From Paludibacteraceae bacterium (lineage in GTDB: Bacteria; Bacteroidota; Bacteroidia; Bacteroidales; Paludibacteraceae), in NCBI GenBank assembly GCA_017464475.1, contig JAFTZQ010000001.1, forward strand, positions 1-39,716: 39,716 bases of DNA, read 5' to 3'. This document shows positions 1 to 39,716 of the stretch, piece by piece. The position numbers and the translations under genes were made by a program. The notes under the pieces were generated by a model, which made no database searches, was not told the origin of the DNA, and saw nothing but the letters and a program-made list of their open reading frames with translations. Position 1 is the stretch's first letter. The number at the start of each line of letters is the position of its first letter.

Positions 1-168
1 ATCGGTGCCTATTTAGGCAATCGATGGAGACCAAGGGCATGAATGACGGCAGGAAGCTTGCTTACTGACCGGCATACAGGGACTTGGGCGCAAGAGCCAT
101 TAGGCTCGGGGGCTGCGCATTTTCGATTTCCTAAAGCCTTTAAAAGGGTTTATCTATGTTTATTTTCG
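1..168 (+). repeat. Family A structured repeat, copy A1 (left end outside window)
   Basis: Right half of a ~155-bp interspersed element. The right arm (131-168, AAAGCCTTTAAAAGGGTTTA) matches the right ends of copies at 3133, 3782 (inverted), 4522, 31325 and 34744. An internal hairpin AAGC-TT-GCTT (54-63) occupies the same place as GAGT-TT-ACTC or GTGC-TT-GCAC in the other copies. The middle is more divergent than in other copies. It ends 18 bp before the promoter of the metallopeptidase gene. Confidence 0.7.
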
Positions 169-185
169 TAAAAACTGCAATTTTA

Positions 186-217
186 TTTGTGTATCTCAAA
201 AAAAAAACGTACCTTTG
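186..217 (+). promoter_or_regulatory. Bacteroidetes promoter of the M6 peptidase gene
   Basis: -33 box TTTG at 186-189 and -7 box TACCTTTG at 210-217 with 20 bp between, matching the Bacteroidetes primary sigma consensus TTTG-N19/20-TAnnTTTG. The expected start point near 223 leaves a leader of about 28 nt before the ATG at 252. Confidence 0.85.
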
Positions 218-251
218 CACGCTAATTTGAAAATATAACATTAATTATATC

Positions 252-2552
252 ATGAGGAAGATTTTAACATTTCTTTTACTCTGCGTTTTTGCTGTGACAG
301 CAAACGCAGTTCCCGCCCGCCGCGGATGGCAGACACGTGTTCAAGCCGATGGTACTACAATCGAAGTACAGCAATTCGGAGATGAGTTCTACCATTTTAT
401 GATTAACCGTGACGGCAAACAGGTGCGCGAAATCAACGGCATGTACGAGGTCGTCGGAGAAGCGCCTTCGCCTGCGAAAATCCAAGCGCGCCGCGCAGAA
501 GGGGCCGCGCGACGCCAGCGTAAAGCTGTCGGCACAGAGCCGAACCTCGCTCCCAAAGGAGTCGTTATTGTCGTAAGTTTCGCCGATAATAACATGCAAA
601 CAGGACACACTCTCGCTACCTTTACCGAACTCTTCAACTCCACTAACTGCACTGTCAACCAAGGATACCCTTCCGCTGCGCAGTATTTCGCAGATCAGTC
701 CAACGGCGCTTACCGCCCGCAGTTTGATGTCTTCGGACCGGTCAAACTCAGCCGCAATATGGCTTATTACGGTAAGGACAATCCGGGACAGGATGAAGGA
801 GACGACCAGCATGCTACGGACGCCGTGGTGGAGGCGTGCATCCTCGCGAACCAGCAATATACCATCAACTGGGCGGATTACGATTCGGACAATGACGGAT
901 ATATTGATTTCGTCTATGTCGTTCATGCCGGATACGGGCAAGCGGACGGAGGTGCGTCCACTACTATTTGGCCGCATAACTGGGAAGTGTCGGAAGCGCG
1001 CACTTACGGCTACTGCACCTATACAAAGGATCAATGCAAAGTGGGGGGCAAGATCATTGAAACATACGCCATCTCCGCCGAATTGGATCATTATGCCGAC
1101 ACGCTCAACGGTATAGGCACCCTCTGCCATGAGTTCGGACACGTAATGGGTCTGCCCGACTGGTATGACACCGACTATGGTACCAACTACAATAACTGTC
1201 TTACTCCCGGCGACTGGGATGTCATGGACGGCGGCGCATACGGCGGAGACGGGCACTGCCCGCCTAACTACAGCCCGTGGGAGAAATATTTCTTCGGATG
1301 GCATACTCCTGTCAATTTGGGTAACACAGGAGCCACCCTCACCCTCTACCCGAACGGAACGGAGAACTACCAGGCTTACCAGATCAACGCTTCCGGTACA
1401 CAGCAAGGACCTACCACTTCCGGATGGTGCTATTTTATCGAAAACCGCCAGCAGGTGGGATGGGATAGAGGCCTGACCGCAAGCGGAATGCTTATCTGGA
1501 AAGTCAATTTCAATGCGTCGGCTTGGGAAAATAATGTACCTAATAATTCCAATACCAGCGGTGCTCCTTTATATACCATCATCTCTGCTACCGGAACGAA
1601 AATCGGTTGGGACGGCAGAACAGACCACTGCCCCCAAAACCCATTCCCCGGAAGCGGAAACGTAACTTCCTATACCGGCATCTCCGGCAAACCGCTGCTC
1701 AATATCGCGGAGTCCAACCAACTCATAACCCTCACCTATATCGAGGAACCTGAGGTAGAACCCTTTGAGATCACATGGAAAGTAGATGGCGATAATTTCG
1801 CGTCCACCACCTCTACCGGTACGATCGTTCTTCCAACCAACGAACCGACACCCTGCGAAGGAAAAGTATTCGTCGGATGGACAGCAACTGCGAATTATTC
1901 CTCTGCTACTACCGCTCCGACCTTCGTCAATGCCGGAGAACCGGTTGCCGAGGGCGCAACCTTCTATGCCGTCTTTGCAACTCAAAGCGGAGAAGGCGGA
2001 GCCGCACAAACGACCACTTATACCTTCACCTCCAAGGCGTGGGCGGATGCCACCAACAGCTGGACCGGCAAACAGTATGATACCGGCAAACATGGTGTGC
2101 AAGTAACAACCGGTGTCAGCGGCGCAGGTGCTGAGACAAAGACAGCAATGAACAACGTCAGCAAGATTGTAGTCTCCTATTGCACCAACGCGACAAAGGG
2201 AGAAGGCAGTATTAAGATGTCTGTTGGCTCGACAGAGTTGTCGAAAGAAGTAACCAAAACAGGCGGAGCGGACTTGCGTGACTTGGAATATACCTTCAAT
2301 AATGCTTCAGGAAAGGTCGGTATTGAGGTAACTTGTACCACCAACTCCATCTATATCCACTCCGTCGCTGTTACTGCGGCAGGTGGCGCTTCCTATAGCA
2401 ATTACACCACTTCCTGCGGCGGAAGTGTGGAGACCATTATTGAAAACATCGTTTCCGAGCAACCGGCGGCTGTCAAAGCCATCCGCAATGGCCAGTTAGT
2501 AATCCTCCGCGGCAACGAAGTGTACTCGGCAACCGGCGTCCGTTTGGAATAA
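252..2552 (+). CDS. Secreted M6-family metallopeptidase with InlB_B-like domain and C-terminal sorting tail
   Basis: Predicted secreted zinc protease of the M6 (immune inhibitor A-like) family. A signal peptide (about 1-19, ending TANA) is followed by a propeptide-like stretch. The zinc site HEFGHVMGLPD is at 293-303 (His293, Glu294, His297). Around 506-575 lies a domain like the Listeria-Bacteroides InlB_B repeat (WKVDG...FVGWT...FYAVF), and 590-715 is a beta-rich domain of unknown type. The last 25 residues (NGQLVILRGNEVYSATG-) resemble the tails of the two other large secreted proteins here and probably direct type IX secretion and anchoring. It has its own promoter 40 bp upstream. The next gene starts immediately after its stop. 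M6 assignment is firm; substrate unknown. Confidence 0.9.
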   Translation: MRKILTFLLLCVFAVTANAVPARRGWQTRVQADGTTIEVQQFGDEFYHFMINRDGKQVREINGMYEVVGEAPSPAKIQARRAEGAARRQRKAVGTEPNLAPKGVVIVVSFADNNMQTGHTLATFTELFNSTNCTVNQGYPSAAQYFADQSNGAYRPQFDVFGPVKLSRNMAYYGKDNPGQDEGDDQHATDAVVEACILANQQYTINWADYDSDNDGYIDFVYVVHAGYGQADGGASTTIWPHNWEVSEARTYGYCTYTKDQCKVGGKIIETYAISAELDHYADTLNGIGTLCHEFGHVMGLPDWYDTDYGTNYNNCLTPGDWDVMDGGAYGGDGHCPPNYSPWEKYFFGWHTPVNLGNTGATLTLYPNGTENYQAYQINASGTQQGPTTSGWCYFIENRQQVGWDRGLTASGMLIWKVNFNASAWENNVPNNSNTSGAPLYTIISATGTKIGWDGRTDHCPQNPFPGSGNVTSYTGISGKPLLNIAESNQLITLTYIEEPEVEPFEITWKVDGDNFASTTSTGTIVLPTNEPTPCEGKVFVGWTATANYSSATTAPTFVNAGEPVAEGATFYAVFATQSGEGGAAQTTTYTFTSKAWADATNSWTGKQYDTGKHGVQVTTGVSGAGAETKTAMNNVSKIVVSYCTNATKGEGSIKMSVGSTELSKEVTKTGGADLRDLEYTFNNASGKVGIEVTCTTNSIYIHSVAVTAAGGASYSNYTTSCGGSVETIIENIVSEQPAAVKAIRNGQLVILRGNEVYSATGVRLE

Positions 2553-3113
2553 ATGAAAGTAGTCGTCCGAAATATTCTGGTCTGTTTCCTCATTCTCAGC
2601 CCCGCTCCCTGCCGGGCTGTGACTCCTACTTTTGTGCATAATTTTCATGAGATGTTTTATGAAGATAAGCCGGCAACATTAACAGTTACTAATTCTAACC
2701 AAACAGGAACGGTTACAAGAGATAAAATAACTTATACGTGTTCGGGTGGAGCTTTATTTTCAGCGGATTACAAGAAAACAAGTAGTCAATTAACCATTTA
2801 TTTGGAGACTTCAAGTGCACATTTTGTAACAACTACGCAGATTCAGAATTTAGATAGTTTGTGGATAGACTATGCTCCATATGAGTCATTAGATATTACA
2901 GTGAAAATATCAACTGATAGCAGTTCATGGTCAGATGTTTCTGCTATCTCTAAAATCCCTAAAGGACCGAAACATGTGAAAATGCCAAGCGTGGGAGATT
3001 ACTACGTCCGCATTATGTATTCTGACAAGAATGTGTATATCCGGCAAATAAACTACACCTGTCTTGATCCTTTATCCGGCTGTCCAAACTGCTTCATTTA
3101 CAGACCAGAGTAG
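2553..3113 (+). CDS. Small secreted protein, unknown function
   Basis: 186-aa protein with an N-terminal signal peptide (VVVRNILVCFLILSPAPC then RAV), so exported and possibly a lipoprotein. The ATG directly follows the TAA of the metallopeptidase gene with no gap, so the two are translationally coupled and probably work together. The body is predicted beta-rich, rich in Ser/Thr/Tyr, and resembles in style the carbohydrate-binding-like domains of neighbouring secreted proteins. It ends with a Cys-x-x-Cys motif (GCPNCF) close to the C-terminus. Base composition is more AT-rich than the upstream gene. I do not recognise the family; no enzyme motif was seen. Confidence 0.75.
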   Translation: MKVVVRNILVCFLILSPAPCRAVTPTFVHNFHEMFYEDKPATLTVTNSNQTGTVTRDKITYTCSGGALFSADYKKTSSQLTIYLETSSAHFVTTTQIQNLDSLWIDYAPYESLDITVKISTDSSSWSDVSAISKIPKGPKHVKMPSVGDYYVRIMYSDKNVYIRQINYTCLDPLSGCPNCFIYRPE

Positions 3114-3132
3114 TATCAATACGAACAATATA

Positions 3133-3287
3133 TTTTTTATGTTTATTGCTTTTAAATGCTTAAACCCTTCAGGGGGCGGGATTGGACGATAAAACTATCT
3201 GGGAGTTTACTCACAAGGAGGTTTATCGAGCAATAACGCAAAGCACGTAGTGCAAAAGCATTTAAAAGGGTTTTGTAGGTTTTTTTC
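3133..3287 (+). repeat. Family A structured repeat, copy A2
   Basis: Complete copy. Closing stem GCTTTTAAATGCTT (about 3147-3161) pairs with AAGCATTTAAAAG (about 3257-3269). Inside are three hairpins: a CCCT/AGGG stem near 3166, a long arm GATAAAACT (3188-3196) with AGGTTTATC (3219-3227) capped by GAGT-TT-ACTC (3203-3212), and GCAC-GTA-GTGC (3243-3253). The right end is 25 bp from the next start codon. Very close to copy A4. Confidence 0.85.
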
Positions 3288-3311
3288 TATAATTCTATAA
3301 AAATATACAAG

Positions 3312-3773
3312 GTGCGAATAGAGAACGACATATTGATCCCGGAGCTAGCACGGCTGCTGGCAGAAGGAAAGGAAGTGCGTTTCACGCCTTCCGGCGTCAG
3401 TATGCGACCCTTCATCGAAGGCGACAAAGACTCCGTCATCCTCTCGCCGCTGGAGCGTTTGCCGAAGAAAGGAGACATCCTCCTTGCGAATGTCCCTGCG
3501 CCCGGAGAACAGAGACGATATGTACTTCATCGCCTCATCCGTATAGAAGGAGCCGAGACCGGCGAACCGCTTTATATCTTAATGGGAGACGGTAACTTAG
3601 CCGGCACAGAGACCTGCACCCGCGCAGACATCATCGGACGTGTCACCCGCATTGAGAGCCCTTCCGGAAAACGAAAACCTCTCACGCGAGGCACGCTCTG
3701 GCGTCTCCTGCTGCCGTACCGCAAATACCTCCTCAAAATCTACCGCCACACCATCCTAAAATGGCACTATTAA
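3312..3773 (+). CDS. S24/S26 signal-peptidase-like serine protease
   Basis: 153-aa protein of the S24/S26 peptidase type. Ser30 lies in PSGVSMRPFI, the signature of signal peptidase active sites. There is no Lys general base as in LepB; instead His73 in YVLHRLIRI and Asp93 in LMGDGN are placed as in the Ser-His-Asp SEC11/S26B branch. There is no clear transmembrane helix at the N-terminus; the C-terminus is basic and aromatic. The start is a GTG 25 bp after repeat A2, with AAGG just upstream. In Bacteroidales such proteins are often found near PqqD-like proteins, and one lies at 4700-4984, suggesting processing of a peptide or precursor; that partnership is inference. Distinct from the housekeeping lepB at 34916-36361. 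Confidence 0.75.
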   Translation: MRIENDILIPELARLLAEGKEVRFTPSGVSMRPFIEGDKDSVILSPLERLPKKGDILLANVPAPGEQRRYVLHRLIRIEGAETGEPLYILMGDGNLAGTETCTRADIIGRVTRIESPSGKRKPLTRGTLWRLLLPYRKYLLKIYRHTILKWHY

Positions 3774-3781
3774 TTATATTG

Positions 3782-3945
3782 TAAATAAAGTAAGATAAAC
3801 CCTTTTAAATGCTTTAAAGCTTCGCTTTCTATGTTCTTGGGTGCTATAAACTCCTCGTGTGCAAGCACCCGGATAGTTTCTATCCCCCAAGCCCACACCC
3901 AAAGGAGGTAAAGCATTTAAAAGCAATAAAAGAAGATAAAATTAT
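3782..3945 (-). repeat. Family A structured repeat, copy A3 (inverted)
   Basis: Full copy in reverse orientation. Closing stem CCTTTTAAATGCTTT (about 3801) with AAAGCATTTAAAAG (about 3910-3924). Central hairpin reads GTGC-TT-GCAC on the minus strand (3859-3868), a compensatory variant of GAGT-TT-ACTC. The hairpin AAAGC-GAA-GCTTT replaces GCAC-GTA-GTGC. It follows the peptidase stop codon. Confidence 0.8.
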
Positions 3946-3954
3946 TTAGTTTAT

Positions 3955-4018
3955 TTATTTTTATTGCCGCAGGGCTTACAAACGACAGAGGGTTTTATCT
4001 TAATTTATATACTAAAAT
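3955..4018 (+). repeat. Family A repeat remnant (A3b), internally deleted
   Basis: A left-end-like TTTATTTTTATTGC joined to a right-end-like GGGTTTTATCTTAATTTATA, missing the hairpin core. The right end, ATTTATATACTAA-AAATCAACA, is nearly identical to that of copy A4 (4666-4695). It stands directly before the GxxExxY gene. Confidence 0.5.
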
Positions 4019-4054
4019 CAACAACGAGAAACGTTATAAACAAATATAGGAAAA

Positions 4055-4495
4055 ATGCAATTTACGTTAAAGCGCATAGTGGATGCACGTCCTGAGATGT
4101 TGGAAGAACTGAAGCAACGATGCTATGTCGTCAATGGGTGTTTGGTAAAGGTGCATAATGATTTGGGACCGTTTCTGAACGAGTATATGTACCAAGACGC
4201 TTTGCAGATATTACTAGACGCGAAGCAGATTCCATACCAGCGCGAATATTACTTTAGAATAGAATACATGGGCAAACCAATCGCTCATAAACACTATGTG
4301 GATTTCTTGGTTGAAGACGCTGTTATCGTAGAGTGTAAAGCAGTTGAGAAACTATGTTTAGAGCATAGACAACAATTATGGAACTATATGCGTCTGACAG
4401 GAAAACAATTAGGAATATTGTATAATTTTGGACCGGTAAAAGGGCAGTCGGAACATTATTATTTAGGCTCGGATGAAGTCATGTATATGTTCTGA
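4055..4495 (+). CDS. GxxExxY family protein (PDDEXK_3 nuclease fold)
   Basis: 146-aa protein of the GxxExxY family, a small PD-(D/E)XK nuclease-fold group. The family signature is at 38-46 (GPFLNEYMY). The nuclease core is YVDFLV (Asp83) followed by IVECKA (Glu93-Cys-Lys95), so the catalytic triad looks intact. The length is typical. The biological role of the family is not established; members often lie in mobile or defence-rich regions and may act on DNA or RNA. It is a single-gene unit flanked by family A repeats on both sides. The ATG at 4055 is preceded by an A-rich leader and no strong Shine-Dalgarno sequence, as usual in this phylum. Confidence 0.85.
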   Translation: MQFTLKRIVDARPEMLEELKQRCYVVNGCLVKVHNDLGPFLNEYMYQDALQILLDAKQIPYQREYYFRIEYMGKPIAHKHYVDFLVEDAVIVECKAVEKLCLEHRQQLWNYMRLTGKQLGILYNFGPVKGQSEHYYLGSDEVMYMF

Positions 4496-4521
4496 GGCAC
4501 AATGGAGGGACTATTGAATGA

Positions 4522-4684
4522 AGTTTATTTTAATTTATTGCTTTTGAATGCTTTCCCCGCAGGGGTGCAGGATTGAACGATAAAGCTATCTGGGAGTTTA
4601 CTCACAAGTAGATTTATCGAGCAATAACGCAAAGCACGTAGTGCAAAAGCATTTAAAAGTTTTTATCTATATTTATATACTAAT
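4522..4684 (+). repeat. Family A structured repeat, copy A4
   Basis: Full copy, near-identical in the core to A2. Hairpins: CCCC-GCA-GGGG (4555-4565), GATAAA...TTTATC capped by GAGT-TT-ACTC, and GCAC-GTA-GTGC (4634-4644). The closing stem has TTTTGAATGC against GCATTTAAAA, i.e. a G-U wobble if read as plus-strand RNA. The right end is 16 bp from the start of the PqqD-like gene. Confidence 0.85.
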
Positions 4685-4699
4685 AAAAATCAACACTTT

Positions 4700-4984
4700 A
4701 TGAAAACAATTGAAGGATTCAAGCTCCGCAAACTGGGCAATGAGTATATTCTGGTGGGCGAGTCGATGGCGCTCATCAATTTCAACAAAATGATCACCCT
4801 CAATGAGACTGCTGCTTTCCTCTGGGAGAAAGCGGAAGAAATGACCCGCGAAAAAGGCTCTTTCGACGTCCCCGCGCTCTGCAAAGCGCTCTGCGAGGAG
4901 TACGAAGTGTCGCCCTCGCAAGCCATGACCGATGTCTCCGCCACCGTCCACTCATGGCAAGAAGCCGGAATCATTGACCGCTGA
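4700..4984 (+). CDS. PqqD-like / RRE-domain protein
   Basis: 94-aa protein of the PqqD family (RiPP recognition element fold). The typical pattern is present: GFKLRKLGNEYILV, then ALINFNKMITLNETAAFLWE with the conserved LNETAAFLW helix start, and a helical C-terminal half ending DVSATVHSWQEAGIID. Known PqqD-type domains bind leader peptides and present them to modifying enzymes. No radical SAM enzyme, precursor peptide or transporter lies within the window, so a complete RiPP pathway is not shown. The S26-like peptidase 0.9 kb upstream may be a partner. The stop codon TGA forms part of a heptamer repeat array (CTGACTT-type). Confidence 0.85.
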   Translation: MKTIEGFKLRKLGNEYILVGESMALINFNKMITLNETAAFLWEKAEEMTREKGSFDVPALCKALCEEYEVSPSQAMTDVSATVHSWQEAGIIDR

Positions 4985-5010
4985 CTTCTGACGGCTGACA
5001 TCTGATTGCC
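4981..5010 (+). repeat. Family C heptamer array supplying a stop codon
   Basis: CTGACTT, CTGACGG, CTGACAT, CTGATTG in tandem. The TGA of the first unit is the stop codon of the PqqD-like gene. Same family as 9782-9838 and as in-gene copies at 21136, 33471 and 34317. Confidence 0.8.
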
Positions 5011-5043
5011 TTTTTTTAATAAACGGCTACACCTTATTACTAA

Positions 5044-5070
5044 TCGCGCGCGCAAGTGTGCGATTTTTTT
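5044..5070 (+). terminator. Rho-independent terminator after the PqqD-like gene
   Basis: Stem TCGCGCGC (5044-5051) with GTGTGCGA (5056-5063), 8 bp with two G-U pairs, closing a GCAA tetraloop, followed by seven T. The T-run also provides the -33 box of the next promoter. Confidence 0.75.
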
Positions 5071-5099
5071 GCCTATTTCAAAGAAATATAGTAATTTTG
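5068..5099 (+). promoter_or_regulatory. Bacteroidetes promoter of the 757-aa secreted protein gene
   Basis: TTTG at 5068-5071 and TAATTTTG at 5092-5099, 20 bp apart. It overlaps the tail of the preceding terminator. The block 4985-5100 is duplicated at about 9815-9945 in front of the DUF1016 gene. Confidence 0.85.
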
Positions 5100-5160
5100 C
5101 CCCGTTTTTGGCATAAAATTTAAGATTAACATAAAAATTAACATTATTTTAAAACAAAGT

Positions 5161-7434
5161 ATGAAAAAAATCTTTACCCTATTAAATGCTATGCTGCTGG
5201 CGGTGAGCGTCTTCGCGGCAACCGAGCAAGCATGGTACAATGATGTCACGTCCATCACCAATAATGGACAATATTACATCTATTCCGTCAACGGAAAAGG
5301 CTTTATGCAAGCCGGACAGGAGCAAGTGAAGGCAATTACAACAAGCAACTACACGAATGTCTCTACATTCAAGTTTACGATTGCTAATCCGAGCGAAGGA
5401 ACAGTGAAGAGCGGTAATTATTATTTGAAGTGTTACAAGGAGGTAATCGGTACATCGAGCGGTCCTATCAACACCAAGACGGAGAATGGTACAAACATTA
5501 TCTTTACTTCGATGAATAATGGCGAATATTGGAATATTCACGGTCATTATAATGTGTTTGGACAGCGTTATCCGGCATTGTATTACAAAAACGGTGAATA
5601 TAATGCCTATATCAGCGGAAGTGGCATTAACTATAGTAATACCAAAGATCTGCAGACTGTTTCTGAGTATCGTTGGTATGTAGTATCTCAGGCACAATTA
5701 GACCGCCACTGGGCTATCTATTTCTTCGACCTCTACAAAGAGAGCGTTAGTAATTATACCCAATATGAAAATCTGGTTCCTGCTGCATATTATACGGCAT
5801 TGGAAACAGCATACAGCCAAACTTTTGATGTAACGAACGCAGCCCATTCGGCTGAGGTCGTGAATGCAGCCAAGTCGGAGCTGGAGAATCTCTATAACAA
5901 CGCAGGTGCTGTGGCAGACGCTTACGCTGCTGCAGCGGCGAAAATCGCTAATCTGGAGGCTGTAGAGGATAAGGGTGAAGATTTCGCAGAAGTAACCGCA
6001 GGTATCTCCGCTGCACGTCAGGCTATCGAGAACGCGCTGAGCGTAGAGGCACTGAATGCAGCTGTTTCCGCTCCGAATCTCAAAGCGATTGACCCGATTA
6101 CATTCAATGTGACTTCGTTCATGGCAATCAGTTCTGTAAGCGAGGCCGCTTCTTCTGCTGCCGGACGTACGCTCTCTTACGTCGCTGCTGATGAGGCAAT
6201 TATCAATGCGGGAATGGCGATTTATAAAGGCGCTACGACGCTTACCGCTACCGCTGCAGCTACCGATGCGTACTATAAGTTCGTTCGCTCGGCACAAGTG
6301 ACAGTAGATGCTCCTACTACTTACGGTGACTTCGCTCAAACGACTTGCGACGAACCGGTAGAGTTCAACGAGAAGACCTATACCGAGACAACCCAAGAGG
6401 ACGTCAATGTAGGTCTGAACTTCATGGGCGGCGACTCGATCGTACATGTCTCTGTTGTTATCAACCACGCTTCTTTCGGCGCAGAGGAGATGACCATCGC
6501 TTATGGCGCTGAGGAGATATGGAACGGTATCGCATTAAGCGACTCAACGGTTGGTGAGCACGAAGTGGTATATGTGACTACCAACGCAGTTGGTTGCGAC
6601 TCCGTCGTCACGCTGCATCTGACGGTTACTAAACAGGACGTTGTTGTAAAACCGGTTGAGCTGTCCTTCTGTCGTGGTGGAGAAGTGGAGTTCCGTGGAA
6701 ATACCTATACCGAAGCCGGCAACTATACGCTGGAGGCAGCAGGAGCAGAACGCGATACCCTCTTCCAAATCACCGTGACGGAACTTCAGCCGTCTGAGAC
6801 GGTAGAATCGCTGACGATTCAGTATGGCGACAAAGAGGTATGGAACGGAATAGACCTCTCTACCTACGCTGTAGGCGACTATACCGAGTATTTCAATACC
6901 ACCAATACCGCCGGTTGCGACTCGATTGTTACCTTGCTTCTCACTGTGGATAAAAAGGATGCCTTTGAGGCAGAGCAGGAACTGGCGTTCTGCGAAGGCG
7001 ATTCTGCTGAGTACCGCGGCGTTTGGTACAAAGAGGCAGGTGAGTTCCCGATTGAGATCGTAGGCGAAGTGCAAGACACCCTTATTACCGTGAAAGTCAA
7101 TGTCTATGCGGTGGACAAGGCGGTTGAGCGTATGACCGTAGCAGCCGGAGATAAGATTGATCTGCCGGAGGGCGAATGGCTCATCGATGAGAAGACTTTC
7201 ACCGGCGAATATCTTACCTCGGAAGCCGACGTGCCGGAGCTTGTCTTCGTTCAGTCCGGCAAGACGGAAGAAGGATGCGACGCTATTACGGAATTGGTAG
7301 TAACCGTTACCAGCCGTGAAGGCGTAGAGAATGTTTCCGTAGAAACAAAAGCAGAGAAATTCATGCGTGACGGCAAGCTCTTCATCCGTCGCGGAGAAGC
7401 AATATATACCGCTACCGGCGAAAGAGTTGAGTAA
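5161..7434 (+). CDS. Secreted repeat protein (adhesin-like) with C-terminal sorting tail
   Basis: 757-aa exported protein. The signal peptide is about 1-19 (ending FAA). Residues about 25-180 form a beta-rich N-terminal domain rich in Tyr, Gly and Asn. Residues about 185-285 are Ala-rich helices (AYAAAAAKIANLEAVEDKG) like FIVAR-type stalk repeats. Residues about 380-700 alternate two module types, one starting FCRGGEVEFRGNTYTEAG-like and one ending NAVGCDSVVTLHLTV; the GCDSIVTLxLTV repeat is common in Bacteroidetes surface proteins. The tail (about 733-757, LFIRRGEAIYTATGERVE) matches those of the metallopeptidase and the giant adhesin. Probably a surface or secreted binding protein; ligand unknown. 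It is monocistronic, with its own promoter and a UUCG terminator. Confidence 0.8.
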   Translation: MKKIFTLLNAMLLAVSVFAATEQAWYNDVTSITNNGQYYIYSVNGKGFMQAGQEQVKAITTSNYTNVSTFKFTIANPSEGTVKSGNYYLKCYKEVIGTSSGPINTKTENGTNIIFTSMNNGEYWNIHGHYNVFGQRYPALYYKNGEYNAYISGSGINYSNTKDLQTVSEYRWYVVSQAQLDRHWAIYFFDLYKESVSNYTQYENLVPAAYYTALETAYSQTFDVTNAAHSAEVVNAAKSELENLYNNAGAVADAYAAAAAKIANLEAVEDKGEDFAEVTAGISAARQAIENALSVEALNAAVSAPNLKAIDPITFNVTSFMAISSVSEAASSAAGRTLSYVAADEAIINAGMAIYKGATTLTATAAATDAYYKFVRSAQVTVDAPTTYGDFAQTTCDEPVEFNEKTYTETTQEDVNVGLNFMGGDSIVHVSVVINHASFGAEEMTIAYGAEEIWNGIALSDSTVGEHEVVYVTTNAVGCDSVVTLHLTVTKQDVVVKPVELSFCRGGEVEFRGNTYTEAGNYTLEAAGAERDTLFQITVTELQPSETVESLTIQYGDKEVWNGIDLSTYAVGDYTEYFNTTNTAGCDSIVTLLLTVDKKDAFEAEQELAFCEGDSAEYRGVWYKEAGEFPIEIVGEVQDTLITVKVNVYAVDKAVERMTVAAGDKIDLPEGEWLIDEKTFTGEYLTSEADVPELVFVQSGKTEEGCDAITELVVTVTSREGVENVSVETKAEKFMRDGKLFIRRGEAIYTATGERVE

Positions 7435-7465
7435 GGTATTACAAAAAAAACAAAATGAGCAAAAG

Positions 7466-7488
7466 CAGCGTCTTCGGGCGCTGTTTTT
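7466..7488 (+). terminator. UUCG-loop terminator
   Basis: Stem CAGCGTC (7466-7472) with GGCGCTG (7477-7483), one U-G pair, tetraloop TTCG, followed by TTTTTG. It ends the transcript of the 757-aa protein gene. Confidence 0.8.
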
Positions 7489-7543
7489 GTGTCGGTACCG
7501 CTATAGCGCTTTGCAGCTCAAAACAAAAAAAATCTGGTGTAAA

Positions 7544-7575
7544 TTTGCGTATGTCGTTTTTTTGTTGTACTTTTG
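7544..7575 (+). promoter_or_regulatory. Bacteroidetes promoter, plus strand, upstream of the AlbA_2 gene
   Basis: TTTG at 7544-7547 and TACTTTTG at 7568-7575, spacing 20. The transcript would start near 7582 and could run about 265 nt to the AlbA_2 start. Its 3' part (7559-7579) recurs as an exact 21-bp inverted copy at 7756-7776, where it forms a promoter facing the other way. Confidence 0.8.
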
Positions 7576-7597
7576 CAACAAAATTACTATAATAAAT

Positions 7598-7642
7598 ATG
7601 GCTCAGGCAGCGGAAATAGAGAAATCAACTAAAAAGAAATAG
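7598..7642 (+). CDS. Possible 14-aa leader peptide
   Basis: ATG at 7598, about 16 nt after the expected transcript start, opens a 14-codon frame (MAQAAEIEKSTKKK). In the -1 frame, without an ATG at the join, an open stretch continues from 7633 to 7797 and includes a Cys-x-x-Cys motif (GCNKCGNY). The A-rich AAAAAG near 7631-7636 could permit slippage, but nothing proves it. It may be a leader peptide, a shifted gene, or chance. It lies antisense to the proposed small RNA. Confidence 0.25.
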   Translation: MAQAAEIEKSTKKK

Positions 7643-7754
7643 AAGTTCAGTTATTTCCATTTTGGAAAGTTCTGACGCAAGGCTGTAACAAGTGTGGAAA
7701 TTATAGAAAGTACAAACCCACAAGTGTGCCGAAGCAGGGACTTATGGGTCTTAC
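7625..7754 (-). ncRNA. Putative small RNA antisense to the AlbA_2 leader
   Basis: A minus-strand promoter (7760-7791) should start a transcript near 7753. Read on the minus strand it begins with a 10-bp stem ACCCATAAGT/ACTTGTGGGT (plus-strand 7714-7747), whose single non-Watson-Crick pair is a U-G allowed only on this strand, capped by TGC-TTCG-GCA. It ends with a hairpin TTTCCA-AAA-TGGAAA (plus-strand about 7652-7668), extended by an outer TCAG/CTGA pair (about 7645-7677), and a U-rich tail (TTTCTTTTTAG, about 7630-7640). About 125 nt, lying wholly opposite the predicted leader of the downstream gene. I cannot name an RNA family. Confidence 0.5.
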
Positions 7755-7759
7755 GGTTG

Positions 7760-7791
7760 CAAAAGTACAACAAAAATTTGAAATGAGCAAA
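7760..7791 (-). promoter_or_regulatory. Bacteroidetes promoter, minus strand, for the small RNA
   Basis: On the minus strand TTTG (plus 7788-7791) and TACTTTTG (plus 7760-7767) with 20 bp between. It faces the plus-strand promoter at 7544-7575 across about 180 bp, so the two are convergent. Confidence 0.7.
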
Positions 7792-7846
7792 TATTAAGAA
7801 AGAAAATACATTTTTTTATAATTTTAGGAACGAAAAATAAAAGTCA

Positions 7847-9268
7847 ATGACATCAGATATACAAAATATTATTTCTTGCGGAGAGAATAGCCGTGTGCAG
7901 TTTAAGCAGGAGTGGACTTCGCCCAAACAAATAGCATCGGAGTTAATAGCTTTTGCCAACACCAAAGGCGGTGACCTCTATATAGGCATTGAGGATAAGA
8001 CAGGAAAGATTATAGGTCTTTCGTATGAGGAGATACAAACTATCTCTCGCGAGATAGGCAATATAGCCAATGAGCAGATACGCCCAGCATTATATGTGCA
8101 GACGGAGACTTTATCCGTTGGAGACAAGCAGATTTTGGTTGTACACATCGAAGAAGGAAGAAACAAGCCCTACAAAGACTTGCAGGGAACAATCTGGGTG
8201 AAGCAGGGAGCAGACAAACGCCGTGTAACGGAAAATAGCGAAATTCTGCGGCTGTTCCAAGATGCAGGTGCTTATTATCCGGACCAGCATGTTGTGTTAC
8301 GTACCGGAATGAGTGACTTGGATGAACGATTATTGGAGGCATATATACAGAAGAAATCATCTACGGTGGATGTTTCGCTTCCGAAAGAGCAGTTGCTCCG
8401 TAATATGCAGATTATGGATGAAAGTGGCTGCCTGACGATGGGCGGTTTGCTGTTTTTTGGTAAAAACCCGCAAATGTATATGCCGAGCATGGTTATAAAG
8501 GCTGTAGCTTTTTACGGAAATAGTATAGGTGGTACCCAATATAGAGACAGTAAGGATTTTTCGGGTACTATTCCGCAGATGTATGAACAGGGTTTGGCGT
8601 TCCTGAAGAATAATCTGCACGCCGTGCAATCCGGACAGAATTTTAATTCTCTCGGTATCTTGGAAATACCGCAAATCGCTTTGGAAGAGTTACTGCAAAA
8701 TGCTTTGGTTCATAGAGACTACCTCACCCCGGCTCCGATACGGCTGCTCATATTTGATAACCGGGTAGAAATTATCAATCCCTGTCATCTCGGAAGAGGG
8801 ATGTCGGTAGAAACTATTTTACGCGGAGCAACTTACCAATGTAACCCTCTGCTGGCTAAGTTTTGTGAAGAATTGATGATTTACCGGGGCTTGGGTTCCG
8901 GAATACGTCGTGCATTGGCGGAGTTCCCGGATTTGGAAATTACATATCGTGAAGATAGCGGGGATTTTATCGTGACTTTGCAGCGCAAAACAGAGGCTGA
9001 TGGCGAGAAGGATGGCAAGATGGGAGAGATAAATGGCGTGAAGGAACCTACTGAAAGACAATATCTTATATTAAGAGTTATTCGCGATAATGGCGAGATA
9101 ACGATACCAGATTTGGCAAGAAAGACAGGAATTAGTCAACGAACATTAAGCCGTGAACTTGATTATTTGCAAAAATACCATTTCTTGTCACGTGTAGAAG
9201 GTCGCCGATATGGACACTGGGTGTTAACAATGCCGCATTTGCCAAAAGATAACTCTCAAGAAGAATGA
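7847..9268 (+). CDS. AlbA_2 (Schlafen-like) domain ATP-binding transcriptional regulator
   Basis: 473-aa protein of the AlbA_2 / divergent AAA-4 type often annotated as RecG-like or putative transcriptional regulator. The AlbA_2 domain is at about 9-125 (ENSRVQFKQEW, SELIAFANTKGGDLYIGIED). A GHKL-like ATPase region spans about 270-370 (LEELLQNALVHRDYL near 278-292; GLGSGIRRAL). A C-terminal winged helix-turn-helix lies at about 400-460 (ITIPDLARKTGISQRTLSREL). All parts look intact and the length is normal. Function is not established for most members; some act as DNA-binding regulators and some sit in mobile or defence regions. The long leader is covered by a predicted antisense RNA. Fragment-rich DNA follows. 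Confidence 0.85.
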   Translation: MTSDIQNIISCGENSRVQFKQEWTSPKQIASELIAFANTKGGDLYIGIEDKTGKIIGLSYEEIQTISREIGNIANEQIRPALYVQTETLSVGDKQILVVHIEEGRNKPYKDLQGTIWVKQGADKRRVTENSEILRLFQDAGAYYPDQHVVLRTGMSDLDERLLEAYIQKKSSTVDVSLPKEQLLRNMQIMDESGCLTMGGLLFFGKNPQMYMPSMVIKAVAFYGNSIGGTQYRDSKDFSGTIPQMYEQGLAFLKNNLHAVQSGQNFNSLGILEIPQIALEELLQNALVHRDYLTPAPIRLLIFDNRVEIINPCHLGRGMSVETILRGATYQCNPLLAKFCEELMIYRGLGSGIRRALAEFPDLEITYREDSGDFIVTLQRKTEADGEKDGKMGEINGVKEPTERQYLILRVIRDNGEITIPDLARKTGISQRTLSRELDYLQKYHFLSRVEGRRYGHWVLTMPHLPKDNSQEE

Positions 9269-9396
9269 TATGAAATAAATTGACATATTCAATTGATAAA
9301 TAGTCGTTTAATAGCAATGAATAGAAGAAATGACGCTATAAATGACATGATAGATATCCCAAAGGATGCCCCAAATATATAAAGGACAAAAAAATA

Positions 9397-9453
9397 ATGT
9401 CAGAACTGATTAAAGATAACAAAGTTACTTATAAGTCTATTCCTTTTTTTTGA
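9397..9453 (+). pseudogene. Truncated copy of the DUF1016 gene start
   Basis: Encodes only 18 codons, MSELIKDNKVTYKSIPFF. The first 26 nt of the frame match the start of the intact DUF1016 gene at 10045 with one mismatch, and the upstream AAAGGACAAAAAA also matches. Homology stops after about nine codons. It is a remnant of a duplicated or replaced gene, not a functional product. Confidence 0.65.
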
Positions 9454-9509
9454 TTTGAACTGCAATGCAAATTTTTGAATGATTGTTGGTAATTTTAGAC
9501 TAATAAAAA

Positions 9510-9555
9510 TGTTTATTTATGTTTATTGCTTTTGAAGGCTTTTACTCTCAGAGTT
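9510..9555 (+). repeat. Family A repeat, left end only (A5)
   Basis: TTTATGTTTATTGCTTTTGA then GGCTTTTACTCTCAGAGTTGCG, matching the left end of copy A6 at 31325 including the first hairpin ACTC-TCA-GAGT. The core and right end are missing; the sequence runs straight into a copied gene tail. Confidence 0.75.
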
Positions 9556-9598
9556 GCGGAGAAGCAATATATACCGCTACCGGCGAGCGTGTAGAATA
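9556..9598 (+). pseudogene. Fossil C-terminal tail of a secreted protein gene
   Basis: Reads CGEAIYTATGERVE then TAA. The DNA is almost identical to the last ~45 bases of the 757-aa protein gene (7390-7434), including a run of more than 25 identical bases, but nothing upstream is coding; it is fused to a truncated family A repeat. It marks a deletion or recombination that removed the rest of a paralogous gene. Confidence 0.7.
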
Positions 9599-9608
9599 AC
9601 AGCTAATA

Positions 9609-9680
9609 TACGGATAAGTAATAATCGTTCCGTAGAGAATCTACGGATAAGTAATAATCGTTCCGGACGAATGTACGGAT
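9609..9680 (+). repeat. Tandem repeat, about 33-bp period, 2.3 copies
   Basis: TACGGATAAGTAATAATC-type units start at 9609, 9642 and 9674. The first 24 bases are identical in copies 1 and 2, followed by 8-9 variable bases. The third copy keeps only TACGGATAAG. Too few copies and too short gaps for a CRISPR array. Confidence 0.8.
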
Positions 9681-9744
9681 AAGAACAGGACCATCACGGG
9701 ATCATGTTCCGAGAAAGGTCCCCCAAAAGTACAATCAGAACAAA

Positions 9745-9774
9745 CAGAGAGTGCGCAATCATGCGCACTCTCTG
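9745..9774. terminator. Strong bidirectional hairpin terminator
   Basis: Perfect 12-bp stem CAGAGAGTGCGC (9745-9756) / GCGCACTCTCTG (9763-9774) with loop AATCAT. GAACA before and TGTTC after can extend the pairing. It is followed by TTCTTATA, a modest T-run. It probably ended the lost gene whose tail lies at 9556-9598. Confidence 0.75.
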
Positions 9775-9781
9775 TTCTTAT

Positions 9782-9838
9782 ACTGATAGCTGATAGCTGA
9801 CTTCTGACTTCTGACTTCTGACTTCTGACGGCTGATAG
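9782..9838 (+). repeat. Family C heptamer array
   Basis: About eight tandem 7-bp units: CTGATAG twice, CTGACTT four times, CTGACGG, CTGATAG. On the plus strand each unit carries TGA, so the array stops translation in all three frames. Confidence 0.85.
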
Positions 9839-9896
9839 CCTTTTATTAATAATCGGCTACACCTTATTATTATTCGCGCGCGTAAAGGAGGAAAAA

Positions 9897-9928
9897 TTTG
9901 CATATTCCAAAGGAATATATTAATTTTG
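9897..9928 (+). promoter_or_regulatory. Bacteroidetes promoter of the DUF1016-adhesin unit
   Basis: TTTG at 9897-9900 and TAATTTTG at 9921-9928, spacing 20. The block from about 9815 is a duplicate of 4985-5100, but here the terminator hairpin present in the first copy has decayed. Confidence 0.8.
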
Positions 9929-10044
9929 CACCCAAATTCGCGCTGTTTTGCAGTACAAATATGTAGATTTGCTTAAAAATTGTACATTTGCAAAACTGAC
10001 ATAGCAAAACCCGCAAAAAAGGACAAAAAAGGATAAAAAGAAAA

Positions 10045-11118
10045 ATGTCAGAACTGATTAAATATAACAAGACTGATGATTTGGTACAGGACGCTGTACG
10101 GATTGTTGACGCGTCTCGTCAAAATGCCTATCGTGCTGTCAACGCAGCTCTGATACAACGTAATTGGCTATTAGGAAAACGAATAGCAGAAGAAACTTTA
10201 GGTTCCCAATCGCGAGACGAGCGCTACGGAAATCAAGTAGTACAAAACTTGGCAAAAGAATTAACTGAACGGTACGGCAAAGGCTTTGACTTCAGTAGTT
10301 TGTATAAGTATGTGCGTTTCTATCAAGGTTATCCAAACATTTTGGAGACAGTGTCGCCAAAATCTTTTTTGCTTTCGTGGTCTCACTATTTAACCCTTCT
10401 GCAAGTGGATGATCAGGTAGCTCGCGACTGGTATGAGAAGGAAGCGGCTGAACAGACTTGGTCGGTGAGAACCTTGCAACGTAATATTTCTTCGCAGTAC
10501 TATTATCGCTTACTCGCTTCGCAGCATAAGGATGTAGTAGAAAAGGAGATGCAACAACTGAATGCACCCTCTCGAAATGACAAATATGAGTTTATCAAGA
10601 ATCCGGTAGTGGCTGAATTTTTAGGGTTGGAACAGAATACGGACTTTACGGAGAGTACATTGGAGAAAGCTATTATATCCAACCTACAGAGATTTCTTAT
10701 GGAATTAGGGAAAGGCTATGCTTTTGTAGCGCGCCAGCAACATATACATACAGAGAAAGAGGACTATTATATTGACCTCGTTTTCTATAACTATATTTTG
10801 AAGTGTTTTGTGCTGATAGATCTCAAGACTGCAAAAATTACGCATCAAGATGTAGGGCAAATGGATATGTATGTGCGTATGTATGACGAGTTAAAACGCA
10901 ATGAGGGAGACAATCCGACAATCGGCATTGTGCTCTGTGCGGATACAGACGAAGACATAGCGCGCTATTCCATACTGAAAGGAAATGAGCAATTATTTGC
11001 ATCCAAATATAAACTATATTTACCGACAAAGGAGCAGCTTCGTCGTGAGATAGATGCTCAAAAAGAATTTTTCCGATTACAACAAAAAATAGAATGGTAT
11101 GAAAAAGATGAGTTTTAG
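10045..11118 (+). CDS. DUF1016 / YhcG-family PDDEXK nuclease
   Basis: 357-aa protein with the two-domain build of the family: an N-terminal DUF1016_N helical domain (about 15-165, with NAALIQRNWLLGKRIAEE and SFLLSWSHY) and a C-terminal PD-(D/E)XK domain. Nuclease residues are Asp244 in YYIDLVFY and Asp259-Leu-Lys261 in CFVLIDLK, preceded by the conserved LEKAIISNLQRFLMELGKG. Length and motifs are complete. Family members are common in accessory islands beside restriction or toxin-antitoxin genes, but the target is not established. It overlaps the next gene by 20 bp. A truncated relative lies at 38626-39583. Confidence 0.88.
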   Translation: MSELIKYNKTDDLVQDAVRIVDASRQNAYRAVNAALIQRNWLLGKRIAEETLGSQSRDERYGNQVVQNLAKELTERYGKGFDFSSLYKYVRFYQGYPNILETVSPKSFLLSWSHYLTLLQVDDQVARDWYEKEAAEQTWSVRTLQRNISSQYYYRLLASQHKDVVEKEMQQLNAPSRNDKYEFIKNPVVAEFLGLEQNTDFTESTLEKAIISNLQRFLMELGKGYAFVARQQHIHTEKEDYYIDLVFYNYILKCFVLIDLKTAKITHQDVGQMDMYVRMYDELKRNEGDNPTIGIVLCADTDEDIARYSILKGNEQLFASKYKLYLPTKEQLRREIDAQKEFFRLQQKIEWYEKDEF

Positions 11119-14100
11119 AAGTATATTCAATTGGCTTTACGCTAAAACGCTCAACCGAGCGATGAGCGACCGACAACCGAGAGAAGACCGAGAGATGAAT
11201 CACTCTGTCTATCGTCCCGTATGTGTCTCGTATGTGTCTCGTATTTCGCTAATAGCCTTTCTGCTGCTTGTTTTGGGCGGCTGGAATACACAGGCGTGGG
11301 CGCAACTGCCGTATAATACGACCATGACGCAGACGCATTATAACAATTCGAAGATTGTGGTTGGGAATGATGGCGCATCTTATTCTCAGAATAAATGGGA
11401 TAGTGGAATACGGCTTGAAGCTAGAAAAAGTTATATTAGGGGCTCAGAATGGAACTGGAATGATAAATATGTAATCATCGCCCTTGATCAGACAGGTATT
11501 CCGCATCAATTAACATTTAAATGTAAAGGTTCAAGTGCAATAGCAACAAAACCGTACTGGTACGTTCATGAAAGTTCGGACAATAAAAATTGGACCTCAA
11601 CAGGTTGGACATATACAACACCAAGTACTTCAGCAGTGTCTGTCTCAACTGACTGGAGTGCAACGCAAACAGTTACACTTTCCAAATCCACAAAGTATAT
11701 CAAACTTTGCTATAAGGGTAACTATGCAGGAACATTTGGTTCTATTGTCGTTTCTGATCAAGCGTATGTTCACAATCCGAAAGTAGGCGAGGAGGAAATT
11801 ACCTCTCTTGATTTCGGAAGCGGCAAAATTAGTTCGGGAAAGGCAGAGCTATCTTTTGATATAGAATGGTGTAACGTAAGTGCATTGAGTGTAACAAGTA
11901 ATTCCACTTATTTTACAGTTTCTCCAACTTCGTTTGGCGGTACGGCAAAATATGGGACACAAACTGTAAAGGTTTATTATGACAGAGACAAAACCGTCGG
12001 AAATCACAGCGGCACAATTACCATCTCAAATGGAAATGCTACATACACCAAAACAGTATCTGTTTCGGGTACTACTACTCTTCGTCCGCAGGCTATCCAT
12101 TGGGAGGCGGATTTAGTCGCAGTAAATTATACCCTCAATGCAGAAGATAATTTGACTGGGAGTGCAATAGCAACGGCTGATAATGAGGAGGCGACTATCA
12201 CTTATACGTCCAGCAATAGTGACGTGATAGCTGTTTCTCCTGATGGTAAAACGCTTGTTGCAGTAGCAAACGGAACGGCTAAGATAACAGCCACTGCAAC
12301 GGGAAATGATATTTATGATGTTGGAACGGATTCTAAAACTTTTACCGTAACAGCCAAGAAGAAGCAAACGATTACATGGGAGCAGACATTGGTCGGATTA
12401 AAAACCAATGCATCGCCCAATACGATTAACCTGAATGCAACTGCAACCAGCGGCGGAACGGTTACTTATGCAATAGAAGCAGGATCAGACGCTTGTATTA
12501 CTTTAAGCGGAGCGAATAACTCTGTCATGACTATAACCGGTACGCCGGGCGAGGCATATATTATTGCTACGCAAGCCGGTGGCATTATAGGAGGTGAAGA
12601 GTGGATTAGTGCTACAGCACGCAAGCAAGTGAAAGTACGCGACCCGAACTCCGCCTGTGACGAATATGCATTGGCAGACCAGAGTTTTACTTTCAACAAG
12701 GGCGATAAAACCAGTATGTCCGAAAAGGCGTTCAACCTGACGGGCAAACCGACTACTCTGACGTTCTATGCAAAACGCGGTGGATTGAAATATCTTTGGT
12801 CGGAGCAACAAGACATGTATGTGGAGCAGTATGCCAATTTCGGTTCCGGATTAGAGTGGAAGCAAGTCGTTTCAATCAAACCGGGAGAGGATAGAGGGAA
12901 ATTTGGTCCTTATACATTGGATGAGACTGCAACGAAAATCCGTTTCCGTTCCGGTGAGTACGCAGAGCAGAATGTGACGAATATTTCTGTTCCTCGCAAG
13001 AAAGAGTTGGAGGTAAGCGAGACGGATATTACAGAAAATGCAGAACGTAATGTACGCTGGTCGAAGACGATTTCTGTTTCCCGCTCCAATATAGACGTAG
13101 TGGATTTGTCTGTTACAAGCAGCGATGCCTTATGTCCTTTTGTATTGAATAAAACATCCATAGGAACAGACTGTGCTGATAGAAGCACGGAAACCTTTGA
13201 GGTATCATTCACTCCAAAAGAGAAAAACAAAACTTATACAGGTACGATTACTATTACGGATGGCAAGGCTAATCCGACTACTCATACAATTAATCTGAGT
13301 GTCACGACCGTAGCTTTCAATCAGGCTATTACATGGAATTTTGAGGATAACCAAGTATTTGAGACAACTCATGAGCCGCTTGTATTTGATGCTACCACTG
13401 ATGCAACTGGATTAGCGGTAAGTTATAAACTGAAGGACGGCGATGAGGACAAAGCTACTATTGAAGGCAATACCCTTACTTTTACAGCTTCGGGAACAAT
13501 CCATGTGATTGCTTATCAAGAAGGAAGCGACAGATACAACGCTGCTCCGGAGATAGAGAAAACGATAATAGTAAACAAAGCCACCCCGAATATTGCAACT
13601 AATCCGAGCGGAACGGCAGTAACGTATTTGCAGAATCTGAGCGCGAGCACGTTGAGCGGCGGTTCGGCAGATGTTACGCTGCGCGGCGTGGCAAATACAG
13701 AGGTTGCCGGTTCGTGGGCTTGGAGCAATCCGACACAAGTGATAAAGGATAACGCAGGCACGCATAACTACGAAGTGACCTTCACTCCGACGGATGGCGG
13801 TATGTATAATACTAATACTTGCATGGTTTCGGTAACTATTCTTCGCGCGGAGCAAGCGATAGCCATGAATAACGGAACGGTTAAAGTTGCGGTAGATGGT
13901 ATTGATGAAGGCAAGGCAGATTCGTATCTCAATCTGAATAGTTTAATTGCTTCGCAGAAGACGGATGTAGTTAATGCGGTTAAGCGCGATGGTAATGTAA
14001 CGTACGCAGTCATCAGCGCAAATGCCGACAAGGCTACGATTGATGGCAGCACGTTCTCTGCAACGGAGATAGGCGACTATACGATTCGTGCAACCAAAGC

Positions 14101-17100
14101 GGAAACGGAATATTACAATGCCGCTACGGCGGACTTTACCGTTACAGTTGACAAACGCGGGAATACGATTACTACTGCAGGTCCATACACCAAGTATGTA
14201 GATGAAGAAGTGGCAGAAGTGGCAACGGTTGTGAACAGCGATGGTGAGATACACACCAGCAGTTCGGATGCAACAATCGCATATTATGATATTACAAACA
14301 ACAAGATTGTCATTCCGAACAGCGAGGCAAAATCGTTCGATACAAAGGAAGTGACGATCAAGATTTGGCAGGACGAAACAGTGCGCTTTGAGGGAATTGC
14401 TGAGGCGGACGCAAAGACCATCACCCTGACCGTGAAGAAATACGATAACGCTATTCTTGTCAAGGGCGTTGCTAATTATGTGAATACCATTACGACAGAC
14501 TCTTATGACAACGGGTTTGTCTTCACAGCCAACAATACGGATTATGAAAACTCCCCGATTATTGTTACCCAGACGGAAGGAAATGAGATAGCCACTTATT
14601 ATGATACAGCGGAGAATCCGAAAGTGGTATATTCCAACTCCAAGTTGGGAACCGCCACATGGTCTATCACCCAAGCAGAGAGTTACAAATACAAGGCTGC
14701 AGCTAATACATTCACTGTGAAGGTGGAGAATGCTGCAATGGGTCAGTGCTTCATGTATAATGACCAGAATGAATATGAAGTATCGACCCATATCACCTCT
14801 TTCCAAGGCGAGGAAACGGACAAATGGTATATTCCAGATGCGCAAAATGCGCAAGAGTTGTACTATGAGGCGAAAAAGAGCCTTTTAGCATCTGAGCAGT
14901 TCTTTATTCAATATTCCAAAAACGGAACGGATTGGACGGATTTGGATCAGCCTGATTTGAGCAATTGGGGCTCCTATCAAACATACGGACCGATTGATGT
15001 GTCAAATATCGATTTTGTTTATCTGCGCGCTACGGCTAAGACTTGGGCAACCGGTACTAAAAATATCAAGAATATCCGCTTGACCCGCAAACCGAATTTA
15101 TCGGCAGAAGGAATCAGTATTACCAAAACTGCTGACAACCAGACTTTGTATTTCGGCAATGTTGGAGCCGGAAAAGTGAATGTAAACTGGAGCGTAGTAG
15201 ATGGTGGAGATATCCATATTGTATCGGATAACGGCAAGTTTACTATTCCTCAAGATGTGATTCCGAACACGGAATGTAACAGCGGGACAACGCCAGTAAC
15301 GATCCTGTATCATCCGACTTCCACGAAGGAGGAAAGCGCAACTATCACTATCTATAACACGAACCAGCGTGTAGAAGTGACAGTTACCGGCAAGGCGGAG
15401 AAAACGCCGCAGACAATCGTATGGTACATCAATGGTGAGGCTGTGGATACACGTACTAATCCGAAACCGGCAGTCCGCACTACGGATATTATTACCGCCC
15501 GCACGAACCGAAACCATGAGGTAACATTTACTTCTGTATCCAATGCCGAGCTTATGGAGATAACTGCGAACGGTACGTTGATTCCGCTCCAAGAAGGCGA
15601 AGTTACTGTATATGCGCATGGAGCAGTAGATGAAGAAGACCGTGCTAATTATGCAGAAGTAAATGATCAATTGACGTTCGTAGTGACAGAAGCAGCTATC
15701 CAAACGATCGTATGGGATCAGACATTCCTTGGTCTGGATCAGAACAACGAAGATATACCATTGACTGCCTATGCAAAATGGACGGACGAGAACGGCAATG
15801 AGCAACGCCGTGAGGTGATCTATTCGGTAGCAGGTGAGTCCGTAGCGCAAGTAGTGGATGGTAAACTGGATATTCTTGCACAGGGTACGACTATTATTAC
15901 TGCAACCGCTCCCGGTGGAGAGGAGAACGGCATTACATTCCTTGAGGCTACCGCCACGAAGAAGATAGTAGTGCGTGACCCCAATGCCGATTGCGACCAA
16001 TTGATATATACTCAGTCCGAAGAGAAAGCGGCAGATTGCGGTTGGAACCTGACTCACAAGGTAGATAGAAGTATTATCTTTGATTTGAGTGAGTATGGCG
16101 AACCGCGTACCTGTAATTTCGATTACACCGGGGCTTCTCATAAAGATTTAGTAGGAGTATATTATTTCTATGCAGGAACAGTAAAAGTAGAGCAATATCT
16201 GTCAACAATTAATCAATGGGTTGAAGTAGAGACCTCGCTGTCCTCTTACTCCAAAGGAAGCAAGGACGGAGCGAAAGGCACGTATGTAAACAGTGGCGAT
16301 ATCCAATTGGATGCCCATGCCACCAAGATACAAGTGTCCGTGTATGGCGCTGTGGGATATTTCTATGTAAACAATATGCAGATAACGTTGGCGCGTTACA
16401 TAGAGCCAGACCAGGAAACAATGGAATTCGGCGAGCACAGCGTAGGTGAAGTCTTTAAGAATGAGGTGCCTCTGGAGATCAGTTATAGCAATGTGGCAGG
16501 ACCGATTACTATCACTTCCTCCAAGCCAGACTTGTTCTATGTTGCGGAGGAGAACCGAATGTTAGATGTTGAGTGTGGCACGGAAGGAATGAAAGCCGTA
16601 AATGTATATTACCATCCGGTTTCGGATTCTGAATCCGATGAGGCAGTACTGACTATCTCCGATGGCAAAATGACTAAAGAGGTGACATTGCATGCCTCAA
16701 CGGCAGATCTGCGTTATATCTTCAATAGCGAAAATACGACATGGGAACAAAACAACAACTGGATAGGAAAAGATGCTCCTACCTCAGGAGACTATATAGT
16801 GGAGATCCAAACGGATGTAGTACTGACGACGGATGTGTCTGTATATAGTCTTACCATTGATGAAGGAGCAACACTAACCATCGGAGACGGCGGCGTACTG
16901 ACCATAGGAGACGGAAATAGCAGCCAGAAAGAGACGTATGGTAACCTGCACGTAGCAAAGGGCGGAAAGGTGCGACTAACCACCGGTGAATTGATTGTCA
17001 ATGACTTTACTTTGGATGCAGAACTTGCTGATCAGGGGTATAGTGGAAGATCCGGTCAAGTACACAATACAAACCAATTGGTAGTGAATGGGGATGCGTA

Positions 17101-18244
17101 TTTCGATTTGGCGCTTGATCCTTCGGGGCAGTGTTCTCCGGGCTGGTATGACTTTACCGTTCCTTTCCCAGTAGATGCAGTCAACGGCGTGACCCGTTTC
17201 GACAATAGTACGCACCTTGAGAAAACAATCAAATGCGAGACCAATTATGCAATTATGGACTTCTCAGAGAGCCGCCGTGTAGAGACAGGTTATGGATGGA
17301 AGAAATATCACTCTGTAATGCAACCGGGACAATGCTATACGATAACGATTGACGATGTAGATAATGTATATCGTTTCAAAAAGACAGCTACGGGATCGTT
17401 TAATCTCAGCTCTACAACATCAATGGCATTCTCCGACGTGGAAAATGAAAATAAAGGGTGGAATTGTTTAGGCAACGGAACCTTAGAACATGCCAATCTT
17501 TCGGCAGAGGGAATAGAGAAAGTTCATATATATAGCCATACGACCAATTCATACACCGCAGTACCTATAGATGAGTATACCTACGTGGTTGGATCGGCAT
17601 ATATGATTCAGACTCCTTCTGCCGGAAAAGAAATTACATATACGCATGTGGGCAATACTCGTACGCTCCGTGCTCCGCGTCGTTCGTCGTCTGAAACAGA
17701 GTTTATGCTGTCTCTGTCTCAAGAAGGAGCCAATTATAGCGACGACCGCTTGTATGTGAGTGCAGATGAAGAAGCTACTTATTATTACGAAGCCGGACGC
17801 GAATTAACGAAGTTTGCTGCTCCGACAGACTCCAAAGTAGCACAAGTGTGGGCAAATGCCTACGGCATGAAACTATGTGATATAGAGATGCCGTTGGTAA
17901 ACGAAGAAGCCGCAGTCGCATTGAGTTTCTATGCTCCCAAGGCAGGCTCTTATACCTTTGCAATTGATCGTATGCCGGAAGATGAGGCAGACTTGTATCT
18001 CACATATAATGGCTCGGATATTTGGAACTTAACGGAGAGTTCATATACCTTAGATCTCTCCAAAGGAACAACTGAAGGTTACGGCTTACGTATTCAGTCG
18101 AGGAACGCTCCGCAGATCACAACCGGTGTGGATGAGATCAATGGAGAGAAAGAAGGAAATCGCAAGGTTCTGATCGGAAATGATATATATATTATTACGA
18201 AAGAGGGCGCAATATTTAATGCAACCGGCAAAAAAGTGAAATAA
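11099..18244 (+). CDS. Giant secreted adhesin with Ig-like repeats and C-terminal sorting tail
   Basis: 2381-aa predicted surface protein. The signal sequence is unusually far in: the hydrophobic ISLIAFLLLVLGG ends at AWA, residue 68. Starts at 11099, 11108 or 11195 are possible; 11195 gives a conventional signal peptide length. The body is a string of Ig-like/BACON/MBG-type beta domains (patterns such as ITWEQTLVGLKTN, TSSNSDVIAVSPDG, VTITGKAEK-like linkers). A long-range duplication is visible: modules ending VRDPNSACDEY near 515 and VRDPNADCDQL near 1625. Residues about 1880-1960 look like a beta-helix stretch (LTIDEGATLTIGDGGVLTIG). The C-terminal 25 residues (IYIITKEGAIFNATGKKVK) match other secreted proteins here. 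Probably a type IX-exported adhesin; ligand unknown. Confidence 0.82.
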   Translation: MKKMSFRSIFNWLYAKTLNRAMSDRQPREDREMNHSVYRPVCVSYVSRISLIAFLLLVLGGWNTQAWAQLPYNTTMTQTHYNNSKIVVGNDGASYSQNKWDSGIRLEARKSYIRGSEWNWNDKYVIIALDQTGIPHQLTFKCKGSSAIATKPYWYVHESSDNKNWTSTGWTYTTPSTSAVSVSTDWSATQTVTLSKSTKYIKLCYKGNYAGTFGSIVVSDQAYVHNPKVGEEEITSLDFGSGKISSGKAELSFDIEWCNVSALSVTSNSTYFTVSPTSFGGTAKYGTQTVKVYYDRDKTVGNHSGTITISNGNATYTKTVSVSGTTTLRPQAIHWEADLVAVNYTLNAEDNLTGSAIATADNEEATITYTSSNSDVIAVSPDGKTLVAVANGTAKITATATGNDIYDVGTDSKTFTVTAKKKQTITWEQTLVGLKTNASPNTINLNATATSGGTVTYAIEAGSDACITLSGANNSVMTITGTPGEAYIIATQAGGIIGGEEWISATARKQVKVRDPNSACDEYALADQSFTFNKGDKTSMSEKAFNLTGKPTTLTFYAKRGGLKYLWSEQQDMYVEQYANFGSGLEWKQVVSIKPGEDRGKFGPYTLDETATKIRFRSGEYAEQNVTNISVPRKKELEVSETDITENAERNVRWSKTISVSRSNIDVVDLSVTSSDALCPFVLNKTSIGTDCADRSTETFEVSFTPKEKNKTYTGTITITDGKANPTTHTINLSVTTVAFNQAITWNFEDNQVFETTHEPLVFDATTDATGLAVSYKLKDGDEDKATIEGNTLTFTASGTIHVIAYQEGSDRYNAAPEIEKTIIVNKATPNIATNPSGTAVTYLQNLSASTLSGGSADVTLRGVANTEVAGSWAWSNPTQVIKDNAGTHNYEVTFTPTDGGMYNTNTCMVSVTILRAEQAIAMNNGTVKVAVDGIDEGKADSYLNLNSLIASQKTDVVNAVKRDGNVTYAVISANADKATIDGSTFSATEIGDYTIRATKAETEYYNAATADFTVTVDKRGNTITTAGPYTKYVDEEVAEVATVVNSDGEIHTSSSDATIAYYDITNNKIVIPNSEAKSFDTKEVTIKIWQDETVRFEGIAEADAKTITLTVKKYDNAILVKGVANYVNTITTDSYDNGFVFTANNTDYENSPIIVTQTEGNEIATYYDTAENPKVVYSNSKLGTATWSITQAESYKYKAAANTFTVKVENAAMGQCFMYNDQNEYEVSTHITSFQGEETDKWYIPDAQNAQELYYEAKKSLLASEQFFIQYSKNGTDWTDLDQPDLSNWGSYQTYGPIDVSNIDFVYLRATAKTWATGTKNIKNIRLTRKPNLSAEGISITKTADNQTLYFGNVGAGKVNVNWSVVDGGDIHIVSDNGKFTIPQDVIPNTECNSGTTPVTILYHPTSTKEESATITIYNTNQRVEVTVTGKAEKTPQTIVWYINGEAVDTRTNPKPAVRTTDIITARTNRNHEVTFTSVSNAELMEITANGTLIPLQEGEVTVYAHGAVDEEDRANYAEVNDQLTFVVTEAAIQTIVWDQTFLGLDQNNEDIPLTAYAKWTDENGNEQRREVIYSVAGESVAQVVDGKLDILAQGTTIITATAPGGEENGITFLEATATKKIVVRDPNADCDQLIYTQSEEKAADCGWNLTHKVDRSIIFDLSEYGEPRTCNFDYTGASHKDLVGVYYFYAGTVKVEQYLSTINQWVEVETSLSSYSKGSKDGAKGTYVNSGDIQLDAHATKIQVSVYGAVGYFYVNNMQITLARYIEPDQETMEFGEHSVGEVFKNEVPLEISYSNVAGPITITSSKPDLFYVAEENRMLDVECGTEGMKAVNVYYHPVSDSESDEAVLTISDGKMTKEVTLHASTADLRYIFNSENTTWEQNNNWIGKDAPTSGDYIVEIQTDVVLTTDVSVYSLTIDEGATLTIGDGGVLTIGDGNSSQKETYGNLHVAKGGKVRLTTGELIVNDFTLDAELADQGYSGRSGQVHNTNQLVVNGDAYFDLALDPSGQCSPGWYDFTVPFPVDAVNGVTRFDNSTHLEKTIKCETNYAIMDFSESRRVETGYGWKKYHSVMQPGQCYTITIDDVDNVYRFKKTATGSFNLSSTTSMAFSDVENENKGWNCLGNGTLEHANLSAEGIEKVHIYSHTTNSYTAVPIDEYTYVVGSAYMIQTPSAGKEITYTHVGNTRTLRAPRRSSSETEFMLSLSQEGANYSDDRLYVSADEEATYYYEAGRELTKFAAPTDSKVAQVWANAYGMKLCDIEMPLVNEEAAVALSFYAPKAGSYTFAIDRMPEDEADLYLTYNGSDIWNLTESSYTLDLSKGTTEGYGLRIQSRNAPQITTGVDEINGEKEGNRKVLIGNDIYIITKEGAIFNATGKKVK
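11204..11247 (+). repeat. Family E repeat inside the adhesin N-terminus (E1)
   Basis: GTCTATCGTCCCGTATGTGT followed by repeated CTCGTATGT units. It resembles intergenic repeats at 27190 and 37630. It encodes the start of the N-terminal region just before the hydrophobic signal segment (SVYRPVCVSYVSR). Confidence 0.6.
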
Positions 18245-18246
18245 AA

Positions 18247-18278
18247 TTTGCAGGTTCGGAAAAAAAGCAGTACTTTTG
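18247..18278 (+). promoter_or_regulatory. Bacteroidetes promoter of the 43-aa protein
   Basis: TTTG at 18247-18250 and TACTTTTG at 18271-18278, spacing 20, beginning only a few bases after the adhesin stop codon. The start codon at 18288 is very near the expected transcript start, so the leader is extremely short. Confidence 0.85.
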
Positions 18279-18287
18279 TAGTCGTAA

Positions 18288-18419
18288 ATGGAAAAGAAGC
18301 ATTACATAGAACCGATGACGGAAATTGCTATCGTCAAGACTTCAGAAATAATGTGGCCTATAGAAGGGAGCTCTACTCATCCTCAAGCTGCACCCCAGCG
18401 GCGTGATCGCGTATTCTGA
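18288..18419 (+). CDS. Small protein, 43 aa (YxxPxxE type)
   Basis: ATG at 18288, TGA at 18417-18419. It begins MEKKHYIEPMTEIAIVKTSE and later has GSS and a basic end (QRRDRVF). The Lys-Tyr-x-x-Pro-x-x-Glu opening with a GSS in the second half is a pattern I associate with many short uncharacterised Bacteroidales proteins. It has a precisely spaced promoter and a strong terminator of its own, which argues that it is expressed as a free-standing gene. No signal peptide or catalytic motif was seen; function unknown. Confidence 0.65.
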   Translation: MEKKHYIEPMTEIAIVKTSEIMWPIEGSSTHPQAAPQRRDRVF

Positions 18420-18422
18420 AAC

Positions 18423-18458
18423 AAACCACCCCGTGGCAACCTGCCGCGGGGTGGTTTT
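18423..18458. terminator. Strong hairpin terminator
   Basis: AAACCACCCCG (18423-18433) pairs with CGGGGTGGTTT (18447-18457). Inside, GGCA/TGCC pairs around the loop ACC with a U-G pair between, giving about 16 continuous pairs. The 3' arm ends in TTTT. It ends the 43-aa gene. Confidence 0.85.
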
Positions 18459-18464
18459 CGAATG

Positions 18465-18494
18465 CCCGAATAGTTTCGGGACAATGGACGTTGC
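18465..18494 (+). repeat. REP-like hairpin upstream of the RAYT gene
   Basis: CCCGAA-TAGT-TTCGGG hairpin followed by ACAATGGACGTTGC. A second copy, CCCGCATAATATGCGGG plus ACAATAAACGTAGC, lies inside the transposase gene at 18898-18928. The stem differs by a compensating pair (A-T to C-G) while the 3' flank is conserved. Confidence 0.7.
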
Positions 18495-18535
18495 GAAAGA
18501 AAGGGACAATAAAGGAAACCAAGATAAATAGGAAT

Positions 18536-19531
18536 ATGGAAAAGGAGAAATGGCAATGGCAAGGCTGGGGGACGGCATGGAAAGGCGTAGGCATATACCA
18601 TGTGACCATGACTATACCTTCTCGTGAACCATTGTTGGGAAAATTGGTTATTCCAGAAAATGATCCGAAACAGGCAAAGGTGGAATTAAGCGAAATAGGA
18701 GTACAGACAAAGTCATGCGTAGATGCCATCCCTGTTCGCTATCCTGAGATCCGTATTATCCAACTAAGAATGATGCCGGATCATTTGCATGTAATCTTGT
18801 ACGTGACAAAATCAATGCCTATAAGCATCAAGATGGTCGTACGCGGGTTATGGCAGGGAGCAAAGAAAGTAGATAGGGAACATACAACGTCCGTTAGCCC
18901 GCATAATATGCGGGACAATAAACGTAGCACACCACTGTTCACAGAGATGCCATTTATTCGTCCTTTGTCAAGAAAAGGCCAGCTTCAGACCATGATTCGT
19001 TATGTACAGATGAATCCCCAACGTCTCGCTACTAAGCAACTGAAGCCCGGTTTCTTTCATGTACAGGAAGGCATAGAAATAGGAGCAAGAAAATATTCCG
19101 GGGTGGGAAATGTAGCCCTGCTGCAAGCAGCACACTATATGCCCGTCCATGTACGGAGGAAAATGGTGGAGGAAGCCGCGCATGGGCAATCGCAAGCGTT
19201 GCGTGATTATATGAATAGCTGTGTTGCGGAAGCCCGAAAAGGAACGGTGATGGTGTCACCATTTATCAGCCCTGATGAGAAGCGGGTAATGGAGGTGCTC
19301 TTGAAAGAAAAGAAAAGGTTTGTTCTTCTTGCAGATAATGGTTTTCGGGATTATTATAAACCTTCAGATGGAATATTCGATGCTGTAGCAGAGGGACGAG
19401 TGCTGATTCTTAGTCCGTGGGAAGATTACCAAGATAGGAAAAAGATAAGCAGAGAAGATTGCATAGCCTTGAATGGAATGGCAGAAGATATATGCGCGGC
19501 TTTAAACCACGAACAGTATTCGGGAAAATGA
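18536..19531 (+). CDS. REP-associated tyrosine transposase (Y1_Tnp) with C-terminal DprA/LOG-like domain
   Basis: 331-aa RAYT/IS200-like HUH transposase. The HUH site is His83-Leu84-His85 in MMPDHLHVIL and the likely nucleophile is Tyr156 in MIRYVQMNPQR, the RAYT-type Y-x-x-x-NP motif. The N-terminus GVGIYHVTMTIPSR is typical. Residues about 230-320 (GTVMVSPFISPDEKRVMEVL; AEGRVLILSPW) resemble a DprA/LOG-like Rossmann fold, an extension I recall from Bacteroidetes members; that part is tentative. ATG at 18536 was preferred over the TTG at 18491 because it precedes the conserved start and the upstream codons lie in a REP-like repeat. Such enzymes are single-copy domesticated transposases that mobilise REP hairpins in trans. 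Confidence 0.85.
   Translation: MEKEKWQWQGWGTAWKGVGIYHVTMTIPSREPLLGKLVIPENDPKQAKVELSEIGVQTKSCVDAIPVRYPEIRIIQLRMMPDHLHVILYVTKSMPISIKMVVRGLWQGAKKVDREHTTSVSPHNMRDNKRSTPLFTEMPFIRPLSRKGQLQTMIRYVQMNPQRLATKQLKPGFFHVQEGIEIGARKYSGVGNVALLQAAHYMPVHVRRKMVEEAAHGQSQALRDYMNSCVAEARKGTVMVSPFISPDEKRVMEVLLKEKKRFVLLADNGFRDYYKPSDGIFDAVAEGRVLILSPWEDYQDRKKISREDCIALNGMAEDICAALNHEQYSGK
18898..18928 (+). repeat. REP-like hairpin inside the RAYT coding sequence
   Basis: CCCGCATAATATGCGGG (8 pairs, central A) followed by ACAATAAACGTAGC. It encodes part of the spacer between the HUH and Tyr motifs (about residues 121-131, SPHNMRDNKRS). Confidence 0.65.
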
Positions 19532-19537
19532 ACATAG

Positions 19538-19615
19538 ATGAGGGTAGCAACGGATATCAAATTGTACAAAGATGTCCGTAATGGTAACGAAGTGGTACCG
19601 GAAGCGACTGCATAG
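19538..19615 (+). CDS. Possible 25-aa small protein
   Basis: ATG at 19538, 6 bp after the RAYT stop, opens a 25-codon frame MRVATDIKLYKDVRNGNEVV ending PEATA. No family recognised. It may be a chance frame or a remnant. The space to 19670 holds nothing else that I can identify. Confidence 0.2.
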   Translation: MRVATDIKLYKDVRNGNEVVPEATA

Positions 19616-19670
19616 TAACTGCATAAAACTTACAAGATACGGCTTAAAATAATAAATAAACCGCAAAAAA

Positions 19671-19713
19671 TGCGGCTTAAATTTGCATATATGCCGCAAA
19701 AGTTGTATCTTTG
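19671..19713 (+). promoter_or_regulatory. Promoter and palindromic operator of the Fic gene
   Basis: Promoter TTTG (19682-19685) and TATCTTTG (19706-19713), spacing 20. The -33 box is enclosed by an inverted repeat TGCGGC (19671-19676) N16 GCCGCA (19693-19698). A further CCGCA at 19661-19665 makes a direct repeat. The spacing suits a dimeric repressor, possibly the Fic protein's own winged helix (inference). Confidence 0.7.
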
Positions 19714-19740
19714 CACCGAATTTTGAAAGGGGCATATTGT

Positions 19741-21021
19741 ATGTTTATTCACGAATTCGACAATTGGACGCAATTTGCGTGGGATCATGACAAAGTAGAT
19801 GCTAAGTTGGCAGAAGTGTCGCAAGCTTTAGGGTATATGCGCGGGCGTCTGAGTATGGTTGGTTTCGATGAGCAACTGAAAGCAACTGCTGAAAGTGTGA
19901 CGCAAGATATTGTTTCGTCCTCAGAGATAGAAGGTGTAACGCTTAATACCCGATCGGTTCGTTCATCTGTGGCGCGCCGTTTAGGTGTACCCTACGAAGA
20001 GGTCAATGATACGATGTCTCACTATGTGGAAGGCATGGTGAGTGTTTCGCTGGATGCAACGCGTAATTACAAACAACCGCTGACTAAAGAACGTCTTTTT
20101 GCATGGCATGGCGAACTGTTTCCGGTTGAGCGGACACGGCTATATCCTATTGATGTGGGACAGTATCGTCAGGCGGGCATGCAGGTCGTGTCCGGTAATA
20201 TGGGGCGTGAACGAGTATGCTACGAGGCTCCGGCTCCGGAACGCGTGCAGGGAGAGATGGAGCGGTTTATAGTTTGGTTTAATGATCCCGACATCCCTGC
20301 TACACCGATAAAAGCTGCTATAGCGCATTTTTGGTTTGTATGCATCCATCCTTTTGATGATGGGAACGGACGTATTACTCGTGCTCTATCGGATATGGTT
20401 TTGGCGCGCGTTGAAGACAGCAACCTGCGATACTACAGTATGTCCAAGGCGATTTATGCTGATCGAAAGAACTATTATTTGGAGTTGGAGCGTGCTCAAC
20501 GCGGAACGGATATCACCAATTGGTTGATGTGGTTTTTGAATACCTTGTTAGTCGCGGTAAAGGACTCCGATACGGTGATAGGGAATGTGCTGAATAAGAC
20601 CTATTTCTGGCATATTCATGAAGATATTGTGTGCTCAGAGCGGCAAAAGAAGATTTTGAATATATATCTTAACGGATACGATGGCAAACTGACGGCAAAG
20701 AATTGGGCAAAGTTGGCAGAGGTGTCTTTGGACACAGCCAATCGCGATATAGCGGATTTAGTGGAGAAAAAAATGCTGCGTCCGGTTCCAGGAAACGTCC
20801 GAAACATCGCGTATAATATGGTATATGATCCGCATAGCTCGCTGCCGTTTGAAGATATACATATTGAGGAAAACGAAGCGCAGAAGTATATCTGTATGAC
20901 CTATAAACAGCAATTGTATCGTGAGCGTTTGAGTGCTGGGGATATGCAAAGTTTGGCGCAAGCAGAGCGCTCATTAGAAGACTTGGCGTATAAATATTTT
21001 GCTTATCTAACCTTACTTTAA
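19741..21021 (+). CDS. Fic-domain AMPylator-type protein (class II, DUF4172-like N-terminus, wHTH C-terminus)
   Basis: 426-aa Fic protein. The N-terminal DUF4172-like region contains the inhibitory motif Ser60-x-x-x-Glu64-Gly65 (SSSEIEG), characteristic of class II Fic proteins whose own helix blocks ATP. The catalytic motif is HPFDDGNGR at 203-211 with His203 and the two expected Arg/Gly positions, so it should transfer AMP to a protein hydroxyl. Residues about 315-375 form a winged helix (LTAKNWAKLAEVSLDTANRD), suggesting DNA binding and autoregulation. ATG at 19741 was chosen because a TTG at 19711 overlaps the -7 box. It converges on the DUF4861 gene with a 9-bp 3' overlap. Target protein unknown. 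Confidence 0.9.
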   Translation: MFIHEFDNWTQFAWDHDKVDAKLAEVSQALGYMRGRLSMVGFDEQLKATAESVTQDIVSSSEIEGVTLNTRSVRSSVARRLGVPYEEVNDTMSHYVEGMVSVSLDATRNYKQPLTKERLFAWHGELFPVERTRLYPIDVGQYRQAGMQVVSGNMGRERVCYEAPAPERVQGEMERFIVWFNDPDIPATPIKAAIAHFWFVCIHPFDDGNGRITRALSDMVLARVEDSNLRYYSMSKAIYADRKNYYLELERAQRGTDITNWLMWFLNTLLVAVKDSDTVIGNVLNKTYFWHIHEDIVCSERQKKILNIYLNGYDGKLTAKNWAKLAEVSLDTANRDIADLVEKKMLRPVPGNVRNIAYNMVYDPHSSLPFEDIHIEENEAQKYICMTYKQQLYRERLSAGDMQSLAQAERSLEDLAYKYFAYLTLL

Positions 21022-22044
21022 TCCTTTTGCCCAGCGGCGGAGATAGGCGTACCACTCTTCTGCAGTCTTTGCCACAGGGTGGTTTTCTTTGGTGGCTCCG
21101 ACTGTTGTGAGATAGAAATGAGCGGTGCTGGGCAAGGCTGACGGCTGATGGCTGAAAGCTGACAGCTTTAGCAGGCAGAGGCTATTCCGCTTGTCGTGGA
21201 CAAGGGCACCGGCATACTCCTTTGGAATAAAAACACCCAAGCCGACAGTCTCTTTGGCATACTTGACGCTATCGTTCACAGGCCAGTCGGTGCCCCAAGA
21301 GGCTAAAAGAATACCATTTGGCAGGATAAGCGAGATAGTATCTTTCCCTCCTTTCGCCGGAATGGTCTGTACGCCGGTGCAGAGCCCTTCAACGGGTGCC
21401 GAGCAGAAGACGTCGCAACGCATATCCCTATGTCCGGCTTTCATCGTATATCGGACATCCAGATTGACGATATGTCGCGTCTCCGGCAATTCTTCTTTGC
21501 CGTCAGGAATTGTCCAATCAATGTCGCGGACCGCGATAGTCGCTTCGTTGCGCCCTTTCTTGACAATCAATTGCTGCCGCTCTCCAACCTCCTCTATATG
21601 AAACAATTTGCCGTTCCAGTATTTGACAGAACCGACGCCGACCGTTCCGCTGACGCGGAGAATATCATCGCCATAACCCGCCTCCAGCAGACTGTCGTTG
21701 GGATACCAATGGCTCTCAGACAACTCCAGCTGCGGCTTGCGTTTGCAATAAGGATCAATGGTCTGTTTCTTGTCAAAATAGATGCGGTAAGCCATCAACT
21801 CACTTTCAACCGCCACGCCATGGTGGTGGAGCTGGTGGTAGGTATCTACATCAGGACCGTCTATCCATACGTCGATGGGGTAGCAGTGGCGCGTCTTGCC
21901 CTCCGCATGGATGACGGTGTAGCCTTCCATTGTGGAGTCCGCCGGTGTGCCGATCTTCCAAAACGAAGTTGCCACCCGCGGGGCGCACCCCGCGAGCAGC
22001 AGACCGACTATCGCTAAGCCGATATTATTTATTGATCGTGACAT
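21013..22044 (-). CDS. DUF4861-family lipoprotein (pectin-degradation associated)
   Basis: 343-aa predicted lipoprotein: MSRSINNIGLAIVGLLLAGC gives a lipobox with Cys20. The body resembles DUF4861 proteins, which accompany GH28/GH105 enzymes in pectin utilisation loci; a DUF4861 domain is probably a carbohydrate-active or binding module. The start at 22044 was preferred over one 45 bp upstream because it gives a clean signal. It overlaps the end of the GH28 gene by 20 bp, so the two are coupled. Near the C-terminus (about 292-303) the protein carries SAFSHQPSA encoded by a family C heptamer repeat, an insertion not expected in the family. No catalytic residues can be assigned from this sequence alone. 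Confidence 0.7.
   Translation of the reverse strand: MSRSINNIGLAIVGLLLAGCAPRVATSFWKIGTPADSTMEGYTVIHAEGKTRHCYPIDVWIDGPDVDTYHQLHHHGVAVESELMAYRIYFDKKQTIDPYCKRKPQLELSESHWYPNDSLLEAGYGDDILRVSGTVGVGSVKYWNGKLFHIEEVGERQQLIVKKGRNEATIAVRDIDWTIPDGKEELPETRHIVNLDVRYTMKAGHRDMRCDVFCSAPVEGLCTGVQTIPAKGGKDTISLILPNGILLASWGTDWPVNDSVKYAKETVGLGVFIPKEYAGALVHDKRNSLCLLKLSAFSHQPSALPSTAHFYLTTVGATKENHPVAKTAEEWYAYLRRWAKGLK
21136..21170 (+). repeat. Family C heptamer array in frame inside the DUF4861 gene
   Basis: GGCTGAC, GGCTGAT, GGCTGAA, AGCTGAC, AGCTTTA on the plus strand. On the coding (minus) strand it is stop-free and reads LSAFSHQPSA. Confidence 0.8.
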
Positions 22045-23578
22045 TCTCAACCGTCGGAGCCAACGAGAAGGCTTCGCCTTTCTTAACATTGATATTCACA
22101 TTCTCGATCACCAGTCCGTTCGTCTGGCGGAAGAGTGCCCCTTCGGTGGCATTCATCGTGATGTCGCGGAGCGTGACATTCTGGATCTTCATCTCCGGCA
22201 GACCGTTGAAATAGATAGCGCGTTTGATGTTGTTACCCTTGACATTCTCAATCACGATATTCTTGAACGCCGGTGTCTCTTCGCTGACCGCCGGAGCCTC
22301 TGCGTTCATGCGCGCAGCGAGTTCCTCTTCGGTCTCCTCGCCGGCACCTTTGCCTCCGTAGAAGAGGTCAAAGAGCAGACCCTCGTTCGGGATATTCGCC
22401 ATATTGACGTCGCGGATGTAGATATTCTCCACTACGCCTCCGCGTCCGCGGGTACTCTTGAACCGCAGACCTACGTCGGTACCGATATAGAGGTTGTTGC
22501 TGACCTGCACATTCTTGATACCGCCGGACATCTCGGAGCCGCATACAAATCCGCCGTGGCCGTGATAAACGACGCAATCGTCCACCACTACATTCTCCGT
22601 CGGGATACCTCTGTCGCGACCGGGTTTGTCCTTGCCGGATTTCATACAGATGGCGTCGTCGCCTACGTCAAACGAGCAATGGCTGATCACTACATTTTTG
22701 CAGCTCTCTACATCCACGCCGTCGCCGTTCTGGCTGTACCAAGGGTTGCGGACATTGAGGTCGCGCAGGATGAGGTTCTCGCAGCACATCGGATGGAGGT
22801 TCCATGCCGGGCTGTTCTCAAAAGTTACGCCCTCCAAGAGGATGCCTTTGCAGTCCACGAAATGGAGCAGCACCGGACGGAGGAAAGATTTGACTACCTG
22901 CCAGAGGCTGTCGTCGGTGATCACAGGCACGTTCTGGTCCACGCAATAAGTCTGCGCGAGGATCGAAGCGCTGTCCGGATACCAGATGTCTTTCTCGGTC
23001 ACTACGCCGCCTTTCTCCTGCAAGTGTTTCTTCCATTGGCTCGGAGCCATTTTGCCTTTCTTAAGCGGACGCCACCAGTCGCCGTTGCCGTTGAAGGTAC
23101 CATGGCCGGTGATGGCGATATTCTCTGCGCCGCGCGCATTCAGCGGAGAAGTGCAACGCTTGGTCGGAATACCCTCGAACCACTCGTCGTAGATCTCATA
23201 GAGGTCCAGATCATGGCTGAAGACGATGAAACTGTTCGTCTCGGTGTAGAGACGGACGTTGGATTTGAGGGTGAGCGGACCGGTGGTGTAGATACCTGCC
23301 GGAATAACCACTGTTCCGCCTCCGGCGGCTGTACATTCGTCGATGGCTTTCTGGATGGGCTCGGTAGCCAGCGCTACGCCCGTAGGATCGGCTCCGAAAT
23401 CCAGCACATTGAATGTACGGCTCGGGAACGAAGGTACTTTCACTTTCGGCATCTCGAAGGATGCCGCTTTGGTCAGTCGGTCGATGTCGCCCTGCTTGGT
23501 CGTTTGATACTGCGGCGCGGATGTGCAAGCGCCCAAAACGGCTGCTACAAGCAGCAATAGGGAAAATTTGTGTTTCAT
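22025..23578 (-). CDS. GH28 family polygalacturonase-like glycoside hydrolase (lipoprotein)
   Basis: 517-aa pectin-type glycoside hydrolase. Lipoprotein signal MKHKFSLLLLVAAVLGAC then TS, so anchored to a membrane facing the periplasm or surface. The GH28 motifs are all present in order: NGDGVDVESC (NTD-like), GDDAICMKSG with Asp307-Asp308, GHGGFVCGSE (G-H-G), and RFKSTRGRGG (RIK-like). They lie in a right-handed beta-helix with repeated NIVIENV-type rungs. Likely hydrolyses galacturonic acid linkages in pectin or rhamnogalacturonan, probably as an exo-enzyme. The ATG at 23578 overlaps the truA stop (ATGA) and the gene overlaps DUF4861 downstream, forming a truA-GH28-DUF4861 unit. A full-length open frame on the opposite strand is a composition artefact. 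Confidence 0.9.
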   Translation of the reverse strand: MKHKFSLLLLVAAVLGACTSAPQYQTTKQGDIDRLTKAASFEMPKVKVPSFPSRTFNVLDFGADPTGVALATEPIQKAIDECTAAGGGTVVIPAGIYTTGPLTLKSNVRLYTETNSFIVFSHDLDLYEIYDEWFEGIPTKRCTSPLNARGAENIAITGHGTFNGNGDWWRPLKKGKMAPSQWKKHLQEKGGVVTEKDIWYPDSASILAQTYCVDQNVPVITDDSLWQVVKSFLRPVLLHFVDCKGILLEGVTFENSPAWNLHPMCCENLILRDLNVRNPWYSQNGDGVDVESCKNVVISHCSFDVGDDAICMKSGKDKPGRDRGIPTENVVVDDCVVYHGHGGFVCGSEMSGGIKNVQVSNNLYIGTDVGLRFKSTRGRGGVVENIYIRDVNMANIPNEGLLFDLFYGGKGAGEETEEELAARMNAEAPAVSEETPAFKNIVIENVKGNNIKRAIYFNGLPEMKIQNVTLRDITMNATEGALFRQTNGLVIENVNINVKKGEAFSLAPTVENVTINK

Positions 23579-24318
23579 AGATATATATTTTGTGGATAAA
23601 TGATTTCTATTAATGAGAGCCCTTCTGAAGGAGCGGAGTGTCCTGCGCGGCAACGGTTGTGCGCAGCGATCACTTGCTCGAACTCCTCCTCGCTCATCTT
23701 GCCTCGCCCTACTTCAAAGAGGGTGCCGACTACCGCGCGCACCATATTGCGCAAGAACCGGTTGGCTGTGATTTCAAAATAAGCCTCTGTCTCGTTCTCG
23801 CGCACCCATCGCGCTTCCGTCACATGGCATATCGTCGTTTTGACATCTGTGTGGGTGCGGCAGAAAGAGGCAAAATCTCGCTCGCCAAGCATCCGTTCCG
23901 CCGCTCTGTTCATCGCCTCCAAATCCAGCCAGGCTGCTACGCGCGTATGATTGATATAGAGGAACGGATCCTTGCGCGTGGTGATGCGATAGCGATAAGT
24001 CCGCGCCGTAGCGTCAAACCGCGCGTGCGCTTCGTCCGTTACGCGACGCAGACCGGTGACAGCGATAGAGGCGGGCAGCAGATTATTGAGTCGTCCCACG
24101 AAATTCGCCGGAACGGCTTTCTCTACATCGAAATGCGCCACCATCTTCTCTGCATGCACGCCAGCATCCGTCCGCCCGGCAAAAGTGAGCGACACAGGCG
24201 TCCGGAGGATGGTAGTAAAAGCCGCTTCCATCTCTGCCTGAACCGTGTTTCCGTTTGGCTGCGTCTGCGAACCGTGATAGCCGGTGCCGTCATATGCAAA
24301 GGAAATGAAATAACGCAC
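23575..24318 (-). CDS. truA: tRNA pseudouridine(38-40) synthase
   Basis: 247-aa TruA, which converts uridines 38-40 of the tRNA anticodon arm to pseudouridine. The N-terminal RYFISFAYDGTGYHGSQTQP and catalytic Asp51 in FAGRTDAGVHA are diagnostic; NRFLRNMVRAVVGTL near the C-terminus is also conserved. Length is normal. The start is GTG at 24318, 31 bp after the upstream flippase. Its stop TGA overlaps the ATG of the GH28 gene, an odd coupling of a housekeeping tRNA modification enzyme to a secreted pectinase. Cytoplasmic. Confidence 0.95.
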   Translation of the reverse strand: MRYFISFAYDGTGYHGSQTQPNGNTVQAEMEAAFTTILRTPVSLTFAGRTDAGVHAEKMVAHFDVEKAVPANFVGRLNNLLPASIAVTGLRRVTDEAHARFDATARTYRYRITTRKDPFLYINHTRVAAWLDLEAMNRAAERMLGERDFASFCRTHTDVKTTICHVTEARWVRENETEAYFEITANRFLRNMVRAVVGTLFEVGRGKMSEEEFEQVIAAHNRCRAGHSAPSEGLSLIEIIYPQNIYL

Positions 24319-24349
24319 AGTGATTTACAATTTATTCATTTACAATTTA

Positions 24350-25843
24350 CTATTTATTGTGCCATTGGGCTACTTGGGCATTGAGCTCCGGCGAGAGTTG
24401 CGCCTTGTAGGCGATCCACGCACCGCTGCCGAGTAGCACAACGCTCCGGCAGAGGCTGTCCACCCATATATTCATCGCCGGCAGACAAGTCTGCCAGAGG
24501 ACATTCAACCCGAAAATACCGATGAGCAGCAGCAAAATATACACCCATCGGCGGTCCACTACATGGAAACGCCCCAGCGGCACCAGCGTTGCAATGATCA
24601 GCAGGTAATACAACCCGTACGAGATCAAGTTGCTGAACGCAGCGCCCTCCATGCCATAGCGCGGCACCAGATAATTATTGAGCATAATGGCGCTGACCGT
24701 CAAAATCAGCGACCAAATCAGACTGAAGGCATAGTACCGCGAATAGTTCAACGCCGTCAGACAGATAGTGAACGTCCCCAAAATCAATTGGCTGACGCCC
24801 AAGATAAGCACTACATTCTTTGCCGTTGCATACGTAGTGCCATTCGGCAGGATATGGAAAATCAAATCGATATTGAGCCATATAGCCAGCAGAATAAACC
24901 CGCCGATGAGCAGCATGTTTCTCGTTACTTGGCGAATCAGGAAAGAGCATTCTTCGCGATCTTGCTCTTTGATCGCCCGTGCCAGCTGCGGCGAAGCGAT
25001 CGCAGAAACGGAGCGGTTCGGGACACTCACCAGCGCTGCCGTGTATGTGGCTATCGCAAAAATACCGGTGTTGCTCAGTCCCATCTTGGCGGTCACAAAG
25101 AAAGACGACAGGGTAGGCGCCAGAACCGTTGTGACCGCAGAGAGCAGCAGAAATCCGGTGTAAACCAGATAGCGGCGGACGAGTCCTTTGTTCTCCCGAA
25201 GGAAAGCCCAATCCGGACGCAGACGGATAGTGTGCAGCGAGAAGAAATAGCACAGATTTATGACCGCTGCGACCGCATAGTTGATGCAAATACCGATGAC
25301 CAGTCCGTCGATGGAGATCACCCGGAAGGCGTACAGCAGATAGATCGCCAACAGTCCTACCCGCACCACCAGTTCGCGCACCGCCCGTGGCACCACAATA
25401 TGCATCAGCACATTGCATGTACTCTCGCAGATAGTTTGGTAGAGCATAAAAAACGCCAGCGGAAGCACGAAATAATAGTACTCCACAAACAGCGGCGATT
25501 TGTCTCCAAACCATGCGCCCAGCGGCACACGGCAAGCCCAATAGATCAGGGCGAAAAGGACAAATCCGATGAACGGAACCACCAGCGCCCAGAAGAAAAA
25601 TCCGTGGTCCTCTTCGCTCTCTTTCTCCTTAAAATACGGATAGAATCGGATCACGCTGGCGTACGTGCCCAACTGCGCCAGACCAATGAAGAGTGTGGCG
25701 GCGTCAATCAGCACCCGTGCCAACCCGATTTCCTCGGTAGTGAGGAAACGGGTTAACACGAAGAACGTGGTGAAGACACCCACGGCGATGCCGAGGTAGG
25801 TCACTATCGTGCCACGTATGGATTGTTTAGCAATGACGCCCAC
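24350..25843 (-). CDS. Oligosaccharide flippase family membrane protein
   Basis: About 497 aa with roughly 12-14 transmembrane helices and the N-terminal pattern of Wzx/MATE-like polysaccharide flippases (MGVIAKQSIRGTIVTYLGIA). Probably translocates a lipid-linked sugar across the inner membrane. There is no ATG; GTG at 25843 fits the family N-terminus, while a TTG at 25852 would start within a repeat array. The space to the upstream FKBP gene is made entirely of 7-bp repeats. No glycosyltransferases are adjacent, so the substrate is unclear. A second, different flippase lies at 28484-29938. Confidence 0.85.
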   Translation of the reverse strand: MGVIAKQSIRGTIVTYLGIAVGVFTTFFVLTRFLTTEEIGLARVLIDAATLFIGLAQLGTYASVIRFYPYFKEKESEEDHGFFFWALVVPFIGFVLFALIYWACRVPLGAWFGDKSPLFVEYYYFVLPLAFFMLYQTICESTCNVLMHIVVPRAVRELVVRVGLLAIYLLYAFRVISIDGLVIGICINYAVAAVINLCYFFSLHTIRLRPDWAFLRENKGLVRRYLVYTGFLLLSAVTTVLAPTLSSFFVTAKMGLSNTGIFAIATYTAALVSVPNRSVSAIASPQLARAIKEQDREECSFLIRQVTRNMLLIGGFILLAIWLNIDLIFHILPNGTTYATAKNVVLILGVSQLILGTFTICLTALNYSRYYAFSLIWSLILTVSAIMLNNYLVPRYGMEGAAFSNLISYGLYYLLIIATLVPLGRFHVVDRRWVYILLLLIGIFGLNVLWQTCLPAMNIWVDSLCRSVVLLGSGAWIAYKAQLSPELNAQVAQWHNK

Positions 25844-25896
25844 AATTCTCAATTCTCAATTATAAATTCTCAATTCTCAATTCTCAATTCTCAATT
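25844..25896. repeat. Family D heptamer array between FKBP and flippase genes
   Basis: On the minus strand, TTGAGAA repeated six times with one TTTATAA variant, starting inside the TAA stop of the FKBP lipoprotein gene and ending at the flippase GTG. The linker consists of nothing else. Confidence 0.85.
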
Positions 25897-27142
25897 ATTT
25901 GATATCCAGCAGTTCAACGGTGAAGATCAGCGTTGCGAACGGCGGAATTGACTGGCCTGCGCCGCGCTCGCCGTAACCCAGCTCGTACGGGATATAGAGT
26001 TTGTATTTCGAACCCTTCGGCATCAACTGCAGACCTTCGGTCCAACCTTTGATCACGCCGTTCAGCGGGAACTCGATCGGCTCGCCGCGCTGGTAGCTGC
26101 TGTCGAAGACAGTACCGTCAATCAGCGTGCCCTCATAATGAACTTTGACCGTCTGCTCTGCCGTCGGTTTCGGACCTTTGCCCTGTACCAGTACTTCGTA
26201 CTGCAAACCGCTATCGGTCACTTTGACCTCCTCGCGTAGCGCGTTCTCCTGCAGGAATTTCTCGCCCTCTGCTTTCGCATCGCCGAATTTCTTAGCCGAC
26301 ATGACGGAATCAACATAGTGGTTTGCCGACTGCATGTCAAATTGCTCGGTGTAGTTGTACAGACCATTGATGAAACCTTGTTTGATCAGGTCGTAATTGG
26401 TCTCCAGACCGGCTACGCCCAGCAGACCAACCGGCTCCTGCTCGCGAATAGCAGTACCGATATTTTTTGCTGCATCTACCGCTTTCGGGTTGCGGACATT
26501 CTCTTTCAGACCAATATTCACATTCTCGATAAACTCATCCATTGCATCGCCGGTGGAGTCTTCTCTCTGAATGTATGCGAGGATCTGAATACCGTTGACC
26601 AAACCAAGCGCGTAGTTGAGCGAATCCACATCATTGCTCAACGCAACCGCTTTGGCTTTTTTCGGACATTTGCCGGTGATCGGTTTGGCTACTTCTTCGC
26701 TCTGCGCGCGGTTCTGGTATTGCTGCATCAGATAGCCCTCGGCTACATCTGCTTTCATCACCGTTGTGTCCTCATACAGCGCGTTTACCACACCTTGGAA
26801 GAACATCTTCTCGTTCAGCGCCCAAGATTTGTTCTCTGCCAGACCGACTTTCTCAAAGCTTTTGACGGACGCACCGAACTGACGACCGGCTTTCTCAATG
26901 TTGTTCAGCTCCTCTTCTTTATTCAGATACGCTTTCTCCAATGCATCGATAAACTCGGCTATAGCCTCATCGCTGCTGTCGTTTGCCAGAAAATACATTT
27001 TGATCTGCATACCGTTCAGCACACCCAGCGCGTGGTTGACGGAGTCGCTCTCGTTGGTCAATACGGCATTCTCTGCCTTGTAACTGTTGCCGCAGGATAA
27101 CATAGCCAGTGCGGCAAGCAAAACAATACTTAATTTTTTCAT
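25895..27142 (-). CDS. FKBP-type peptidyl-prolyl isomerase lipoprotein with duplicated N-terminal region
   Basis: 415-aa lipoprotein ([16 protein letters not shown], Cys17). Two homologous FKBP_N-type helical regions, at about 30-80 ([17 protein letters not shown]) and 170-220 ([17 protein letters not shown]), precede a C-terminal FKBP domain (about 310-415) with [37 protein letters not shown] and [14 protein letters not shown]. It should catalyse proline isomerisation during folding of exported proteins and may act as a chaperone. Most family members have one helical region, so the duplication is notable. Followed 124 bp downstream of a smaller FKBP gene, likely the same transcript. Confidence 0.9.
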
Positions 27143-27189
27143 CTGTAGTTGTTTTTATTTTGTAATATATATATGTTTGTAATTACGGT

Positions 27190-27246
27190 ATCTCGTCGGT
27201 ATCCCGTCGGTCTATCGTCTCGTATGTTTCCCGTATTTCTCTCGTA
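27190..27246. repeat. Family E repeat (E2)
   Basis: 57-bp block between the two FKBP genes, beginning ATCTCGTCGGTATCCCGTCG. By eye 49 of 57 positions match E3 at 37630-37686. The second half (CTCGTATGTTTCCCGTATTT) is shared with E1 in the adhesin gene. Confidence 0.8.
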
Positions 27247-27266
27247 AATTTCAGGTACAAAAACGA

Positions 27267-27851
27267 TTACTCGATCCCTAATAACTCCACCGTGAAGATC
27301 AGCGCAGCGTACGGCGGAATGGATTGACCTGCACCGCGCTCGCCGTATGCCAGATTGTACGGGATGAAGAATTTGTATTTCGAACCGATAGACATCAACT
27401 GCAATCCTTCCGTCCAACCGGCAATCACACCGTTCAACGGGAAGGTGATCGACTCGCCGCGGCGATAGCTGCTGTCAAAGACAGTACCGTCAATCAGAGT
27501 TCCCTCATAATGAACGCGCACGGTGTCGGTTGCTTTCGGTTTCTGACCCAGCGACGGCTCCAATATCTCGTACTGCAAACCGCTGGCAGTCACTTTGACA
27601 CCTTCGCGCTTGGCGTTCTCGGCAAGGAATTTCTCGCCCTCAGCCTTTGCCGCACCGGCTACTTTGGCTTCCAACTCCTGGAAGAATTGATTCAATACTT
27701 GTTGCGCCTCCTGATAGCTGATCTTCGGCTGTTGCTTCGTAAGCACATCTTCGATTCCGGCTGCGAGATCCTGATAATTCAGGCTTTCTACACCGCTGCT
27801 CATGAGGTTCTGACCCATCGAAAGGCCTAATGCATAACTAATTTTGTCCAT
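27267..27851 (-). CDS. FKBP-type peptidyl-prolyl cis-trans isomerase, cytoplasmic
   Basis: 194-aa protein without a signal peptide: an N-terminal FKBP_N helical dimerisation region (ISYALGLSMGQNLMSSGV, about 1-85) and a C-terminal FKBP domain (about 90-194) with [33 protein letters not shown] and [14 protein letters not shown]. The FKBP domains of this protein and the upstream-coded lipoprotein neighbour are very similar, suggesting tandem duplication. Catalyses peptidyl-prolyl isomerisation. It lies 52 bp after ribE, with a spacer of ATTTGAAG-type repeats. Confidence 0.92.
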   Translation of the reverse strand: MDKISYALGLSMGQNLMSSGVESLNYQDLAAGIEDVLTKQQPKISYQEAQQVLNQFFQELEAKVAGAAKAEGEKFLAENAKREGVKVTASGLQYEILEPSLGQKPKATDTVRVHYEGTLIDGTVFDSSYRRGESITFPLNGVIAGWTEGLQLMSIGSKYKFFIPYNLAYGERGAGQSIPPYAALIFTVELLGIE

Positions 27852-27876
27852 AATATATAATTTTGTCTAAATTTAA

Positions 27877-27911
27877 TCTTCAAATTTTTAAATCTTCAAA
27901 TCTTCAAATCT
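27877..27911. repeat. Family D octamer array at the ribE stop
   Basis: Minus strand: ATTTGAAG units with ATTTAAAA variants. The TGA stop of ribE (27904-27906) is part of the first unit. Confidence 0.8.
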
Positions 27912-28524
27912 TTAGTATCGCCGCATAGCGGCTCAGGTATTTGCCGAGGATGTCAAACTCGATATTGACCACTGTGCCCACCTCGATATATTTGAAATTG
28001 GTTTCTTCGTGGGTGTAAGGAATGATGCAGACAGAGACATAGCCTTTGCCGTCTTTGACATCCGGTTCGCATACCGTCAGACTGACGCCGTTGATCGACA
28101 CCGATCCTTTGTCCACGCAGAAATAGCCGCGCTCTACCATCTCTTTGGTCGAGTCGTACTCAAAGCGATAATACCAACTGCCGTCGGTCTCTTTTGCCTC
28201 GATACAAACGGCTTTCTGATCGACATGCCCTTGTACGATGTGTCCGTCTAAACGACCGCCCATCATCATCGATCGCTCTACGTTCACCCAATCGCCCTCT
28301 TTGAGCAGATCAAGGTTCGTCAGCCGCAGACTCTCCTGCATTGCCGTCACGGTATAGAGGTCGCCCTCGATCTTCACTACCGTCAGGCACACGCCGTTAT
28401 GCGCGATGGATTGGTCAATACTCAGCGCCTCGCCAAACGGGTTGCGAAGCGTGAAATGTTTATTCGTTTGCTCGGTCTCTATCTTAACGACCTGAGCCAT
28501 GGTTTCTACGATTCCTGAGAACAT
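27904..28524 (-). CDS. ribE: Riboflavin synthase alpha chain
   Basis: 206-aa riboflavin synthase, which dismutates two molecules of 6,7-dimethyl-8-ribityllumazine to riboflavin. It has the two tandem lumazine-binding domains: MFSGIVET, HNGVCLTVV and GGRLDGHIVQGHVD in the first, and GSVSINGVSLTV and IPYTHEETNF in the second. Length is typical. The start overlaps the end of the flippase gene by 41 bp, so it is co-transcribed with it. I see no FMN riboswitch before it. Cytoplasmic. Confidence 0.96.
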   Translation of the reverse strand: MFSGIVETMAQVVKIETEQTNKHFTLRNPFGEALSIDQSIAHNGVCLTVVKIEGDLYTVTAMQESLRLTNLDLLKEGDWVNVERSMMMGGRLDGHIVQGHVDQKAVCIEAKETDGSWYYRFEYDSTKEMVERGYFCVDKGSVSINGVSLTVCEPDVKDGKGYVSVCIIPYTHEETNFKYIEVGTVVNIEFDILGKYLSRYAAILKI

Positions 28525-29938
28525 TTTGAATAGGAAAATCTTTATGAGTTAATACAATTAAATAAATACCGATTAGTCCGGTGCCGACAGCCATCATCAC
28601 CCACATATTGTGGATATAATACAGCCGTAGCGCATAATAGACCGCCAGCAGACCAATCGTCATTGCCGTATAGCCGCCGATACTTTTCAGATCATAGGGA
28701 ATCGGAGCTTTCTTCTGACCGATGAAATAGGACAGCAGCATAATGACGAAATAGCACACAAGGCTGCTGCCGCAACTTGCCCAATACCCGATTCGCGGCA
28801 CGCCCACAATCTGCAAAACCAACGTGATTGCCAGACCGATCAGCGAGAAATAAGCACCCCATTTGGTCTCGTCCGTCAGTTTGTACCAGAAACTGAGATT
28901 GAAATAAATCCCTTGGAAAACATACGTCCAGAGCACCACCGGAACGATCTTCAGCCCCTCCCAATACGCGCTGGAAACGATGTACCGGAATATATCCAGA
29001 TAGAAGATCACACCCAGCAGAATGAGGTATGAGAAGATGATATAGTATTTCATCGCGTCGGCGTACGCCTCCACGGATTGGCGGTCCTTATGTTTGGCAA
29101 AAACGAACGGTTCGTACGCATAGCGGAAGGCTTGGGTGAACATCATCATCACCATTGCCACTTTGAAGCACGCACCGTAGATACCCAACTGCGCCTGCGC
29201 GTCCGCGCCCGTATAGAGATATGGAAAGAGGATCCGGTCCAGCGTCTGGTTCATGATTCCCGCTACGCCGAGCACCAGCAGAGGCAGCGAATAACGAAGC
29301 ATCTCTTTTAGCACCGGCACGCTGAATTGACCGCCTTTCGGTAAGGTCATTGGCAGCAGGCACAGCGTCTGGATACAGGTCGCCAAGATATTACTGAGAA
29401 AGACATAGAATACATCATTCTTGCCCAATACCACAAGGAACAGCAGGTTGAACGCGATATTGAGAACGACGAACAGCAGCTTGAGCGCCGCAAAACGAAT
29501 CGGGCGCTTCTGATATCGCAGGTACGCAAACGGAATGCACGCAAACGCATCAATCGCCACCGTGGCAAACATCATCTCCACGAACTCCGAATGGTCGGGA
29601 TAGCCCAGCGCATTGGCGATCGGCTGATGGAAAACGACCACCAGCATCGTGAACACCGCGCTGGAGCATAGCAACGTCAGAAACGCCGTTTTATACACGG
29701 TCTTCGGATCGTAGTCTTCGCGGTTGGCGAAACGGAAGAAACCGGTCTCCATGCCATACGTCAGAATGACCAGCAGCAGAGCCGTCCAAGCATAGATATT
29801 CGTGACGATTCCGTAGTCCGATGTGCGCGCCAACGCATACGTGTACAGCGGCACCAATAGGTAGTTCAAAAACTTGCCTATGATCGAACTCGCACCGTAG
29901 ATCACGGTGTCCTTCGCCAATGATTTCATCTCACTCAT
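28484..29938 (-). CDS. Polysaccharide flippase (Wzx/MATE-like)
   Basis: 484-aa integral membrane protein with about 12-14 helices and a standard flippase N-terminus (LAKDTVIYGASSIIGKFLNY). It probably exports a lipid-linked oligosaccharide. Not closely similar to the flippase at 24350. The start at 29938 lies 23 bp from the rsmI stop, across a linker of 7-bp repeats. Its 3' end overlaps ribE by 41 bp; this ribE-flippase-rsmI packing suggests one operon. Substrate unknown. Confidence 0.85.
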   Translation of the reverse strand: MSEMKSLAKDTVIYGASSIIGKFLNYLLVPLYTYALARTSDYGIVTNIYAWTALLLVILTYGMETGFFRFANREDYDPKTVYKTAFLTLLCSSAVFTMLVVVFHQPIANALGYPDHSEFVEMMFATVAIDAFACIPFAYLRYQKRPIRFAALKLLFVVLNIAFNLLFLVVLGKNDVFYVFLSNILATCIQTLCLLPMTLPKGGQFSVPVLKEMLRYSLPLLVLGVAGIMNQTLDRILFPYLYTGADAQAQLGIYGACFKVAMVMMMFTQAFRYAYEPFVFAKHKDRQSVEAYADAMKYYIIFSYLILLGVIFYLDIFRYIVSSAYWEGLKIVPVVLWTYVFQGIYFNLSFWYKLTDETKWGAYFSLIGLAITLVLQIVGVPRIGYWASCGSSLVCYFVIMLLSYFIGQKKAPIPYDLKSIGGYTAMTIGLLAVYYALRLYYIHNMWVMMAVGTGLIGIYLIVLTHKDFPIQNVLRNRRNHGSGR

Positions 29939-29939
29939 G

Positions 29940-29971
29940 CTTCTCTTTCAACTTTCAACTTTCAATTTTCA
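29940..29971. repeat. Family D heptamer linker between rsmI and flippase genes
   Basis: Minus strand: TTGAAAA and TTGAAAG units. The rsmI stop codon TGA (29962-29964) lies in one of them. Confidence 0.75.
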
Positions 29972-30630
29972 ATTCCCGCAACGCAGACCACAATCTCGCC
30001 TTTGGGCGCTTTCGCTTTGAAATGTGCCACCAGTTCTGCCAGCGAACCTCTTACTGTCTCTTCGTGCACTTTGCTGATCTCGCGCGTCACACTCGCCTTG
30101 CGCTCTTCGCCGCATACCGCCGCCAGTTGTTCCAAGGTCTTCACCAGCCGGAAAGGTGACTCATAGACGATAAACGTCTGGTCCAGCGCAGCGAGATACT
30201 GCAATCGTGTCTGCCTTCCTTTCTTCTGCGGCAGGAAACCCTCGAAATAGAAATGGTTGTTCGGCAGTCCGCTGTCCACTAAAGCCGGCACAAAAGCCGT
30301 CGCTCCGGGCAGCGTCTGAATCTCTATCTCCGCTTCGGCAGCTGCGCGCACCAGAAAGAACCCGGGGTCGCTGATAGCAGGAGTGCCCGCATCGGAGATA
30401 AGCGCGATGTTTGCACCTGCTTTCAGCCGCTCCACAATGTCCGCAGAGGTCTCATGCTCGTTGAACTTATGATGGCTCTTCAGCGGCGTATGGATGTCAT
30501 AATGTTGCAGCAGAATACCGCTCGTACGCGTGTCTTCCGCCAAAATCAGATCCACTGATTTCAGCACCTCAATCGCGCGGAACGTCATGTCCTGCAAATT
30601 ACCAACCGGTGTCGGAACAATGTATAACAT
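29962..30630 (-). CDS. rsmI: 16S rRNA (cytidine1402-2'-O)-methyltransferase
   Basis: 222-aa RsmI of the tetrapyrrole-methylase fold, methylating the ribose of C1402 in the ribosomal P site. Diagnostic stretches: MLYIVPTPVGNLQDMTFRA, ILAEDTRTSG, HHKFNEHE, ISDAGTPAISDPG, LPGATAFVPALVDSGLP and VYESPFRL. Slightly short of the E. coli protein but typical for Bacteroidetes. The linker to the preceding gene is four 7-bp repeats followed by TTAATG. Cytoplasmic. Confidence 0.96.
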   Translation of the reverse strand: MLYIVPTPVGNLQDMTFRAIEVLKSVDLILAEDTRTSGILLQHYDIHTPLKSHHKFNEHETSADIVERLKAGANIALISDAGTPAISDPGFFLVRAAAEAEIEIQTLPGATAFVPALVDSGLPNNHFYFEGFLPQKKGRQTRLQYLAALDQTFIVYESPFRLVKTLEQLAAVCGEERKASVTREISKVHEETVRGSLAELVAHFKAKAPKGEIVVCVAGIEN

Positions 30631-30663
30631 TAATTTTCAATTCTCAATTTTCAATTCTCAATT
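30631..30663. repeat. Family D heptamer linker before rsmI
   Basis: Minus strand: TTGAGAA, TTGAAAA, TTGAGAA, TTGAAAA, abutting the TAA of the coiled-coil gene and three bases from the rsmI ATG. Confidence 0.85.
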
Positions 30664-31258
30664 ACCCGAACCTCCGATGCAGCGTTACAATAAACTGCTG
30701 GTATGAATTACTCTCGGTGTCCCATCCGAAGCGGCGGATGTACTCCATCGCCTCGTCAAACGAACCCAACTCATTCAGCTCCGTCAGCGTCTTTTGCATC
30801 AGTTCGGCGTTCTGACCGAACAACTCACGTTGATACAAGAACCGGTCGCCCAGCGAGATCGCCTGACGAATATCCGTCACAGCCTTGCCGTAGATAGCCG
30901 CTTTCGGAGATGCCACTTCCTCCTTCACCGGTTCCTCTTTGACGGGTTTCGGCTCCTCTTTGACGGGTTCCGGCTCTGGCTTTGCCACTACAACAGGCTC
31001 TGCCACAACAACCGGCTCCGGCTCGGAGTATTCTACTTTTTCTTCTCCCTCTCTTGAGGAGAGGGCAGGGGTGAGGTTTTCTTTCTCAACCACTTGTGGC
31101 TCCGGCAGAGGACGACTTTTCAGTTCCTCTATATCTGCTTCCAGCGAAGCAATAACTGCTTCGTTGGTCTGCTGAGCCTCCTCCAGAGCCGCGATGCGTT
31201 TTTCATTTTCCGCTATCCGCGCCTCCAGAGACTCAAAATATTTAATTACTTCCTCCAT
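30662..31258 (-). CDS. Coiled-coil protein, conserved in Bacteroidales, unknown function
   Basis: 198-aa protein. Residues 1-50 form a coiled coil (EARIAENEKRIAALEEAQ). Residues about 52-120 are low-complexity Pro/Glu/Val/Lys. The C-terminal 75 residues hold a conserved-looking block (IRQAISLGDRFLYQRELFG, then DEAMEYIRRFGWD) that I recall from small Bacteroidetes proteins without an assigned function. No signal peptide or transmembrane segment. Residues 61-71 (LTPALSSREGE) are encoded by a family B palindrome inserted in frame in the flexible linker. Confidence 0.75.
   Translation of the reverse strand: MEEVIKYFESLEARIAENEKRIAALEEAQQTNEAVIASLEADIEELKSRPLPEPQVVEKENLTPALSSREGEEKVEYSEPEPVVVAEPVVVAKPEPEPVKEEPKPVKEEPVKEEVASPKAAIYGKAVTDIRQAISLGDRFLYQRELFGQNAELMQKTLTELNELGSFDEAMEYIRRFGWDTESNSYQQFIVTLHRRFG
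31045..31076. repeat. Family B palindrome (B1) in the coiled-coil gene
   Basis: CCCTCTC-TTGAG-GAGAGGG core followed by CAGGGGTGAGG. In frame; the coding strand reads NLTPALSSREGE. Confidence 0.85.
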
Positions 31259-31324
31259 AAAAAATTATCAAATGTCAAATTACTATTGTTGCGATATTTT
31301 AAGTTTTATAATTTGAATAGTCAA

Positions 31325-31486
31325 TGTTTTTTTATGTTTATTGCTTTTGAAGGCTTTTACTCGCAGAGTTGCGAAGTTTGGTGGTAAAAACTATCCGAAA
31401 GCTTGCTTGCGAGGAGTTTTTAGTAGCAAAATACGCATAGCGCTTTGCGCTAAAGCCTTCAAAAGGGTTTATCTTTGTTTATTTTC
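31325..31486 (+). repeat. Family A structured repeat, copy A6
   Basis: Full copy between the POT and coiled-coil genes. Closing stem CTTTTGAAGGCTTT with AAAGCCTTCAAAAG. Hairpins: ACTC-GCA-GAGT (31359-31369), TAAAAACT (31385-31392) with AGTTTTTA (31415-31422) enclosing AAGC-TT-GCTT (31399-31408), and AGCGC-TTT-GCGCT (31439-31451). Compared with A2, the closing stem and all three hairpins have changed on both sides so as to keep pairing. The rest of 31259-31530 shows no gene. Confidence 0.9.
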
Positions 31487-31510
31487 TTAAAATTATCGCA
31501 ACACTACTAT

Positions 31511-31533
31511 TCTCAATTCTCAATTCTCAATTA
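31511..31533. repeat. Family D heptamer array at the POT stop codon
   Basis: Three TTGAGAA units on the minus strand directly after the TAA stop (31531-31533) of the transporter gene. Confidence 0.8.
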
Positions 31534-33069
31534 TTTCGTCGCGTCTTCCAGCTTGCCCATCATCGCAAACATGAAGATAGCGGCAATCAGGCACACGCCG
31601 ATGAACACGCTCCAAACGAGCCACAACGGCAGACTGCCCCAGAGGAAACCGCCCACGGAAACAAGGAAATTACCCAGCGCAGTAGCTACAAACCAGCCAC
31701 CCATCATCATTCCTTTGTATTGCGGAGGTGCCACTTTGCTGACGAACGAAATACCCATCGGGCTAAGCAGTAACTCACCGAAAGTGAGTACCAAATATGT
31801 CAAAATCAGCACATTGGCATTGACGAATGTACCTTCGCCGGCAACGCGTGCCAACTCTTGCTCTGCCGGACTCAACAGCCCAACTGAACAGAATGCCATT
31901 ACCGCATAAGCTGCTGCGGCTACCAACATACCATAGGCGATCTTACGCGGAGCACTCGGCTCTTTGCCTTTCTTCGCCAACGCACCGAAAATAGCCATGC
32001 TCACCGGAGTCAGAGCTACTACGTAGAACGGGTTGAATTGTTGGAAAATAGGAGCGGAAATGCCCAACTCTGCCGGGTGGCTGAGATATTTATAAGCCAG
32101 CGCACCAATCACAGCGATACCCACGCAGCTCCAGATCGTCTTCGCTTTGCGGCTGCCTTCGCCGAAAATACCGAACAGCGCATACACCAGAATAGCTACC
32201 AATACCAAGTTGATGATATCAAATGCCATCGTTTGAACCCCCGTCACAACCGGGTTCACAAACTCATTGGCGAAATAAGTCAGCGTCAGACCGTTCTGGT
32301 GGAATGCCATCCAGAAGAACAGCACAACGGCGAACACCAGACACAGCGCCACGATACGTTTCTTGGTCTGCTCCGGAGTCAGCGTCTCTACTTTCTGACC
32401 GCTCGCTGCCGCTTGTTTGGCGGTGTTCTCCACGTGTTTGAACCAAGGACGGCAAGCATAATAGATCGCGATACTCAATACCAGCGAAGCGCAGGCTACC
32501 GCGAACGCGAAATGGTAACTGTCATTGACGCTCACACCCAGTGAATCCTGAGCCCACGCCATGATCTTCACAGCTGCCGTCGGAGCGAACATAGCGCCGA
32601 TATTGATTGCCATATAGAACAGAGAGAAGGCTGCATCGCGGCGGTCGGCATACTGCGGATCGTCATACAGATTACCCACCATCACTTGCAAGTTTCCTTT
32701 GAAAAGACCCGTTCCGAAACTGATCAGCACCAGCGCAGCGATCATGCCTGTCATCGCCACAGCCGTACTGCCGCTCTCTACGCCACCCATCGGAAGCGCC
32801 AGAAGCACGTAGCCCAGAAACATAATGATAATTCCGATCGTCACGCATTTGCCGTAACCGATCTTGTCAGCTACGATACCGCCGATCAGCGGCAGAAAAT
32901 ACACAAATGCCAAAAAAGTGGAATAAATAGCACCTGCGGCAGAAGCCGACAAACCAAAATTAGCGCGCAGGAACAGCGCAAAAACGGCTAACATCGTGTA
33001 GTAGCCGAAGCGTTCGCCCGTGTTGGCCAACGCCAGAGCAAAAAGCCCTTTAGGTTGATTCTTAAACAT
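31531..33069 (-). CDS. POT/PTR2-family proton-dependent oligopeptide transporter
   Basis: 512-aa major facilitator of the proton-coupled oligopeptide transporter family, importing di- and tripeptides across the inner membrane. About 12-14 helices. The family ExxERFxYY motif in helix 1 appears as NTGERFGYY (16-24); the first acidic residue is Asn16, as is usual in Bacteroidetes members. Other matching stretches are YFLPLIGGIVADKIGYGK and LITFGTGLFKGN-like LISFGTGLFKGNLQVMVGN. Length is normal. Substrate range cannot be read from the sequence. Lies 77 bp downstream of ilvE. Confidence 0.92.
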   Translation of the reverse strand: MFKNQPKGLFALALANTGERFGYYTMLAVFALFLRANFGLSASAAGAIYSTFLAFVYFLPLIGGIVADKIGYGKCVTIGIIIMFLGYVLLALPMGGVESGSTAVAMTGMIAALVLISFGTGLFKGNLQVMVGNLYDDPQYADRRDAAFSLFYMAINIGAMFAPTAAVKIMAWAQDSLGVSVNDSYHFAFAVACASLVLSIAIYYACRPWFKHVENTAKQAAASGQKVETLTPEQTKKRIVALCLVFAVVLFFWMAFHQNGLTLTYFANEFVNPVVTGVQTMAFDIINLVLVAILVYALFGIFGEGSRKAKTIWSCVGIAVIGALAYKYLSHPAELGISAPIFQQFNPFYVVALTPVSMAIFGALAKKGKEPSAPRKIAYGMLVAAAAYAVMAFCSVGLLSPAEQELARVAGEGTFVNANVLILTYLVLTFGELLLSPMGISFVSKVAPPQYKGMMMGGWFVATALGNFLVSVGGFLWGSLPLWLVWSVFIGVCLIAAIFMFAMMGKLEDATK

Positions 33070-33114
33070 AATTCAATTTATTTAATTTTTCATTTTCTCA
33101 TTTTTCCATTTGTT

Positions 33115-33148
33115 CTCCCTCCCTTGAGGGGAGGGACGGGGTGGGGTT
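33115..33148. repeat. Family B palindrome (B2) abutting the ilvE stop codon
   Basis: CCCTCCC-TTGAG-GGGAGGG core followed by ACGGGGTGGGG. It begins at the TAA of ilvE on the coding strand; the rest of the ilvE-POT gap is AT-rich. Confidence 0.85.
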
Positions 33149-34187
33149 ATTCAATTACCTCACACCATCCATGTCTGTCCTCCGCCCGTCCGTACTGAAT
33201 ATCCTTCAGCGAGTGGTACAAATCTGTCAGTATTGGTTCCGGCTGGTCGCTCAGGTGGTAAATCTTATTCTTCTCCGGGTCAATTACTTTGTCGATCGGA
33301 CTGATCACACAAGCCGTTCCGCAAGCGGCTGCCTCACTCATCTGCTCCAACTCCTCCAGCCGTATATGCCGCCGCGTCACTTTATAACCCTTATCACGCG
33401 CCAATGTCATCAGACTGTCATTCGTGATACTCGGCAGAATTGCACTACTCCGCGGTGTCAGGTACTCGATCTCTGACGGCTGATGGCTGACAGCTGAAAG
33501 CTTCTTAATCCCAATAAAATTCGCCGCGCTGCACTCATCGATATACCGATGATATTTGGCGTCGAGGAACAGACAATCCATTCCTTGCGCGTGCGCCGGT
33601 TCTGTCGCGCGGAACGATGAAGCATAATTGCCTCCGACCTTGAAAGTACCCGTTCCGTAAGGAGCCGCCCTGTCCACATGCCGGTTCACTACAAACGTCG
33701 TGCAATGGAACTTACCCGGATAGTACGGACCAATCGGCGAAGGAATGACGATAAACTCAAAATCCCTGCCCGGTCCCACACCCAGACGAGGCGTCGTGCC
33801 AATCAGCAGCGGACGAAAATAGAGCGTTGCACCGGTTCCGTAAGGCGGAACAAAATCCATATTCTTCTCCAGCGCCAAATGAATCGCTTTGCCGAAAATC
33901 TCCTCCGGCACAGGAGCCATATACAGCCCCTCTGCGCTTCGTGCCATTCGTTTCGCATTCTCGCGCCAGCGGAAAATACGGATCTTCCCGTCCACTCCGC
34001 GGAATGCTTTCAACCCCTCAAAAGCCTCTTGTCCGTATTGCAGACAAGTAGCCGATACATGCAAATGCAAAAACTTGTCCTTCGTGGCGTACGGTTCTTC
34101 CCACACGCCCTCATGGTATGCCGACCGGACTATATAATCCGGTTCGGTATAATGAAATCCTAATTTACTCCAATCAATCTCTTTCAT
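33147..34187 (-). CDS. ilvE: Branched-chain amino acid aminotransferase
   Basis: 346-aa fold-type IV PLP aminotransferase that makes or degrades Val, Leu and Ile by transamination with 2-oxoglutarate/Glu. Family motifs: LFLDAKYHRYIDECSAANF, GTGTFKVGGNYASS with PLP lysine near 183, RHIRLEELEQMSEAAACGTA and the start MKEIDWSKLGF. ATG at 34187 was chosen over the TTG one codon earlier. In the usually short turn IGIKxxxYLTP there is an extra SAVSHQPSE, encoded by a family C heptamer repeat (about residues 229-239). The active-site lysine lies well before it, so the enzyme is probably functional. Confidence 0.95.
   Translation of the reverse strand: MKEIDWSKLGFHYTEPDYIVRSAYHEGVWEEPYATKDKFLHLHVSATCLQYGQEAFEGLKAFRGVDGKIRIFRWRENAKRMARSAEGLYMAPVPEEIFGKAIHLALEKNMDFVPPYGTGATLYFRPLLIGTTPRLGVGPGRDFEFIVIPSPIGPYYPGKFHCTTFVVNRHVDRAAPYGTGTFKVGGNYASSFRATEPAHAQGMDCLFLDAKYHRYIDECSAANFIGIKKLSAVSHQPSEIEYLTPRSSAILPSITNDSLMTLARDKGYKVTRRHIRLEELEQMSEAAACGTACVISPIDKVIDPEKNKIYHLSDQPEPILTDLYHSLKDIQYGRAEDRHGWCEVIE
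33471..33503 (+). repeat. Family C heptamer array in frame in ilvE
   Basis: CTGACGG, CTGATGG, CTGACAG, CTGAAAG on the plus strand. The coding strand is stop-free and reads KLSAVSHQPSE, extra relative to the usual ilvE turn. Confidence 0.85.
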
Positions 34188-34190
34188 CAA

Positions 34191-34238
34191 TTCTCAAATC
34201 TTCAAATCTTCAAATTTTCAAATCTTCAAATCTTCAAA
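34191..34238. repeat. Family D octamer array at the wbqC 3' end
   Basis: ATTTGAAG units on the minus strand. They encode the last residues of WbqC (FEDLKI), supply its TGA (34218-34220) and run to the ilvE ATG. Confidence 0.85.
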
Positions 34239-34736
34239 CAGCGTGTCCAGCACGCTCAACTCCGTTTGCCACGGATGTTTGTCTGTCCAAATCTGTCCGC
34301 TCCAGTCCTCTGTGCGCTCTGACGGCTGAAAGCTGACAGCTGAAGGCTTCTGCTTTTTAAGCAGAGAGGCAATCGTCGCGTTCAGCTCGTCATTCAGGTC
34401 TATCAGCCATTTGTACTCGCGTTCGTAGAACGGCTTCAGGTAGTCCGCGAAATACATGAAATACGGCGTGTGTTGGTAGGCACTGACGAGCGTGATCCAG
34501 TGTTGGTGTTGCCATCGCGTCTGGTAACTGATCTCGATGTCTCGCGTGAGCTGTTTGTGCTCCACTTTCTTCACCGGTATCGTCAGCCGCACCAACGCGT
34601 CTTTGGCGTCTCTTATAATCGCCCGGTTGCGGAACGTCTGTTTCTCAAACGTCTCCATCTGTTCGATTGTCGCCGGTTCGCGCATCAGCGCTTCCATGTA
34701 CGACAAGGGCGGCAAATATGCAGTCGGTAGAATCAA
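34218..34736 (-). CDS. WbqC family protein
   Basis: 172-aa member of the WbqC-like family (role in polysaccharide or cell-envelope biogenesis suspected, not established). The N-terminus ILPTAYLPPLSYMEAL, the block LTIPVKKVEHKQLTRDIEIS and the C-terminal KHPWQTELSVLDTLFEDL fit the family. Somewhat shorter than usual (about 200). No ATG is available; TTG at 34736 fits the conserved start. Residues about 129-140 (PSAVSFQPSE) come from a family C heptamer repeat. The last six codons and the stop come from a family D octamer array, so the native C-terminus seems replaced. Follows lepB as in other Bacteroidales. Confidence 0.8.
   Translation of the reverse strand: MILPTAYLPPLSYMEALMREPATIEQMETFEKQTFRNRAIIRDAKDALVRLTIPVKKVEHKQLTRDIEISYQTRWQHQHWITLVSAYQHTPYFMYFADYLKPFYEREYKWLIDLNDELNATIASLLKKQKPSAVSFQPSERTEDWSGQIWTDKHPWQTELSVLDTLFEDLKI
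34317..34350 (+). repeat. Family C heptamer array in frame in wbqC
   Basis: CTGACGG, CTGAAAG, CTGACAG, CTGAAGG on the plus strand. The coding strand reads KPSAVSFQPSE, stop-free. Confidence 0.85.
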
Positions 34737-34743
34737 TTCAACA

Positions 34744-34903
34744 ATGTTTTTTGTGTTTATGTCTTTAAAATGCTTTTACTCTTTAGAGTTTGGAATTTGA
34801 TGATAAAAGTTATCTGGGAGTTTACTCACAAGTAAGTTTTATTAGCAAATTTCAATTAAGCGAAGCTTTAAAGCATTTTAAAGGGTTTTTATTGTTTTTT
34901 TCT
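34744..34903 (+). repeat. Family A structured repeat, copy A7
   Basis: Full copy between lepB and wbqC. Closing stem CTTTAAAATGCTTT with AAAGCATTTTAAAG. Hairpins: ACTCT-TT-AGAGT (34778-34789), a GATAAAAGTTA/TAAGTTTTATT arm with GAGT-TT-ACTC, and AAGC-GAA-GCTT. It ends 13 bp from the lepB stop codon. Confidence 0.88.
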
Positions 34904-34915
34904 AAAACTACAGCA

Positions 34916-36361
34916 CTATCTCTTCGCTCCTCTGCCAATCCTGTCCCAACGGATACTGTGCTTGTCTTTATCCAGACTCAGCCAGATAAACACAGGACGT
35001 CCGACAATATGATCCTCCGGCACAAATCCCCAATAACGGCTGTCCGCGCTGTTATGCCGATTGTCGCCTTGCATCCAGTAATAATCCATCTTAAACTCAT
35101 ACTCCTCGCCAATCGCCATCGGCTGGAACTCATACGCCTCTGCGATGCGCTTGTAAACCCAATAATTCTCTTCGGTAATCAGGATCTTGTCGCCCTTCCG
35201 AGGAATATAAATCGGCCCGTAATTGTCCCGCGTCCACTCGTTGTGACCCAACGGATACACGTCTCCGCCTTGTTTCTCCGGCTCAACAACGACTGCCACC
35301 ACATGCGGATTTTTCTCTATCTCTGCCTTCATCGCCTCCGTCAAAGGAAAATGCCATGTCTGCGGATCTACCTGCATTCTGTCTGCCACGCTGATTCCAA
35401 TCTTCTCCAAGTATTTCGCGCCGAACACATGTCCGTCGGTATGCACATAATAATTGAGTTGCAGTCCTTCTTTCCCCGGCTCACGTTGCCACTCTTTGGT
35501 ACTTGGTACTTGGTCACTTAGTCCCTTCGTATAAACGATATTGTCGATTATACGCAAACTGTCTCCCGGCTCACCCACACAACGCTTCACATAGTTCTCC
35601 CTGCGGTCCACCGGACGCGTCACAATCTCGCCGAACACATCCTTGCGACTATTGATCAACTCCTCGCCGTAGTAATGTTTCAACGTGTAATAATCCGGAT
35701 TTTGCATCTTCGTGCAAACCGTGTCTCCGGCAGGAAAATTGAATACCACAATATCGCCTTTCTGCGGACTCGTCCAACCTGCCAAACGCTTGTACTCCCA
35801 ATGAGGCCAATCTAAATAACTCTTTCCGCCGCCCAGCCATTCCGGCATCGTGTGTTGCACCAGCGGCATACTCAGCGGAGTCTGCGGAACTCTCGCGCCG
35901 TAAGCCATCTTGCTCACGTACAGAAAATCGCCCACACGCAAACTCTTCTCCAGACTCGAACTCGGAATCTGGTAATTTTGGAAAATATACAGATTGATGA
36001 AATACACCGCCACCAGCGCAAACACAATCGCGTCTATCCAACTAAACAAAGTGTACAGAAACGCATTCCCCTTCTGCGCCTTTTCTCCCTTCGTCCCCGG
36101 TGACTTTTCTCCCTCCCTTGAGGGGAGGGACGGGGTGGGGTTATTAGGGTCTTCCGGCTTATATTTCTTCCACCAGCTGTAGTTGATATACTTGGTCGTG
36201 AATGCGTCCACGATCAGCGGCAGCAGCACTAACCACCCTAAACTCTTCCAGTCGCCCCATGCGACCCAAATAACGAACGCCACATACAGCGTTCCCCATA
36301 TTCCTGCGCGAATCCATCCGCCGCGCGTCACTTCCGATATTCTGTCCTTGAAACTTTTCAT
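34916..36361 (-). CDS. lepB: Signal peptidase I
   Basis: 481-aa type I signal peptidase of the long Bacteroidales form, cleaving signal peptides of exported proteins at the inner membrane. Two or more N-terminal membrane helices (about 20-55 and 100-130). The catalytic Ser136 lies in IPSSSLEKSLRVGDFLYV and the Lys259 base in NYVKRCVGEPGDSL; the C-terminal box MQGDNRHNSADSRYWGFVP is intact. Start at the ATG (36361), as the upstream TTG is less likely. Between the N-terminal helices, about residues 74-84 (PTPSLPSREGE) derive from a family B palindrome, and QVPSTKEW near 284 comes from a CAAGTAC heptamer repeat. Located downstream of dapB, as is common in the order. Confidence 0.95.
   Translation of the reverse strand: MKSFKDRISEVTRGGWIRAGIWGTLYVAFVIWVAWGDWKSLGWLVLLPLIVDAFTTKYINYSWWKKYKPEDPNNPTPSLPSREGEKSPGTKGEKAQKGNAFLYTLFSWIDAIVFALVAVYFINLYIFQNYQIPSSSLEKSLRVGDFLYVSKMAYGARVPQTPLSMPLVQHTMPEWLGGGKSYLDWPHWEYKRLAGWTSPQKGDIVVFNFPAGDTVCTKMQNPDYYTLKHYYGEELINSRKDVFGEIVTRPVDRRENYVKRCVGEPGDSLRIIDNIVYTKGLSDQVPSTKEWQREPGKEGLQLNYYVHTDGHVFGAKYLEKIGISVADRMQVDPQTWHFPLTEAMKAEIEKNPHVVAVVVEPEKQGGDVYPLGHNEWTRDNYGPIYIPRKGDKILITEENYWVYKRIAEAYEFQPMAIGEEYEFKMDYYWMQGDNRHNSADSRYWGFVPEDHIVGRPVFIWLSLDKDKHSIRWDRIGRGAKR
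35495..35520. repeat. CAAGTAC-type heptamer repeat inside lepB
   Basis: Plus strand TTGGTACTTGGTACTTGG; two to three 7-bp units in frame, encoding SDQVPSTKEW in a non-catalytic stretch. Confidence 0.6.
36109..36142. repeat. Family B palindrome (B3) in lepB
   Basis: CCCTCCC-TTGAG-GGGAGGG core followed by ACGGGGTGGGG, nearly identical to B2. In frame, encoding NPTPSLPSREGE. Confidence 0.88.
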
Positions 36362-36371
36362 CTCACACAAT

Positions 36372-36486
36372 ATTCATTAATCATTAATCACTAATCATTA
36401 TTCAATATTCATTATTCATTAATCTTTGTTTTCTTTATTCCTTTCACCTTTCACCTTTCACTTTTCACCTTTCACCTTTCACCTTT
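36372..36486. repeat. Tandem heptamer arrays between dapB and lepB
   Basis: Imperfect ATTCATTA/ATCATTA units (about 36372-36425) followed by six or more CTTTCAC units (about 36441-36485). Confidence 0.8.
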
Positions 36487-36496
36487 TTCCTCTTAA

Positions 36497-36551
36497 AAGG
36501 GGGTGATAAGGGGGTGATAAGGGGGTGATTAGGGGGTGATTAGGGGGTTAT
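36497..36551. repeat. Five-copy 11-bp tandem repeat
   Basis: AAGGGGGTGAT three times, TAGGGGGTGAT, TAGGGGGTTAT. G-rich on the plus strand. The sequence on to the dapB stop (36595) shows nothing else. Confidence 0.85.
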
Positions 36552-36594
36552 TCAGCACTCATTACTATGAGACAAACCCATCTCCTCCTCCTGC

Positions 36595-37362
36595 TTAACC
36601 CACAATCTTTTCCGCCGCTAAAACAGCTCCCAAAGCAAATCCTCTGCGACCTTTAGCGATATGTGTAATGACGATCGTATCTTCCTCGCTGTCCCATGTC
36701 ACCTCGTGCGTCCCAGGCACTTCTCCCTCGCGAACCGACTCAATGGGAACCTTAATTCCCTCTCTCATCTCCCTCTCTTGGCTCCCTCTCTTGAGGAGAG
36801 GGCGGGAGGTGAGGTTTGTAATTTGCTCTGCTAACGTCTTTGCCGTTCCGCTCGGCTTGTCCAACTTGTGTATATGGTGGATCTCTTTGATACTCGGCGT
36901 ATAACCTTCACTCTTTTCTCCCTCTCTTGAGGAGAGGGTCGGGGTGAGGTTTTTCATTTGCTCTGCAAGGAACTTGTTCAACTCAAAGAATATATTCACT
37001 CCCACGGAATAGTTACTGCTCCACACCAGCATCACTTTGCCTGTTTCGTCTTTCACAATGACTTTGTTGGAACTCTCTTCTATCTTCCATTCTCCCTTTC
37101 TTGGCTCCCTCCCTTGAGGGGAGGGCGGGGGGAGAGGTTGCCATCCCGTCGTTCCGCACACTACCGGAACGCCTTGCGCCCACGCGCGCAAAATATTGTC
37201 CTTCGCCGTAGCCGGCGTAGTAAACTCAATCGCCACATCTGCGTCCTTCAAGTCAAACGCATCGCCGACATCAATCCGCGCCACGATTTCATGTCCTCTG
37301 CTTCGAGCCACATCTTCTATCATGTGCCCCATCTTCCCATATCCGATAATTGCTATTTTCAT
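36595..37362 (-). CDS. dapB: 4-hydroxy-tetrahydrodipicolinate reductase with three palindrome insertions
   Basis: 255-aa DapB (259 aa if the ATG at 37374 is used), an NAD(P)H-dependent step of lysine and diaminopimelate synthesis. Motifs intact: nucleotide-binding IAIIGYGKMG, EFTTPATA, VPVVCGTTGW, catalytic HHIHKLDKPSGTAKTLAE, and SVREGEVPGTHEV with C-terminal RRGFALGAVLAAEKI. Three stretches are foreign to the family and encoded by family B palindromes: about residues 76-90 (PPPSPQGREPRKGEW), 138-148 (LTPTLSSREGE) and 183-198 (RPLLKRGSQEREMREG), each between conserved blocks. First gene of the operon, 60 bp after its own promoter. Probably functional, since every conserved block is intact. 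Confidence 0.93.
   Translation of the reverse strand: MKIAIIGYGKMGHMIEDVARSRGHEIVARIDVGDAFDLKDADVAIEFTTPATAKDNILRAWAQGVPVVCGTTGWQPLPPPSPQGREPRKGEWKIEESSNKVIVKDETGKVMLVWSSNYSVGVNIFFELNKFLAEQMKNLTPTLSSREGEKSEGYTPSIKEIHHIHKLDKPSGTAKTLAEQITNLTSRPLLKRGSQEREMREGIKVPIESVREGEVPGTHEVTWDSEEDTIVITHIAKGRRGFALGAVLAAEKIVG
36769..36814. repeat. Family B palindrome, long form (B4) in dapB
   Basis: CTCCCTCTCTTGG followed by CCCTCTC-TTGAG-GAGAGGG and CGGGAGGTGAGG. The long form is shared with B6. In frame, but read in a different frame from B1, B3 and B5. Confidence 0.85.
36918..36949. repeat. Family B palindrome (B5) in dapB
   Basis: CCCTCTC-TTGAG-GAGAGGG followed by TCGGGGTGAGG. In frame; the coding strand reads NLTPTLSSREGE, nearly the same peptide as B1. 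Confidence 0.88.
37092..37137. repeat. Family B palindrome, long form (B6) in dapB
   Basis: CTCCCTTTCTTGG followed by CCCTCCC-TTGAG-GGGAGGG and CGGGGGGAGAGG. In frame, in yet another reading frame (PLPPPSPQGREPRKG). Confidence 0.85.
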
Positions 37363-37429
37363 CTTCCTTTTCATCTTCCTTATTTCGTATATACGTGCGC
37401 ATATTCACACGTGCGCACAAAATCGGCTA

Positions 37430-37461
37430 CAAATGTACTGCTTTTTTCTGAAATACGCAAA
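37430..37461 (-). promoter_or_regulatory. Bacteroidetes promoter of the dapB operon
   Basis: Minus strand TTTG (plus 37458-37461) and TACATTTG (plus 37430-37437), spacing 20. The predicted leader holds a direct repeat ACGTGCGCA (37393 and 37409 region). Confidence 0.85.
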
Positions 37462-37476
37462 CTATTAACGCAAAAA

Positions 37477-37492
37477 GAGTGCCGAAGCACTC
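37477..37492 (-). terminator. UUCG terminator after the acyltransferase gene
   Basis: Minus strand GAGTGC-TTCG-GCACTC followed by TTTTTG. It separates the acyltransferase transcript from the dapB promoter, which lies just downstream. Confidence 0.85.
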
Positions 37493-37717
37493 CTTTTATC
37501 CCATTTCCGTCAATTTTTCCACATCCAATGTGTCTTTTTTGCCGTAAACTATGTCCAAGACTATCTAGTATTCAAAGGATGGATACTTGTTCTTTTCATA
37601 ATTACCGATTATTAAGATTTCTGCACGGAATCTCGTCGCTATCCTGTCGGTCTATCGTCAGGTATCTTTCCCGTACGTGTCTCGTACGCGGCAAGTACGC
37701 ACAAAACAGAACTATTA
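37493..37717. other. Intergenic stretch after the acyltransferase
   Basis: No gene seen. It contains family E repeat E3 (37630-37686), listed separately, and otherwise unremarkable AT-rich sequence between the acyltransferase stop and its terminator. Confidence 0.6.
37630..37686. repeat. Family E repeat (E3)
   Basis: 57-bp block starting ATCTCGTCGCTATCCTGTCG, about 86 percent identical to E2 by eye, lying between the acyltransferase stop and its terminator. Confidence 0.8.
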
Positions 37718-38368
37718 TTAAGATTGAATAAGTTGATCCCAGCCTTCGACATGTTCTTCCCATGTTATGCCGTTCTTTCTAACCATAGCAGGATTCCCAG
37801 CTATAACAACATTCTCTTCGTTAAAACTCTTGGTCACTACGCTAAATGCACCAACAATTGAATTCTTCGCTATTGTAACACCTTTGGAAATAAATACGTT
37901 CATTCCAACCCAAACATGTTCTCCTATATGCACATCTTTATTGCGGTTAACTACATTTCCATCCATGTCTAAAACAGGATGAAAGTCTGTCGTCCAAAAA
38001 CGAATATTACTCGAAAACAAACAGTCATTACCAACAACAATGGATGAATTGGCACCGGCAAGAAAGCTGGTTCTTCCCTTTTCTCCTCCATTTATATGAA
38101 TATCTTCCCCTAAATGAATAGTAGAATTGTCTCCGCAAAAACTAAACGAAGCATATTTTAAAAAGCAATAATCGCCAATTATCAAAGTTGTGTTTATATA
38201 GCTTGTTATTCTATTCTCAAGATTCTCCCGAATCGTACACCCAACAAGGCGTACGCCGGAGCCTATTTGAAGTTGAACTCCGTATTTCTTCGCTTGTCGC
38301 TTCAAATTGTAAATCTCACGCCAATTTTTAAATTCGCGAATATACCGCCTCGGATGTATTAAAAACAT
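37718..38368 (-). CDS. Hexapeptide-repeat (LbH) acyltransferase
   Basis: 216-aa left-handed beta-helix acyltransferase of the WbbJ/maltose O-acetyltransferase kind. Hexapeptide rungs run through about 50-190 (for example SSIVVGNDCLFSSNI; DVHIGEHVWVGMNVFISKGV; KNSIVGAFSVVTKSF; AGNPAMVRK), ending in the usual GNPA motif. The catalytic His is probably in TTDFHPV. It probably acetylates a surface sugar, as in O-antigen or capsule modification. Base composition is clearly more AT-rich than the dapB operon, which fits horizontal acquisition. It has its own terminator; no good promoter was found upstream. Confidence 0.85.
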   Translation of the reverse strand: MFLIHPRRYIREFKNWREIYNLKRQAKKYGVQLQIGSGVRLVGCTIRENLENRITSYINTTLIIGDYCFLKYASFSFCGDNSTIHLGEDIHINGGEKGRTSFLAGANSSIVVGNDCLFSSNIRFWTTDFHPVLDMDGNVVNRNKDVHIGEHVWVGMNVFISKGVTIAKNSIVGAFSVVTKSFNEENVVIAGNPAMVRKNGITWEEHVEGWDQLIQS

Positions 38369-38397
38369 GTTTTAAAAGAATTTAGTGCATATAAAAC

Positions 38398-38470
38398 GTG
38401 GGCAATTTCGTCCATGTCGTGAGGTCGTGAGAATACCTGAATACCGGACAAAATCGTCCACGCAAAGCGC
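38398..38470. other. Imperfect inverted repeat, otherwise empty intergenic region
   Basis: GTGGGCAATTTCGTCC near 38399 and GGACAAAATCGTCCAC near 38453 are imperfect reverse complements (about 13 of 16). The rest of 38369-38625 shows no gene or promoter that I can support. Confidence 0.4.
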
Positions 38471-38625
38471 AGACGTTTGTTCTTTCTTCGGTATTCTTCT
38501 GTCTTAGAAATTTCTCACGTTTCACGACATTCCGAAATAGCAAACGCTTCTTTTAATCAATATGTTTTAGCGCAACGCTTTGCGCTTGTCTTTCTCCTGT
38601 TTAGCGTCTTAGAGAGGGACGTGTA

Positions 38626-39583
38626 TTACGATAAGATCTTTTTTACCATCTTGCGCAATTCGGCTTTGTTGGGCAAGAAGAGTTCGTATTGGGAGACAAA
38701 GAGGTTGCTGTCCATGCCGTATGTGGCATATTCGACCATCAGTTCGTCTTTATAGTGGCTTAACACTATACCTATTGGCGGATTGTCGCCTTCCATGTTT
38801 TCCTCTTTGGCGAAATAGCCCAAGTACATGTTCATTTGACCAATATCCCGATGGGTTGCTGCGCCACGCTTCAAATCAATCAAGACAAAACATCTTAAAA
38901 TGCGATGATAGAACACAAGGTCAACATGGTAATGGGTGTTGTTGATGGTAAGCGGATATTGCCTTTTGACAAACGTAAAGCCTTTGCCTAATTCCAACAA
39001 GAACATTTGCATGTTGTCAATCAGTTTTTTCTCCAGTTGACTTTCCTTGTACTTGTCCGGCAGCCCCAAGAACTCCAGCGTATAAGTAGCTTTGACAATA
39101 TCTTCCGGCGATTGAACCTGTTGCCCTTTTTCCGCTAAAGCAAGCACTCCCTCTTTATCTTTGCTCAATGCCAGACGCATGAACAGACCGCTCTCCTTTT
39201 GACGATGCAAATAATCGACAGACCAGTTTTCCGCGACACACTCTTTGGCATAGAACTCGCGCTCCAGATCATCGTCTATCGTAATCAGTTCGCAGATATG
39301 TGACCAAGTCAATTTGTCAGATGTCTGGAAATTTGCATCCAATTTGTCAGTTGTCTGACATTTTGGGAACAGGAGATAGTACTTGCGCATGTTGTTCAGG
39401 TTGGGACGGCTGTAACCGCGTCCTATTCTTGCGCGCAGTATTTTGGCGAGGTTGGACAACAAAGCTGTTCCGTATTTTGCGCGTGCGTTGCCTTCTTGCT
39501 CAAACTCTACAATATATCGTCCGATGTTCCAATAGGTCGTTTTGATGGTCTCGTTGATGCTGATAGCTAATGCCTGTTTGAGG
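38626..39583 (-). pseudogene. DUF1016/YhcG-family PDDEXK nuclease, 5' end removed by an IS
   Basis: The coding frame runs from the IS boundary at about 39583 to the stop at 38626, roughly 319 codons. Homology to the family starts directly at the boundary (LKQALAISINETIKTTYWNI), so about the first 15-25 residues and the start codon are lost. The PDDEXK core is intact: HVDLVFYH, then VLIDLK, then GQMNMYLGYF. An internal ATG at 39462 could allow a shorter product (278 aa) lacking part of the DUF1016_N domain. Probably inactive or altered. A full relative is at 10045-11118. Confidence 0.75.
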
Positions 39584-39716
39584 TGTCCCCAAAAAGTTGG
39601 ACAGGGTTAGTAAATGTTGTTCGATGTATGCATGTTCGTTGACATGTGGGGTATTTGTTCTTTTAGTTGTCGTTTGTATGTTGTTGGCGGTATTGGACAG
39701 GAGACATCGACAAGCG
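39584..39716 (-). mobile_element. IS3-family insertion sequence, one end (continues past the window)
   Basis: Begins TGTCCCCAAAAAGTTGGACA at 39584, a terminal sequence with the TG end and the CCAACTTTTTGGGG motif typical of IS3/IS481-type ends. The transposase C-terminus lies 79 bp inside on the minus strand. The element interrupts the DUF1016 gene. The other end and any target duplication are outside the window. Confidence 0.7.
39663..39716 (-). CDS. IS3-family transposase (OrfB), C-terminal fragment
   Basis: 17 codons to a TAA at 39663-39665, reading RLSMSPVQYRQQHTNDN. The MSPVQYR ending is the usual C-terminus of IS3-group DDE transposases (rve integrase core). Partial because the window ends. 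Confidence rests on this short motif and the nearby terminal sequence. Confidence 0.6.
   Translation of the reverse strand, partial: RLSMSPVQYRQQHTNDN

Follow-up and report, generated by a model that had tools for sequence, protein, structure and literature searches.

Cloverleaf-folding repeats of rumen Paludibacteraceae and their adjacency to one clade of GxxExxY genes

Repeats and a nuclease-family gene in the window

The stretch of Paludibacteraceae DNA analysed here (39,716 nucleotides, referred to as the window) contains five copies of a repeat of ~155 bp, designated type A, that are matched by the covariance model R2. They lie at 3134–3286 on the plus strand (143.9 bits), 3783–3938 on the minus strand (136.5 bits), and at 4526–4678 (129.3 bits), 31329–31484 (169.4 bits) and 34748–34902 (121 bits) on the plus strand. 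A sequence-only reading of the window had placed six copies in a single family, and five of these do belong together; the sixth, at 1–168, is the 3′ part of a second kind of element, type B, which has the type A right end and is truncated on its 5′ side by the start of the contig (1–165, plus strand, 32.6 bits). Type B elements have a similar fold and carry a different interior inside type A ends, as seen in the full-length example at G000:C35:15666–15929. The two remnants that had also been proposed are recovered as weak plus-strand matches, one at 3952–4010 consisting mainly of both element ends (25.7 bits) and one at 9514–9652 in which the left end is followed by unrelated sequence (21.2 bits). 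When folded as RNA, the five type A copies gave z-scores of −3.1 to −6.5 relative to shuffled sequences; the folded piece of the copy at 1–168 (20–147) was no better than its own shuffles (z −0.84).

The copies at 3783–3938 and 4526–4678 are inverted with respect to each other and lie on the upstream and downstream sides of a gene at 4055–4495 on the plus strand, giving the order copy, gene, copy. This arrangement was missed in the earlier reading, and the gene is the likely partner of the repeats. It encodes a 146-residue protein of the GxxExxY family, within the PD-(D/E)XK nuclease superfamily (PF13366, TIGR04256; 107.8 bits against a cut-off of 35), and an alignment of 26 homologues shows no variation at E43, D83, E93 and K95, the E, D and ExK residues of the predicted catalytic site. 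Genes of this family are frequent in Bacteroidota, being found in 59 of 118 genomes sampled. A sequence search of the PDB identified no solved relative (best E 0.98), the two GxxExxY proteins scanned with PADLOC matched none of its models, and a literature search for the family returned incidental mentions, with no function or association with repeats.

A covarying fold in a dispersed, mobile element

The fold suggested by the earlier reading, in which a closing stem of about 13 bp encloses three hairpins, is confirmed for type A, where the closing stem and three arms form a four-way junction. Among 18 copies from the window's own genome, the closing stem has 14 pairs, with 99.2% of cells paired, and provides terminal inverted repeats of the sort present in miniature inverted-repeat transposable elements (MITEs). 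The proposal that both sides of the stems change together is strongly supported by covariation. In a plain MAFFT alignment of these 18 copies, 17 of the 45 pairs have changed on both sides, and the covariation score of 0.265 compares with 0.123 for shuffled alignments and at most 0.065 for structures slid along the sequence, where the shuffle tests are inflated by the relatedness of the sequences. Across the genus, double-sided change extends to 44 of 45 pairs in 106 copies, with a score of 0.660, where shuffling gave 0.219 and slid structures gave at most 0.122; this alignment had been fitted to the model, which biases it in favour of the structure. All six helices in alignment A2 stay paired while changing, and this holds for the closing stem of 14 bp as well as for the central arm, which is long and bulged.

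Mismatches within the helices are asymmetric in type, so that one strand is favoured. In A2 there are 19 G.T and 3 A.C mismatches when three badly paired positions are left out (22 and 7 with such positions included), in A5 there are 169 and 44 with four such positions left out, and a wider count of 130 copies with these positions kept gave 224 and 73. Furthermore, closed triloops are mostly of the GNA type (52 of 75 and 64 of 108 in two counts), which is a stable type of DNA mini-hairpin (PMC4686876), and the tetraloops include nine GNRA and no UNCG sequences. The earlier reading had allowed for folded single-stranded DNA, a structured RNA, or both; the strand-asymmetric mismatches and GNA loops favour single-stranded DNA, with RNA as the less probable alternative. 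The suggestion that this is not a described family agrees with searches of Rfam: the window had no match above a gathering score, and in nine loci scanned permissively the sole match was a sub-threshold miRNA lying outside the elements. A tRNA identity was rejected, as ARAGORN found none.

Of 37 genomes searched in one genus of rumen Paludibacteraceae, 23 carry the family, as does one distant Bacteroidales genome, G368. Some rumen bacteria carry dozens of dispersed copies per genome; genome G000, for example, has at least 25 separate element places among the matches listed. At the site of the copy at 34748, the element is absent from 18 of 19 sister loci, with a remnant in the nineteenth (G002), and at a second site (C13:36000) it is absent from all 15. 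A scan of 58 sister loci (242 kb) with model R2 gave no matches. Because orthologous sites are empty in sister species, the element is mobile, as the earlier reading had considered possible. Neither a precise insertion boundary nor a target duplication emerged from three orthologue groups, whose species are too distant to define the exact site, and the site of the L012:10039 copy yielded no orthologue.

The copies are preferentially paired in inverted orientation, which the earlier reading had also missed. Eight of ten close pairs (<150 bp) have the (−,+) arrangement, as do all three pairs separated by <300 bp in G368. Relative to neighbouring genes, the 92 copies that have a gene on either side are antisense to both in 41 cases, sense to both in 25, and lie between convergent genes in 15 and divergent genes in 11; a cis-regulatory RNA at a fixed position was rejected on account of this mixed orientation.

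Association with one clade of GxxExxY genes

The GxxExxY genes divide into two clades, ECK and ELK, with a support of 0.997 for the split. A cloverleaf lies within 300 bp of 18 of 19 ECK genes, three of them through weak matches (15 of 19 at ≥30 bits), and of none of 12 ELK genes, in a comparison of 31 genes that leaves out L279 and L288 (below the TIGR04256 cut-off) and G029:C19:30419 (no fetched locus), and in which the ECK genes are not independent, since L272, L273, L275 and L284 represent a single orthologous locus. Some of the copies used to build model R2 lie next to three of these 19 ECK genes (the window, L276 and L284); model R1, built from own-genome copies alone, had earlier matched elements beside 11 of the other loci or those three.

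The position of the element relative to the gene is also patterned. Left ends face the gene in all 11 flanking matches of the nine-gene ECK subgroup nearest the window gene, and in 18 of 24 for all ECK genes, and at seven ECK loci the left end is 10–14 bp upstream of the GxxExxY start codon. Elements occur on both sides of the window gene and of those at L276, L284, L273 and L277, where the far copy at L284 lies past a second ORF, that at L273 is 758 bp away, and one side at L277 is weak. Most other ECK genes have an element on one side, and several are near contig ends. What two units in G029 have in common is limited to the gene, the 3′-side element and ~20 bp at the start of the 5′-side element. 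At a single orthologous site, G029 has element–gene–element and G003 has element–33 bp–element.

The association does not amount to exact co-occurrence of gene and element across genomes, which was rejected. No GxxExxY gene exceeds the cut-off in 10 of the 23 element-bearing genomes of the genus, including G002 and G006 with 26 and 15 raw element matches, and in G368 elements occur with no match to GxxExxY; G014 shows the reverse, an ECK gene in a genome with no element matched by R1. Among 125 neighbouring ORFs scanned, PDDEXK_3 is the top Pfam family (four members). For the phylum loci (n = 29), the four without a recognised ORF were left out. Repeats flank 19 of 28 GxxExxY genes tested in the genus, at a setting that had no control. 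A repeat beside an ELK gene of G000 (L263) matches four other places in the 99.5 kb searched; this was not taken to show that the repeats next to this genome's two ELK genes are dispersed, as half of the random low-GC pieces (7 of 14) had a match elsewhere too. The adjacency of ECK-clade genes to cloverleafs is a new result, suggestive of a miniature system of mobile DNA.

Interpretation and comparison with known systems

We hold with moderate confidence, from sequence comparisons, that the cloverleafs are a non-autonomous mobile DNA family with a folded single-stranded form, organized in the manner of REP and REPIN elements, and that the GxxExxY nuclease would be their partner and, as we infer, mobilize them. 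The nuclease might bind the cloverleaf in single strands exposed during replication or in an extruded cruciform, with cleavage in or around the four-way junction or the T-rich ends; the element or inverted pair so released could then be copied or inserted at a further intergenic site rich in T. Solitary copies, and pairs that lack a gene, would be derivatives mobilized in trans, or leftovers once the gene was lost.

A different origin, which we consider somewhat unlikely, is that the repeats are MITE-like derivatives of another transposon (DDE or of unknown type) that recognizes their ends, with GxxExxY as a passenger that came to lie between copies or exploits them for nothing more than its own regulation. 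The interior can vary while the ends and closing stem are kept, as in type B and in the replaced arm of L105:99–299, which is consistent with this, as are the many element-bearing genomes with no GxxExxY gene above the cut-off and the flanking T-rich direct repeats, whose left and right classes agree in 101 and disagree in 9 of 125 copies. However, the 25 commonest Pfam families of the 125 neighbouring ORFs include no transposase (119 rarer families fall outside that listing), ordinary MITEs need no four-arm fold that covaries internally, and the clade-specific adjacency to GxxExxY would be left unexplained.

It is less likely again that the copies are a structured RNA, regulatory or catalytic, that has spread with its fold selected in the transcript. 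The fold is strand-specific with G.U-type pairs, its folding energies as RNA are strong, and the elements just upstream of start codons mean that the GxxExxY mRNA leader could contain a cloverleaf; the inconsistent orientation to neighbouring genes, the lack of an Rfam match and the predominance of GNA triloops over GNRA or UNCG loops argue against an RNA. Very improbably, the double changes are partly mutational, with template switching at quasi-palindromes or gene conversion between copies rewriting both arms, since, even though discrete arm variants recur in varied combinations, all six A2 helices keep pairing as they change, the asymmetric mismatches indicate selection on one folded strand, and the GxxExxY partner has no place in this explanation.

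Returning to a GxxExxY-driven system, the link between the ECK clade and a covarying mobile cloverleaf provides a concrete candidate substrate for this protein family, and the cloverleaf is itself a naturally occurring example of a DNA four-way junction that is under selection. A broader possibility, put forward tentatively, is that the GxxExxY family as a whole supplies the nucleases that mobilize a new class of miniature elements. Each clade would recognize its own dispersed, structured repeat, with ECK proteins reading the single-stranded cloverleaf as a four-way junction, and the family would be a PD-(D/E)XK counterpart of REP–RAYT that is widespread in Bacteroidota.

Known systems share some of these features. 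Elements of the IS200/IS605 type are described as mobile through folded single-stranded DNA (PMC6006769), as is proposed for the cloverleafs; unlike them, the five genomes richest in raw element matches (G000, G001, G002, G006 and G029) gave no match to the Y1 transposase family PF01797. A Y1 or RAYT protein was therefore rejected as the current engine, with one weak match each in the genomes next in element number (G035, 1.2e-4; G018, 4.5e-5) and weaker Y1 matches in other genomes of the genus. MITEs and the enterobacterial repeats RU-1, RU-2 and RU-3 are reported as short (100–170 bp), non-coding, intergenic and mobile (PMC2759123), and the cloverleafs resemble them in all these respects. 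They differ in having three covarying internal arms, where the cited account describes inverted-repeat elements, and the listed neighbouring families include no transposase with cloverleaf ends.

The closest parallels are with REP, BIME and REPIN elements and their RAYT genes, for which the cited accounts describe small dispersed hairpins, inverted doublets, complementary mutations in the arms and a gene between inverted copies (PMC2817692, PMC3116915, PMC3733652). The cloverleafs are likewise small, dispersed, intergenic and often in inverted doublets, with arms that vary by complementary mutation; the GxxExxY gene of the window lies between two inverted copies and a few others have elements on both sides, which may parallel the position of the RAYT gene in a REPtron; and in both cases element families and partner genes are not always in the same genome. 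In contrast with REP sequences of 20–40 bp, the cloverleaf is ~155 bp long and folds into a four-way junction, and its T-rich ends (consensus AAATGT/AAATTT on the left, CTTAAA/TCTTAA on the right) carry no GTAG or CGTC tag, as judged by eye. Where REP–RAYT has an HUH Y1 transposase, the candidate partner here is a PD-(D/E)XK protein, which in the window is a member of the GxxExxY family, and if this reading is correct, a non-HUH nuclease can run a REP-like system.

Structure and copies of the cloverleaf element

The element is dispersed within the 1.9-Mb draft genome G000, of which the window is one contig (C11). Listed matches of R1, a search model built from own-genome copies only, fall in at least 25 separate places, some contig ends possibly being one locus counted twice. 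The sequence-only reading had placed six window copies in one family; five of them do form a single family of ~155 bp (type A), but the copy at 1-168 is the 3′ part of an element of another type (type B). The full type B form (G000:C35:15666-15929) shares its ends and part of its closing stem with type A and differs in the interior. With DNA folding parameters it gives a closing stem and three arms, as in type A, most clearly in the divergent copy L012:5271-5490. One copy (L105:99-299) has the right half of its interior swapped for other hairpins, with closing stem and ends kept. Several copies, also in genome G029, have in common a tail, CTTAAAATTATCGCAACACTACTA, past the right end (window 31485-31510 among them), and the copy at 31329 carries its inverse on the left side. 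A stretch ahead of large ORFs, at window 4975-5152 and 9805-9932, is repeated at many places across the genus.

The consensus fold is a four-way junction in which a 14-pair closing stem encloses two hairpins, first and last, on either side of a long central arm with bulges. The proposed covariation of its stems is borne out by 18 own-genome copies aligned without structure, in which 17 of 45 pairs show changes on both sides, 95.6% of cells are paired, and the covariation score is 0.265 compared with 0.123 when shuffled. Across 106 copies from the genus, 44 of the 45 pairs change on both sides, and the score (0.660 compared with 0.219) calls for caution, as these copies were aligned to the model itself. 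Mismatch types are asymmetric: G.T exceeds A.C by 19 to 3 in the own-genome alignment (A2) and 169 to 44 in another (A5), badly paired positions excluded; this points to one strand of the element folding singly, rather than to a symmetric duplex feature. Closed triloops are of the form GNA (any middle base) in 52 of 75 cases in the first hairpin and 64 of 108 in the last, an indication rather than a test since the copies are related; the two hairpins together have nine GNRA tetraloops and no UNCG. DNA mini-hairpins with GNA or GNNA loops are described, in a passage of one report, as unusually stable (PMC4686876).

Distribution and empty sites

R1 matched 23 of the 37 genus genomes searched and none of 24 from other families; the named relatives are metagenome-assembled genomes of rumen Bacteroidales or Paludibacteraceae. 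A broader model, R2, applied to 295 genomes of the order, matched three: G000, G402 (same genus), and G368, from a different family, where the sequence differs and the fold is unchanged.

Orthologous sites lacking the element, which had been suggested as a check, were found. At 34748, both flanks are present in 19 sister loci, of which 18 lack the element and one (G002) holds 36 bases of its left part; at C13:36000 it is absent from 15 of 15. R2 had no match in 58 sister loci (242 kb), a set that leaves out one of these 15 (L079). Sister divergence is too large for exact element boundaries to be read. Close pairs (<150 bp) are arranged (-,+) in eight of ten cases and (+,+) in two, and all three pairs within 300 bp in G368 are (-,+). 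T-rich left and right flanks form direct repeats of two classes; in 101 of 125 copies both flanks belong to one class, and in nine they differ. Target duplication and a binding motif are both candidate explanations.

Association with GxxExxY genes

Between the copies at 3783(-) and 4526(+) lies a gene (4055-4495) for a GxxExxY protein of the PD-(D/E)XK nuclease superfamily (PF13366, 2.1e-31; TIGR04256, 4e-31). Its residues E43, D83, E93, and K95 are invariant across 26 homologues, and searching by sequence found no solved structural relative. A tree of 31 GxxExxY genes gathered from the genus contains a clade, ECK (support 0.997), the remainder being termed ELK. Of the 19 ECK genes, 18 have a cloverleaf no more than 300 bp away, compared with none of the 12 in ELK (Fisher p 9e-8). 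The ECK genes are non-independent, four being a single orthologous locus, and three associations (L278, L289, L352) rest on 20-27-bit matches, that of L352 with an E-value flattered by a far smaller search; at ≥30 bits the count is 15 of 19. R2 was trained in part on copies adjoining three of these genes (the window gene, L276, L284); R1 had earlier matched elements in 12 other GxxExxY loci. Sequence adjoining L292, the sole ECK gene without a match, folds as a cloverleaf. Element left ends face the gene in 11 of 11 flanking matches for the nine genes nearest the window gene, and in 18 of 24 for all ECK genes.

In G029, two units have in common the gene, the element on the 3′ side up to ≤5 bp from its ends, and ~20 bp of the 5′-side element; further outward they share nothing. 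One of them has a second small ORF (145 aa; L107:3117-3554) between gene and far element, missing from the other. One site carries element-gene-element in G029, and its orthologue in G003 carries two elements separated by 33 bp. A Pfam scan of neighbouring ORFs covered 125 of 206, namely the nearest ones of up to 600 aa; PDDEXK_3, the family of GxxExxY, is the commonest family there (four members), and no transposase occurs among the top 25 of 144 families. PDDEXK_3 also forms the largest sequence cluster of 210 neighbours. Elsewhere, a GxxExxY gene with a type B cloverleaf (L012:4790-5508) separates two genes that, in the sister genomes compared, lie almost end to end. By eye, GxxExxY genes of different subclades (L274, L283) apparently lie between the same neighbour genes in two species, as if at a hot spot.

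Several genomes speak against a simple pairing of gene and element: GxxExxY above cut-off is absent from 10 of 23 element-bearing genomes (G002 and G006 included), none was found in G368, which has elements, and G014 has an ECK gene and no R1 match.

Other clades and comparison with REP-RAYT

In Bacteroidota at large, repeats lie on both sides within 300 bp of 17 of the 25 GxxExxY genes tested, compared with 4 of 38 control ORFs from the same loci, one of these four probably being a second GxxExxY gene. R2 matched none of 29 Bacteroidota GxxExxY loci, and other GxxExxY clades would therefore have other repeats. Other-clade genes (L305-L333, Bacteroidota; L263-L271) often stand between other repeats, direct or inverted, with units such as CACGGAT-like or AATCTGTG-like.

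Some PD-(D/E)XK enzymes are Holliday junction resolvers. The fold, its dispersal, the empty sites, and the proximity to GxxExxY genes are direct observations. We infer that GxxExxY may bind and cut the cloverleaf, and that the element may transpose. In largely open-access literature, GxxExxY occurs in two papers, in one of them as an incidental mention; no report of PDDEXK_3 with flanking repeats or of cloverleaf repeats was found there, and none of the titles or abstract openings searched links the two. The arrangement resembles the REP-RAYT system of repeats and transposase, where, according to passages in the REP literature, repeats and their partner genes show a similar discord and do not always match up (PMC3733652).
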